Assembly: GCA_021527695.1 (NCBI GenBank)
Contig: JAKFAO010000012.1
Span: forward strand, 1 to 64,000
DNA from: Naematelia aurantialba
Taxonomy: Eukaryota > Basidiomycota > Tremellomycetes > Tremellales > Naemateliaceae
DNA length: 64,000 nt
Reading direction: 5' to 3'
In this document: positions 1 to 64,000 of the stretch, in pieces
Position numbering within the stretch: position 1 is the first letter of the stretch
Layout: each line of letters starts with the position of its first letter
Program-made: the position numbers and the translations under genes
The notes under the pieces: model-generated
Database searches by the model: none
What the model was told of the DNA's origin: nothing
Seen by the model: the letters and a program-made list of their open reading frames with translations, nothing else

Positions 1-103
1 CTAACCCCTAACCCCCTAACCCCCTAACCCCCTAACCCCTAACCCCCTAACCCCCTAACCCCCTAACCCCCTAACCCCCTAACCCCCTAACCCCCTAACC
101 CCC
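1..103. repeat. Telomere repeat tract, chromosome end
   Basis: About twelve tandem units of TAACCCCC, with occasional seven-base TAACCCC units, fill the first 103 bases. The G-rich strand therefore reads TTAGGGGG toward the left end, so base 1 lies in the telomere and the window runs inward. This repeat variant is known from Cryptococcus and related Tremellomycetes, whereas most filamentous fungi use TTAGGG. The mix of 7- and 8-base units is typical of imprecise telomerase copying. The tract ends sharply at CCCAAAGG. Confidence 0.95.
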
Positions 104-686
104 AAAGGCAACGGGCTTCTTGAACCCAAGCTACTGGCTGGGGGTCGGGAATGGACCCCATGCTACTTACCGCCTCACCGCCAACCTCGTAACAAGGGAC
201 GGTCTGCTCGCTAATGCCCACTGGGTCTACGAGCAGGCCACACAGGCCGACATGTTCCGAGGCAGTGCGGCAGACCACCCCACCAAGGCCCAGACCCAAG
301 CCCTGACAGACATCCTCAACGCCGTTGGCTGGAATGCCGGGATAAGGTCACCGACTAAGTCCCTCGATCCTGATGCTTGGTGGCACTCAACTCCCTCCTC
401 CGACAGGTCGGACATCTTTAGGGAATTTACCAGGCAGTACCAGACAGACGAGGAGATCCGGGACCTATTCGAACAAGCCAGGAGGAGCACGAATCCGTAC
501 GCCCTGCCTTGTAAGGCCCAGCCAGGCAACCCAGACCACCGCTACCAGGTCCACCTTCGGGCTCCATTCCGAGTACGATGCTCAAACAAGGAGTGCAAGC
601 ATAAACTACAGAGGACCGCCCTCGTCCACTGGATCGCAGAGCTCGTTCAAGGAGGTGTTATCGATAGGACGGCACTTGGTGTCTGA
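99..686 (+). CDS. Telomere-adjacent open frame, function unknown, 5' truncated
   Basis: An open frame of about 195 codons starts against the telomere tract and stops at 684-686. It has no ATG near its left end, and an in-frame stop lies inside the telomere repeat at 96-98, so if real it is a remnant cut by the chromosome end. The product would be hydrophilic, with a possible zinc-ligand pair near the C-terminus (CSNKEC, around 598-615). I do not recognise the family. Position suggests a telomere-linked gene or a mobile-element fragment, but no helicase motif is visible. It could also be a chance open frame. Confidence 0.3.
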   Translation, partial: PPKATGFLNPSYWLGVGNGPHATYRLTANLVTRDGLLANAHWVYEQATQADMFRGSAADHPTKAQTQALTDILNAVGWNAGIRSPTKSLDPDAWWHSTPSSDRSDIFREFTRQYQTDEEIRDLFEQARRSTNPYALPCKAQPGNPDHRYQVHLRAPFRVRCSNKECKHKLQRTALVHWIAELVQGGVIDRTALGV

Positions 687-825
687 CCCACGATTTGCTT
701 CCGTCCTTGGGGGTCACCTTGTCGACGTGACCGAAGATCCTCGATATCTCTTTCCACATCTTGACCATGCATGTTTCATTGACATATTCTGGTAGGCACC
801 ACCGCCCTCCACCAGCCCATGCCAT

Positions 826-850
826 TGATCATGCATTCCATGCATGATCA
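826..850. repeat. Perfect hairpin, 11-bp arms and 3-base loop
   Basis: The left arm TGATCATGCAT (826-836) and right arm ATGCATGATCA (840-850) are exact reverse complements around the loop TCC. The hairpin sits at the boundary between the telomere-adjacent frame and the truncated end of the gag gene, and the gag frame's stop codon lies inside the right arm. It may mark the junction where the retroelement was cut or joined to the telomere-proximal sequence. Confidence 0.8.
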
Positions 851-1639
851 TTCGGTGCCCCCGTCCCGGAATCGGGTTGTAACCCCTAAGAGACCATCTA
901 TAGCCTTGTCAACTATAGGTTCCTGGTCTCTCCAACCCAGGACTGCAATCAGCTCTCTCATTCGAGCGAAGTACTCAGAGGCAGTTCCCGTCTGTCTCAA
1001 CTCCTTGAGATTTCGACGAGCCGTACCCCTCTCGTCGGGGTCCCCGAAATTATCCTTAAGATACCTCACAAAGGCGTCTCTCGACGAAAGCTCGATAGCC
1101 GGGGGAACTGCTGTTGCCAATGGTCGAACGGCGTCGAGAGCTACACCTCGTAAGTAACTCATCATGAACGTCACCTTGATCTCCTCAGTGTAGTACCGAG
1201 AGGGCTGAAGCTTGAACACCAGATCACATTCCATAATGAACTGGTTGAGTTTCTCGGGAGCTCGACCATTGAAGGTATCGGGCTCTCGAGCTTTTGGTTC
1301 CTTGAAGTTTGACGAGGGACTCGACGAATCTCTGACGAATCGCTCGCGCTCCCACTGTTGGTGTTGCTGCTGTGTGGCTATGGCGCTCATATACGCCATC
1401 ATTTGCTGTTGGAAAACAGCAGGGTCTATGACAGGCGGGACGAAAGGGGTGTGGGAGGCTCGCTCCGGGCTCTGTTGTGGGGAAGGATCTCGTCGAGACC
1501 CCTCTTGTCGCTCGTCGATCTGCTCACCGAAGTCGACGAACGAACCCGAACCCTCGAGGTCCTCTTGAACCCCAGAGTTCAATCGTCCCTGATCTCGCGC
1601 TGCTTGGCGAGTGACTCGTGAGGAAGGTGGAATGGACAT
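848..1639 (-). pseudogene. Ty3/gypsy-type retrotransposon gag, truncated
   Basis: The frame encodes about 263 residues with the layout of a fungal Ty3/gypsy Gag. It has a Gln/Ser-rich, charged N-terminus, then a retrotransposon-gag domain with FNGRAPEKLNQFIMECDLVF, then a region around YLKDNFGDPDE, and last LKELRQTGTASEYFARMREL. The first ATG in frame is at 1639, and a longer frame runs upstream without an ATG. The protein stops just after the gag core. No zinc knuckle, protease, reverse transcriptase or integrase follows before the telomere, so only the 5' part of the element remains. It is transcribed toward the telomere, as expected if the rest was lost by chromosome-end truncation. Confidence 0.8.
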
Positions 1640-1853
1640 GGCGTTAACTTGGCTTGATGGTTGTGCGCGGTAACAGCGATCCTCGATACTGTCACGATGC
1701 TCCGGTCTAACTTCGGCGACCTGGGACCGCTGCACAACGACTAGCTTGGAATTGGACGAGTTCCGCGCGAACTCGTTGAGAGAATGAGGAAAGCCTTGAC
1801 TTGGGACTGGGACGTGGACTGAGACTTGGGCGATCTAGAAGAACTCAGATGAG

Positions 1854-2021
1854 TGGTTGTAGACCCGTCGAAGTTAGAACGAGATCGTTGGGTCTTGGAC
1901 TATAGGACTCAATCGAGGATTGCTGAGGAACCTCACTACAATCCGGTAAATTCTATATACTCTCGTCGAGACGAGTAGATACTCGCTCAACCTAGACGAG
2001 TTCCTCAACCCCCACGTGACA
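1854..2021 (-). mobile_element. Possible 5' LTR of the truncated gypsy element
   Basis: Upstream of gag on the same strand is a roughly 168-bp stretch that could be an LTR. Read on the minus strand it begins TGTCACGTGG and ends ACAACCA, with a TATATA box at 1954-1959. Length, TG...CA ends and distance to gag fit fungal Ty3/gypsy LTRs. No second copy is in the window, so the ends are a guess and no target-site duplication can be checked. Confidence 0.3.
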
Positions 2022-2599
2022 GCCATGCCGCCATCCCGGTCGCGTGGATAGTCACGTGACGACTCGACGACGTCTCCGTCATGACAATAAGTTACCTCGC
2101 TAGACCTCAACACCGCCTGACCATCTACACTACCTCTCCGAGTTTGCCGGATCCCACCAAGCTCATCATGCCTACACAACTGTCGATCAAGTCACAAGAA
2201 CCCGAGCACTTAGCTCAACCCTTGTAGACGACAGCTTTCCACTCGTCTTTGATTAGCTTGAGGTCAATCAAGGACGGGTCGTAACACCGTCGCTTTCCAC
2301 GTCGTCTCCGGGTTTCACCAAGTTTCAGCCTGCCAGGTACGAGTCGTAACACGGATGACTCATACGTTCCTGGGAGCAACTCAACTGCATGTTCAGCGGG
2401 ATTGAATGTGCCAAAATTCAACTCTCGGGGGCGGATATGGAACTTCTGGAGCAGTGGAATAAGTGCTACTCATAGAACAGGGCATAAAGTAAGCTCCTTT
2501 GTGAAACTCCAAACCCCGGAACCACCCTGTAACCCCAGCAGAAACACACACAGTACTCGCGTACTGCCCTACTACTGATACAACCCTAACACCCTTACC

Positions 2600-5500
2600 T
2601 CACCCTACATGTTCCGTCAACAAACCCATTAGAACAGCTTTACTCTCTTCAGTTATACCCCTTTTCAAACGCCCAGCAAGGTACGCAGTGTACGCCACAA
2701 TTCCCGCACATCGGTTCTTCCCTTGCAGTCCAGGCAGAGCGAATGGGTGTCCGCACTGCAGAAGTTTTTCTAGATATGCAAGAGCGTCAGCTCGAGCTAG
2801 GGAGGGCTCGATCGACGCGGAGGGAGAGGCGTCGGAGGACAGCGATGGTGTCACAATGATGTATGATTCTTGAAGGCGGTCGTGGCCGTCAAGCACAGAG
2901 GCGTACGTCCATATGACCACTGAGTCCAAATTAGTACATTCACAATGTGTCTTCGAACCCATTTCAGCTTACATGTCGCAATATACTAGTGTCTAATGTT
3001 AGCGCTGAACAAGACAGCAGTTTGTAGCTTTGACTCACCAGACACCATGGAACGATACTCGGCGCTGTCTGGAACCGTGATTCACTACTCCATTGGAAGA
3101 CGTGTGACAATACTAGCACCGTGGTCCGTCAGAACAGGACGTGGTAAATCTTCCTACTGCACTCACACTCAGCCGCCGCATAACAGCTATACGCGCCATC
3201 CTGGCTCCGGGCCCAAGTATTGACGTACGCATTCGCCGCTGCCCATTCACCGGGAGATACTGGTCGACCAGCGATTTCTTGATGATACATCAGCGTCTCG
3301 ATTATCTTCTCATGTTCAATGACTTACTGTTGGTGCCCGCAAATATCCTGATCTGCTCTGTGTCGCTGAGTAGCAGTACACACCCGAGATATGCGAATGG
3401 GATCCCTGCAGAATGGATACACGACTCGATCAGCGGCGCTGTTGGTGGCTTCCTGTGGAGAGCTTCTTGTCCAACGTGGTTTCGCCAAACCCCAAACGCT
3501 TGACGCAGGGAGTCTTTCCACCCTGTAATTTTGCTATCATGTATCATAGAGAGGTCGCCTAAGTCTCGCCAAAGTAGAGTCCAAGATATGGATAGAAGGC
3601 CATACAATAAGATCCAGACAGACAGCTGCGTCACGTTTGGCGGGATCGAGCCTCTTCCGGCCAATTCTCGTAAAGCGTTGCGGAACGATGGTTGAGGAAG
3701 ACTCTGTCGCAGAGCTGTACTCCACACAAACGGATCAACAGCGTCCCACACTGCCTCGTCGACAGGGAAGTCAATCTGTATGGAAAAGCAATGCGTCTAC
3801 CCGGATCAGCACGACCAGTTTGCCAAACGCACCAACAGATAATGCCTGTACAGCGCAGCGTTTTCGGTATCCACCATGAACGCAAACCATCCGACACGTT
3901 TACGTTCCTCCTCCTCGACCCAGCTGAGCCAGCATGTCAAAGGGTTGTCAGACGGTGAGATCTGGGTACGTTCGTAATGCGGTAAGAAGACGCCGGACAG
4001 ACGGGCGAGCATGATTGAGGGGGAGTGGAAAATCTGCTCGACGTCAGCGATTCCCTAAGGGTCACTGCCTGTTTACTCACTTGTCCAACGTCATGCTGTT
4101 TCAAAGAACAGAATGACCGTGCAAAATAGTTGATGAGAAGCAACGTCTGCAAACTCGATACAGGAGCTACCGGCTCATCTTCGACGACCTCGAAAATCCG
4201 GTTCCGAATCCGCTTATGTATTCTGGTAGCGACTTGCAAGCCCTCTTTGTCCTCGGCAAAGGCGGATCCGATACAGATCATTGTTAACAATAGATCAGGC
4301 GGCAGACGTCGGAAGCAAAGTGATTGGCGGTGTATAATGGGGTACAGTGGTGCAAAGTGCCTGTGGGCGGATATTAATTTCCTAGCTGACGTGGAACTCA
4401 CATAAAATACAACTCCAAATATAGTCGCATCTGCTGTAGCCGGAAGGTCGAAGATGAGGGCTCGCTTTTTGTATCCGCCTGCGTTCACAGATCAGTCAAC
4501 TCATATCTACAGTGACCTAAAGGTGCGCTTACGTCCAACAGCTCCATCATCGATGCTCGCACGTTCTCATCCAGAATATCATGGCGAGGGAGCATTGTCC
4601 ACGCACTTCGGCTTATCCAATCATCCGAGAAGCTGGGATATGCATGTGATTGAGAGACATTCGGCACAGCGTACGTATGGTAAGGCTGAGGCTGTCTTGA
4701 GCTGGCAGCGCTAGGCGGTCTTCTCAGTGACAGATTGGCCGCAAGAGATTCGCGTCGTACCCGATTCTGAAGTACGGGCGGCGGTTCGTCCTGGACCAAA
4801 CCAGCATCGCCGCCGTCGCCGCCGTCGTCGACCAAAGGCGGCCTCTTGCTAAGGTCGCCAGTGCTGAATAGGTTGGAATTGGGTGAAGCGTTGAAGAGCC
4901 ACGATAAGAGGTCATCCATATTATCCCCAGTTTGAATGGGCAGACTCCACTCGAGTTCTTCCCCGGCTGTGGTGGTAGTGGGGTCGAGCGACGGCACATG
5001 GTCCTCAACTGGTATGATCGGTGGCTGATCACCATTAGGGCCGTCGAAGGGATCAATGGGCATCCGGGGCAGTTCTGACGGGTCCGGGTGTAGCGGCCAT
5101 GAGGTCGATTTGGTAGAAGTTTTAGATGGTGACCTCGACACGGAGGATGCGAAGGGCATCTGTGAATCCGGGACGATGACTTGCCCGCTGCTGGACATGG
5201 ACGTATCGCGCTGTCGGGGCGGCGCCGATGAAGGCTGAGCAGTCGATGGCTCGCATGAGAGGTGTCGCTTGCGCTTGAGACTAGATCCTGCAGGCGTTAT
5301 ATTCAGTGGTCGATCCTCCGCCGGGGAAGCGGAACTGCGTGATTGCCTCCTCTCAGATGATTGTGGGTCGGCACGACTTCCTTCCGCGCCAAAGGTACAA
5401 GCTTTGGCTTGATGCCGCCTAAGGACGTCAGGTCTGGCGAAACCCTTTCCACACAGCTCGCAAACGCTTGTCGGTCGATCATCTAACATATCCAACCATG

Positions 5501-5685
5501 CTAACGTCAGCCATTCAATTCGAGACCATGAGAATGTATGCGACCCCAAGATAAGACTCACGGTTGAGGGCATGCCGCTCTAAATAATCTCTCCGCCAAT
5601 ACTTCTTTGGACACTTTGTACACGCGTGGACCCTTCCTGATGTCTCTGAACTTTCCATACTCGGCGTAGGGAGAGTGGTTGACAT
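2600..5685 (-). CDS. C2H2 zinc-finger transcription factor A with fungal_trans domain
   Basis: Start ATG at 5685, stop at 2600, with several short introns. Exon 1 carries finger 1 (CTKCPKKYWRRDYLERHALN). A GTGAGT intron (5561-5483) splits the final histidine codon, and splicing gives His followed by DRPTSV. Finger 2 follows at once (CELCGKGFARPDVLRRHQAK). A long Ser/Pro-rich linker has a basic KRKRH stretch, probably a nuclear signal. Next comes a fungal-specific transcription-factor region with the usual W..W...EERKR...F..D pattern near 3850-3950. The C-terminus (EPSLARADALAYL, later LLTEHVG) matches regulators B and C further along. It is a nuclear DNA-binding regulator that lies downstream of and parallel to dioxygenase I. 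By analogy and context it probably controls the neighbouring NCS1/dioxygenase pair. Confidence 0.8.
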
Positions 5686-6233
5686 TATGTCTGATGCAAA
5701 GGCAATGTTACTGGTGCAGAGGCATTGCAAGAATGAGCAGGGAAGCGTTGTTGATAAGTGCTAAAGAGTGGGGAGATGACCATGGGATTAGTGATATTGC
5801 CACGTCATGCGTACTTGAATCCCTCACTGCCTATGAGAAACCAGTCCCTAACCGTGGTATGCATGCACCTATGCGCTGTCTGTGAAGTGTGGTCGCACTC
5901 TTCTATCACCCTCTTTGCTTCAACATGCTTGTAAAGAATGTTGTCATAGCTATATGGACAAACGTCGTGTCAGCGACCCAGAGCATTTGCCAGGCATCAT
6001 GAAGGTGGATACTCACCCACTCTACGCTCATATCACAATATCGATATCCATTGCGGAGCATCGGTGACGCCGCTTCGAAGGGCCATATTGGTAGTCAAGG
6101 TGGCCTTGGGCTTTGCCGTCGCCCGGCCAACTATCACACAGGTCTAAGCATGCATGGGTGCATTGCCTGGTCAGCAAGCAATCTGGCCTGAACGGAACGC
6201 GTCGCTCTTCGGCTCGTGCTGTATCATCCCTGT

Positions 6234-6251
6234 GCCCACGTGCCTGCCCAC
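6234..6251. promoter_or_regulatory. Paired GCCCAC motifs upstream of regulator A
   Basis: GCCCAC occurs at 6234-6239 and again at 6246-6251 in the 700-bp stretch between dioxygenase I (stop 6388) and regulator A (start 5685). I see no gene in that stretch. The same hexamer is clustered in the other module promoters. A role in (auto)regulation of gene A is inferred. Confidence 0.4.
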
Positions 6252-6387
6252 TTCGCTTGGCGATATTGTATCGAGGCATCCCATTCCCATGACAAACAAA
6301 CCGAATCCATAGATAGGTCACCATACAACGCATAAATGAATATTACGGGAGACCTAAACCCGGCCACTACCGGTGTCAAGGCAGCAG

Positions 6388-7699
6388 CTACCTCACGTAC
6401 GTAGCATTGAGCCGCATGCCGATGTATTCTCCAGAAGTGACGGGAGGGTACTTCTTCGGTCTGGTCTCGGACCAGGTACCGGGAAGCACGTCGATGACTT
6501 TGTCGGGGTTGGCCGAGCAGAACTGTCCATATCTCAGCCTGATGAGGGAGACAAGGCACTCACGTATGGGATGGAGAATCTCTCCCGGGTCATGTTCTCG
6601 TCATCATCGCGCTTGGGAGGCTCTCTCACGCGGTGCAGAGTAGATCTGAGCTCGTCGTTTGACCAGCGCATCAGGAAATCGCCAATGTTAAATATGATAG
6701 CTCCAGGCACAGGCGGCGCAGGGAGGAAGGTCCCCGGGCGGTGCTGATGCACTTCGTCATAAAGGTCTTTCGCATCCGATTAAAAGACAAACTCACTGGG
6801 TCCTCTACTTCTAAGCCTCCCACGTCGTCTTGGAAGAGAAATGTGCAAGTGCCAAAGTCCTTCGAGATGTCAGCGAGGCGTCGTGGCCACAATGAACAGT
6901 ATCGCTCACGGTGTGCGCTGCGATCCTTCCCATTTCCCCAGACTCGAAGACCTTACGCGGGCCCGATGGATCTACGCCGCGATAGTTGGCGTTATAGCGC
7001 GTCCAAGACAGCACACAGCACTCACAGTGCAAGAGACGCAACTGGTTGTCAAACTCGTTGTGGTATTCCTCAAAAAACCGGTCCGGCACGCCTGGCATCC
7101 CGACCGCCAGAGCCTTGAGGACTTTGACCTCGAGCAGGCGACAAGTCTCCATGAACCCTACACAGGTGCTTCTCATTCCTGGAAGGTATTTCTCCTCGAG
7201 CCAGATGTTGGCGCATCGCTTTGATTTTTCATTGCCTGGTACGTGATGCATTAGCAGCGTCGGGAGGTGAGCTTGAAACCCTACTTACCCATATCGAAAC
7301 TCTCCTTGAAATCGGGCCGGGTCTTTCGGAGCTTGTCCAGCTCGTCGTTGTCAAAGACCATCTGAGAGACCTGCTCCACCCCGATGCCGGAATAGCCACT
7401 ATACAATACACAAGTCAGCCACCTGGTGTTTTGCATGTACGAGCGCACCGATGCTTATCCCCTTCAGGCGGGTGAGGGGCAGTCATCTTGACTTGGTACG
7501 GCAATTCGAAGAACCTTTTGCTCATCGCAAAGACAGCGTCAATCTCGGACTGGTTGATTCCATGGTTGATGATGTAGAGGAAGCCAACGTCGCGACAAGC
7601 GGCGTAGAATCGCTCGCCGATCTCCTTGGCAGCGGGGCCGGTGCCGTCCCCAAAGTCGCCGAAGTCGATAAAGGGGATAGCGGAATCTGCACTTCCCAT
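6388..7699 (-). CDS. 2-oxoglutarate/Fe(II) dioxygenase I, thymine-7-hydroxylase-like
   Basis: Start ATG at 7699 (MGSADSAIPFID), stop at 6388, with about five introns. The N-terminal DIOX_N domain shows IPFIDFGDF and GFLYIINHGI. After splicing (donor GTGAGC near 6910), the iron motif reads HTDFGTCTFLFQDD, giving the His and Asp ligands. The second His is in STLHRV after GDFLMRWSND, and the 2-oxoglutarate-binding RxS is RFS in TRERFSIPY. The tail (FCSANPDKVIDVLPGTW, then KKYPPVTSGEYIGMRL) resembles fungal thymine-7-hydroxylases. Those enzymes oxidise the thymine methyl group in pyrimidine salvage. The gene is divergent from an NCS1 permease, which supports a nucleobase substrate. The family also covers isopenicillin-N-synthase and plant-hormone oxidase relatives, so the exact substrate is uncertain. 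Confidence 0.8.
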
Positions 7700-7860
7700 G
7701 TTGCCGATGGTCACTTTCTTGGTTGCAGAGACGGCGGATACTATGAGGTGAGACGAGATGGTATGGTTCGGCTATCGTATACGCAAAGAGAGAGAGAGAG
7801 AGCTTCACTGGCGTCCCACAGTCGGCTCGGGTCGTTCGTTCTACGTTCGTTCTCCGAACC

Positions 7861-7911
7861 GCCCACTTGGTGGGCTTGGTGGGCAGGGAACCTGGGAACG
7901 GCCAGGTGGGC
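7861..7911. promoter_or_regulatory. Four GTGGGC/GCCCAC motifs in the dioxygenase I - NCS1 I divergent promoter
   Basis: The divergent promoter (7700-8031) holds GCCCAC at 7861-7866 and GTGGGC at 7870-7875, 7879-7884 and 7906-7911, four hits within 51 bases. The first two form an inverted repeat around TTG. A (GA)n run lies nearby at about 7786-7801. The position would let one regulator act on both the permease and the dioxygenase. Function is inferred. Confidence 0.5.
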
Positions 7912-8031
7912 ATGGACTCTTAGAGAAGATAGCGCTGGACATAGTGATAAGGAGAGAATCTCTTCGAGAAGAAGTGTTCGCCCCTCTGCAACACGCTCTC
8001 ACTCCCACTTGATCCCGATCTGCAGTCGAGC

Positions 8032-10525
8032 ATGACATCTTCTACTGTAAGGGAGATTTCTTCTGACACCAGTCCTTCGGGATGGTCGCGCTTCCTCAAG
8101 AAGCTCGAGGTGCCCACCGACGAGGATGCTACTTATCAAGTCAGCTTCTCACGTGCTTCCGACGAAGGTTTGCTGACTCTCTGAGCAGACGGACCGTTGG
8201 ACCAACCGAGATCTCATTCCTATGCCGAAGGAGAGACGAACTTATGCCATCTGGTCATACGTGATTTATTGGATCATCTCGGGAATGTGCATCAGCGCAT
8301 ACACACTTGGTTCCACTCTGCTTGCGTACGGTCTCAACTGCCAGCAGGCACTTGCCACCATTGCAGTGGGATCCCTCTGCGTGTCACCTCTTGTGAGTCT
8401 TGGGACGATTGATATGTGCTGATCTCGTAGGTCATGGCTTGCGGGTGGATGGGCGAAGTAAGTGATAGCCTACCATCGGCTTCTCCATTGCTCATGTGTT
8501 TCAGCGCCACCACATCGGCTTCACTGTTGCATCACGCTTCTCATGGGGCATGTATGGGTCATACTTTCCTGTGATCATTCGTACTTTCACCGTAAGCTGC
8601 GTTCTCGGGTAGTCACCACAGTCGATGCTCATCGGTTATGAAGACAATCTTCTGGGACGGACTCCAGGGTAAGTCAATAAATACTGCGCAGGGCGCGGCC
8701 TAATGCCTGTGACGTAGCGTACTGGGGTGGCCAGGCTATGGCAGTGACACTCGGTACGATCTTCACTGGCCTCTACAAGATGGACAGCACACTTGCCGGC
8801 GGTGTTCTCCAGACCAAGGACCTAATTGGAATGTTGTAAGCAGGGCCCCGGACAATCCTTCACTAGCACTTACTCGTTGCAGGGTCTACTACGTATTCTT
8901 CGTGACTATCATGATAGTGCCCCCTGAGAAGCTTCAAAAGCCTTTTATCGCGTCGTCCTGCATGTTTGTTTCCACGTAAGCCAAGTCTGATCACAATCCG
9001 TGATAGGCTCTGACCCTTACCTTCCCTAACCAGCCTTATCGGCCTCCTCGTTTGGGGCTGCTCCAACAACGGTGGCGGGGCTGGCCCTCTTTGGAACACC
9101 GCAGGGACGCCCCTCCACGGCTCTACAGGCTGGTGAGCACTCTTTCAATTACAAGCGTTAAGCATGCTAACCGTACTGCAAGGGCGATGATGTTTGGCAT
9201 CGCTGCCGTGCTCGGCTCGTGGGGAGGTGGTACTCTGTGAGTGCTTCCTGCACTCTTAGTTTCATGTTACTAATAAACGTCCGCCTCGCAGTGGTCAAAG
9301 CGACTGGACTCGTTATGCGGACCGGCCCAAGGCGCCGATTATCGCTCAAACCATCGCTGCCCCTCTTGGCATTTTCATTTGCGGAACGGTCGGTATCATC
9401 GTGACCAGCTGCGGGAACGGAGTCCTGGGTGTGTGGATTCAATCACCGATGGCGCCACACTGACGTCTTGTTGCAGGCGAGACAATCTGGGAGCCATTTG
9501 AACTTCTCTATGCTCTCCAGGCACACTACAACAACTCGCCCCGTGCCCGGGCGGGCGTCTTCTTCGCGGGCGCAGGCTGTGTTGGCGCGCAGCTTGGAAT
9601 CAGGTGAGCTCAAGAAAGCCGTGAACACATGCTAATGGTGAATCAGCATCGTTCTCAACTCTGTATCTGCTGGTATGGATCTGGCCGGACTATGCCCCCG
9701 CTACCTCAACATCCGACGTGGTGCCTATAGTGAGTAAAGAGCGCACAATAGGGCCCGTGTCGGACCGCTAACTCAAAGCCATAGTCCTTGCAGCTGCCGG
9801 TTTGGCTGTCAATCCCTGGCAGTACTTGAGCAACGCTAGTACTTTCTTGACCGTCATGTAGGTTCGCGTCTATTGACAAATGTGACCATGCTCATACGTC
9901 CTCTATCAGCTCGGGTTTCGGCGTCTTCCTCGCCCCATTTACGGGGGTTATGCTGGCCGACTACCTCGTCGTCCGAAAGCAGACCTTGGTTCTCGAAGAT
10001 CTGTACAAGGGAGACCGTTCTTCGATTTACTGGTTCAATGCGGGTTTCAATTGGAGAGCGTTCGTGGCTTGGACTCCTGGCGTGGCTGTCCTCATGCCCG
10101 GCTTTATCATGAGTGTCAAAGACTCTAACGCCTGGAACGCGTGGGTATGTGGATTCTTTGTCGTCTTCACACAAAGCGTTTTCTAACGGTTGGGCCGACT
10201 ACAGGTGAAGCTGTTCCATCTTGACTTTTACATCGGTACGTGCCCTCTGTTGTACAGTACCCATTGCTGTTACCCATTGCTGATTTGTACCAATCTTCTA
10301 GGCGTTGGCATTTCATTCCTACTCATGGTAGTTATCAACAAGATCTCGCCGCCCGCCGGTCTTGGACTCGGCACCAAATACCACGACGACAGTGTTTCCT
10401 TTGGCTCTACAGACACAGGCGTTGTCGGCTTTGAGCGCGAGGAGACTGAAAAGGAAATCCCTGGCGAAGCCGAAGGCTATCTTCCGCACCACGGCTCAGT
10501 GGTGCTCACAGATTCGAAGGTATAG
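8032..10525 (+). CDS. NCS1 nucleobase/ureide:cation symporter I
   Basis: Start ATG at 8032 (MTSSTVREISSD), stop at 10525, with about ten short introns; the first is roughly 8141-8190. After the cytosolic N-terminus comes the NCS1 signature RWTNRDLIPMPKERRTYAIW, then the first membrane helices (YVIYWIISGMCISAYTLGS). Later exons encode the remaining helices of the usual twelve and an acidic cytosolic tail (DTGVVGFEREETEKE). The family moves uracil, allantoin, hydantoins, cytosine, purines or vitamin B6-type compounds with H+ or Na+ across the plasma membrane. The N-terminal pattern is closest to the fungal Fur (allantoin/uracil) branch. Divergence from a thymine-hydroxylase-like dioxygenase supports a pyrimidine-like substrate, but specificity cannot be read from the sequence. 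Confidence 0.85.
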
Positions 10526-11035
10526 ATGTTAAGAGCGTGGAGGTGGACTGTCGCCGTGGTCGGGGTTGTTCGATCATGGTCTAAAGGTAGTAACGTTGTG
10601 TGTTTCCGCCCCGTAGCATCGGCGCATCATGTCTTCTTGTGCCCGGTAGCTCAAGTTGTCGATAGGCATGCTTTATTTATTGACGTTGTTGGTTTTGTCA
10701 AACACCATGCCGTCCTTCAGCAGCAGCGTTGTATTAATTTGAAGGGACCCAATAGACCCGTAAGACCCGGACGAGACCACCGGCGTGTTCTGCAAGGATG
10801 ACATACCCGAATCTAGCGTCAAAGTAGACTAGGAGGCTTTTCCCTTGTGATGACCCGGGAAAGTCTCAGTTGATTCTCAAGCCGAATCTGTCCCGTTCAA
10901 TGGTCAAACATAAGGTGGCGGAATCATAGACACCACTGAGGGGAGATCTGGCTGTCAAGGTCACTATGCATGGGTACGAAGCCGCTGTCACTGTTTCGGA
11001 CAGGCATCGTGCCGGAGGCATCCTTTGAGATCCAT
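10526..11035. other. Convergent intergenic region, no gene seen
   Basis: About 510 bases separate the stop of NCS1 I and the stop of aldo-keto reductase I, which face each other. I see no coding pattern, RNA gene or notable repeat. It presumably holds the two 3' untranslated regions and polyadenylation signals. Confidence 0.6.
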
Positions 11036-12659
11036 TCATTCCTCACCCTCAAACTCCTTCAGACCCTCGTAGTATTTGTACCCTCTGCAACCAGGGGACA
11101 TTAGCAATGATGGATGCCATGCTGGACTCGATACTTACATAAGCTCAGAAAAGTCACAGTAGCGAGCACGCGCCGTGGTGCTGCCGTATACGCTGCTAAC
11201 ATCCTCGGGCGTCAAGGTGATGTATCTGGCATTCTCAAGGATGCGCTTTGAAGTGACGCTCTTTGGAATGACCGAGACACCCTCCTGTTGTTCATGCATC
11301 CATCAGTGGCAAGCCAAGCTGCAAAAAGCCGGGACCTACTGCAATCTGAAGAGAGATCAGGATTTGAGCCGGAGAGGCGTCATACTTCTTGGCGAGCTGA
11401 ACCACTGCAGCGTCCTGCATGACAGGCGGCAGCTTGTCCCCTTTGCTGTAGGACGGATTGGTATTGCCTAAAGGAGAGTAGGCCGAGACGTGCATGCCAA
11501 TCTTGGTTCTGGTAGTGAAACATCAAGAGGATACCTCGTGACCCACCTCCTTGTGCCACGCAACGAACTTGTGCTGAGGGAGATAAGGATGTCTCTCAAG
11601 CTTGGTGAAGAAATGAGTCACAGATAGCTTCTTGATGTAACGAACTGACCTGGTGCACTGCTGGCTTGACCTTGCAGTTGTCGAGTAGCTTCTCAGTTTC
11701 GGTCTTGCTAAAGTCTACGCACTAATGGGTATTTGCTACGGTCTACGATGAGAAAATGCGCACTGCTGATGCCAATGTTTCGGCACTTTCCAGTATCGAG
11801 CAGTTCTAGAATTGCATGGTCAGTCAGCTTTTGAGAAGACACCAACCGACTTCTCAACTTACTCTCCATCGCTGCCCAGGTATCGGTGTAAGGCACATCG
11901 ATAACCTTGATGCCCTCCACCTCGGGGTCCATTGCACAAGGGTAGTGCATCAGGTAAAGGTCGACATAGTCCAGCTGAAGGTCTGCAAGGGATTTTTCAA
12001 ATGCTAAAAGTACGTCTTTAGGCCGATGCGCGGCTTCGAGGTTACATTAGGACAGATCGTTTGACTCCATTCCAGCGGCTTACTGTTCCAAAGCTGTTTA
12101 ATGGGTGCTGTCAGACCATTGAGTCTGTCGACTTTGTGGTTACTAACCTTTGCAGTAACCCAGATATCCTTTCTTGGAATGGCGGACTCCTTGATACCTT
12201 GGCCTTTACAGGGTGAACAACATCAATCGGTGGAGGGTAAGAGCGTAGACTGTCACTCACCAACTTCTTTTTCGTTGCCGTAGATACTATATTACGACAG
12301 TCAGCACATACGTACAGCGCTGGTCGATCTCGTACCTCGCCGTGTCAATTAAGCGCTGATACAGGAAATCAGCCGGGGCGTGGAGGGGCGGAGGGGACGA
12401 GACTCACATAACCATTCTGAAGAGCAAACTTGACAGCCTGCAACAACCAAGAGCGCTTTGTTAGTTTGCTAACAGCTAAGAGAAAAACAAGGATGTAGCT
12501 GTAAACACGGCGTTCGACGTCAGCTCAGTCGGTCGTGATGTAAAGAATATCATACCTCGCCTCTTTTACTTCGCCTGGAGCCGACTGCCATGTCCCCAGA
12601 CCAAAACCGGGGAGGTTATCGCCAGATGGCAACTTGAACGCTGGGAATTCAGAAGCCAT
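11036..12659 (-). CDS. Aldo-keto reductase I
   Basis: Start ATG at 12659 (MASEFPAFKLPSGDNLPGFG), stop at 11036, with about nine small introns. The strand shows the AKR layout: GLGTW near the N-terminus, then the catalytic Asp and Tyr in RLIDTASIYGNEKEVG (across two introns), the Lys in KDIWVTAK and the His in the DLYLMHYP segment. Cofactor-side motifs come later (SAYSPLGNTNP, then a SVIPKS-like stretch). It would reduce aldehydes or ketones with NAD(P)H in the cytosol, within a fold shared with fungal xylose reductase and glycerol dehydrogenase relatives. Its upstream region carries five GTGGGC motifs, as in the NCS1 modules, so it is probably co-regulated with them. The physiological substrate is unknown. 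Confidence 0.85.
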
Positions 12660-12743
12660 GGTTGGAGTACGTTTCATGTGAAGGATGTCTTTGCCATATG
12701 TTTTGTTGGAATTTGCAAAGTATAGCATCGGTAAGCGCCAGCC

Positions 12744-13058
12744 GTGGGCGGGGTCTATCGATCAATCCCGTGCGAGGTCCGGCCCAAACCCAAGAGTATG
12801 GGTGAAGAGAATCCGAGAGTGGGCAAGCCTGGGAACTCCCCAGTTCATCCAATCATAGTATGAGCAGTCTAATTTCGTTCGTTGCAACAACAGGTTCGCT
12901 ATCACTACTGTTTGGAAGGCTATCTACTAATCAAGTGACACCGATCCGCACAAGTGGGCGGCCATTCCTCCACGGATATAAGCGGCGTATGGCCAATAGG
13001 CAAACGGGGCTTGCGCCGCAACGTCAGCTCAGGATGTGGGCTATCGACTCAGGTGGGC
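12744..13058. promoter_or_regulatory. Five GTGGGC motifs upstream of aldo-keto reductase I
   Basis: GTGGGC occurs at 12744-12749, 12819-12824, 12954-12959, 13036-13041 and 13053-13058, all in the same orientation and all within 400 bp of the reductase ATG. No coding region was recognised here. By simple chance about 0.15 copies would be expected in 315 bp of even-composition sequence, counting both strands. The GC content of this region raises that only somewhat. Confidence 0.5.
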
Positions 13059-14144
13059 GGGCATACCATTACGAATTATGGATTACTGTCAGGAACTTAT
13101 CCGACCAAACTCGACCTCGCTCCGAAGGACACCTACAAGCTCAGCGGCAAGGCTTAAGTTAGAGTAACTTGGCAACACCTGACGTCGTTCGTGTCATGAG
13201 GCTCGGGCTCTCGTCTAGGCTTTAGCTAAGTGGCACAGCAGTGCAACTGAACTCTAGCCTAACAGCGTGCCAGGCATGAATTATCTTCCAATCCGTTTGT
13301 CCAAGGCGCGAACTGTACGCGGTTGGAGTTGGAGAATCGCGAGTGCTGAGTTTGGACTCCCCTCTGAAAGGGCAACAGGCGAAGGTCATGTGCTCCAGTC
13401 TGGGCCTACATGTACTTCCTGAGCTGCCAAAGCTTTCAACCGCAGAGGTGGGGGCCGCGGAAAATGCTCCACCGGATCAGCCCATCGGCCCTTCTCTGAG
13501 AGGCCGCTAATACATGCCTTGGCAGTCTGGGCAAGGAGACGCTTCCCCAAGAACGGTTTGTTCCAAGTACCACACCTGAAATGGGTTCGGGACAACGCAC
13601 CTCTCACCATCGAATTCCTGCTTCTCGGCTACGATCGCAACCATCGGACTGTTTTCCTAGCAGGACTGGTTGGGACAAAGACAATCAAACTGCTCTAGGT
13701 CCTCACCTCGAGGGAATCTTTTGCGGACGCATCTCGACTGTCGTTTTCGATGCTCTCCTTACAGAGTGGTTTAGTCTCCAAGGAGAGGGGACCGCAGCGA
13801 TCATGGTCTTTCCACGTAAAGGATAGTATAAGTCCGAGGTATTCTCACATACGACGAGACAGGTGACGCGCCGAGATCCTGCACTGCAGGTCCGCGCAGA
13901 GTCGCGCCTCGAGCCAGGACCTCGGATACAACGTGCCCCACTTCTCTCGAAGTCTGCATCAACTGCAACGGGCTGTACGCGGGAACGTACGTCGCGTCGC
14001 CAGCCAGAGCATTGTTTCATCAGTATGGTCATTCTGTTCTAGATATGTCTACTGTATTCTTGAGACGCTACAATAACCTATTCTGAAGGAATTTGTGAAA
14101 AGGGCCAGGGTCACAATCGCACTCTAAAGATTAACAACCGCGTT
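13059..14144. other. Unassigned intergenic region of about 1.1 kb
   Basis: Only short, overlapping open frames with no recognisable domain occur between the reductase upstream region and the MFS stop codon. I see no tRNA, repeat or retroelement signature. Parts look GC-rich and faintly coding in several frames, so a decayed gene is possible, but nothing supports a specific call. Confidence 0.4.
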
Positions 14145-16489
14145 CTATCGTGAACCTCGAAGCAAAGAGCTACTGGAAGTCCACCTACGCCATGCTTTGC
14201 CCCATATAAGGAAAGCTATCGTGAAGAAGAAGGCAAAGAAGACGGGGATCGAGGGTAGGAGGGTCGCCGTCAGTCGTCCCCTGGCGATGATGAGGTCACT
14301 CATATAATAGCCGGCGGCGAAGGTAAATATGTCCTTCCAGAGCGTCATGTTGAAGGAGATCTCTCCTGCATATTGCTTGTAGCTATTTGATCAAACTTCC
14401 TTGAGCATTTAACATCAGAGTAACGAATCCCGACTCACGTGTCGATGGCATAACTGCACGAGCAGACGATGGGGGCTGTCACGCCAAAGCCATTGATACC
14501 ATTCCCGAGGACCAGGGGAATAGCCCAATGCCACCCGTATTCAACACCGCAGCCGTAAAGAACGATGCCGATCATAGATAATATACCTCCAGGGATAATG
14601 AGCCACAGTCGCATTTCAGGCTCGCGGATACCGCCGTTATTACGGGTCCGACGTTTGAGATCCTGAATGATCAACGAGAGTTCGAAGACGGGAGATAGTG
14701 ATCTTACCCAGTCCGATAACGGACCGACTACGAGGAATCCGAGCAGTGATCCTATGACACTCGGAATCGCAGTAAGTCCTACCTGACCGACAGTAAAGTT
14801 GTAAGGCGCGGCCTATGCAAATATACCACGTCAGTTTCGAGATAACCCCGTGAGTCGGGACGGAGAAGCTCACGCTCCAGACATAGGCAGCCACATAACC
14901 GCCTGCTGCTGAGGAACCACCATACTAGAATTGCCGTCAGAAGGGTTTACATGACCACCGGCATAACTCACTGCCATCCACCATACGGACACCTGAGAAG
15001 CCAGCTGTATCAGCGAAGTATTCAATCGCCTTTGCTACTAGACTCACAAGCCATGTAGCTGGGAACCTCAGAACACGCAGCACCATGAATGTCTCTTTGA
15101 TGATATTGTACTCGGGATCCTTCGCGGGGAAGAGGCCGTATCTTTGAGCCGAGGTCGGAGCTCCTTTGCCAACCAGGCTTATGCTGAGTCCATGCGCTGC
15201 CCGGTTTGCGGCCTCAACTTCGACTATGGTAGCAGTAACCTCGGCCGCCGACTCCATCTTCTCGTCGGACGGGTCAACGCCTACAGTCTGCTGTTGGGTG
15301 ATGTCGGAAACCTCCAAACTGCCTACGGCCTCTCTTCGCCATTTCGCTGAATTGCGTCAGCCCTAATATCTTCGTCTTGGAACGCCGCCAGGGGAGAAAG
15401 CTCACTCTCTGGGCAGATGAAGAAGATGACCACCTGGGAAAACGCAATCATGGCGGATATCCAGTAAAAGAACGCTCGCCATCCAATCCCTATGAGAGGA
15501 ATCAACTCTCAATTCAGATTTATTCTTGCTCACCGTTCTGTTCGAAGGCGGCGGCAATCGGCGAGGCCATGCTGGTAGCCGTGCAGATGATGCAGCTTTA
15601 GGAGTTGGATTTCGAGATCAGCACACTTGTCAGGGTGAGACATCACGTGGGCCCCCTCACAAGGAAATACCGTGGTACAACCCTCGCTCCTGTGTGAAAA
15701 AGACGCTACAGCCTTGTAAGAGAGGTTGCGTTTGTGAAGTCCGGCCCAGTCACTTACTCGGCGATCTGATAAGGTCCGATAATCTCCAAAGGTGCTCCTG
15801 TGAGTCCAATCAGGGTGCGAGCAAGGAATGCACTCCTGTAAGAGCCAGCGGCTGCGAACCAAAAGGACATCGCAATGGATAACAAGTTGCTGAAAAAGAC
15901 GGCCGGACGTCTTCCCCATGCCATCGAATAAGGAATCTAAAGAGATTTTAGTTCAAGACTCGTCACCATTGAACGCTCAACGAACCCAGAAGAAGTTTCC
16001 CAGACCCAGCAGTAATGCCATCCAGGACGTCTATGAGACCGAGGCCGCTGGTCAACGTTGTGTGCATGGATGGGTTCAAATCTTCACTCACGAAGGCAGC
16101 AATTTGATTCTCGGTGGCAGAAAACTCCAACATGAGAGGAGCATAAATAGAGGCCAATGCGGACTGAGTGCATGTCAGTCACAGTTATTAATCCCGTGGC
16201 TTTGGCGGCAGGATGGACTGAGGGGTCAAGGGGCGTTGATTTACCACTGCAATAGTGATCCACACCACATAGTTTTGCACGGCGATAAAGGACAGTGTCT
16301 GAGAAAGAAGTCATTCAGCAGCGGCTCATGTGATCGGCAGTCATCGCTCACCTTCCAGGTCCTGCTCCAATTCAGAGGATCGCTCGGGTCGTCCGATGGA
16401 GGAGGGTAATGAACCAGCTCCTCCTTGCCATCCGGATCAACCTGCTCGGTTCCGACCGGGAAGTCGTATGTGTAGTTGATCAAGGACAT
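14145..16489 (-). CDS. MFS transporter, drug:H+ antiporter-like (DHA1 type)
   Basis: The first ATG in the coding frame is at 16489 (MSLINYTYDFPVGTEQVD), the stop is at 14145, and there are about eight introns. The N-terminus ends in DPSDPLNWSRTWK, the hallmark that precedes helix 1 in fungal MFS transporters of the DHA1/synaptic-vesicle-like group. Later exons hold further transmembrane helices, a central cytosolic loop with GLFPAKDPEYN-like sequence, and the C-terminal helices LIIPGGILSMIGIVLYGCG and PSIPVFFAFFFTIAFLIWG. It is a plasma-membrane (or vacuolar) transporter with about twelve helices. Relatives export drugs, polyamines or small acids. The promoter lies in 16490-16920, where I see no other gene. 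Substrate unknown. Confidence 0.8.
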
Positions 16490-16920
16490 GTTGGGAATCA
16501 GATGCCGATATGGAGAGCTGCTCAAATCTGCTTCGTCGTGCCCCTTATATCTATCTTACCCATAGACCGTAACGCTCAGAACGCAGTGCTGGGTAGATAC
16601 CGCGAATGATCGTTGGCGGTTGCACTCGCCAGTCCCGAATCTACACATATGCAGCGAGTAATATATGCAGGTCGGCGACTTTATCTAAGCAACAGCATTT
16701 CGCTGAAATTGCCTTAACCCCTTACCCGTCTTCCTTATCTAGCCAGCGTTTGCGGAATCTCACGGAGCTTAATCGGCTCGGCCGATAGTCGAATACCATT
16801 ACTCTAACGTGTATCCCCTCCCGAGTCCGCAACCGAAGCTGGACGGCAGATCTTTACATTTGAGACGGCATGTGATCACTCTACAAGTAAGGCTTCGCAC
16901 CTGCGCACCATCCAAAACTC

Positions 16921-19068
16921 CTAGACTAATAGCTTTGAGATGAGCTCCATGGCCGCCACGCATGTTTCTTCCTGGAGCCGACCTTGCGACGCAACCTGGA
17001 TGCATACGGGCGCATCCTGAAACAGGACAGGGTCATCTGTAAAGAGCATTTTATGTCAGTTGCAGAAATCGGCCCAGGAGGGTTGAACCTTACAAAGCTT
17101 CATGTGCTGCTCGTCAAGCGGGTTGGACGCTTTCGAGGCTGTCCACTCGGAAGTGATAGCATCTTTGACTGGATCGACTGTACTGACGGGTATGACGCCA
17201 GCCGGGAAGTCTAAAAGGTTCCAAATTACCTGTAACAGTGAGTGCTCATCAACTCACTGCTGCGGAGGCGCTAGGCATGCTTACGTGATAAGTGGGCGAT
17301 GTGTATACGTCCACAGGAGGAGCTACATGGCCCGCGACAGGGGAAAGAACAGCGTCAATTCTACCAGTTTCCGTACGTGCTGCCAATTTCGCGACGAAGT
17401 CTGCATATGTCTTCTCAAAGACGTTTCGCTTGCGTATGGTGCCGAAGAAGTCGGAGCAGGATTCGACTGTCGTCTTCAGCGGACCTGTAAGAATTTCTCT
17501 GAAGAGCACAAGTCAGCTGCTATTCCGTGACTTTCTGATATGGACTTGCGGGTAGAGAGGCTCCCCTGAAGCGGCACAGGCGTCGACGACGGCGAGACCG
17601 CCGCTAGCGCCTAGGATCTCCCAACAAAGCATCATTCCTGACATCCACAGGTCTCCCACATCCATTGCAATGACTGCACGGTTGTCAGCCAACACTGTTA
17701 CTTGGTAAACTTGACGATGTCACCCGCCTTCGTGGCCGGCTGATTTAAGCTTCTGCTCGACCTCGAGTAGAGCACGCTTTCTCCACGTCAGAAGCTTCTC
17801 GGGTAGACCGTGCTAACTGCACTCACCTGGATAGGAGGGTGAGGTGTGAATACATTGTCATGCTTGATGATAGCAAAAGTGCACTTTTTTGGCAGCTGAA
17901 CTGGTCTCCATGGCATAGGCACCACTTTACGATGAAGCTTATTAGCTACGAAGAATTATACCAGGCATCAGTCCAACTCACCATGAGGATCTTTCTTCCA
18001 TGGTTCCGACGCCAGAACGCTGCTCATGAGAAGATCGATTCCAGCCATGCTCCGGGACAGAGGACCGGCAGCGGGAAGGATGCCTTCATTGCCTTGGGCC
18101 AAAGCTGCCAAGCCGAGGTACGGCATACGTCCTGCGGATGGTTTAAAACCATAGAGACCGCAACAATACGATGGTATCCTGATAGAGCCAGCGATGTCCG
18201 TTCCGACACCCAATGGGGACCCTTTGAAGCCGATCAGAGAGCCCTCTCCTCCGGATGAACCTCCACTGGAGAGAGACCTGTTGAAAGGATTGAGAGATCG
18301 ACCGAAGATGCTACAGGGGGCAATGTAATTCAGCCGTGATCACCAATGAACCCCTATTACGGCCACCTACTTGTTTTTGGAGTGCGCCAACATGAGACTC
18401 AAGGGTATCTGTGTTTTGCAATAGAGTACAGCACCCTGCTCCAAGAGCGCGTCCACGATGACAGCGTTGGTTTTGGGAATGTTACCGATCCATGAGACGG
18501 TTCCTATTGTGGTTTCGATACCGACAATATCCGCTTGGTCCTGGATGTGCGGAGGACAAGGTGAGATGGTGGAATTACTACCGTATTGAAAGGTCTTACC
18601 TTCAAGCTGACAGGTACTCCGTGCAGCGGCCCAACAACAGATCCCGTGTTAGCCAAGATATCATCGAGCTCCTTTGCCCTCGCTAGAGCCCTGTCGAAGA
18701 AGATTTCGGTCAGGCAGTTGACGACCTGTTGAGCCAAAGTCGCACGCATACAGAAAGCTGCAGCTTTGTCAATGGAAAACCAACACATGACGCCGCTACA
18801 CACCTACAGCAACCTCATACGCCGAATATTCTTTCCTCTTGATTCTGTCCGCCAGAAGCTTGACATCGTCCAGGTCGGTGATCTCAAGCTCCTTGGCTGT
18901 CATCTTGCCGCTTTGGGCGGCGAAGCCAGCAACATTGGTGACATCTGGCAAAGGAAGTTGTTGCCTTGGCACGGTGTACTTTGGCGGTATACATGCTGCT
19001 TGTTGTGCGACCTTTGCCGCCACTTTGATCTGCCAGGGGGCGAGCTCCTCTGGCGCAGATACCATCAT
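16921..19068 (-). CDS. Amidase (amidase-signature family)
   Basis: Start at ATG 19068 (MMVSAPEELAPWQIK); an in-frame ATG at 19125 is an alternative. Stop TAG at 16921, with about nine introns. The catalytic elements of the amidase-signature family are all seen. Lys is in GPLHGVPVSLK (near 18600), cis-Ser lies in the GGSSGGEG loop (near 18250), and the nucleophile Ser is in GVGTDIAGSIRIPSYCCGLY. The C-terminus has the expected NLLDFPAGVIPVSTVDP and DAPVCIQVASQGR segments. It resembles fungal general amidases such as acetamidase, which release ammonia from carboxamides. It is transcribed divergently from a Zn2Cys6 regulator 272 bp away, an arrangement that suggests local control by that regulator. 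Length and triad look intact. Confidence 0.85.
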
Positions 19069-19340
19069 ATTGAATGACGAGGGAATAGTGTGGAAAGTCT
19101 TGGACTCACAGTGCTCGTTGCTCATGCACCACCCGCTCCTTTTTATTGTACTGTGTTGGACAAAGGCGATATTCGGCGCAGGGGATTCGCGTGGCAGGGA
19201 CAGGATAGATAGCACAAAGAATGGCTAGATAAATGCTAACGGAGAGTGACGGCAAACTCCGTAACTCTCTTATCTACCCAACTGCCTCTTGACAGAGTGA
19301 TTTACACATCCTCACGGGAACGGTTGTCCATGAAGGCATC
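19069..19340. promoter_or_regulatory. Divergent promoter, amidase and Zn2Cys6 regulator
   Basis: The 272 bases between the amidase start (19068) and the regulator start (19341) must hold both promoters. No GTGGGC cluster was seen, unlike the NCS1 modules. Shared control by the adjacent regulator is inferred from layout only. Confidence 0.45.
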
Positions 19341-21706
19341 ATGCCTGCATCCAAGAGAGCGTCGAGAGGCCGAGGTGTAGGAATCCGCGTTCCTCAATCT
19401 CGTTCTCGGTGGGGTTGTTTTGAATGCAAATCGCGAAGAGTCAAAGTGGGTAGCCAGCTATAGTTTGGACCCCGCTCATGCTCATGTCCGGTTCTTAGTG
19501 CTCGGAAGAGCGAGAGAAATGCTCATCATGTAAGGATCTGGACGTCGAATGCGTATATCCCGTTCGACCGACCACGAGCCAGGCCACAAATGGTGAAGCT
19601 CAGCTGTCGCACCCATGGGCGATGATAACCGCTTCCGAGCATCGGCCGTCCAGTACCCCATTGCAATGGACTTTGCCCCTGTCCGAAGGCGACGATAATG
19701 CTGGGGCTTTTTCTTCTCTGCTGTCACTGGACCAAATACCCTCCATTCTGACAGGCGAAGCGGCCGTTCCACAACGTATGCTTACGACCATACGGGCCGA
19801 GACGATGGACCAGCCGCCCGGCGGTAATGAGGTGGAAAATTCGAGATCGGATGAGACTGCCTCTACCAGTGCGACAACGTCCTCGCTGCAGCCAGCAGCC
19901 TTTTCGACAGAAACGTTGGCCAGCACCGAGGCCGCAATGGATCAAACAGTGTCCCTGACAACGGGGACAAAGGCTACGAAAGACGCTCCCTTCTCTTCTC
20001 AGTCTTTGAATGGGCAGGATTGGCCGGGAACGTCTACAGTACCTAACTGTCTGAGGTTCTTCCAGCCTTTCATTTCGGCTCTAGGACTGGGCAAAAATGA
20101 TAGAGTACGGTCCATCCTTTTTGAACCACGACATTGGGAGGTCAGTTGCTTTGAGCCACTACAAAGTTGAGATGGTCTAATCGGCCGCGTTTCAGCTGTT
20201 ACGAATGTTTGAGTACGATACCAACCGATCACTGGTTACGCGTCATGAGCAGGTGAGACCCGCCGATTACTCTGATTTCTAACACGGGTTCAGAGCTCAT
20301 CTCTGACCATTTTGGTGCGAAGCAATCTGTCCAAGATCCAGAATGATTCACCATCGATAGCGGGCGTGCTTCACGCCATCTTGTGCGCCGCAGCAGTACA
20401 TCGGAGCAATTTAGAAAACTCTACCTCGAGTCCTCGCAACGCGGGCTACTCCGCCAGTTTCAACCCACACGGCCAGTCAAGTGTAAGATGGCATTCAGGC
20501 TCCTTGGAAGCACAACATCATCGACAGAAAGCGCTCTCGATGATGAAGATAGCGGTGGAACAACAGGAGATGACTGAGCAGGCGAAATTGACTGCGAGCA
20601 TGCGGTGGAACCAATATCTCATTCAGTCCATCTCAATCATCCTGCTGATAGCGGCCTCTGTATGTCTCAGGTCTCGCCTGGTGAAACAGAAATGCTGATC
20701 TTGCAACGCTCAGATTATAGAGGGCGACCCTTACATGCTGCCCGTACTCTTGCAGACGTATACCGCCGGAGTTGCTCCTGCTTGCGAACCGCCAACACCT
20801 CTTCTCCGTCTACAAAAAGATGTCATCGAGCATCTTTTCGCCATCTACGATATTCTATGGTGTCTCACAAACAGAAAAGCAGCTGGTACTATAAACCGCA
20901 ATATCATCATCTCGGAACGTCAATCAAGCGGATATGGTCCCATACAGGACGTAGAATCGTCAGTAGCCTTCCGGAGAGACCTATCTCACATTTTTGGGGT
21001 CGGCTTCGCAATGTGGAAAACGTTAGGTACCGTCTGCAATTTGGTGCTCCGCTATAGGACAACGAGAGACTCAGCGAACCAGTCCCCCGCCTCACAAAGC
21101 GCTACCTTGGCACTCTCGGAAGTGGTGGCTGAGGCTTCAGGGTTGCTGTATCATCTCTGTGAGAGATGGGGGAATGACGAGACGGTCCTATGTCGTGCTG
21201 GCGAGCCCATGCGGATACAGCTCGGTAATGAGGCAAGTAGTCACATCAGCCGACCAAGTCTCTATGAGCTTATTCTGATCTGTGCATATCCTAGATGTTC
21301 CGCCACGCCTGCATCATCTACCTTCTCAAGGCGGTGTTCTCAGCAAGATCGCGGGACAGCCGGATCCGGGCAAGCGTACGTGCTATAGTAGAATATGTCG
21401 CCGAAGTCCCGTTGTGCGCACAGGTTGGGGTAAACTGGCCCTTAGTGGTGAGTGACAGGCATCTTCCCTTGGTATCATGTCAACCTGATCCTCATCCTCT
21501 TCAAGGTGGCTGGAGCGGAGGCTCGAGATGAGAAACATCGAGCGACCGTGCGCTCGCTTCTGCAAGTGAGTGTGTCGAACGGGCAGAAGATGTATGGCGT
21601 CTGCCTTGCGGTGCTTGGTCCCTTGTGGGAAGCTAGAGATGCGGGTGATGAGAGCTTGTGTTGGAGCGAAGTGACAGCGGAGCTTGGTGGCCCGATTATA
21701 ATATGA
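19341..21706 (+). CDS. Zn2Cys6 transcription factor next to the amidase
   Basis: Start ATG at 19341 (MPASKRASRGRG). An overlapping ATG at 19330 quickly hits a stop. The zinc cluster is split by an intron after GCFECKSRRVK; the next exon opens CSEEREKCSSCKDLDVEC. Spacing is C-x2-C-x6-C-x6-C-x2-C-x6-C, the perfect binuclear-cluster pattern. A Ser/Thr-rich linker and a fungal transcription-factor middle region follow across further introns, with LQPFISALGLG-like helices near 20060. The end is LGPLWEARDAG followed by ELGGPIII, a usual C-terminal helix in this family. It is a nuclear regulator. Being divergent from the amidase gene, it probably controls amide use, much as AmdR-type regulators do, although it is not shown to be an AmdR orthologue. 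Confidence 0.8.
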
Positions 21707-22075
21707 AGTCGCCTACGTTTCAGTGGATGCCAGAATCACTTCTGGCGATAGCTTCGCACCGTAAGTTAATCAGATGTCGTTATGACACTGGTTTCATCTA
21801 CTCCATGCTTCGTTTTAAGCTTCCATCATGTCAGGACCCTCATCACGCAACTTGGGCAATGAGTCAATTTCTACCCCCAGGGCGTGATGGTCGTGGTTTG
21901 ACTCAATGTTGGACTGACCCTGGGCTGACAAGAAGGGATAAACATTGAAGGAGCAAAGCATGCCGTCCAGAAAGCTCAACGGCGAGACGATGGTCATGCT
22001 ATGGGTTCGCGCTGTTTGAATGCTAAAAATTGCAATGTCCATATACATTCTCCAGACCCCGTTCTCTGAAATTCT

Positions 22076-25014
22076 CTACAGAACGAGGACAGATCCTATC
22101 AGGAGCGCTAACAAACCTCCGAACCAGGCGGTCATTGTTGAGCGTCCTTGAGCCCCAGAGGTTGGCACTGCCAAGGCTGCCTGAGTAGTAGTCCCCTGTG
22201 CCGCTGCCGTGGAGCTGGTGAGCCACTGAGTTGATGTAGGAGCGCAGACCGATGAGAGGTTTGCCATCGCTGTCGCCATGCACTGGGAGAGCGCCGATGC
22301 TGACGCCGAAGAGGTGCACAGACGGGCCGATTCAGAACTAGAAGACGCTGCAGCCTGAGCGGCGTTTGGAGTTGAAGACACAGCCAAGGTCGTCGGCGTT
22401 ACAGAGTCTGTCTGTACGGTGGAGTGGAAAGACGTGGTGCTGGATGATGGCTTCGTGCTGAACGATGGCTTCGCGCTTGACGATGCTGAAGACTCTCGTC
22501 AACGTGTACCCTCCCTATCATGCGCATCTAACATACCTCCGCAATGGGATACAGTCACCGTGAGAGTCGCATACACGGTTTCGGTGCAACCGCTAGAGTC
22601 CGTTAGGGCCGCTCGATAAACGTTTGTGCACGACTTACCATCCTGTTCCAGTACCCTGTGTGGCCTCGGACGATGACTTGGCGACTGTCACGGTCTTCTG
22701 TCCACTTCCCTGAGAGCGTGTTTCTTGTCCCTGACCTGCGAAGGTCTTGGTGGCTGCACTACCCCCACCTCCGGTACCCTCGCCTCCCGAACCCGTACTT
22801 TCCCCGCTTCCCGTACTCGCACTTCCGGCACTCTCCCCCCCAGCGGCAGCGGTGTTTGTAAACGTCACAGTGGACGCGATTGTCGTGGTGACCGGTACAG
22901 CAGTAGTCACCGTACTGCCGCCTTGAACGACCGTGCTGAGGACGGTAATGGTCTCTACAGACACCCCTCCTGTCAATGTAACAGTCTCCACAGTAGTGGC
23001 CGTTGTTGGGACTAGCAGTGTGGTGACGACTGAGCACATGTCGTCAGTATCCGTGGTGACGGTATTTGTTGTAATGGCAGTGACTCACAAGTCTCTGCAG
23101 GGAGAGTGGACGTTACAACCCGCGTGCCGGTCAATGTCTCGGTCACCATCGACACTATCACCGAGCCCGCTTCGGCCAGAGTGGTCGTGATGTAGCCCGT
23201 TACTGGCACCAGCGACGTTGAGACACCTGATGTATGTCAGTCTACACGAAGAAGCCGACCAAGAGCACTCACTGGTTGTACCGTTTTCAGTGATAGTGAC
23301 CAGACTGGTCTCTGTTTGCTCAGTGGTCAACGTCTCAGTCACTGTCCCCGCCGACAGGGTGATTGTCGTGGGCAGCACAGTCACTGTTGACTCGGTGACG
23401 GTAAGTGTCGTGATTTGAGCTGGTTGGGTGACCGTTGATACACTGTCGACGGTTGTGGGCTGCAGGAGGGTGGTGGTGACGACTTCACCAGCTGCGGTGA
23501 AAGTGGTAGTGACCACGTCTGTCTCAATGGTAGTGACCGCAGACTCCACGAATGTAGCGGTCGTAGTATATGTAGTAGGGACGAAGACTTGAGAAGTGAT
23601 GACCTCAGTTGTCACCACACCGGGAGCTGTCAACACAAACGTGGTAACAAGGCCCGGAGCGGTTGTGACATCAGTGACAGTGCTAGCTGCGAGGGTGGAT
23701 ACAATCGTCGTCGGCGTCCCGGCTATAGTGGTGGCCACCGTGGTGACTACTCCTGCGAGTGTAGTCGTAACTGTATCGACCTCACCGGGAAGCGTAACAG
23801 TGGCAGTCGTAACAATGCCAGGCACTGTGGTCACGACTCCAGGTGCCGTAGTCACGGATGTCACGGTAACGGGAGGGAGCGTCGAGACGACCGTCGTGGG
23901 AGTCCCTGCGATGGTTGTCGCAATAGTCGTCACAACCCCTGCTTCGGTTGATGTGACGGTGACGACTGACCCGGATTCTGTGACAGTGAAGGCTTGACCA
24001 CTGGCGGTCACTGTCACACCAGAGGCAGTGACGGCTGGTATCCGTCAGCACGGTCGCCGCATCTAGAGGAGCACTTACACGCGGTAACGGTGACAGTGGC
24101 AGCCACGCAACCGTCACTGAGATCATCTGGCTGCGTGATTCTTGCTTGCTGGAGAGCCACACCGGTCTGGCTGAGAACCCGCCCGTCGGCGTTTGAGCCG
24201 GTCATAAAGGTGACCTGCGTAGCGGCGAGCACGATGCCTTGGAACGACGCGCCTGTGCCCACTGTAAACGTGCCCGCCACCTGCCAGAACACCTGCGAGG
24301 GTCTGACACCGCCCACGAGGATGATGCCGGTATTGGCTGCCTGAGCGAAAGTGCCCCTGCCCAAGTCAGTCCTGGTGGTGAGACGACCTGAAGAATGCTC
24401 ACGGAATCTGGAACACGAAGACGTCTTCGCAGCCCCCTGACAATATCACGTTCGAGGACACTGTGACACCTGTGGTGAAAGTGTGTACACCGGGAAGCAA
24501 GGTGAGACCACCGATCTCCCCCGCGCCTTCGTTCACGAAGTCGCTCGCTCGTCCCGCGGCACTGTTGTAGGCGGTGAGCATGTCGTTGACGGCTGTTGTC
24601 AACGTCCCTGGTGTCGGCGACGCGTAATTGGCTGCTGTGACCTTTCCGGAGACCTGGGTGGATGTCGCTGAGGTGCTGTCAGCGGGGGATGGCGTGGCGT
24701 GGAGGACAGAGTGAACTTGCCATATTCTCCACTACTATCGAGCACCAAGGCGAATCCGGTGATGGAACTTGACGCAGCAGGACTGATCCCCATGTTCCCA
24801 ACAATGTAGGAGTTTGCAACATTAGTGATTGCTGATTCGGCGAGCACAGCATAGTTGATGGCGGTGCCAAGGTCCACTGTCGTGGTGAGAGCCAACGAAC
24901 CAGACTTTGTGAATCAGCCGACGAAATGACCGCAGCAGAGGGATGACTCACGATTGCCGCCAGAAGGAGCACGGGCTGCGAGAGACATGTCAGGCCGAGC
25001 AATGAAGGCTCCAT
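22076..25014 (-). CDS. GPI-anchored surface protein with DUF3494 (ice-binding-like) head and Thr/Val repeat stalk
   Basis: Start ATG at 25014. Exon 1 gives a signal peptide (MEPSLLGLTCLSQPVLLLAA), and a GTGAGT intron follows. The next part (about 24900-24070) matches the DUF3494 ice-binding fold: TTTVDLGTAINYAVLAES, GNMGISPAASSSITGF, then GGLTLLPGVHTF, VILSGG, the QVAGTFTVGTGASFQGIVLA strand and the ATQVTFMTGSNADGRVLSQT strand. The chain then changes to a long Thr/Val-rich region (about 24000-22640) with a 62-residue repeat, a Ser/Gly-rich stretch and a short Cys-containing segment. The C-terminus is a Ser-rich tail and a hydrophobic end (GGLLALLIGSVLVL) typical of a GPI signal. The family binds ice in cold-adapted microbes; many members are probably adhesins or of unknown role. 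A cell-wall location is likely. It is tail-to-tail with the Zn2Cys6 gene. Confidence 0.8.
23686..23990 (-). repeat. 62-residue (186-bp) coding repeat in the stalk
   Basis: The minus-strand coding sequence for TTIAGTPTTVVSTL (near 23893) recurs as TTIAGTPTTIVSTL (near 23707), exactly 186 bases apart. The flanks also match (AGVVTT before it, SVTTAPG versus DVTTAPG after it). This is two degenerate copies of a 62-residue unit inside a stalk built from shorter VTT-type motifs. Such repeats extend wall proteins and often vary in copy number. Confidence 0.65.
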
Positions 25015-26656
25015 AGGAAGAACTCACCCTTGCCCAGAAGTTGACGCCGCGGAATCGCATGTCGTGTTGGCTGGAGTCACCAGGTGGGCCTGTTGGAAGC
25101 TGAGCAGAAGAGTACAAGTGGCGTCCTGGGTGGTGGTGAGTAAGAGAAGTCTCAACAGAAACTGAATGGTTGGGGATAGAGGACTCGGAGGATCCTCCCC
25201 AGAGAGGTTTGTCGACCAAAGCGGTGACAGAGCGGGGGCATGTGCATCCGCCACCATGGTCATCCTCTCTTCCTTCACGGCCAGTGTTGACATTGTCCGT
25301 GGTCAGATGGCATTGGCTGTGGCCGGCAAGGCATGGATGTAGTCTTCTCTGGGTGATAAGATATCTGATTGTTGTTGTCCCGGCCCTTGGCCCCGAGGGT
25401 GAAGAACCGACACCCCAGTCATGTCGGACTAGGCACCCTTCATGGGTGGAAAGCAACGCCGCTTAGAGTTCACCAAGGAAGCCGGCAACGTGGGCCACGC
25501 CTTGACCCCCCCCCCGCCGATGACGAATGTTATGTCAGCCTTTGTTAACATGGGATTCCAGACGTGCGATGACCGTCAACATAGGACGCAAGAAGCGCTT
25601 TTGGGAGAGACTGCACATATTAACGTTATCATCGAGATCCGTGTTTGCTCGCGGCGTACCCCCTCCATGTTCTCGCCCCTCTCATCGCCCGCTCTTGCGA
25701 ACAAGCTCTTGGATGCTTTGATGAGGTAATAAGTAATGAAACAAACAAACAACAGGGTACGTATACATTCAATGCATCCGAGGTGCTTGTGTTCGCCATG
25801 TCGCAATAGATGGTAACTGAAGAGTTCTCACTCGTCAGGGTCCTCCGAGAGTAGACTATGCGCGCCAGAGGAGACTGCTCGTCTGGTGGGGGATTTCACG
25901 ACACGCGACAGACTGGAATCATTATTGGGTTAAAAGGCCTGACCTGTTGAGAGAGATCACAAGCGCTGAGCGAGGAGCATTACCGAGCGAGCCGTGTTTC
26001 TTTGCGAAACATCACAAGGTGCCGAGCGCACTACGAAGCAGCGGTGGGGGTATCCAAGCAGTGTGTGAGCAGTCCACATGCATGCACTGGGACCCTCGTG
26101 AGTGGCATCTCTGTGGAGGTCGGTAAATGGCCGTTGGTTGGCCAGGACATGGGCGTAGACGCACGACGGGCGGGAGTCTAGCCCCATACTGATATTGCGC
26201 TCAACACCAATCAATCAACTGGTTCCCCCGCTGTAGAGGATAGGGCTGGGACTAGAGGTCTTGCCTGGACGAATGCGGTGAACTGCCGCCGAACATGCGG
26301 AGACCAACCGGTACAGTCAACATCCGTGGCAGCCACTACACTGAACGCATTGATAGATTTCTCATTGCCAAGGGTCCCACTGTATACTTCTATGGACAAG
26401 CTTACACTAGTATGCAGTACTCTTTCTATGCATGCAGGAGGGTTTGTCCCAGTCAGCCGGCTTCGAGGCCCTTGGAGTCTCTCAAGGTAGCCCTAGGACA
26501 TCTTGGCCGGCAGCAGTAAAGCAGAAACGCGCGGCTTGCGGCAAACTGCCGTGACAAAATCTCGAGACCTCGTATGCCTCCATTCAATATATCTGTCTCT
26601 CCCATATCTCTTCTCTATCCCGCAAACAGTTTCTGTCACCGTGCACAGACTCCCTC
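25015..26656. other. Long intergenic region upstream of the surface-protein gene
   Basis: About 1.6 kb with no recognisable gene lies between the divergent starts of the DUF3494 protein and the alpha/beta hydrolase. It holds both promoters. Two lone GTGGGC hexamers occur (25084 and about 25493) without clustering, and a run of ten C lies at 25506-25515. Several short open frames show no domain and were not called. Long upstream regions are common for regulated surface-protein genes. Confidence 0.5.
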
Positions 26657-27448
26657 ATGTCGACTCTACTGCTCAAACGCCCCGAAGGCGATGTTTCCTA
26701 CGACGATACTCAAGGATCAGGTCGCGTCGTTGTCCTCGTGCCCGGCATGGGCGATCTGCGACAATCGACCCGTTTCCTCCAGCCAATGCTCCGCGACGCC
26801 GGCTATAGAGTCATCAGGATGGACTTGCGCGGTCTTGGAGAATCCAGCACCACGTTTGAAAAGTACGCCGCTTCCGACGTCGGCGACGACATTGTTGCCC
26901 TTCTAGAGAGCCTCGATATCACCAATGCGATCGTGCTGGGCAATTCGATGACCGCTGCGAGCGCAGTGTGGGCAGCGGCTGAGGCTCCGGAACGCGTCAG
27001 TGGAATCATCCTCACTGGTCCCTTTGTCCGAGACGTGCCAGTAAACTTCTTGTTAAGCGGCCTCCTCGCAGTCCTCTTTTGGCGTCCGTGGGGAGCTGCG
27101 TTCTGGCGGATGTGGTTCAAGTCGCTTTACAAAACCAACCCACCCCCGGATCTAGACGAGTACGCCACTCAGGTCGTCAATAATATCAGAGAACCAGGTC
27201 GACTCGAGGCGGTGCAGGCCATGGTGGCCGCTTCCAAGGCGGCTTGCGAAGCAAGGATTCCCGAAGTGCGCGCAAAGACCGTGGTTTTGATGGGTAGCCT
27301 GGATCCAGATTTCCCCAAGCCGGCCGAGGAAGCAGAGCACGTTGCAACAGTGCTTCATGGGAGGGTGGAGATGGTCCCAGGTGCTGGGCACTATCCTCAC
27401 ATCGAGTATCCTGAAGTGGTGGTCAAGGTGTTGCAGGAATTCTCCTGA
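26657..27448 (+). CDS. Alpha/beta hydrolase, intronless
   Basis: A single exon of 263 codons from ATG 26657. The fold is clear: VVVLVPGMGD (oxyanion region), DLRGLGESS, nucleophile elbow LGNSMTA with Ser as the likely nucleophile, an acid in GSLDPDFP, and the catalytic His in GAGHYPHIEYP. A cap region with FWRPWGAAFWRMW lies between. Substrate is unknown; relatives include esterases, epoxide hydrolases and C-C bond hydrolases. No intron is present in a window where almost all genes have many, and the protein is compact and bacterial in style. Horizontal transfer is therefore possible but untested. It starts divergently from the DUF3494 gene. Confidence 0.85.
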   Translation: MSTLLLKRPEGDVSYDDTQGSGRVVVLVPGMGDLRQSTRFLQPMLRDAGYRVIRMDLRGLGESSTTFEKYAASDVGDDIVALLESLDITNAIVLGNSMTAASAVWAAAEAPERVSGIILTGPFVRDVPVNFLLSGLLAVLFWRPWGAAFWRMWFKSLYKTNPPPDLDEYATQVVNNIREPGRLEAVQAMVAASKAACEARIPEVRAKTVVLMGSLDPDFPKPAEEAEHVATVLHGRVEMVPGAGHYPHIEYPEVVVKVLQEFS

Positions 27449-27777
27449 CGAGATGACTAGGGTTGTCGCGGTTGTATGTGTCTGGCACCCTGGATGAACG
27501 CAGGCGCTTTGATGGGGGCCTAAGATTGCTACATCCCGACAAGCGGGAGAAGCATTCATCAACTGACGAGGTTGCTGCCGTCGAGAAGCTGGCCTGCTCT
27601 GGAAGACAGAGATAGCTCGACTAACAAGCTGGGCATAGCTATTATGCTTTCACGACACGACCCTCTGCCCGCAATATTCGCTTACTGCCGATAGCTACGA
27701 AGACTACTATATGATCCTTCACCCCGGTGTGTTGACTTTCCACCGTTTCCCTGCTGCATGGACTGCCGCTGATCACC

Positions 27778-30027
27778 TCAAGGCATAAATCTAAACCCCA
27801 CAGCCTTCTCTGCCAATTCTCCAGTCTCCATGGTGATACCGGTTAGCTATTGGGCATCGACGTTAGTGCCTGCAGCGCCATACATGATGACTCCACCACT
27901 CACCGGTCCCTCGGCGATATCTCTTCGCTTGTTCTCTCGCTTCAGCAGATACCAGTGAAGGACACAGACAGGCAGGCCTAGTATGGCCAAGGACTGCCCA
28001 ACGCATCAGCAAACTGAGACAACTCGGAGAGACTTTGCGCACCAGGCAGATGGCTGTTCCTTTCGTATACTTCGGCGCCTGACTGGCTGGGAAAACATAC
28101 CCAGAGGCAATACTAAAATAGCACACGGCGTCGTCAACGACCCTGCCATAGGTACCCCCATAGTCGCTCACGCCAAAGCTTGGGCCACCGCAACCATTAT
28201 CCCAATGTGACAAGCTCGTTTCGTCTCGTTACCGGCATTCTCAGCGACCCAGGTCAAGTGCAGAGGTATCGGGACTGTGGAGACCGCTTAACATCGAGAA
28301 TGGTGTAGTACTCTTCTGTGCCCGCGTCCACTCACTTGACACTCCAATCTGAGTGAAGACCAGCCCAGCGTATCGAGCGGCGTGGGCCGTCGGATCCGTC
28401 CCCATCAGAATACCAAAGCCGAGGATTTCGAAAAGGTATCCGACAACCACAAACATTGCTCGGCATCGGAAGAAGTCGGCCAACCGAGAGGTGACAAGGA
28501 TCATCTGAGTACAAGTCGGTGTGGGTGCTTGGAGCTAGCAGAACTGGCTATAGACATGACTCACGAGCATGGCTGACAAATAGCAGGGCAAGCTTTTGAC
28601 ACGCAACAGTCAATGAGGGCTCGTACTGATTCACGATACGTACGTGAGGACCTGTGCTTGCGCTCCAGTGTAGCCTACAGGAAACGGCTTATCAGGACTT
28701 GAGTACCGTTGAGGGAGCGTACATACCGAGTTCCAAGATAAGAGTCGGCAGGAACGCTCCGACAACTGCGCCAGTGAAAATGCTGATGCCATAGGTGATC
28801 GTGGCTAGTATCGCTTCTGTCAGAACAGCAACTGAGGGAATGACCACACAAACTTACGGAGGATCAGTCGGAGATCGTAGAATGACTCCCATACATGCCT
28901 CCACTTGATCTCAACGGTGTCACTCCCAGCTTCCACTGCTTTCCGGGCGATGGCGAATTTCCGTTCCTCTTCTGTCAAGATGTTGGTCGTCGAAGGTTTG
29001 GATGGAAGTATGAGCAAGGACAAGAGTCCGAGGGCAAAGGTGGCTGAACCCTCAATGATATAGAGCAGTTTCCACGGTTGGATGCTATACGTCTTTTCTT
29101 CCAAGCCGAAAGAAATCTACGCAAGCATATCAGCGACAGATGCAGGCGTGAAAGGTTGTCAAACACACCAGACCATTTATGACTCCACTGAGCTGTGCTG
29201 TACACTGCCAGATCGCGAGTCGGAAGGCAAGCTCTTTGCGCATATACCATCGAGCAATGTAAAACGGGATCACAGGTCCAAAGCCCGCCTCTATAGAGTG
29301 CAAACGCTTGTCAGGCGATCTCTAGCGGCCGATCCAACAGTAGACACCGACTCACCTCCAACTCCGATCAGCAGTCGGGTTCCGGTGGCAGCTCCAAAGG
29401 TGGTCGTCGCAGCTGTAAGAGCAGCAGCTGCTCCCCAGAAGACGGCGCCGATGCCCATGACGATATTTGTTCTGAAACGTTTTCCAATCAAACTACCGGG
29501 GATCACTGCAGACGGCCACCGTCGCTGTCAGTCACCTGCCTGTCCTGCAATCTTTGGCCAGCAGGAGGCTGAAATCTGGCTCACGGAAAGCGACATATCC
29601 AATGAAATAGCTCCCATTCAAGAGGGCGTATTTCGATCCAGTAGGGTCGCCTCCAAAATCCTTGATGAGACCAAGGATCTTGGCATTTCCGAGGTTGCCC
29701 TTGTCTACATGCATGTCAGGCTAAAAGCAATGATGCACCCATGGATCGAGTTCACTCACCGAGCTGTGCGACAATGTAAATTGCCGAACAGATGGGCAAC
29801 ACCCAGATGTCGAACTAAGAGTTGAAAGGGTGAGCGGGATTGAGACAATTCGGACCAAGGCATACCTTGCGCACGACTCGCTTCGTGAGTGACTTGTAGT
29901 GGTGGGACTCGAGGTCCATGTTAGTATACGTAGGTCCCGCTGTCACCGGGCCGTCATCTTTGTCAAGATGTTCAAACATCTTGACATCATCTTTGATCTC
30001 GGAGTGGTGGGCAAGATCGGACGACAT
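27778..30027 (-). CDS. MFS transporter, anion:cation symporter (ACS/Dal5-like)
   Basis: Start ATG at 30027 (MSSDLAHHSEIKDDVKMFEH), stop TGA at 27778, with about ten introns. Helix regions typical of the fungal ACS family are seen. VDKGNLGNAKILGLIKDFG corresponds to the family's L-D-R-x-N-x-G-N-A-[KR] region, followed by KYALLNGSYFIGYVAF, PGSLIGKRF and the WGAAAALTAATTTFGAATGT and RLLIGVGE helices. The cytosolic loop has LTEEERKFAIAR. The spliced tail reads KRENKRRDIAEGP, then LTGITMETGELAEKAVGFRF, close to the FRY/FRF ending of Dal5/Tna1-type permeases. These import allantoate, nicotinate, pantothenate, peptides or other organic anions. It is divergent from an esterase gene, so it may import that enzyme's product or substrate. 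Confidence 0.8.
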
Positions 30028-30368
30028 GGTGGATAGTATGGGAGCAGTTTAGCCTCGACTTGGGTTGTAAATAGGACATTGCAAGCGGTTTATATAGCCG
30101 TTTGAGTCGTTTAATGTGGTGTTGCAGTCTACAAGCAATAGAGTGCGAGATCCGGACCTGGGATCCGTTCCGGAGTTGCCAAGTCCCCCGCAGCGTTGGC
30201 CCGTGGGATTCCCCATGGAGTCCCAAGATATCGGGGTCCGTTCCGGAACTGCAGACGTCCGTGTCGGAGAACGGTCGCTCACACGACTTTGTCCCTCTTG
30301 AGAAATGTATACCTCGACTGAGATGTTGGCAGTTTGCACCTTTTCATTGACCTTGTGACTCCAGCACC
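30028..30368. promoter_or_regulatory. Divergent promoter, ACS permease and esterase
   Basis: The 341 bases between two divergent ATGs contain both promoters. Two near-identical inverted segments are visible: GATCCGGACCTGGGATCCGTTCC (30149-30171) and GGGTCCGTTCCGGAACTGCAG around 30234-30254, sharing the core TCCGTTCCGGA. These could be paired binding sites, for example for the adjacent Zn2Cys6 factor, whose family often recognises CGG-type half sites. Function is inferred. Confidence 0.4.
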
Positions 30369-31319
30369 ATGCCCATCGCCACGAGTGCTCCCCTGGCTGC
30401 CCCCACTTGGCTCGTCAATGCACCCACCGGGCACCTGGTTTTGCAACTGCTGACAGGTGCGACCGCCGCCGTCACATGTCATAAATTCCCCATAGCGTCC
30501 TACTACCTCTACGTGCCAAAGATCCACCCCCTCAGCCGTCGACTGGTTGGCCTGCCACCCGCAGGCGACATTACTATTCTGCCTGTCGTGGTAGTCGTCC
30601 ATGGCAGTGGTAGAGACGCCGCATTAGAGAGAGACAGATGGATCGAGTTTGCAGAAACCCATGGATGTGTGGTGGTGTCTCCGTTGTTTCCCGTCGACAT
30701 CGGCGTGAGTTTATTCGCTGTTCTGTGGATAAAAACACTTACCATGAATGATGTGTAGACCCTCGATGGCGTGGACAACTACAAGCGATTGGTCTACATG
30801 CGATTGGGTGCCAAAGACCCCATGTTCTTTGACGAGATCATGATACAGATCTTGCAAGAGATCTCCGAGACTTGGGGTTTCGTCGACATCTCGCGTGTAT
30901 CTATGACTGGCTTCTCCGGTGGCGGCCAGTTCGCCCACCGATTCTTCTATCTCCACCCGGACCGTCTTCGTTCGATCAGCATTGGCGCACCCGGCAACGC
31001 AACGTACCTGGACAAATCCCTCCCGTGGCCGGCAGGAATCCAAGACGTACCAGACTTGTTCAACGGTCTCACTATTGATATCCATCAACTATCTCAGGTC
31101 CCCTGCCAGCTGTTTGTCGGATCGGCCGACGTCTACCACACAATCAATTACGACGGCACTCCAGCCAAATACTCGCGATATGGTGTCATCAAGAAGCTTT
31201 CCGATAACTTTACAGACCTCGGACTGCCTCATATCTTTGACGTGGAGCAAGGAGCGGCACATGAGGGGCACAAAATGCTTCACTCGGTGCAACAGTTTGT
31301 TCTTAAACACCTGATGTGA
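30369..31319 (+). CDS. PHB-depolymerase/LpqC-like esterase
   Basis: ATG at 30369, stop at 31319, with one intron (about 30703-30759, GTGAGT donor and TAG acceptor) that joins FPVDIG to TLDGVDNYK. The protein is an alpha/beta hydrolase of about 295 residues. VVVVVHGSGRDA forms the oxyanion loop, GFSGGGQFAHRFFYLHP holds the nucleophile Ser, and GAAHEGHK is the probable catalytic His region. The layout resembles the poly(3-hydroxybutyrate) depolymerase/LpqC group, which also includes feruloyl-esterase-like enzymes. No signal peptide is obvious, so it is probably cytosolic. It shares a divergent promoter with an ACS permease and is tail-to-tail with a Zn2Cys6 regulator, a plausible three-gene catabolic unit. 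Confidence 0.8.
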
Positions 31320-31486
31320 GCTCAGACATGTCGGTGTGATGCTGCTTCGAGCTCTCGAGCTAATTCTGCCTGCATAGGTCGTCAAGCCAATAGAATGATT
31401 GGATCGACTTGACACCCTCGGCTCAGTGCTGCTTGTCCTTCAGAATATGCACTACTGTAGAATATATCAATACATTCGCTGGTGCC

Positions 31487-33994
31487 CTAATTGACATTGT
31501 CGTTGCCGATAATATCCAAAATCCAGGCATCAAAGTCTATATTACTCATACCCTGATGAGAAGAGGTCATTCCCTGTGAGACTGTGGTAGATCCAAGGTC
31601 ACCCAGACCGCTTTCGAGCATGACCGGATTGACAAATTCACCACCGGTCCCATAATAGTTCGATTCTCCCATCCCAATGGTGCGGTTCTGAGCTGATTTG
31701 GCAGCAGCTAGGCTGGCGTCGGCTTTATTGCAAAGGTTGCGGGTCTTTTGAAGCAAGATTTTGACTCGCAGCAAGGGTGTTTCAGCATATATGCGATTCA
31801 TGACGTCCACGCCAAGTTGAAGATGCTGCCTGCAATGAGGGGCCAGCGCGCACAGTGGTCTTCGAATCAAGGTGGCAGCCTGGCAAGCGATCGCTCCGAA
31901 GAGATCCATAACATTTGACTGTCAAGGCGAGATCAAATCAAGAAAGGCATCAGCACAAGCCAGAAGGCATGAATGATAGGTAAATGTTGGCACTTCAACT
32001 CACCCCCCATTGGACACACCTGGGACTGATTCGCAATATTGTCGAGACGAGGTTGATAATGTTGGTAGACGACTCGAGTACGACCGCAAGAAAGCTTGGA
32101 ACTGTGAGCCCTTCCAAGGGATCTCCATGAAGCGACATTGTAAACGAGGACCGGTGAAGATAGACTGGCCGGAATCTGATGAGCCGCATCCGCACTCCCG
32201 AGTATGCCTCGGTGCACTCACGTATTGCGATGTTGTACAGAGTGGCAAGCCTGATCTGCTGTAGCCTCAAGACCAGTGGAATACCTTCATCGCCGAGTGC
32301 CGCCGAGAGAATGTAATCGGCCGTAGAGGTAGGAACATGTCCTTCTGGCAGATTTGGGTCGAGTTTCCAAAGGGGGGTTGATGTGCATCTAAGGTGCACC
32401 GGGACTTTACCATCGTATGATCGCAGGTTCTTGTCCGCAGTCATGACGGCTAAGTGAAGCTCAGTTCTTACAATGAACAGCTGCTGGCTGGAATGCTCAC
32501 CGTCATATGTTGGATGCGTAGTTGTGAAGACGGTCTCCAACATGTCGCTCACAACAACCTGGAGATCCCATTTCCACCACAAGAAAGAGATGGGGCTCAG
32601 ACTGCTTGGGCGCGCCGTATCGGTACTGGACGGGATTGACAATGGCAGACCGAAGCTGAAACTCTGCGACATTGTTCAGTATAAGGCCGTTATAGCCACA
32701 GAAAGCGACTAACATGGACCCTTTCCAGCTGGCAGATCTCCCACCACACTCGCCGACGGTGGTCCAAGCCGGGTTGCTCTAGATTCCACCAAGACCCGTC
32801 TGTGGCGAAAACACTAGGTTAGCCAGGTTTGGGACCGCACAATCCATTCTCACCCCGATGAAAACCAGCAGCCATGCCCAATCGCAGCATCAACCCTACC
32901 AACACGTAAAGCTCCTCGGAACGGCCATCCGCATTGAGTGTGTAACCACAAATGAGGTGCATCGCTGCCAAGCTGTCCACTGAAATATCCTTCAAGAAGC
33001 CTCCCAGGGTCAGGCAGGATCGCGTACACGCGTGATAACGAGCCGCCGCCGCCGCCTGTAATGGGGAGTAGGGTCTGACGAGTTCGCTGAGTGCAAGGAC
33101 GGCGAAGACGAGGGCAAGTTTGTGCGGGTGTGGAGGTGGAGAGCCTTTGACAGCAGGGTAGACTTCCTGAAGGACATCTTCATAGAAGGAGCGAGTGAAG
33201 GGCTCGAATCTATGCCGAGCATCGAGGGCGATAAGCATCCAATCCGGCAAGGCGACGAAGGAGGGAACGCACCTCCAGCATGTCATCTCCCAATAGCACT
33301 CTTCCAGGGCTCTGGCTTCCGCTTTCGATGGAAGACAAGCCAGTAGCTTACTCATCGTCGCTGCCTTTGTCGATGTATCGACACGTTTTAAAGGCCAGCC
33401 GATCGATTGCTCCAAGCGATCCATGGCCGGGTCGTCTCCTTGTATAGTAGCCGGATCCTCTGCCTCATCTTCACTCTCTTCAGGTGAGACGATGTGATGT
33501 TCAGCTGCGGTGACGCCGTAAAACCGACTGTTTCCTCCCCTCTTCCAGGTGAGTTGGCCGACAGATTCGGTTACACCCGCCCACGGGGGCACTGCGCTGC
33601 CGACAGTGGACCGCGGAGAGGGGCCCGACGTGGAGAGTCTCTTGAGGTCTGCAGGCGGTATCGCCTCACCACCAGCAGACGTCGCCTGATTCCGCAGCAG
33701 GGACTCGAGTTGGGCGACTCGCGTCTGCAGCTGATGAATCTGGGCGGTCTTTGAGATTCCATGCGCAGAACTTCCCTCGGGGCAGAGGTGAGAAGTGCCC
33801 CGTCTGACGCATTCCGAGCAGGGCCATTGTCGGCTGCCTGTAAAGTGGTCCATCAGTTTCCTCGTTTAGTGACTTGTGGCCAACTTACACTTGAGTTTCA
33901 GGCGACGGCACTCTGTACAGTTGAGCTTCCTGCCTCGAGAAGGCCCGGACGAAGGACTGTCCTCAGCAAAGACGTGCGCACTGTGGTCACCCAT
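31487..33994 (-). CDS. Zn2Cys6 transcription factor
   Basis: Start ATG at 33994 (MGDHSAHVFAEDSPSSG), stop at 31487, with about five introns. The zinc cluster is split by the first intron: exon 1 gives NCTECRRLKLK, the next Cys codon is split across the junction, and exon 2 gives SRQWPCSECVRRGTSHLC. This is C-x2-C-x6-C-x5-C-x2-C-x8-C. A coiled-coil dimerisation segment follows (IHQLQTRVAQLESLLRNQ), then the fungal_trans middle region (LVFAVLALSELVRPYSPLQA and LAAMHLICGYTLNADGRSEE). The tail ends IDFDAWILDIIGNDNVN, an acidic/hydrophobic patch usual for activators. The target is probably the adjacent esterase/permease pair. Confidence 0.85.
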
Positions 33995-34166
33995 GGCTCA
34001 TGGATACGAAAACGAGGACTGTACACGCCGGTTGTAGACCGAAAAATGATCTCTTCAACTTTGGGGGCGAGTCGGATGACAAGGTCACAAGGATGACAAG
34101 GTTGTCAACCCGACTTGCCAGAGTTCTTTCTAAACGACGCGCTGGATCTCGTCGTGCTCACAACCC

Positions 34167-34186
34167 GGGGGGGGGGGGGGGGGGGG
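34167..34186. repeat. Homopolymer of 20 G
   Basis: An uninterrupted run of 20 G lies between the regulator start (33994) and the GrpB gene (34488). It could form a G-quadruplex and is a place where sequencing length may be wrong. No gene was recognised between 33995 and 34487. Confidence 0.85.
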
Positions 34187-34487
34187 AGTGTAGGGGGCTG
34201 TTGACTGCGAGGGAGACGGACATTGGCACGACGGCCCTGCACAACGCGGAGTTGCCCGTCTGAGGCCCGTAGGGTCGTATGGTCTCTCGGCACCGCCTTT
34301 ACTCCTGTCGTCCTTTTTGTTTGGACTCTCTATAAATGCTCGACATCCATAACACGCTTGGGAGCGCATCGCAGCGAGGGGAGGAGCATAGCTGAAGAAA
34401 GCGCGACGCTTCTCACACAGTCTAGTATTTTGTCACGCAAAGCAGGACGACGAGCCACGTCTCGTTGGGAGCCCTTGGCAAGACGGC

Positions 34488-35081
34488 ATGCGGGTCAATG
34501 TTCTCGAGTACGATCCTGCGTGGGCCAAATCGTTCCAGCGTATCCGGGAGACGCTCTTGGCTGCACTGGCCGACGTTCCCATTGTCAGCATTGAGCATGT
34601 CGGCAGTACTGCCATACCCGGCCTCGCCGCCAAGCCCATCATCGATATCGACATCATTGTCGAGCCTGCACATCTGCCCCAGGCTGCCGCAGCCCTCTCG
34701 TTCAACGGATACACATACAACCCGGAGCCAAGGGGCATCGACCGAATGTCGTTCAGGTACAACGCGCACAAGCACGATGCTGGAGCGGTTCAGCCTACGG
34801 AAGATGGCGATATCAGGCGAGCGGTGTACCTCAACATCCCCACCAGCGTAGCCCTACGGAACCACCTGGCAGTCAAGGAAGTCTTGATGCTGCATCCCGA
34901 TCTGGTCGAAGAGTACTCGGAGCTCAAGAGGGGTCTGGCGAAGGAAGAACACCATAATATTGGTTATTATGGGCTGAAGAAGAACGACATCCTGCGGAAG
35001 ATCCTTGCACAAAGTAGTTTGGACACGGAAGCCCTCAACGCGGTCGCCAAGGTCAATGTGATGCCACCCCTGAAGAAGTGA
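34488..35081 (+). CDS. GrpB/UPF0157 family protein, intronless
   Basis: A single exon of 197 codons from ATG 34488. The family pattern is complete: NVLEYDPAWAKSFQRIRETL, then the nucleotidyltransferase-like core IEHVGSTAIPGLAAKPIIDI with DIDIIV (acidic metal ligands), later RAVYLNIP and LRNHLAVKEVL, and the C-terminal YYGLKKNDILRKIL helix. GrpB proteins have a nucleotidyltransferase fold; most have no proven role, and some bacterial relatives are joined to CoaE. The family is common in bacteria and patchy in fungi. The lack of introns suggests possible transfer, but fungal homologues are known, so this is only a hint. Confidence 0.85.
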   Translation: MRVNVLEYDPAWAKSFQRIRETLLAALADVPIVSIEHVGSTAIPGLAAKPIIDIDIIVEPAHLPQAAAALSFNGYTYNPEPRGIDRMSFRYNAHKHDAGAVQPTEDGDIRRAVYLNIPTSVALRNHLAVKEVLMLHPDLVEEYSELKRGLAKEEHHNIGYYGLKKNDILRKILAQSSLDTEALNAVAKVNVMPPLKK

Positions 35082-35582
35082 GACCCCAGGTCTCCACTTC
35101 TGTAAACGGCCTTGCAACAACGCGAAGACTGGCAACTGTCCTCTGCTGAAGGCACCAAACTCGAAGCAGGCAGACACTGGAAAGCTTCCTTGCCGCTCTA
35201 CCCAACGCGACGGATGCTCCCGGTGCGGCCGCCCCCCAACCTCCCGCCGCCCGACCACCCTCACCCTCTCTGCAGCCTCGGACCCAAACTCCAGGTCTCA
35301 TCTGCTCCGACCCTACCGTTCGCGAGTCTCCCCTAAATACGCGATGTATACGATGGCTTACCGGTCCGCTTGGATAAGCGGTATTGTAGCTTACACCTCG
35401 TGCCGAATCATGAGCAGAAGATACATCAAACTGAGCTGACGACATATGTTCATTGTGCTTCGCCTGAAGGCACACGTGCTCCTACACTGAAATCACTATT
35501 AACACTTCTACCACTGCAATGAATAATGGCATCACTCCGAACGAAAATACAGGTGCATCTCCTTCACCGTCGCTCTGGCAGG
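35082..35582. other. Convergent intergenic region
   Basis: Five hundred bases lie between the stops of GrpB and dioxygenase II, which face each other. No coding pattern, RNA gene or repeat stood out. It presumably holds the two 3' untranslated regions. Confidence 0.5.
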
Positions 35583-37019
35583 TCAAGCACTGAGTGTCGC
35601 GGAAGACGCATGTTTGGGGTACATCTTCGCTTGACGACTGTATATGTGCTCGGTCCCGTTCACAGGCTCGTACAGCTTGGGACGATCGGGACCATAGGTG
35701 CCTGTGGGGATTGATGAATGATTTGCCGACGATCACCACTGAATCTGGCTCACCGGGTAGAGGCTCCACGACAGTGTTCTCTGTCGGTCCGCAGAACTGT
35801 AGTGGATCAGCACAGCAACTCGGCAGGTATTGAACGACGTGCAAAGGGTACGCTGTATCTTTCAGGCAGCAAACCATCCTTGACTGCATGTGGTGGCGCC
35901 CGCACCCGGTGCATTGTCGAGCGAAGTATGCCTGTTGTTAATCAGGGACTGCTTGAACCGAAAACTGGTCGCTCACCATTGGTCCACCTGGACATCATGT
36001 CGCCGACATTGACTTTGAATACAGATGAGCCCAATCTTCTGACGTGAATCTCACTCACCGGTGATAGCACCGTCAAGAGGTGGCGCCGGGATGAACTCGT
36101 CCCGCTGGGCATCGAATACTTCAAGGCCTCCCACTTTGTCCTGAAACAAGATCGTGATGTATCCGTAATCCTAAGAGGTGAGCGCGTACGTCAAAGACTA
36201 ACGGCGGCACGCTTACCGTGTGTTCGTTAAGCCGGGCTCCGCTCTCTGAGACCTTGCCACCGAGGTAATGCTGGATTGAAAATGTACGCGTCGGGCCTCG
36301 CTGATGAAAGCGGTCAAAGTAGTTGACATCAAGCTCAAGGCCTACAGCTAGGATCCGTAGAAGCTTGAAGTAGACCCCCTCGCACTCTTTGACGAACTGG
36401 GAGGTTACATGTTCGAAGTTTGGCAAATCGTCCTTAGACGGCATACGATTGCGCTTATGGTCTAGTTCGGGGTCATTGGTGGCTATCGTGAGTACAGCAT
36501 CTCACGAGTGTCCTCACAGGTGAATTTGTAGGACTCGTTCACTCCAGGCGCCCCTCGTACAAGTGCCTCGAGCTCAGCGCCATCGGCCTCGGTCGTTAGC
36601 ATCCTGCTGCACCTCCACTGCTTACGTCGATGTTCTGGGTGATTTTGGAAAATCCAGGGTAGGCGTATCCCTGCGTGTCGATGCCGTCTGTGCCGTGCAA
36701 CATCTTCATCTTGGCTTCGGCTGGAAGCGACATGAGTTGGCGAGCCTGGTCAGTCAGCTTTGCGGATCTGCTTTGCGGCTTCAAACGCCTACCTGGTCAA
36801 ATGTCTTGTCGATTGAGTCTTGGGAGACCCCGTAACTCGTAATATAGGCAAAGCCGCGGTCGTGGAACGCCGAAACGAGAGAAGCAGCGATCGCATTGTC
36901 ATCCTGTGTGATCACTCAGAAGAGACCAGCAGACAGTCAGGGGCGAGACTTACGGGACCGTGGCCGTCTTGAAAGTTACCGACATCAACGATAGGAAGTG
37001 CATAGGTGGCGGCTGGCAT
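35583..37019 (-). CDS. 2-oxoglutarate/Fe(II) dioxygenase II
   Basis: Start ATG at 37019 (MPAATYALPIVDVGNFQDG), stop TGA at 35583, with about nine short introns. The DIOX_N domain shows LPIVDVGNF, then FHDRGFAYITSYGVSQDSID. The core is HTDYGYITILFQDKVGGLEV once the intron that splits His-Thr from Asp (donor near 36220) is removed, giving the first two iron ligands. VNVGDMMSRWTN precedes STMHRV, the second His, and RYSVPF supplies the RxS 2-oxoglutarate contact. The tail has FCGPTENTVVEPLP and TYGPDRPKLYEPVNG. It is a paralogue of dioxygenase I in the same superfamily and sits in the same place: divergent from an NCS1 permease. The substrate is likely a nucleobase-like or permease-imported small molecule. 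Confidence 0.8.
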
Positions 37020-37152
37020 TGTCGTACCGTCAATGTCCGCAAGATGTTGTATCTAGCTGTTGGAAGTCTGCATCGAGCCGCGCGGATGTGCTGCTTTATC
37101 TCGCACTTGATCTTTCTTCGCATGTGAGCATCCTGAGTGTGGTCGCAGTTGC

Positions 37153-37332
37153 GCCCACATTCCGAGCCAGCTATCCCACACGTACGCTATCTTTCGACCG
37201 AGTGGTCCAGCAATGCATTCTGTGTAGGAGCACTCTGAGCAATGTTGGTGCCGACACCTCCACAATTGGTGCACATAGATAGAGACATCGGCCCCCTTGA
37301 ACAAACCCACATTAACCCACATTAACCCACAT
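37153..37332. promoter_or_regulatory. GCCCAC site and AACCCACATT triplication in the dioxygenase II - NCS1 II promoter
   Basis: The 465-bp divergent promoter (37020-37484) has GCCCAC at 37153-37158 and a head-to-tail array of the 10-mer AACCCACATT at 37304-37332 (almost three copies). The core CCCACA is the complement of TGTGGG, close to the GTGGGC motif of the other modules. Regular 10-bp spacing puts each core on the same face of the helix. Binding by the C2H2 factors is inferred. Confidence 0.5.
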
Positions 37333-37484
37333 GAACCAGCATCAACAAGCTTGATCCCCACTTTTCTTGGGTACTTTGTGACTCGCCATGTCTCGATACA
37401 GGTAGATAAGCATCTTTTCCCCGACGTATATATATTCAGCACGGAGCATACACATGCAGGGCGCAAGTGCCAGAGCTTCCCGCA

Positions 37485-39958
37485 ATGTCTTGGCAAGGTC
37501 TGAAGCAAAGGCTGGTCCTAAAAGACGCCCACGGCAACACGGCCTCTGGTACGTGGATGCGAACTTTTGATCCGAGTACCCCCTAACACTCAATATCCTC
37601 ACAGCGTGGATCAACGATGACATCCGTCCATTGTCGCCAGAGACGCGACTCTGGGTGAGTCGTCTCAATACACAGGGAGATCCCTAGTAACCCCATTTGC
37701 AGACTTGGCGGACCTATGGGCTGTATCAGTTCGGTGTCTGTAGGTCACTCTGCAGTCGCGTGCCAGATTGAACTGACCTCTGTCTTTTTAGCCGTACTAT
37801 TTGTAAACTGGTCTTCCGCTTCTAGTCTACTAGTCTACGGTATCGTAAGCAAAATTGCATTGGAGATCAACTGCCTGCTGACCAAACCTAGACTGTCTGG
37901 CAAGCTCTGCTTGTCGTTATTATTGGACAACTTCTTACCGCTGCGATCGCTACCATCGGGTGCAACATTGGCGCCGAGTGGCACATTGGTTTCCCGGTTC
38001 TCAACCGCTTGTCATGGGGAATGAGAGGCAACGTCAGTCGGTACTAAGCTCACATGTCGTCGCTAAATGCTCGTTAAACGAACAGTGGTTCCCTATTCTA
38101 AACCGAGTCGTTCTGGGTATCACCTGGTTTGCGCTGGAGTCTTGGTATGGCGGAAAGTGTATCAAGGTCTGTACTCCCGTAGTCTATCCGTACAGCACGT
38201 TGACACGGGAAATCTCACCAGGTCGCCCTCGGCGCCATCTGGCCATCCCTCTACAACATCCACAACCCCTTTCCAGCGTCGCTCGAGATGGATGGGTAAG
38301 TATCTGCGGTCGACCTACCTCGATAATGCACTGATGAGGCATCAGAGGCGACTTTCTCTGCTGGGTCATCTTTCTTCTCTTTTGTATACCAATGATCTAC
38401 CTGAGAGTCGAGGTCCGTCCCCCAACTTCATTCATAATGTCGCTGAGACCAGCTATAGAAAATGCTCATCCCAGCGGTCATTGTCAGTGGCACGGTCTGC
38501 CTGACTTGCATCGGGATGCTGGGATGGTTTGTGCACAAAGCCCAAGGGGGAGGTGTCCTCCTGCACACTCCAGAATTCTTCGGTGGTGATCCTCCCCTGG
38601 CGGGTTCGGCGCTGGCTTGGCAGATGGTGCTTGGTATCACGACTCAAATCAGTGGTCTCGCTCAAGGTATCCTCGGATTTGCAGACTGGGGTAGATACAG
38701 TACGTTGGAGGTCGTGGAAGGACAGACTCGGGCTGACCAGCTCCAGGCAAAAGTCCCAGCCATGCCCGTCTGCCTTTCTTCGTTGGGCAGTTCATCGGCT
38801 CTGTCTTCGTATCGGTGATGGGTAAGCCCGAGCTTTAGCTTTGGCAAGAGTGGTGTCGCTATGACTAACCCGACAGGGCTCATCATCTCGTCATGTGCGG
38901 CCACAATCTACCCGGATGTTACAGAGTTACTCTGGAATCCCGCGCTGATTCTTTACAACATCCAGCTCCATGAGTCGAAGAGTGCGAGAGCTGGTATTTT
39001 CTTCGGCGCCATGGCATTTGTCCTGTCGCAGTATCTGTGAGTCTGCCCTGGCTACTCGTCTTCGCTGACTTGATAGACTTACTGTTTCTGCTTGCAATCT
39101 TATTGGCGGTCTCGACCTCTCGGGAGTGATGCCAAAGTACATTAACATCCGACGAGGCGCCATCATTGTCTTCGTCGTCGGCTGCGGTAGGTCGCCACCC
39201 TTTGAGCCATGGATGTTTGCTCACAAGACCAGTAATGCAGCCATGGTCACTGTTGAGCGGTGCCAATACCTTCTTGACGGTAATGAGCTCATGTGAGTCT
39301 CGCCCCTTCATCAATCCGGGGTGGCGTCTTATATTCCCATAGACGGGATTTTCCTTGCCCCTCTGACGGGTATCATCCATGCCGACTACTATCTCCTTCG
39401 AAGACGCAGGATTGCATTGTCAGACGTGTACGAGCCGAGTGCTAAATCTGCGTTCTGGTATTGGCGTGGCTTGAACTGGTATGTCGCGTCCCAAATGCTC
39501 TCGTGCTCAACCAGGTGCTAGGCGTCCGATTGTTGCCTTCGCCCTTGGTTCAGCGCCTCTTTACCCAGGCTTCGTTGCCAAAGTACGCGGAACAACAGCT
39601 ACCCTAGCCCCCGGCTGGCTACACGTGTATTACTTGGTGAGTAAATTACCGTCGCAGATGCGGGAGACTGACACCCCTCTAGACCTATCCCTATGGATAT
39701 TGCGTAGGAGGCATTGTCTACTGGCTGTTGTCTCTCCTATTCAGACCTCCCAACATTGGTGTTGTCGACGAGTATGACATCTACGGTACATTTGGCCCAG
39801 CAGAAGTCGACCCGACAGGCCGGATCCACGATCAGCAGCTGACACACTCGGTCGGACCCGTTGTATCTGAGCTCCTTGGTCACATTGAAGACGGCGCGTC
39901 GAAGGATGAGGACGACAAAGAGAGACAGTTGGTAGACGTCAGTGTGGCCGAGGCGTAG
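37485..39958 (+). CDS. NCS1 nucleobase/ureide:cation symporter II
   Basis: Start ATG at 37485 (MSWQGLKQRLVLKDAHGNT), stop at 39958, with about twelve introns. After the first intron the NCS1 signature appears as WINDDIRPLSPETRLW, then TWRTYGLYQFGV. Membrane segments follow (GAEWHIGFPVLNR region, WFALESWYGGK, ITTQISGLAQGILGFADWGRYS). The conserved INIRRGAIIVFVVG segment comes after them, then DGIFLAPLTGIIHADYYLLRRR and the C-terminal NIGVVDEYDIYGTFGPAEV. The acidic tail is cytosolic. The C-terminus is nearly the same as in NCS1 III (DEYDIFGTFG), so II and III are closer to each other than to I. The transported compound is not known. Two features point to catabolic uptake: the divergent dioxygenase, and the C2H2 regulator 200 bp downstream. 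Confidence 0.85.
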
Positions 39959-40094
39959 GGAGGGACCGCTGGCGAATGGGTGCAAGGGTTTATAGAATTG
40001 CATACAATGCAAAAGCTGCATCCAAAGTGAGACGTCTGTACAAGACCCAGTAAGTAATATTTTATTGCCAATCTGGAGGGACCACGATGCTCGC

Positions 40095-40115
40095 GCCCAC
40101 CTCGCCTCCCCACAT
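40095..40115. promoter_or_regulatory. GCCCAC and CCCCACATT motifs upstream of regulator B
   Basis: The 203-bp gap between NCS1 II and regulator B contains GCCCAC at 40095-40100, and a few bases on, CCCCACATT, which matches the triplicated promoter motif at 37304-37332. The gap is short, so these sites probably belong to the promoter of regulator B and suggest autoregulation. Inferred. Confidence 0.4.
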
Positions 40116-40161
40116 TCCTGCAACTCCACACAGATCTCCCAGCAAACACATCTCGTCCTAA

Positions 40162-42610
40162 ATGAATGGTGGAGCGGAGAGTGACATCGCGTTTGAGCCG
40201 AGCACATCTACACGGCACAAGCCTACATATCTGTGCAGGTCAGAAGGGTGTGGAAAAAGGTTTCAACGGAGGGACTACCGCGATCGCCATGAGCAGAACC
40301 ACGTCGAGGAGAAACCATACAAGTGCGAAACTTGCGGGAAAGGGTACTATAGGAAGGATGTTCTCATACGACACTCTACTCTTCACGACCCGTCTGCGCC
40401 AGCCCGCAAGAAGAAGAGGACGGTGGAGCGCGGCGATTCGGTAGAGGTAGGTCCTGCCTCAGTTCTCCCTACTGAGCCCGTCCTTCTAGTCACCCAAAGA
40501 AGCCGGTCCATCGGTTCCGTCGTCGTTGCCTTCGCACACGCCGCAACGATCCCATACACCAGGAGATGCCGCATGCCTTCAAGCCCCATCTGCCGCCTAC
40601 GATGAGCTGCAAGATGATTTACAGACCCTTGCCAAGCTCATCAGCCCTAATCCCGATGACGAGGAGTGGTATACACGAGAGTCGGTGACCCTCATCTTCC
40701 CTGCGGCCGTGAAAGCACCTGTGATCTCTTTGCAGGACATTGTGACAGACGATTTCGTCAGCTTTCTCAAGGGGTTTCTAGCCGTGAGTAGAAGGAGTTT
40801 ATGTTGACTGCCCAACTCAACTCTCTTAGTCAATGAAGAACCCCTCTACGGTGAGTGGACGATACGTGCTCGTGGAGCTCACCATTCCTAGTCTGCCGAG
40901 GCCACGTCAATGGCCGACTCCTTTCTCTCTCGTCCCTACCTGCAGACCTGTATTGAGCTCTACTTCCTCAACTTCGACCCCATACGACCAATAATACACC
41001 GTCCCACTTTGCAAGAGCCCCACAACAGCGATCGCAATTGGCTTCTGCTGGCCATTGTCCTGATCGGGTCGACTTACAGCAGGAAGTCCGATGCATACAA
41101 TATCGCCAGTTCATATCTCTACCCCACAGTTCAGTCTTGGTTGTCAGCTGTGAGTGCGAATCCAGAAGGGGGCTGAACGGCGTCATCAGGCAATCAGCAA
41201 CGCAGTTCCCGATGTATCTCTCAGACTTCTACAGGCAGCGATGTTGCTGAACTATTTTGGCGCCTTTTGGGGCACACAACAAGACCATTATCGCGCACTA
41301 TGTGAGTTCATCAAGAGGGCTAGTTGATCTCGGCTGAGCTCCAGTGCATCACCCTACTCTCCTACAGCACTTGCGATTGGCAGGATACCGACACATCCGT
41401 CTGGAATCCTCTTGTCATCTTACTTGGTCGGAATGGGCTACCTATGAGGAGAAGAAGAGGCTAATGACCTTTGCGCTGGTCTGTGACAGTCAATTCGCGG
41501 TCGCTTTCGGCATGGATATACACGTCCCCTTTCGACGGATGGCAATATGTACACCCTGCGCAGACTCCATATGGAGGTGCACGACGCAAGATGAATGGAT
41601 AACCGCTGCATCTCAAGGAGGAGGCATCGTCGAACAGCCCCCGACTGCCGCAATTATGCACACTCTACAAAGTGACAAGATGCACCCCACTGTGACCGAT
41701 ATCTTTGCGGCCTCCATGCTTGTGGCTGGCTCACTCACGGCCGCCCCTCTCAAATCGGTCCGACATCGGTCGGGGGAGCACGACCCACACGCGAAACGGA
41801 AACGTGAGATGCGAGGTGCTATACTTTGGAGTTGGCATCAAGCTTTCGTATCGTCGTTCGCCCATATCAAGGACGACAAGATGGACTGCGAACTATTGTA
41901 CCACCTCGGTATGCTACATCACTCGAACATTCCAACCACGCTTCTACGTATTGGGGCAGGAGAAATCCGGGTGGCGCAGTTCCAAGTCAAGCCATTTCAG
42001 TATGAGACGGCGTTGGCAAACCTCGAGGCCATGTCAGACAAGCCCCCAGCAGCATTCTCCGCATGGCATGCGGTGCAGATATACAATGTAAGACAGAGCA
42101 AGACTGCGCAATGCTCACTTCAGTTTGTGCTGGACTCCCCTGTCGACGAACGATCATTCGAACCATTTGCAGGTTGGGCATTGTATCTCGCTTTTCTGGC
42201 TTTGTACGTCTACGCAGCCCGGTGTGTGGTTATCTGACGACAGCAGGTGGCATTTTGGGGTCCAGAAGCTCATCAAACCTACACTCACTCCCCTAGACCG
42301 ACTTTGCATCCAACGGATTGGACCAACATGGACAGACATCGAACCTAGGCTAGCAAGACGAAGCGCCTTGGCGTACTTGGCCAAGTTTGAGCCATATCAG
42401 AAAGTCCCAGGGGATTATGCTCAGGTGCCGAACCGCAATCATCTCCTTGGTCTGCTTGCGTACACGATTCATCTTTTGCAGGGTCTACATTGGCAGATAC
42501 GTGAGTCCCGGGTTGGCTTTGCTGGGGTTGACATGACAGTCGAACAACCTCGGATAGTGCTACGCGGCTTGCTATCTTCCTGTGTCACAGATAGCGCGCT
42601 GCACGGTTAA
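40162..42610 (+). CDS. C2H2 zinc-finger transcription factor B with fungal_trans domain
   Basis: Start ATG at 40162 (MNGGAESDIAFEPST), stop TAA at 42610, with about six introns. Finger 1 is CRSEGCGKRFQRRDYRDRH (C-x4-C type) and finger 2 is CETCGKGYYRKDVLIRH. A basic KKKR stretch lies behind them. The fungal_trans region shows YFLNFDPIRPIIHRPTL, LLLAIVLIGSTYS, WSEWATYEEKKRLMTFALV with CDSQF, then GAILWSWHQAFVSSF, and FEPFAGWALYLAFLA. The C-terminus is IEPRLARRSALAYLAKFEPY, LLGLLAYTIHL and, after a last intron, LEQPRIVLRGLLSSC. It is a paralogue of regulators A and C, closest to C. It probably activates the surrounding NCS1, esterase and HyuA genes. Confidence 0.85.
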
Positions 42611-42648
42611 CGAATGCTTAAGCATGCGATTGGATCGCCTTTGCCTTC

Positions 42649-42684
42649 GCCCACATTGCCCACCTCACTCCACATCTCGCCCAC
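42649..42684. promoter_or_regulatory. Three GCCCAC motifs upstream of the esterase-D-like gene
   Basis: GCCCAC occurs at 42649-42654, 42658-42663 and 42679-42684, three copies in 36 bases within the 170-bp gap between regulator B and the next ATG. Two are followed by AT, giving CGCCCACAT. Density is far above chance. Binding by regulator B is inferred. Confidence 0.5.
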
Positions 42685-42780
42685 ATCGGCCTGTCGGAAT
42701 TGGTTGCCGTAGCCAGCGTATAGTTGTTGGCGAGCACAAGTCTGCCGTGTGCTTGCTTGCTGTCAATGCTATAGTCCGCG

Positions 42781-44012
42781 ATGCTCTTCAAAGTCAGTAC
42801 AGACAAGGCATTTGAGGGTGACGCGAGCATCTACACGTTTCGATCCGAGGCGCTGGGTCAGACATGGTCAACATTCGGCGTGTTCATCCCCCCAAATGCG
42901 TGCGTGTCGAAGCCTGTCCCAGTTGTGTGGTACTTCCCAGGCATCATGGTATCGTACCAGGCAGGCTTCATAAGGGGAGGCCTATATGAGCAAGCTGCAA
43001 AGAGCGGATTGGGATTGATTTTCCCCGACAGTTCGCCGAGGGGAACTGGTCTGGCGGAGGAGAAAGTCGATTATCGTTTGGGACCTGGAGCAGCGTACAA
43101 CGCAGACGCGACAGCGGGTGAGCTACATCTGAATTGCTAGCACTAGGATTATCCCTGTACTAAAGCCGATAACCAGAACCGTGGTGTAGGTATTACAAGA
43201 TGTTCACGGTGAGAAGACATCACACCATCTTGGCAGATGAGACGGTTGACTGTGGTAGCATATCACCGAGGAGCTCCCTCGAGAGTTGAGTGAGGAGGGC
43301 CTGCCTCTCGATTTTACCAGGCAAAGCTGCATTGGCCACTCTGGTGTCAGTGCTTTGGAATGACGCATCATTGCAGGAGATAACAGAGTAGGGAGGTCAT
43401 TCTGCAATGCAGCTGCACCTGCTCAAGCCAGAGACCTATTTCTCCGCATCCGTGAGTCTGTCAGGGACCGGATCGCGTATATTCAGACTGACCACGCTGA
43501 CATTGGCAGGGAATTGCGCCATTCTGCGATCTTATGGGGAGCGAGATTGGCGCATATGTGATTCCAAGGATGTTCAAAGGCGGCTTCGACGAATTCAGGC
43601 CGCTGAATGTTCCCAACCTCATCAAGGAGGTGCAAGGAAGGAAGATCAATATTCTCGTCACATCAGTAAGCCGAAGGTGGCGGATGAAGCTGCGTGGAGT
43701 TGACAAGGATTCTCCAGGGCACCAACGATGTTGCGGCAAAGCCCGTAAGGCAGCCCCGACGACACCGCGTCTAAGCTGACGTCCCCACCTCGCACAGGGA
43801 GGCATGATGATTGATAGTCTTGAACGTGCGGTTGCTGAAGCGGGAATCCCATCGAGTGACTTCGTCCTGGAATGGCACGAAGGATATACGTGAGACCTCT
43901 ACTTCAGAAGAGTGTCAAGCCCTGACAACGCTTAAGGCATTCATACCATTACAACGCCACCATTGCCTCCCGACATCTCTCCTTCCATGCGGATATTTTG
44001 AAGAAGCTGTGA
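42781..44012 (+). CDS. Esterase D / S-formylglutathione-hydrolase-like serine hydrolase
   Basis: Start ATG at 42781 (MLFKVSTDKAFEGDASIYTF), stop TGA at 44012, with about six introns. It matches the esterase D family along its length: TWSTFGVFIPP, then PVVWYFPGIMVSYQAGFIR, FPDSSPRGTGLAEE, GPGAAYNADATAEPW and YYKMFT. ITEELPRELSE follows, then GHSGGGHSAMQLHLLKPETY with the nucleophile Ser, FCDLMGSEIGAY, and a final HSYHYNATIASRHLSFHAD with the catalytic His. The GHSxGGH motif forms only if the donor near 43346 and the acceptor near 43390 are used. Family members hydrolyse S-formylglutathione or act as broad carboxylesterases. The C-G-L-T-C-type motif of true formylglutathione hydrolases is replaced here (YFPGIMVSY), so a different ester or thioester substrate is likely. 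Confidence 0.8.
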
Positions 44013-45051
44013 GCTTCGAGCATTTTCTCTTGGGCCCATTGACCTGTGCCTCTCAGCCCTCAAGGGAAGGCAATTGAGGCGAAGCGAGACAGCTTGGGAG
44101 AGCGTCCTCCATGGGAGACGAGAAACATCAAGAAGACTGTAGCACCAGCTAAGGCGGGAAGCGAAATTGCGGAATGGATTGATGTGAGGAGCACTCGACC
44201 CGGTTTCCTTACGGCTTCCTGGCTGATGGTGACTAGGCCCTCAACGAGACACACACGATACTCATATTCACTCATAGCGGCATCGAGAGTAACGAACAAA
44301 AGGCTTTATGTCGGCAGGCAGAGCACTATGTGGCCACAAGGCCACTTCCAGACGATCAGATCTTAGTGATTGAGCAAGTACTGATACTTCCAGGACCGTC
44401 AGGTTGATTGACCTCGTCTTAGCGTTAACGGTCATCCTCATCAACGCCAGCTCGAGGAATACTTCGCCAAGACGCGGGGCACACGTTACTGGCCCGCTTG
44501 CTTTACCCACCACATGTACTATGGAGGTCGGTGCAGTGGTTTCAGCGTTGACACGAACTGACGGTCAACCAAGGCATAAACAACCTCCTATATACAACGT
44601 GTGGCACGGATATGAGACTCGGACAGCCCGGAGTATAACTCGGAAGACAGAGAAGCGATACATTCTCGCAATAGCTCATAGTCTTCCTGGATCAGGCAAC
44701 GCGATGTAGACATGCAGCTATATCTCGAATCGATTCCCATGTCAACTGTCCAATTTGGGGGAATGATTGCACCAACTGTTCCCCTTCTGAACCAGACCGT
44801 AAGATGGGTATAGAGCATGCAGTAGTTCGTCATCGTGAGATCACCACCCCATATGTGGGGAGGAGGTAGGTGGGCATGTGGGTAAGCTCGGACAAGCGCG
44901 ACCCTGTTGATATGCGAGTCCTCCTGTGTTCCCCCTCGACATCTTTCGTTGCGCTGGGCTCGTATATCATTCCGCGCTGTACTCGTATACTGAGGTCCCT
45001 TATCTCGCCGCCAATCTACCTGTACCATCACACGATCCTCCAGTTCTGAAC
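44013..45051. promoter_or_regulatory. Upstream region of the HyuA-DUF917 gene, with GTGGGC site
   Basis: About 1 kb with no recognisable gene. Close to its right end is GTAGGTGGGCATGTGGG, containing GTGGGC at 44870-44875, with GTGGGG just upstream (about 44855) and GTGGGT just downstream. This is about 180 bp from the HyuA ATG. The rest contains short open frames without domains. Confidence 0.4.
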
Positions 45052-48000
45052 ATGACACTTGCTGTCCCTCGTTTACTTCGCATTGGTGTGGATTGCGGAG
45101 GTACCAATACCGATGCAGTGATCCTTGACCTTACTCCTGGAGCGCAGAAGGTCGTCATAGACGCGACCAAGTCTGCCACCACTCCCGATGTCACCCATGG
45201 CATCCAAGCAGCCGTCTCGACCGTACTGGACCGGAGCGTGCCTTACTCATCTCGAGGTCAGATCCAGGCCGTGTCCATTGGGACGACGCACTTTGTCAAC
45301 GCCTTGATTCAACGGTCTGCAGATCAGCTCGACAGAGTCGCGGTGGTCAGGCTCTGTGGGCCATTCTCAAGGATGACCCGACCTTTTGCAGCTTTCCCAT
45401 ACGAATTGCGCGAGATCATGGAGGGACCCCACTTTTTTGTGGAGGGAGGCTTGCAGATCGACGGCAGGGAGCTCTCCAAAGTGAGCCGTGTTAGTATTCA
45501 CCCGCTGACATACAGGTCGACGAGAAGGAGATTGAGGCTGTCTGCGAAAAAATCAAATCCGAGGCAAGTCGGGCTCAAGAAGTCGCTGACTTGTAGGGTA
45601 TTCGCACCGTGGCGATAACAGGCGTCTATGCCCCCATTGATTTCACCCTCAAACAAGAGGAGCAGGTTGAGGCTGTCATCAAGCGCTGTATCCCCGGGGT
45701 CTATACGTCTTGCTCAAAAGATGTTGCCAACATGGGACTCCTCGAGAGAGAAAATGCCACGATTCTCAATTGCTCGCTCTTGCCCTTTGCAGCTCTCACC
45801 GTTCAGGGTTTCCGGACCGCCGTCAAGGCGCTCGGTCTCACCTGTCCAGTATTCGTCACCAGCAACGACGGTACGTTGCTGAGCCTTGAACAAGCCGCAG
45901 TACTCCCCATACGTACATTCAGCTCGGGCCCCACAAATTCGATGAGGGGAGCTAGTTTCTTGTCACGGCTGGCAGAACCAGACGGCAAGAGGGAAACGGC
46001 GTTGGTGATCGATATCGGGGGAACCACCGTGGGTTGTCCTGTTGAAGGAGACTAACCAGTTCAAGACCGAGGTTGGGGTACTCCTGTAAGCATGCTCAGG
46101 TTGGTGAGTGAAGAATCTAACATGGTCAGACCTTCAGGCTTTCCTCGACAAGCAGCGAGCCAGCATGATCTGTGCGGCGTCCGTCTCAACTTCGCAATGC
46201 CTCACGTCACAAGGTAAGGATCTGCTCTGGCCCAAGCTGACCTTCAGCATCGGTCTCGGGGGCGGTTCACATGTGCGCCAAGACGCCGCCTCAGGCAAGG
46301 TCACCGTTGGGCCCGACTCGGTCGGCTATCGGTTGACGTCCGAGGCTCTGGTCTTTGGCGGATCGGTTCTTACCGCGACCGATATCGCCGTCGCGGCTGG
46401 ATCAGATATCGGTGATGCATCCAAGGTGCAAGGACTCTCATCAGACCTCGTCAATGGAGCCACGGCCAGAATGAAAGTCATGCTCGAATTGACGATAGAC
46501 TCGATGAAGACGTCGACCCAGGTTTGTCAATGTGACAGGGTCACGCTTATCAATAGGACATCCCGGTCTACCTTGCCGGTGGCGGAGCCATGTTGTGTCC
46601 CGACGACTTGCACGGTGTCAGCAAGGTGCATCGGTTTCCACATTACGAATGTGCCAATGCTGTTGGAGCCGCCATCGCCCATGTGGCTGGAACTGTGGAC
46701 ACAGTGGAGGAGATGGGCTCCAGATCTGTCAGCCACGTAAAGGGAGAAATCGAGGCGCGGGCTGTTGCGCGTGCTGTTGCGGCAGGTGCGAAACCCGAGA
46801 CGGTCAAGATTATCGAGTCCGAGGTGCTGCCAGTAGCATACACGGCAGGAAAGTGTCGTTTCTTCGTCAAGGCGGCTGGCGAGTGGAGCGGAACGGGCCA
46901 GTCATCGCTCGATGTCGATGGGGCGGATCGGTCTTCCAGGATGCTGCCAAAGTCTCAATCAGCCAAATCGAAGCTATACCCTGACAGATGTGACACGATT
47001 TGGCGGGTGGATGATATTCTGACATATCGACCAAACGTCATCCGCGGCGAGTGGACTCTCAGTGAGCTCGATCTCGAGTTCATCTGCATTGGGACCTACA
47101 TTTTGGGCTGCGGCGGCGGGGGAGACCCATGGAATACGTATATCGGCATCAGGGAGATGGTCCGAGCTGGAGCCAGAATACGTGTGGTCGATCTCAGTTC
47201 GTTAGCGCCGAAGGCTCTCATCGGATGGGGTGGCTCTATGGGCAGCCCAGAGGTAGGAAGTGAAAGACTCTTGGGGCACGAGTACATCGAGTCGACGAAG
47301 GAGCTTTTGGGGTTCCTCAAAGTAAGTGAGCCAGTGGCCAACGGCTTATAGGCAGATCGATAAGTTGGATGCTTTGCTCGCTCTAGAGATTGGCGGATCT
47401 AACGGGATGATCAACGTGAGCACAATTGCAGGCAGTGCTGAGCCGCAGATGGTTCCTGGAGCTAGTACACTATTAGATCTACCCATCGTTGATGGTGACT
47501 TCATGGTAAGTGAGACGATAAGGTTCTGTGAAATTCTGACCCGCTTCTTAGGGAAGAGCATATCCAGTTGGTATGTGACTCTCAGGCCCTGGGTTGGCAA
47601 CTACGTTAAGCGTTAGGCTGGCAAGTGACTCCGAACGTTTTTGACACTTCGACCCGAGGCGAAAACATCATCCCCTCCTGTATCGCGAGCGGTGACGGCA
47701 ACGTAATGGTCCGTAAAGTCATCATCCTTGCAGGGAGATCTTAACACCTAGTAGTTCATGACCAAAGCGAAGCATTACACGTCAATCGACGCCTCCCTTA
47801 GAGCAGCCTGCGTGGAGAGTGAGTCGCTCCCAGCGATTTTTGCTGATCCATCAGTGGGCACACGAGTCGGTCATTCGCGCCGGCCTCATACTGTCGAGTT
47901 TTGCACGACTGCCATGATCCGAAACACGCTCTCTCTCAGTTGGCGTATCGGGCGGGCAGTCATGCTCGCCCAGAAACAAGGAAATATTGCAAATGCTGGG

Positions 48001-48630
48001 GGTATCATAATCGATGCTCTTGGTGGGCCAAGCTCGGGCCGCGTCCTGTTCGCTGGCAAGATTATCGACGTAAACCGTCGTGTCTTCAAGGGGCATTCAG
48101 TAGGAGAAGTCGTGATCGCAGCTTTGGCATTGGAAGAGGAATCAGAATCGGATCAGCTCGAGAGGTTCTCAGGGGTCATCACCAGTGAGTGCTCAAATGA
48201 TGACTGACATGTCGCTGACGGGGAACAGTCCCTTTCAAGAATGAGAACCTCTATGTGAAGCACGACGTAGATGGCACAAGCAAGGTGGGGGTGGCGCAAA
48301 CCATCGTCGGAGCGCGCTGACCCATGTGCAGATTCTGGCCACAGTTCCTGATCTCATCTCCGTACTTGACGCTGGCAATGGGCTTGCGCTTGGTACTCAG
48401 GACTACAAATACGGACTGCGCGTGATAGTGTTGGGGGTGACAGCTGCGCCTCAATGGACTAGTACTAAGAGGGGTCTGGAGATCGGTGATCTAAGGGCTT
48501 TCGGGTAGGCTGGCTTTCATCAAATACGAGCTGTCGTTGACCAGTTAGCATTGACGACATCCCGTACCAGGGGCTGGGCAAGTACTCGGAGCCTAGAAGT
48601 GTGATCGAAGAGTTCAACGTGGTAGTCTAG
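45052..48630 (+). CDS. Hydantoinase A/oxoprolinase - DUF917 fusion protein (copy 1)
   Basis: Start ATG at 45052 (MTLAVPRLLRIGVDCGGTNT), stop TAG at 48630, with many introns. The N-terminal half is a HyuA/oxoprolinase-type ATPase: GVDCGGTNTDAVILDLTPG (phosphate 1), IGTTHFVNALIQR, AAFPYELRE, then ISTSND-like VTSNDGTLLSLEQA, SSGPTNSMRGASFL, IDIGGTT, and SIGLGGGSHV followed by GPDSVGYRL. The C-terminal half is a DUF917 domain: LEFICIGTYILGCGGGGDPW, then REMVRAGARIRVVD, GWGGSMGSPEV, and the ending YKYGLRVIVLGVTAAPQWTS. HyuA enzymes open hydantoin or oxoproline rings with ATP. DUF917 includes an S-methyl-thiohydantoin desulfurase. The fusion would therefore handle a cyclic amide or ureide. The second copy at 54258-57818 matches throughout. 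It follows the esterase and regulator B in the same direction. Confidence 0.85.
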
Positions 48631-48837
48631 AGTGTATAGATGTTGATGTTGCATGCTCGCGTCCCCCCCCTCAATGGGCCCTAACGCCAACATGTCACCC
48701 CCGACAACAGCTTTGCCTGAATTCGCCACTCGTGATTTTTAAACTATTCCTCGATTGGGCAAGTCTGTTTGAAGCTCTCTGGAGAACAAACCCAAGCTTG
48801 AGGATTGCAACTTCCCATTCCTCGCTCATACACGGAA

Positions 48838-49782
48838 ATGTCGAGGGACGATACTGTCAGCGTGGCCCCTTCACAATCTACGCCGTTGTCGACAGGCGCG
48901 ATGGATGAGCAGAACGTGCTAGAGCATTGGGAGATCCCATGGTCAGCGAGCGCCGACGGCCACGACTCGTTTCTATCGTCGGTAATCAACGACTCGGCAT
49001 TTACTCCAGAGTTCCCTTGGGACTCTGAGGCGACGACTAGCACCTTCGGCGTTCCGCATCCCATCGGTACAGGCGGCCCGAGCTCGGAGGGACACAGCGG
49101 ACAGAGCGACCCAAGGCGAGGGAGCGGATTTGCAGTGGGGCAAAGCCAGCACTCGCCGCAGTCCCCGGTCGACTTGATAGGCCAACAAAATTACTCTCAC
49201 CCCTTCGACGCAGTCCCTATCGTTGCTCCCTCCTCGGCCTCACTATCTGAGACGTTCGAGCAGTCGCTCTTGCGGACATATTCCGACCCGATGCTCACCA
49301 ACACAAAGCTTGACCCGTATGACTGGACCAATCCTCAGTATCTCTCCTCTCTCTTGCAGAGTCATCATGTCCCTGCTCATATGGCGGATTTTGGCCAATC
49401 CCGTATTCCTCCCCAGCTTTCGTCATCTGTTCCATCGGCCCTTCCAGTTCCCCACCCTAGTCTACAGTCCTCCTCCCGATACGTGGCCCCTCGGCAGCCG
49501 ACCAACATCGGCCATTCGCCAACAAGCCCGCTTCCCTCTCAGCCTATCCCGTCACCAGCAAGCCTGAATCGCCCTTCAGATCGGACACCTATACAGCTAC
49601 ATCATCCTGATGCCTCGAATCGACCTTCGTCGTCGCCTACGCTTGTTGCCGGACAGCGTTGCTCGCGCTGCGGGACGACCACGTCGACGCGCTTCAGCCT
49701 CAACAGCAAGGGCAAGCTCGTGTGCAATGTCTGCCGGTTATTCCTCGTGACCCATGAGGTGGGGAATAGAGTCAGAGCATAG
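48838..49782 (+). CDS. GATA-like zinc-finger protein, degenerate finger, intronless
   Basis: A single-exon frame with its first ATG at 48838 (MSRDDTVSVAPSQST) and stop at 49782, about 314 residues. Almost the whole chain is Ser/Pro/Gln-rich and looks disordered. The finger is at the extreme C-terminus: CSRCGTTTSTRFSLNSKG, then KLVCNVCRLFLVTH. This is C-x2-C-x17-C-x2-C, the GATA IVa spacing. Two normally constant features are changed: the TPLWRR segment has no Trp, and the NACGLY segment reads NVCRLF. GATA factors direct nitrogen-catabolite control in fungi, and a nitrogen-scavenging neighbourhood fits. The altered finger may bind DNA differently or not at all. Alternatively it may be a decayed paralogue. 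No basic tail follows the finger. Confidence 0.65.
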   Translation: MSRDDTVSVAPSQSTPLSTGAMDEQNVLEHWEIPWSASADGHDSFLSSVINDSAFTPEFPWDSEATTSTFGVPHPIGTGGPSSEGHSGQSDPRRGSGFAVGQSQHSPQSPVDLIGQQNYSHPFDAVPIVAPSSASLSETFEQSLLRTYSDPMLTNTKLDPYDWTNPQYLSSLLQSHHVPAHMADFGQSRIPPQLSSSVPSALPVPHPSLQSSSRYVAPRQPTNIGHSPTSPLPSQPIPSPASLNRPSDRTPIQLHHPDASNRPSSSPTLVAGQRCSRCGTTTSTRFSLNSKGKLVCNVCRLFLVTHEVGNRVRA

Positions 49783-50316
49783 ACCTCTCCGGCGTGCTTC
49801 AGGAGAGAGCGATCCGGCACTTCCCAACCTCGGCAAGCCCCACTGGACTAGAAGATCAATTAGCTTAAAACGTCTTCCCGATCCTTGGTCAGATAGACTC
49901 GCCCCTCGCCAGCGCGGCGGCGTGGCAGCATACAGCGATGACGGCTTTGGCTAGACGACGAATACGCTCCCTGGCCGTACCTAGAATATCCCCATCACCT
50001 AGACCCCCACCCCGCTTTTGCTTAACGCCAGCACTCCATGACTATTAATGTTGATATACTTGCGACTCTTCGTGTACGGCGTTGTACGTATGTTTGTTGT
50101 ATGTAGTATCTGGACGGCTTCGTCCAACAGTGAAGATGAACGGCCGTTTCATCATGCTTCCTCACGTCACGATGAGCCAAACCCGCTCTCCTGTAAACGT
50201 CCACGCTTTCTTCCACCGGCCCGTTCGGCCGGTCCCAACCGTCTGCACATTGACCGGCTGGTAATACCATTAATAGTCATCATACATGCCAAGCTCTCTT
50301 GTCCCGGACGGGCAGC
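49783..50316. other. Upstream region of aldo-keto reductase II
   Basis: About 530 bases with no coding pattern lie between the GATA-like gene and the reductase ATG. No GTGGGC/GCCCAC was found here, unlike upstream of aldo-keto reductase I. It contains the reductase promoter. Confidence 0.5.
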
Positions 50317-51361
50317 ATGAGTGACATCCACAGCACACTCGCCCTCCGAAGCGGGATACAGGTAAGCCTCCTTTGCAGAGACACTTGCTGAGAAGGGCAG
50401 GTCCCTCGGATGGTCTTTGGCACCGGTGCGATTTTCGAGCCTGGACCGATTCACCACGCCCTCGATGTGGGGTATATAGCATTCGACACAGCCCAGCGGT
50501 ACAAGAACGAGAGGCAGGTCGGCGAGGCCATCCGATCGTACCCCGGCACCGTTGACCGGAGCGATCTCTTCATCATCACCAAGGTGAACGTTGCCGGTGC
50601 GACGGTCGAAGAGACGCTGGACGGTATCAGGGAGAGCGTGGACAAGATCGGTCTAGGCGGCTATGTGGATCTCTTTCTCATCCATGACCCCTTGCCTGGG
50701 CCGGCAGGGAGGAAGATCCAGTGGACCGCGCTGGAGCAAGCCAAGAAGCTCGGCTTGACGCGAGCGATAGGAGTGAGCAACTTGTGAGCCGTCGTCTTCT
50801 GGGAGGTCTCGTTGCTCATACATACGCTTAGCACCGTGAGACACCTCGAGGAATTACGGTCGTATGCGTCCGAGATGCCAGAGGTCAATCAGATTGAGCT
50901 GTCTCCCTTCAACCAGGTGGGTCATGGCTCATACACGTGACGCGAGCCGATGCTATGCCTAGGAGAAGGAGATCACAGCATATTGCCAAAAAGAAGGCAT
51001 TCAACTCCAGGCGTTCGCCCCCGTCGCTCGAGGCCAAAAGGCTGACGATGCTGCGCTGTTGGAAATATCCAAGCAGGTGGGGAAGAACTGGAACAAGGTC
51101 CTACTTCGATGGAGTTTGCAGCGAGGGTTAGTCAACTCCATGAGGCAAAACCTCATTGCCAGAGCTGATCCTCACAGCTTGATGGTCACTTGCAAATCTG
51201 CGACACCCTCACGGATCTCTGACAATGCCGAGATTTTCGATTTCTCGCTAGACGACGAGCAAATGCAACAGCTCAACGCGCTGGACTGCGGGTTCAGGGT
51301 GACACCGAGCACGCTCGCCACGGTCGAAGAGAGGCAGAAGTGGATGTCTAGCGTTCCATGA
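50317..51361 (+). CDS. Aldo-keto reductase II
   Basis: Start ATG at 50317 (MSDIHSTLALRSGIQ), an intron at once, then VPRMVFGTGAIFEPG; stop at 51361, with about four introns. AKR catalytic residues are seen: Asp and Tyr in GYIAFDTAQRYKNERQVGEA, Lys in DLFIITKVN and His in GYVDLFLIHDPLPGP. Cofactor-loop sequences follow: QAKKLGLTRAIGVSNL, PEVNQIELSPFNQ, KVLLRWSLQRG, and a TPSRISDNAEIFDF segment in place of the usual IPKS-x-x-x-R-I stretch. The length of about 290 residues fits the family. It is a cytosolic NAD(P)H-dependent carbonyl reductase, and its short loops resemble the fungal AKR3-type alpha-keto reductases. It is not close to reductase I, so the two are separate family members rather than a recent duplication. 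Confidence 0.85.
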
Positions 51362-51679
51362 TGGCCATCAGCTTTGTATGAGAACACACTATCAAGCCTG
51401 GGGACAAGCACAGCATGTTGGTGAACTGTGCCGTGGTGCCGCAGGACCCAAGCCTACTGTAGCCATCATGTTGTGAATCATGAAATGCAATATTGCTATG
51501 CAAGTGACTTCTAAACACCGTACAACAATCAGTCAAGGATGACAGGATGCCCAAGCATGCGAGTATGATATGTAGATGGTGGTGGCTCGGCCAGACAGCC
51601 TGGATGGGCAATATTGTCGAAGTATGGCCGAGAGACCTGCCTCGATGAGGAATGCCAAGTATATGAACATTGGTGTTGG
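51362..51679. other. Convergent intergenic region
   Basis: About 320 bases lie between the stops of aldo-keto reductase II and C2H2 regulator C, which face each other. I see no gene or repeat. Confidence 0.5.
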
Positions 51680-54089
51680 TCATCGATCGCAGGAGGCGAG
51701 CAGCCCGAGCAAGATTTCCACAGGCTGCTCTACTGCAACATCATCAAACGTGAATCATGGCTCGAAATCACTACCTGCTTACGAATGGGCCATGGCAGGC
51801 TCTTCAAAAAGTGCACGGCGTACGCCAACAGGCCGATGATGTTGTTCTGGATGTCACCAGTCGGGTAGTGACCAGGAGTCTTTTGATGCGGTTCGTACTG
51901 TGCGAGATACTCGAGGGCGGATCTTCGGGCAAGTCTTGGTTCTATCACTACTTCGGCTGGCCCGGGTCCGGTCATTGAGACGCAGAGTCTATCGAGGGGT
52001 CCGTAAGAAGGCTTGCCCAAGGTGATAGTTCCTATGTGCCAAATTGCTAGAGTGGCAAGATACAGCGCCCACCCCGTAAACGGATCGTGCGAGTGCTCCT
52101 CCGTGGAGGATTGGAGCACCAGCTGAGGCGTCGGGTCAGCCCATGAAGATTGCGTGATAGGCAGTATGTACTGACAGTGTAAATTTGGACAGCATGCCAG
52201 AGGGCAAAGGTCCCAGCTGGCGACGGGGACAACTCGGCCAGAACATTGAGCGCGTGCTCTTTCTGCCACGGCTTCACAACGATGCTGCCCACCCTATCTT
52301 CACCAGACGCCATGCGAAGTACCTCGACGTTGATATTTGGATTGTGGACGAGGCTCAGGTGATATTCAATCTCACAATTACCCCTATCATTGGTGGAGGG
52401 CAGGAAAGACGAGAGAAAGGCGTGATGCCAACTCCAAAGTACGACCCCGGCAAGCTCCATTGACGGAAAATTTGGGTTCTCGCCAGGCGGGGGAAGCCGG
52501 AGTGGCGTAGGTACGTTGGAAGCCACGGCTCCAGCTAACAGTATCGAAGCATAGAACACGGAGGTGGGACCTGGAGACATGGTATCATTGCTGAGGATGT
52601 GCTCGTAAGCTGCCTCGGATGGCGTCTCCCTGATTGTCGTGCTTGCAGATCCTATCCACTCCTCCTCCGTGCGAGCATTCCAAATGTCATCCTTGCAGGG
52701 AAGACAAAATCGCATTTGACGAAACGGCGCACGAATCGCTTCTCCGAACGCGACACTCATTTGTGAATCGATGATGAGTGCAAAGGACGCCAGGCGTTTT
52801 CGTTCCTCGTAGTCGAGCCAATCTCTCCAAGCCAGGGATGTGGAAGAGGGTAAACAAGATTGCCATACTCCAGCCAACTTGAAGATTTCAAGGCACATTG
52901 CATGATTGACTGCGTGATCAGCCAAATCTCTTCGGATTCATATGGCCGACTGAGGACGCGTACCTAGAGCATGATAGTGCTCCTCCTTTGCCGCCCAGAA
53001 AGCGCCGAAATAATCGAGTAGAACAGCCGCTTGTAACAAGCGCAGCGGCACGTCGGGGACGGCTTTCAAGAGGATCTGGAGGAGCTTAGCTCATTCGCGA
53101 CATTGCGGTACTTGAAAGGGGCGGCTTACAGTGTTAAATTCTGACCGAGCAGACGGATAGAGGGTGTGACTAGCGAATTGATATGTCTCTTTTTGACTGC
53201 TATAGGCAGATCCTACCAGGACAACGGCAAGAAGCAGCCAATGTTCGTCCTGGTCTTCGAGACGCCTCAGACTTGGACGATGCAGAATCGGCCGTGTTGG
53301 ATGGAATTTTAGATAATAGAGCTCCAGACAAGTTTCCAGGTACTCGGCAGACCTGAATGACAGGGCAGAGTCCTGTAGCAAGATCAGCCACGACTGGAGT
53401 GTCCCTCCGACTCACGGCGGGCTGGAGGTTGGATACAAGCGTCATCATAAATTGTACAAAATTTTCCGTTATGATATCGGGTTGAAAGACGGTCGGTTGG
53501 GCGCTTCTCACAGGCTTGATGGTGATGTTGGATTCCTTGGCATAGAAGCCGTCTTCTTCAGGGAGCGGTGTAACAATCATGTAGAGCGAATTGACATCAT
53601 CCCCAGGCTCCTTATCGATCATGCTGCTCCCAGAAACGGGGTCAACAGCCTCGGAGGGGTGAGAAGACAACGGATGGGGAATAGGAGACGAAGAGGGTGA
53701 CCGTGGTGAGTATTCCAAGATCTGAGGACGACGAGCAGCGTGGTCAGCTCGACCAGATAAGGTTGGTGGTGACTCACCCTGTCCTCGGCGTCACTCACAT
53801 GCTTCCTCTTCAGGCTGAACGCGGTACCAGTTTCGTGGGCCTCCCTTTGGTGGCGCATGAGAACATCGCGCCGATAATATCGCCTCTGGCATTTGGGGCA
53901 TGAGAACGGCTTCTCTCCCAGATGTATGGCTTCGTGCCGCTGATTTTCCGCCTTTAGCACCTGTGCCAACGACGCGGACCTTCGACTCACGTCTCTGTAG
54001 TCACGTCGAGGAAATGCCTTGCCGCACCAAGCGGTCCGGCATGCAAATACATTGCGCTGCGATGGCTGCGCCGGATTCTGAAAGGCCAT
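51680..54089 (-). CDS. C2H2 zinc-finger transcription factor C with fungal_trans domain
   Basis: Start ATG at 54089 (MAFQNPAQPSQRNVFA), stop TGA at 51680 after a last intron whose acceptor is near 51733, with about six introns in all. Finger 1 is CRTAWCGKAFPRRDYRD, then an intron, then RHEAIH. Finger 2 is CPKCQRRYYRRDVLMRH. The fungal_trans region shows YYLKFHPTRPILHRPSL, LLLAVVLVGSAYS, WRDWLDYEERKRLASFALI, GVVLWSWHHAFLSSF and DPFTGWALYLATLAIW. The tail IEPRLARRSALEYLAQYEPH, IIGLLAYAVHFL and EQPVEILLGLLASC matches regulator B almost step for step. It is a nuclear regulator that lies 168 bp downstream of HyuA-DUF917 copy 2 on the same strand. It was probably duplicated together with that gene. 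Confidence 0.85.
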
Positions 54090-54257
54090 CAATGATGACT
54101 GCCCGAGGCCCCCGTCATCCAAGAGGACTTTGTAAGTAAAGACAGGAGAGTCTGTTGATAACGATCGGATTGCATGTGGCGAAATGCTTACGTAATGCAC
54201 TATGCTGCCCAGGTATAACAGAATAGCAAAGCAGAACTCAAGTACACTAATAGAACA

Positions 54258-57200
54258 CTAGGAATACTCCTCTATCACACTGCGCGGCTTCACGTACTTT
54301 CCCAGAGGCTCATATGGGATATCGTACCCGAACGCCGGGAGCGCGCCCATCTCCAGCCCCCGAGGCGTGTCTGTCCATTGTGGTGCTGCCGTCACTCCGA
54401 GCACAAGCACGCGCAGGCCGTATTTGTAGTCTGGCATACGTCAGCCAGGAAACGCGGTAGGGCGAAGCACCCACCTTGAGTACCGAGTGCAGTGCCATTC
54501 TGACTATCAAGGACAGCAATGAGATCGGGGACACCAGCGACGATCTGTGATTGGTCAGACAAGGTGGAACCTGCAAAGAGTCCGCGATCTCACCTTGGAC
54601 TCTCCGTTGACAGTGTGTTCGCAAAACAGATTCTCGTTCTTGAAGGGGACTACAAAGCGCACACCATCAACACAGTACTTGCCAAGATGCGCTAGATCGG
54701 GACTTACTGGTCAGGCGCCCTGCGAAATGCTGCCTTTTTAAGGCCGGGTCCTCGTCCTCCTCTTCCTCCTCGTCCGCTGCCAAAGCTTGAATGATGAGCT
54801 CTCCGACTGTGTGACCCTTGTACATGGTCCTGTTGACAGTCACGATTTTGCCCTGGAAGAGGACTTTGGCTGTTGAAGGACCACCGAGTGCATTGACGAG
54901 AATCGCACCAATGTTGCCAATCTGAGCCTGCTTGTTCGCGAGGGCGACGGCTCGGCCGAGACGCCATGCCTGCGAGACCGTGTTCTTGACCATCATGACC
55001 TCACACTGGGCTTTGCTGAGCGGACGGCAGGCGGCACCGGCGTGTGTTCCCATCTCTACGCAGCTGGCCCGCAGGATAGCGTCCGTATCGCGATAGTGCT
55101 TCGCCTTTGTCATGAACTGTAGTCATGCCGTCAGAGAGGATCTTGCTTGCGCAAATTCTTTAAGAAACGACCTAAACAGACTTACCACTACATTGCCGTC
55201 TCCACTGCTCATGGCAGAGGGCAGGATCAGTTCCCCTTTGTTCCCTGTGTCATATACGTTTGGTGTCGTTTGCCACCCAGTAGGATAGGCCCGGCCCATG
55301 AAGTCACCATCGACAACGGGTAGGTTGAAGTATGTCGTGGAACCGGCAATCAAGTTGATCATCCCATTGCCGCCGCCGATCTCAAGTGCGGCGAGCGCAG
55401 TGACTTTTTCGAGCTTCATGAAGGAGATGAGCTCTCGGATGGCCTCGTTGTACCTATGGGACTATCAGCTCATTGTCGTCGCTGAATCCGACAGACCTAC
55501 TCCTCGCCCATCAGCCGCTCGGAAGAGACTTCTGGAGATCCTATGCCACCACCCCAAACGATTTCTGCATCGGTGGCCACAGAGCTCAGATCCACCACCT
55601 TGCACGTCTCACCCCTTCGCACCATCTCTCTCAAAGCCAGAAAGTCATGTTGGGGGCTACCGCCGCCTCCACAACCAAGGATGTAGCAGCCAGTTGCGAT
55701 CCATTCGAGGTCGATGTCCGACAGCGTCCATTCGCCGTTTGTCACAGCAGGTTTGTAGGCCAACATGTCTGATGCTTGAAGGACAGTGTCCACTTTCGGA
55801 AGCACCTGGTTGAGGTTGACGGGTTTGATGGGTGAAGACGATTGTGCAGATGAAGCCTTATCATTGGAAAGGAGTTCCGATGCGTCGTGTGCCGAGTTGA
55901 TGACGAGACTGCCAGCCCCTGTCCACTCACCCGCTGCCTTTACATAGAACCGGCACCTCCCGGTCGTGTCTGAGCACAGTGTCAACTACAGCTCGACGCC
56001 CAGAACGAGGAAGAGTGAAGTCACTTACAGGCGATAGGTATGGCCTCGCTCTCCACGACCTTGCACGTCTCTGGATTGGCTCCGTTGGCAATGGCTTTTT
56101 CGATGGTCCGCTTCTCAACCATCTTCTGAACCTCCAGGATTGAGAAGTTTGATGTGTTTTCGAAAGTGTCAATTACGGCCGATACTTCGGCACAAGCTGC
56201 ACCGACCGCATTTGCTGCATCGTAGAATGGGAACCGATGGACCTGACTCACACCCCTTAGGGAGTCTGGAACCAAGATGGCTCCACCGCCGACGAGATAG
56301 ACGGGGACATCCTGGGTATTTGTCTTCATAGTGTCGATAGCGAGCTCGATCATGACCTTCATTCGCGCCTCTGCGGCTTCCAGATCGGCCCTATCGAGAT
56401 TGCTCACGAGCGAAGGATCGCCAACACCCTTCGCTTTTCCCAGCGCAACCGCGACATCTGTGGCGGTGAACACGTTGCCACCGAACGAGAGGCATTGGTG
56501 GATTTCGTAGCCGACAGAATCTGGGCCGATTGTAGTCTTGCCCGTCTGGTCCTTGCGGACACGAGATCCGCCGCCCAGGCCAAAGCTATGAACGTGCGGC
56601 ATGGAGAAATTTAGAGGCACACCACAGAGCTCATGATGGGCTGCTGCTTGGCGAGGGAACCCGGTTGGTCTAGGGAGGACGTCAGCCTGCGAGTGTGATA
56701 TGATCTTCAACCACCATGGCTCACAAAAGAACACCGATCTCAGTCTAGATTGTGTTGGTCAGCTTTGACGGACCAGCAGACCGCTGTACGTACAGTGGTT
56801 CCTCCCACATCGACCACGAGAGCAGTCTCTTTCCTTGAGCCGCTGTTTGCCAGGCGGGCGAGAAAGTTGGCGCCTCTCATCGAGTTGGTAGGACCGCTCG
56901 AGAATGTCTTGATGGGAAACTTTGCTGCCTGCTCACACGTCATGAGGGTTCCATCGTTGGATGTCAGAAAGAGCGGGCAGTCCAGCTGCAATGCACGAGC
57001 AGAGTCCTCGAACCCGGCAACGGTAAGGGTCGCAAATGCGAGGAGGGCTGCGTTGAGGATAGTGGCATTTTCTCGTTCCAAGAGGCCTGATATAGGTGAG
57101 TTTCGTCATCCTTAGAGGACCAGCCCAGATCGTGATCACAGAGAGTGTGTACTTACCAAGGTTGGCGACTTCCTTGCTGATGGTGACCTTGACGTCCGGC

Positions 57201-57818
57201 AGCTCCCTGTTGATGATTGCGCGCACCGTCTCCTCCTGCTTGATGGTCGCGTCAATCGGGCTGTACACTGAGGAGACAGCGATTGTCTTGATCCCCTGCC
57301 GCTTGATTTCCGCGCAGATACCTCGGATCTCGGCAACGTCTACCTGGCTGATCTCCTTTCCGTCCACCTGGAGTCCTCCCTCGGCAAAGAAGACGGGCCC
57401 CTCGAGGACAGCCCGCAGCTCATATGGGAACGCAGCAAACGGTGGAGTGAGTCTGCTAAACGGCCCACACAGACGGATAACGGCGACACGCTCGAGCTTG
57501 GCGGCATTCCGTTCGATAAGAGAGTTGACGAATGATGTGGTACCGATGGCGACCGCTTGCAAGCGATTCTTGTCTATTTGCGCTTTCTCGAGACATCCCT
57601 GCACCGCCATCTGAATACCAAGTGTGACATCTGCAGTAGTAGGGGCTTTGAATGACGAAAGTACTGGCGTTGGTGTCCCCGGTGTAAGATCCAGAATCGC
57701 GGCATCCCTACGGGTCGACCAACGTGAGTTTTGCTCTCTAGCTGACCATCTTGCACACGACGTACGTGTTGGTTCCTCCGACATCCACCCCGATGCGCAA
57801 GGTTTTGGCAATGGTCAT
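54258..57818 (-). CDS. Hydantoinase A/oxoprolinase - DUF917 fusion protein (copy 2)
   Basis: Start ATG at 57818 (MTIAKTLRIGVDVGGTNT); exon 1 ends there and a GTACGT intron follows. Stop TAG at 54258. After splicing the phosphate-1 loop continues DAAILDLTPGTPTP. Then come AIGTTSFVNSLIERN, AAFPYELRAVLEG, LTSNDGTLMTCEQA, SSGPTNSMRGANFL and VDVGGTT. SFGLGGGSRVRKD precedes GPDSVGYEI, and next VPVYLVGGGAILVP. The DUF917 half shows LEWIATGCYILGCGGGG, GGIGSPEV, LEIGGGNGMINL and MTKAKHYRDTDA. The end is YKYGLRVLVLGVTAAPQW, then YDIPYEPLGKY and SVIEEYS. It would open or process a cyclic amide/ureide ring using ATP in the cytosol. It is divergent from NCS1 III, which parallels bacterial hydantoin operons that pair a permease with hydantoinase. 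Confidence 0.85.
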
Positions 57819-57986
57819 CTTGTCACCTCGGCTACTGTGGTAGGGGATGACTCGAAGTCTTGTTCAGACGTTTATGATATCAACAGCAGTATTTCATGCT
57901 CCGTAGTATAGCCGACACGAGCCTTATCTTGTCCCTTCCGAGCGACTCGCTGCTTTGGGTCCCCAGGCGCCCATGGGTAGTGGGTA

Positions 57987-58469
57987 GCCCACCGCAGCAA
58001 GAATGTGGGCCGATACCGCCTGAGAATCGGCGGACGACAGCCGCCGCTTGAAGCGAAGAAGCAAAAGTTTTTGGTGATACTGCTGTCGGTCAAGACGAGA
58101 TCTCTCGGAGCGGACCCGCTGCAAGCCCACGAGGCCAGACGCCATGCAGGAGCAGTCTAGATATGCGCCATTCGGTGGTATGACCGAACAGGAAATGTGG
58201 TCACGATATTAGGAATGCTACGAGCATCTGCTACCGCACAATCGCACTGCCGGGGTCTTTCACTGGCCCTTCCAGGGGGGGTACACCCATACCCATACCC
58301 AGCTCACTGATGGTTCCCCCATTGGTCCTCCCACAACGGGCTTGTCAGAGTTGCCCAATGCACTTGTTGATTGGTTGCCAGCACGTCTGCTTTACCTTGG
58401 CGTTGGATCATTCCCTCCCAGATCTAGTGCCTCGCCCGCCGCAGTCAGCCCACGGTGGGCATGGTGGGC
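57987..58469. promoter_or_regulatory. Five GTGGGC/GCCCAC motifs in the HyuA copy 2 - NCS1 III divergent promoter
   Basis: The 838-bp divergent promoter (57819-58656) contains GCCCAC at 57987-57992 and 58448-58453, and GTGGGC at 58005-58010, 58455-58460 and 58464-58469. They form two groups, one near each gene: about 170-190 bp from the HyuA ATG and about 190-210 bp from the NCS1 ATG. The second group repeats the GCCCAC...GTGGGC...GTGGGC order seen in the module I promoter at 7861-7884. Function is inferred. Confidence 0.55.
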
Positions 58470-58656
58470 AACCAGTCCCCCGACACCTTCGCTCACGACT
58501 CGGTTGCCATTGGTTTCTCACCCGTCGCCTGCCAAACGATTAGATAAGGTCCCAGGCGCATCCTACAAAAGCCACGGGCGGGATGCCTCATGGCCGCGCA
58601 ACCCCTCATTCACACTACTCGATCCGACCCCATAGACATCGACCACACAAATCGCA

Positions 58657-60824
58657 ATGGTGTGGGACAAAGCCACCATTCTCCGCAAACTCGAGGTTCC
58701 ACAACGTGAGGAGGAAGCCGAGATTTGGCAGACGAACCGCTGGGTAGGTCTGTCGGCCCTGGACCTGCGCGATTTCGCAGCTTTGGGGGCAGCTGGCAAA
58801 GCTGACGTTTGGATGCAGCTGAATCGCGACAATGTCCCTCTGCCTCCCTCGAGACGTACTTGGGGCGCGTGGTCGTTTGTCGGCTATTGGCTGGCGACAG
58901 GTGTGAACATCTCGGGTTGGACTGGGGGTTCTTCGTTGCTCTCACTGGGCTTGACAGTCGGTAAATGGTGGTCTTTTGCCTGCCCATACTCTGAGCTGAG
59001 CGTGACAAATAGGTCAAGCCATGGCCGTGGTTGTCATTGGTCAATTTTTGGTTGCGGCCTGCGTTGTTCTCACTGGACTCTTTGGCGCCAAATGGCACGT
59101 TGGATTTCCAATGTGGAACCGTGTCGTCTGGGGCATTCGCGCCTCCTTCTTCCCACTCGCCAACAGGATCGTGCTCTCCTTCACCTGGTGTGCATGCCAG
59201 GCATGGTTTGGGGGCCAGGTGCTCAAGACGCTGTTTGGAACAATTTGGCCGTCAATCTACAACATGCGCAACACGATCCCCGTATCGTCCAACCTCACGA
59301 GCGTCGACTTTATGTGTTTCATGCTGTTCCTCATCATTTCAGTCCCTCTGCTGTACATTCCGCCCGAGCACTACCGCAAACCGTTCCTATTCACCGCGGC
59401 AACTTCGACGATCACCGCGTTTGCGCTGTTTTTCTACTCGCTAGCCAAGGGTCATGGTGCCGGTCCATTGATCAGCAGTACAGCTCCCGAGATCACTGGT
59501 ACTGTGCAGGTACATGGATCAGAGCTTGCTTGGGCAATGGTCTACGGAATCAGCAGTCAGATGGGCAGTATCTGCGCGGGGGTACGTCGGTTGCTGTCTA
59601 TGGTTGTCGCGGACAGGGCTGACTGTCGCGCTCCCCGATACAGATTCTCAACATGTCGGATTACACCCGTTTTGCCGTCAAGCCCGGTGACCAGATGTGG
59701 TCTCAGCTGTTGGTGGTCCCCATCATGGGCACGATAACGTGCTTGATTGGGATCATCTGCACGTCGGTCGCGGCAGAGACGTATCCAGACGCGGGACTGC
59801 TGTGGGAGCCGTACGAGCTTCTCACCCAAATTCAGATGAGTGGCGGCAAGGGGGCTAGGGCAGCGGTGTTCTTTGCCTGTGAGCGCGTCTCGGTTGACCG
59901 CGGCATGATATAAAGTTGACCATGTGTGCAGCGCTCGCCTTCCTCATCTCGCAATTTGGTATCAATATTGCCGGCAACGCCATTTCTGGCGGAATCGATC
60001 TCGCCTCGTTGTGGCCAAAATACATTGACATTCGACGCGGTGCCTATATCGTGAGTGGCTCATCGACAAGCCGGTCACTCATGCTGCGCAGACGACCCTC
60101 ATGTCGCTTCCCATGTGCCCCTGGGCATTGCTGAGTGGTGCCACCGTCTTCATCTCGGTCATGTCGGGATACGCCACGTTCTTCGGCCCCATGACGGGTC
60201 TGATGGTATTTGATTACCTTTTCGTCCGCAGGCAGCGAGTCAAGCTCTCGGCGATGGTACGTTGGCTGCTGTCCCGTATGTCCGCTCCTGATGGTATGCC
60301 ATACAGTACATTGCGTCACCCGAATCGATCTATTTCTACTGGAAGGGAGTCAACTGGCGAGCGCCCGTCGCGTGGGTCATTGGTGTGGCGCCTCTGTTCC
60401 CCGGTTTCCTGGCGTCGGTGTCGACTATCACAGTCCCCGTTGGCGCACAGCACATGTACTACCTCTGCTTCCCAGGTAGGTTTTACCCCCATGACAACGC
60501 AAGCGGGGTGCTTTGGCTCAAATGACATAGCGGGTTTCTTCATCTCCGGTGTGGTCTACCTGATCTTCTGCAAGATTTGGCCAGTTGCGGGTGCGGGCGA
60601 GGTAGACGAGTACGACATCTTTGGAACCTTCGGGTAAGTGCCATAGCTCTTCATCGCACAGTATAGGGCCAAACTGAGGCAACGATAGCGTGGCGGGAGC
60701 TTCGCTCGATTGGTCGGACGGTACTATCAACGTCCTTGGCCGCACGGAAGCCCAAGTGGGTGACGAAGACAAGGATGACAAGGCCATCGATCCTGTTCTG
60801 GCCGTCGAGGAGCGCAGCTTATAG
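58657..60824 (+). CDS. NCS1 nucleobase/ureide:cation symporter III
   Basis: Start ATG at 58657 (MVWDKATILRKLEVPQREEE), stop TAG at 60822-60824, with about seven introns. The NCS1 core begins LNRDNVPLPPSRRTWGAWSF, then VGYWLATGVNISGWTGGSSL. Helices follow (VVVIGQFLVAACVVLTGLFG, AKWHVGFPMWNRVVWG, SFTWCACQAWFGGQVLKTLF, AMVYGISSQMGSICAG). After them come the conserved YIDIRRGAYI segment, FFGPMTGLMVFDYLFVRRQR, and YFSICKIWPVAG-like end helices before EVDEYDIFGTFG. The N-terminus is longer than in NCS1 I and II (about 60 residues before the core). It is a plasma-membrane symporter. Divergence from the HyuA-DUF917 fusion makes a hydantoin-like or ureide substrate attractive, since the bacterial NCS1 Mhp1 carries hydantoins. 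Confidence 0.85.
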
Positions 60825-61457
60825 AGAGCGGTATAAATTCGGGCCAAGCTACTGCGGCTGTGGCCTATATCGCGTTTTAGACAGACCATTACTCGTTAAG
60901 AATGTTGTCCGTCCCATTTTTTGTAGGCGAGACACAGATCTCTAGAGGGACAGCCAAATGCGATACATTGCCTGCTCCTTACTCTGACATTACCCAGACG
61001 CTCCTTGTTGGTACTCTGCTGTGTCTAGCCTGGCACTATCCCTAGCAAACAACACTGATCCAGGTCACTTCGGCTTCCTTGATATCAAGGCAGCCGACGA
61101 TGCACAGACGGCAAATTGGCGAGTGGCGAAAACTGAACGGTCAGACGTCGTCAGCTTAAATGACGAAAACAACTCTAGAGTCAAAGCTCACCTTCCAAAG
61201 TTGTGCATTCCCAGCTGTCACACAGTGCTTGGCGACTCGAGTATTCTCATCTGGCCCGTCTATGATATCGCATGCATCAACCAAAGCGTCGGCCAGTGCG
61301 TGACGGACAACTCCATCTGATGACGTCATACCTTTCACGCTCCTTTCAGTGTCCATCGTTGAGATTTCTACTCGTATGCAATTTGTGGATGCGAGTGTCG
61401 CACTGAGCCGTTCCAGTACCATCCACTTGATGTAAGCAGCCATATTCGAGAGCCGCC
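60825..61457. other. Intergenic region
   Basis: About 630 bases lie between NCS1 III and the membrane-protein ATG. Short open frames show no domain. The right part presumably holds the promoter of the next gene. No GTGGGC motif was seen. Confidence 0.5.
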
Positions 61458-62456
61458 ATGGCAGGAACGTTCTTCAGAACTTCATACCCAGCGACACCGG
61501 CGGCCGGCCCCACCGAGGGACACACTTCAAAGACGCAAGAATGGTCAATCAAGGACGCCCCGCTACCACCCCTGGACTACAACCTGAGGGCCCATCGACT
61601 GGGCATCGCGGTATTCTGGAGCCTCGTGCTGATCGACTCGGTCGCGATGCCCATCTCGCTGTACTTTGGCCTGTGGTACGGGACCTCGCTTAGCCCCAAT
61701 GCCGTGTTCAGTATCGTCACTGCCGCTCTTGGTGGGGTCAGCATAGCAGAGTACTGCTGGAGGCTGTGGAAACTCGTAAAGCCAGACAGCAATTGCCGGT
61801 GCCAGGGTGCCCGGCGCTACCAGGTGAGTCACGGACCCTGCTTGTTGGCATCTAGGGGGATACTGTGCTGATGGACTCCCCTTCCCATGCACGCTCAGCT
61901 CGATTGGTTCCATTGGTGCGTCACGACCATGTGGATCTTTGTCATCGCCGAACTTGTCGTCGGAACCGTCTTTACAAACCCCCCAATACGTCTTCTCGCC
62001 ATGCCGCTCGCGTCAGCCCTCTATCTATTTGGAACGGTGTGCATCATCATTGACAGCCTGCGGCTCGTGCACGTTACCTTGCCCTTCCCCATCTCCTCGC
62101 AGCAGCCCGGCCGCATTCTTTGTCCCGCCATCTACCCTTATATCGAGGACATTGTCGCCGTTGATGGCGGAGGCGGGACAGCGTTCAGAACCCGCTTATC
62201 CGACCGATACGAGGCAAGCGGCGTGTTCCGGCAAATGCTCAGTCGACTGTCCTTCTTCTGGGGAGTTGGCGGGGAGGCGGCAGCGGTGCTAACGACCGTG
62301 CTTGTGTTTGCTCTCGAGAAGGACGCAGCGTACGTGGTCGGCTGGAGCTTGCCGTTTGTCTGGGCTGGAATTTGGGTCTTATTGACGATCTGGTACGTGA
62401 AGAAGCAGTTGAGGCGGGAACGTGAGCTGTGGAAACTACAATCAGTCAAAGCATAG
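61458..62456 (+). CDS. Fungal multispan membrane protein, function unknown
   Basis: ATG at 61458 (MAGTFFRTSYPATPAAGPTE), stop at 62456, with one intron (about 61830-61898) joining CQGARRYQ to LDWFHWCVTT. About 308 residues with six or seven hydrophobic segments: IAVFWSLVLIDSVAMPISLY, VFSIVTAALGGVSIAEY, MWIFVIAELVVGTVF, MPLASALYLFGTVCIIIDSL, FFWGVGGEAAAVLTTVLVFA and LPFVWAGIWVLLTIWYV. The end is basic (KKQLRRERELWKLQ). The pattern resembles a widespread family of uncharacterised fungal integral membrane proteins. No transporter or enzyme motif is recognised. It lies between the NCS1 III module and the cupin gene and shows no sign of belonging to either. Confidence 0.75.
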
Positions 62457-62610
62457 ACTTACATCTTTGGTTGAATATCACATGCATGTATGTAGATGAC
62501 GCTCCGAGGATAGAAAGGATCGCGAGCAAGCCAAGTGCGAAGGAAGAGCATGTCTGCCATGGGAAAGGATTGCAGCCTCGAGGTTATGCAATACTTCGCC
62601 AACGGGGCAT

Positions 62611-62650
62611 TAGCCATGCGACTGCAATCTTAGCCATGCGACTGCAATCT
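62611..62650. repeat. Perfect 20-bp tandem duplication
   Basis: TAGCCATGCGACTGCAATCT occurs twice head to tail (62611-62630 and 62631-62650) in the 3' region between the membrane-protein and cupin genes. The copies are identical, which suggests a recent slippage event. Confidence 0.9.
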
Positions 62651-62751
62651 GCCTGAACCCGGGCTGTACTGAGAGGGAGAACTTTCGGGAATGCCGAACC
62701 TATGCATCATCGCAGCTCTCTTCGGACCGCCTTATTACAACAACGCCAAGC

Positions 62752-63662
62752 TTAGTCCTTCTTGGCCCACTCTGGTGCCTCGTCCTTGCCCTCCTCTTCC
62801 AACTCGTCACCTTCCTCCTTGGTCTTGTGCACAGTGGTCTCGGCGTGCTCCGCCGGGGCGTAGATGGTGAACAGGCAGAGCGGGGTGGGGCCGGTGTTGA
62901 TGACTTGTGATCAGAGCAGTGGTGTCAGGAGATGCGACAGTGAATGACAGTGAATGCCAGTGAATAAGGGTGAATAGCAGTGAATGCCAGTGAATAACGA
63001 TGAAAGACGGTGAAATGACAGAAGGTGAAGCGGTGATTTAGATGAGGGGAGAGTCTCAGTAAGCGACGTCACGAGTAAGACAGTGAGCGCTCACAGTTGT
63101 GCTTGGTTCCCTGAGGCACAATCACCATGTCGCCAGCTTTAACATTGCGCTCCTCCCCGGCCACGACGGCCTTGCACACGCCCGAAGTGAAGATGAGGTG
63201 TTGGTCGACGGTGTGGACCTGTCGTGCAGAAGAGGGAAATGAAGCAACCACCAAGAAGGATGGAAGGAAGCATCGAGACGGGGAAGGAAGGAAGATCAGA
63301 GTTGATTCAAGTCGAGATATGAGAGTAGGGGACGGAAATGTATCTGATCAGCTACGTCGTACTCAGTGCACACCTACTTACCTCCTCGCCAATCTCCCCA
63401 CCAACGGGCACGTCATGACGACGAGCTGCGAGCTCTCTCCCGTCCAGAGCACGTTGCGGAACTCGGGGTACTGGCTGGGAATGGCGTTGATCGCCTCCAG
63501 ATGGTACATCTTCTTGGGAGGCGGTGGCATGGTTGTTCTCTTTGGGGCGTGAGCGATAGTCGAAGCAGAGAAGGCGCGCAGCACGACGCGCGGGGACGAG
63601 GACGCGATGACGGCTGGGTGGGAAGAAGAGAAGCGGGTGAAGAGGGTACGTGAGACGGACAT
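62752..63662 (-). pseudogene. Cupin-domain protein with apparent one-base frameshift
   Basis: ATG at 63662, stop TAA at 62752, with two introns. The N-terminus (MSVSRTLFTRFSSSHPAVIA, then RAFSAS) looks like a mitochondrial leader. It is followed by MYHLEAINAIPSQYPEFRNV and LWTGESSQLVVMT, a clear cupin_2 start. At about 63405-63415 the frame changes: the expected VGGEIGEE continuation lies in the next frame, and exon 2 (VHTVDQHLIFTSG, VKAGDMVIVPQGTKHN) agrees only with that shifted frame. One G seems to be missing after ATGAC. Exon 3 gives FINTGPTPLCLFTIYAPAEH and an acidic tail. Residues EVH..DQ and the later His fit cupin metal ligands. The gene is either disrupted in this strain or carries a sequencing error. 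Function of the intact family is varied. Confidence 0.7.
62941..63020. repeat. Eight-copy 10-bp tandem repeat inside a cupin intron
   Basis: Eight degenerate units of TGAATGNCAG follow one another with exact 10-bp period from 62941 to 63020. The variable bases are mostly at units 3, 4, 6, 7 and 8. The array lies wholly within the second intron of the cupin gene (about 62906-63096), which is why that intron is longer than most here. Confidence 0.85.
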
Positions 63663-64000
63663 ACTGGTAATGTCAGTTGTGCTTGACCTGAGTATTGCGC
63701 TGGTGTGTGGGTTGACGCACAGAGCAGAATATGGTGGTCCTTGTCAGAAGTAGAGAGGGAGATGGTCTCGGAGTAAAAAAGTCAGCACAAAGGTGAGTCT
63801 CGAGGGATCGGATGATGTCATACAGCGCACGGACATGGAGTGGCGAAGAGGCGAGTGGCTTTGCCTGTCCACGAGAGAGTCCAACAGGCAAATCTATGGC
63901 AGGTGGTACGCTGCGGTGTAGGATGGGTCATGAGTCATAGATACAAGCGAGCAAGAGAGCTCCCAACGGGAGCAATGGCGCACATCTTGCGTGTAACGGA
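63663..64000. other. Upstream region of the cupin gene, window edge
   Basis: The last 338 bases hold the presumed cupin promoter. Short open frames show no recognised domain. A neighbouring gene may begin outside the window. Confidence 0.4.

Follow-up and report, generated by a model that had tools for sequence, protein, structure and literature searches.

Gene content of the locus

Whether a set of neighbouring permease, dioxygenase and hydrolase genes is controlled through one promoter element, and by which protein, is the question raised by a subtelomeric region of the Naematelia aurantialba genome. We analysed a continuous stretch of 64,000 nt from this region, hereafter called the window. 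Three NCS1 permeases are encoded on its forward strand (NCS1-I, 8032..10525; NCS1-II, 37485..39958; NCS1-III, 58657..60824), the third of which has the Mhp1 hydantoin permease as its nearest solved relative. The reverse strand carries DioxI (6388..7699), a 2OG-Fe(II) dioxygenase with thymine dioxygenase as best solved relative, DioxII of the same family (35482..37019; the 3' end of the gene model is uncertain) and a putative aldo-keto reductase, AKR-I (10673..12660), for which we retain the name given by the initial annotation. HyuA1 (45052..48630, forward) and HyuA2 (54258..57818, reverse) are fusions of hydantoinase A with a DUF917 (S-Me-THD) domain. EstD (42781..44561, forward) resembles S-formylglutathione hydrolase; it matches TIGR02821 with 166.2 bits, which is below the curated cut-off of 281.7 but is its sole NCBIfam match at 1e-5, and its gene model has a flaw at one splice site.

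The cluster also encodes three transcription factors with two C2H2 fingers each, namely RegA (2600..5685, reverse; fingers RRDYLER and RPDVLRR), RegB (40162..42610, forward; RRDYRDR and RKDVLIR) and RegC (51680..54089, reverse; RRDYRDR and RRDVLMR). A Fungal_trans domain was found in RegA and RegC and, for RegB, on a near-identical public entry. The HyuA, Diox, NCS1 and Reg genes form paralogous sets, whose proteins are 22-60% identical over the aligned pieces. Physical linkage and family matches of the permeases, dioxygenases, hydantoinases and EstD are established in the window, and we infer that the linked genes serve one pathway.

Arrays of GTGGGC in the promoters

The initial annotation had described groups of GTGGGC (GCCCAC on the other strand) upstream of genes with a plausible common function, and our count places 23 copies in eight core promoters compared to 2.9 expected, rank 1 of 2,080 hexamers. 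The recount agreed with four copies in 51 bp in the divergent DioxI/NCS1-I promoter (7861..7911), arranged as GCCCAC-N3-GTGGGC-N3-GTGGGC followed by a fourth GTGGGC, with five copies in 315 bp located 89-398 bp before the AKR-I ATG (12744..13058, forward), with three in 36 bp at steps of 9 and 21 bp, 102-132 bp before the EstD ATG (42649..42684, reverse), and with two in 18 bp upstream of RegA (6234..6251, reverse). These and all other distances refer to start codons predicted by a simple in-house gene finder. For HyuA2/NCS1-III the groups were found as described, but there are six copies and not five (57987, 58005, 58125, 58448, 58455 and 58464). One group consists of GTGGGT (forward), GTGGGC (reverse) and GTGGGC (forward) 167-192 bp upstream of the HyuA2 ATG (57980..58010), and the other of GCCCAC-N1-GTGGGC-N3-GTGGGC 193-209 bp before the NCS1-III ATG (58448..58469).

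Single copies with near matches had been noted at three further promoters and were located there. The RegB promoter contains GTGGGC at 40095 together with GTGGGG (40095..40113, reverse), and the HyuA1 promoter a group of GTGGGG, GTGGGC (44870) and GTGGGT (44855..44883, forward). In the module II promoter, GTGGGC at 37153 and a GTGGGA lie on the DioxII side (37153..37179, reverse), while the near matches include three GTGGGT with a 10-bp period, 160-180 bp upstream of the NCS1-II ATG (37305..37330, reverse). Lone copies occur elsewhere in the window as well, including two that are 406 bp apart upstream of the DUF3494 gene (25084 and 25490).

Part of the locus does not follow the pattern and counts against the regulon proposed below. 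The promoters of the amidase, ACS permease, GATA-like and AKR-II genes, which had been described as free of clusters, contain no GTGGGC, and neither does the RegC promoter, which comprises about 168 bp only. In addition, the RegA sites are far from the ATG (554-566 bp).

Enrichment over background

The window contains 49 copies of GTGGGC on both strands, compared to 38.8 +/- 5.6 in dinucleotide shuffles (at least 49 in 2 of 100 shuffles) and to the 35.7 that the genome-wide frequency (11,706 copies in 20,997,016 bp) would give. Overall density is thus raised mildly, whereas placement and clustering are strong. The eight core promoters comprise 4,056 bp; the nine other promoters (4,923 bp) contain two copies. 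As the core set had been chosen partly for its motif copies, the fair tests are those that include all 17 promoters (8,979 bp). Here, 25 copies compare with 5.9, 6.4 and 7.9 expected under Markov orders 1, 2 and 3, respectively. The hexamer ranks first under orders 2 and 3 (order 3: p 1e-6, rank 1 of 2,080) and second under order 1, behind CCCCCC. The same unselected promoters contain 10 close GTGGGC pairs, while the maximum in 200 shuffles was four for any hexamer with at least three letter types. In four 10-kb stretches from elsewhere in the genome, the predicted intergenic DNA (20,637 bp) held 10 copies, six of which came from one stretch, versus 25 in the 8,979 bp of window promoters. In this partial comparison the density in unrelated promoters does not equal that of the window, and the common cis element is enriched over them. 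A GATA-type word, AGATAA, is also present in the core promoters with six copies compared to 1.4 expected.

Definition, spacing and position of the site

When each base was substituted in turn, changes at positions 1-5 gave no variant enriched at p < 0.05; at position 6, the values were 0.001 for GTGGGT, 0.04 for GTGGGA and 0.06 for GTGGGG. The refined site is GTGGG[C>T], in which the last base alone tolerates change. In the wider consensus proposed initially, about [AG][GT]GTGGGC[AG], the flanks are weak: of the 23 core sites, 14 have A at -2, 15 have G or T at -1, and 17 have a purine behind the C.

The sites concentrate in one part of the core promoters. At 81-220 bp upstream of start codons, the core genes have 21 GTGGGY in 1,375 bp and the other genes none in 1,379 bp; farther upstream of the core genes there are nine at 221-400 bp and nine at 401-900 bp, with divergent promoters counted from both sides. 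Same-strand GTGGGC pairs with a gap of 0-30 bp number seven in the window versus 0.76 expected from 249 genome-wide; the pair pattern read backwards, as a control, is commoner in the genome (383). Although the window represents 0.3% of the genome, it contains 3 of the 10 GTGGGC-N3-GTGGGC repeats, 6 of the 121 GTGGGY-N2-4-GTGGGY matches and 3 of the 34 inverted pairs, in spacing classes that were picked after inspection of the data.

Sites elsewhere in the genome

On contig C1, a gene for glutathione-dependent formaldehyde dehydrogenase (TIGR02818, 4.7e-108) is preceded at 117-152 bp by an array of GTGGG words with one direct and one inverted pair. This array lies outside the data that defined the motif. 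EstD is a relative of S-formylglutathione hydrolase, the enzyme next after formaldehyde dehydrogenase, and the gene set of the motif seems to extend beyond the window to the dehydrogenase gene. We found no support for control of the entire formaldehyde pathway by the motif. Arrays are absent from a second S-formylglutathione hydrolase-like gene and from the formate dehydrogenase gene, whose upstream region is free of sites at 81-220 bp and contains only a GTGGGA some 320 bp and two GTGGGT some 734 and 759 bp upstream. We rejected a general NCS1 promoter element, as none of the nine other NCS1 loci sampled has a motif group (a tenth, at C2:551171, was outside the sample).

We listed 100 of the 121 GTGGGY-N2-4-GTGGGY matches and inspected 28 further stretches, of which 24 were taken in list order with simple-repeat arrays skipped and four were chosen for window-like arrays or an NCS1 neighbourhood. 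The formaldehyde dehydrogenase promoter (L055) is one of these four. In none of the 24 do sites fall 81-220 bp ahead of a predicted start without lying in a long ORF. The sites of 22 are coding according to the gene predictions or belong to an ORF of 150 codons or more; the sites of L069 lie 356-365 bp before a predicted start, those of L077 between genes, and those of L075 71-80 bp before a predicted start yet within a 282-codon ORF. Seven N3 repeats lie beyond the window, and in the parts listed none of them precedes a gene of the cluster's pathway. A GTGGGC-N2-GTGGGC pair at C9:1783934 follows another NCS1 gene at a distance of about 1 kb on its 3' side and precedes a small predicted gene by 635-643 bp; we did not count it as a regulon member. 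The same stretch contains a second pair within coding sequence. Other stretches have a pair 236-246 bp before a gene of no assigned identity (L056) and sites within a predicted gene (L057).

Candidate binding proteins

The fingers of RegA, RegB and RegC are identical at the contact positions -1, 2, 3 and 6, and the same holds for a homologue in N. encephala, whose entry and that of a hydantoinase both give a 127,682-bp contig. We take the C2H2 recognition code to predict G-T-G-G-N-G for these fingers. GTGGG[C>T] agrees with this at positions 1-4, position 5 is open and position 6 is mismatched, with G expected instead of C or T. We infer that the motif is bound by these three two-finger factors, which are its most likely binders judging from the sequence.

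An alternative is that the motif is functional and shared, yet recognised by a C2H2 protein of a general ADR1- or EGR-like type whose gene lies outside the cluster, while the cluster factors use other sites. G-rich sites are bound by many C2H2 proteins; the mismatch at position 6 would be in line with this, as would the presence in the genome of two more proteins related to the RegB fingers (C3 and C13). Both relatives, however, differ from RegA, RegB and RegC in at least one contact position in the fingers seen. A general factor should also leave groups in many promoters, which is at odds with the 24 list-order stretches and with a pair pattern that is rarer genome-wide than its backwards control. 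We regard this alternative as unlikely.

Duplication of modules with incomplete divergence could likewise have left common arrays, and the paralogous gene sets speak for it. The proteins have nevertheless diverged widely, the best three local matches between core promoters are the arrays themselves with the promoters otherwise unalignable, and AKR-I, EstD and formaldehyde dehydrogenase belong to other families yet have sites, which renders this explanation very improbable. Chance or base composition, picked up by a pattern-seeking reader, would fit the modest density and the spacing classes set after the data were seen, but it has a negligible probability given the close pairs across unselected promoters, maximised over hexamers, the order-3 Markov result and the array outside the motif-defining data. 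Chance, composition and promoter duplication were hence set aside after the enrichment, Markov, alignment and shuffle tests.

Proposed regulation

The best-supported reading is a single regulon across about 50 kb, as had been proposed initially; the clustering beyond shuffles and the group-free NCS1 loci elsewhere support it. We consider it probable, on sequence grounds, that a pathway-specific activator, in the form of RegA, RegB and RegC, binds GTGGG[C>T] and thereby controls this subtelomeric Naematelia cluster and, in trans, formaldehyde dehydrogenase. The targets would be the NCS1 importers, the thymine-dioxygenase-like 2OG enzymes, the hydantoinase/DUF917 hydrolases, EstD and AKR-I. The tight arrays, which are direct with an 8-10 bp period or inverted and lie mostly 100-210 bp before starts, may serve as upstream activating sequences that several activator molecules would occupy side by side. 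The binders would be the paralogous factors of the cluster itself, and the sites in the RegA and RegB promoters could provide feedback.

We take demethylation to be an activity of thymine dioxygenase; our search yielded no literature source for it. The dioxygenases may carry out an oxidative demethylation that yields formaldehyde, to be removed by formaldehyde dehydrogenase on contig C1 together with EstD. Formaldehyde dehydrogenase fits into the regulon because such a demethylation would release formaldehyde. That the three-regulator cluster captured a housekeeping formaldehyde dehydrogenase and induces import jointly with oxidative demethylation, ring hydrolysis and the removal of formaldehyde, has in our estimation an even chance of being correct.

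Comparison with known systems

We found no papers on the GTGGGC motif and no description of this basidiomycete pathway in the literature searched, and the genome papers on N. aurantialba and N. sinensis do not use the word hydantoin in their accessible portions. To our knowledge, little is known of the cognate sites of two-finger C2H2 factors in Tremellomycetes. For such a pathway, the analysis names a concrete cis code, the proteins that may bind it and a target in trans. If the proposal is true, one motif could be assigned to three proteins at once, and the substrate would be narrowed to one whose oxidation yields formaldehyde. The motif predicts a jointly controlled gene set that is directly testable, consisting of the cluster near a chromosome end and a formaldehyde-removing gene on another contig.

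Mxr1 of Komagataella phaffii is an ADR1-type regulator of methanol utilisation with an N-terminal C2H2 finger pair and repeated short target sites (CYCCNY), whose targets include formaldehyde dehydrogenase and formate dehydrogenase (PMC8526985). RegA, RegB and RegC share the two N-terminal fingers, and the repeated short promoter sites and formaldehyde dehydrogenase as a target, here an apparent one, are common to both systems. The two differ in that CYCCNY is not matched by GCCCAC, the motif of this cluster on that strand, and in that Mxr1 activates formate dehydrogenase, whereas the N. aurantialba gene is without an array. The DNA-binding domain of ADR1 (PDB 2ADR) is likewise a two-finger C2H2 module and the RegB fingers match it with an E-value of 7.8e-10, although many other C2H2 structures score higher against them. 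The Fungal_trans domain of RegA and RegC sets them apart from Mxr1, and the pathway differs. Between ADR1 and RegB, the second finger is presumably similar, while the contacts of the first finger differ. The EGR1/Zif268 site, which we take to be GCGTGGGCG, includes GTGGGC, but EGR1/Zif268 has three fingers with other helices, in contrast to the two of RegA, RegB and RegC. Pathway-specific catabolic clusters with their own regulator, such as qa and prn, are known in fungi. The N. aurantialba cluster resembles these in that linked genes for transporters, enzymes and regulators share one cis element, and differs from them in having three paralogous C2H2 regulators instead of one Zn2Cys6 protein and one apparent target on another contig.

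Enrichment of GTGGGC in the cluster promoters

All per-promoter counts of GTGGGC (GCCCAC on the opposite strand) in the initial annotation were reproduced save one, as the HyuA2/NCS1-III promoter holds six copies and not five. Overall, the density of GTGGGC in the window scarcely exceeds expectation. Of the 49 copies, 23 lie within the 4,056 bp of eight core promoters (2.9 expected), namely those of the regulators RegA and RegB, the 2OG dioxygenase/permease pairs DioxI/NCS1-I and DioxII/NCS1-II, the aldo-keto reductase AKR-I, EstD, HyuA1 and HyuA2/NCS1-III. The hexamer occurs in all eight and is the most enriched of 2,080, and the nine non-core window promoters contain two copies in 4,923 bp. 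Because motif content had in part guided the choice of the core promoters, the enrichment test was rerun on all 17 promoters. This revealed 25 copies compared to 5.9, 6.4 and 7.9 expected under Markov orders 1, 2 and 3, with enrichment ranks of 2 (behind CCCCCC), 1 and 1, respectively. Ten close GTGGGC pairs exceeded the best hexamer with at least three letter types in every shuffle (n = 200; maximum 4), a null that includes selection over hexamers. Four other 10-kb stretches yielded 10 copies in 20,637 bp of predicted intergenic DNA, six of them from one stretch. GATA-type words were also raised (AGATAA, 6 in the core promoters vs 1.4 expected; TAGATA, 14 across all 17 promoters vs 2.4 expected, Markov order 1), which suggests nitrogen control added on top.

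Sequence and spacing of the site

Single-base replacement of GTGGGC indicated tolerance at the sixth position only (GTGGGT, 6 vs 1.1 expected, p 0.001; GTGGGA, 4 vs 1.3, p 0.04; GTGGGG, 5 vs 2.1, p 0.06), while no variant at positions 1-5 reached p 0.05. The near matches previously cited for module II therefore form a real group, with three AATGTGGGTT-like units at NCS1-II (37305-37330) in a 10-bp period. The HyuA1 and RegB promoters pair GTGGGC with GTGGGG or GTGGGT. Direct repeats show a period of 8-10 bp and inverted pairs are tightly spaced. For three spacing classes, chosen post hoc with the window already inspected, the window holds 3 of 10 genome-wide GTGGGC-N3-GTGGGC matches (0.03 expected), 6 of 121 GTGGGY-N2-4-GTGGGY (0.37 expected) and 3 of 34 GCCCAC-N0-30-GTGGGC (0.10 expected). 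The pair pattern is less frequent genome-wide than its read-backwards control (249 vs 383) and thus GTGGGC does not cluster in general.

Position of the sites and specificity

Gene models came from our own dynamic programme on codon usage and splice sites, and exon edges and start codons are therefore approximate; the RegB model showed a 92% match to an N. aurantialba protein. The public entry for RegB (P0001) is labelled as a carbohydrate esterase family 1 protein, a name that may have slipped over from the neighbouring EstD (RegB and EstD together, 40162-44561). With divergent promoters entered once from either side, the band 81-220 bp upstream of predicted starts contains 21 GTGGGY sites in 1,375 bp for the core genes and none in 1,379 bp for the other window genes. 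The core bands at 221-400 and 401-900 bp hold nine each (1,459 and 1,806 bp). Modules II and III have wide divergent promoters, in which both genes carry a group of sites of their own.

Common descent of the promoters could be considered as a cause of the shared arrays, as the paralogous proteins of the cluster are 22-60% identical across aligned pieces. In comparisons among core promoters, the three best local matches were the arrays themselves (the first alone at E 0.001) and nothing aligned outside them, and this explanation was rejected.

Nine other NCS1 loci of the genome showed zero to two scattered GTGGGC copies and no group. A GTGGGC-N2-GTGGGC pair was observed on contig C9 (1783934-1783947), approximately 1 kb beyond the 3' end of a further NCS1 gene. 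Among 24 other array stretches, taken in list order, 22 carried their sites within predicted coding sequence or long ORFs; outside such ORFs, no stretch had sites in the band 81-220 bp before a predicted start. Inside the cluster, the DUF3494 gene (named in the initial annotation; 22338-25060) encodes a long threonine-rich tail and lacks motif groups.

The genome totals 20,997,016 bp in 15 contigs, and the published account of N. aurantialba NX-20 gives 15 contigs and 20,998,359 bp (PMC8777972). The window, the first 64 kb of contig C4, opens with the telomere repeat CTAACCCC(C) at 1-104, which places the cluster in a subtelomeric position; for N. sinensis, CCCCCTAA/TTAGGGGG is described as the telomere repeat (PMC13085929). 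By eye, a retroelement-like ORF lies at ~848-1834.

A formaldehyde dehydrogenase gene on another contig

The array at C1:175716 consists of GTGGGTAATGTGGGC and, in the opposite orientation, GTGGGC, and lies 117-152 bp upstream of a gene matching TIGR02818 (S-(hydroxymethyl)glutathione dehydrogenase, class III ADH; 4.7e-108), with 361.5 bits from a 241-residue partial sequence, below the full-length cut-off. This site, one of four deliberately chosen matches, was recovered by the direct-pair and the inverted-pair search alike. Among the matches listed (100 of the 121 direct pairs), overlapping direct and inverted pairs occur only here and in the DioxI/NCS1-I and NCS1-III arrays. We infer a chance near 0.001 that ~115 outside matches place one in a given 140-bp promoter band, or near 0.01 if some ten genes count as fitting. 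The gene is a probable new trans target. Upstream of it, at 63-550 of the same stretch (L055), lies a gene whose product looks by eye like 3-hydroxyanthranilate dioxygenase.

The enzyme following formaldehyde dehydrogenase in this route is S-formylglutathione hydrolase, which the predicted EstD protein resembles; this family is its sole NCBIfam match, scoring below the family cut-off. The relatives of EstD among solved structures are esterase D/S-formylglutathione hydrolases. Control of the whole formaldehyde pathway by the motif is opposed by formate dehydrogenase (no sites 81-220 bp upstream, GTGGGA at ~320 bp and two GTGGGT beyond 730 bp) and by a second S-formylglutathione hydrolase-like gene without an array.

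Discussion

Together, the enrichment, the position band and the lack of groups at nine other NCS1 loci support the single regulon proposed in the initial annotation: the GTGGGC-type element is a real, specific cis element that probably marks it.

Thymine 7-hydroxylase is able to strip N-methyl groups, which are released as formaldehyde. Thymine dioxygenase is the nearest solved relative of both dioxygenases (4e-70 and 1e-43), and that of NCS1-III is the hydantoin permease Mhp1. HyuA1 (45052-48630) and HyuA2 (54258-57818) are fusions of hydantoinase A to DUF917, a domain whose only matches in this genome lie in the window; close relatives of the fusion occur in many Tremellomycetes and other fungi (best 120 of 3,408 matches). 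The cluster may thus serve to import an N-methylated substrate, a cyclic amide or a pyrimidine-like compound, which would undergo oxidative demethylation and hydrolysis through the hydantoinase fusions, with removal of the formaldehyde.

RegA, RegB and RegC, encoded in the window, each contain two C2H2 fingers, and the four contact residues per finger are identical among the three (R, D, Y, R in finger 1; R, D, V, R in finger 2) and unchanged in an N. encephala homologue. This homologue and an N. encephala hydantoinase most likely share one contig, as both records name a contig of 127,682 bp. The C2H2 recognition code predicts GTG then GNG for these fingers; five of six letters of GTGGGC are compatible, the sixth being C or T where G is expected. 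Judged from their sequence, the three factors likely bind the arrays. In Komagataella, the two-finger C2H2 factor Mxr1 is described to activate formaldehyde dehydrogenase (PMC8526985). Although its site CYCCNY, as given there, is unlike the motif found here, the combination of a two-finger C2H2 factor with a formaldehyde dehydrogenase target provides a precedent.
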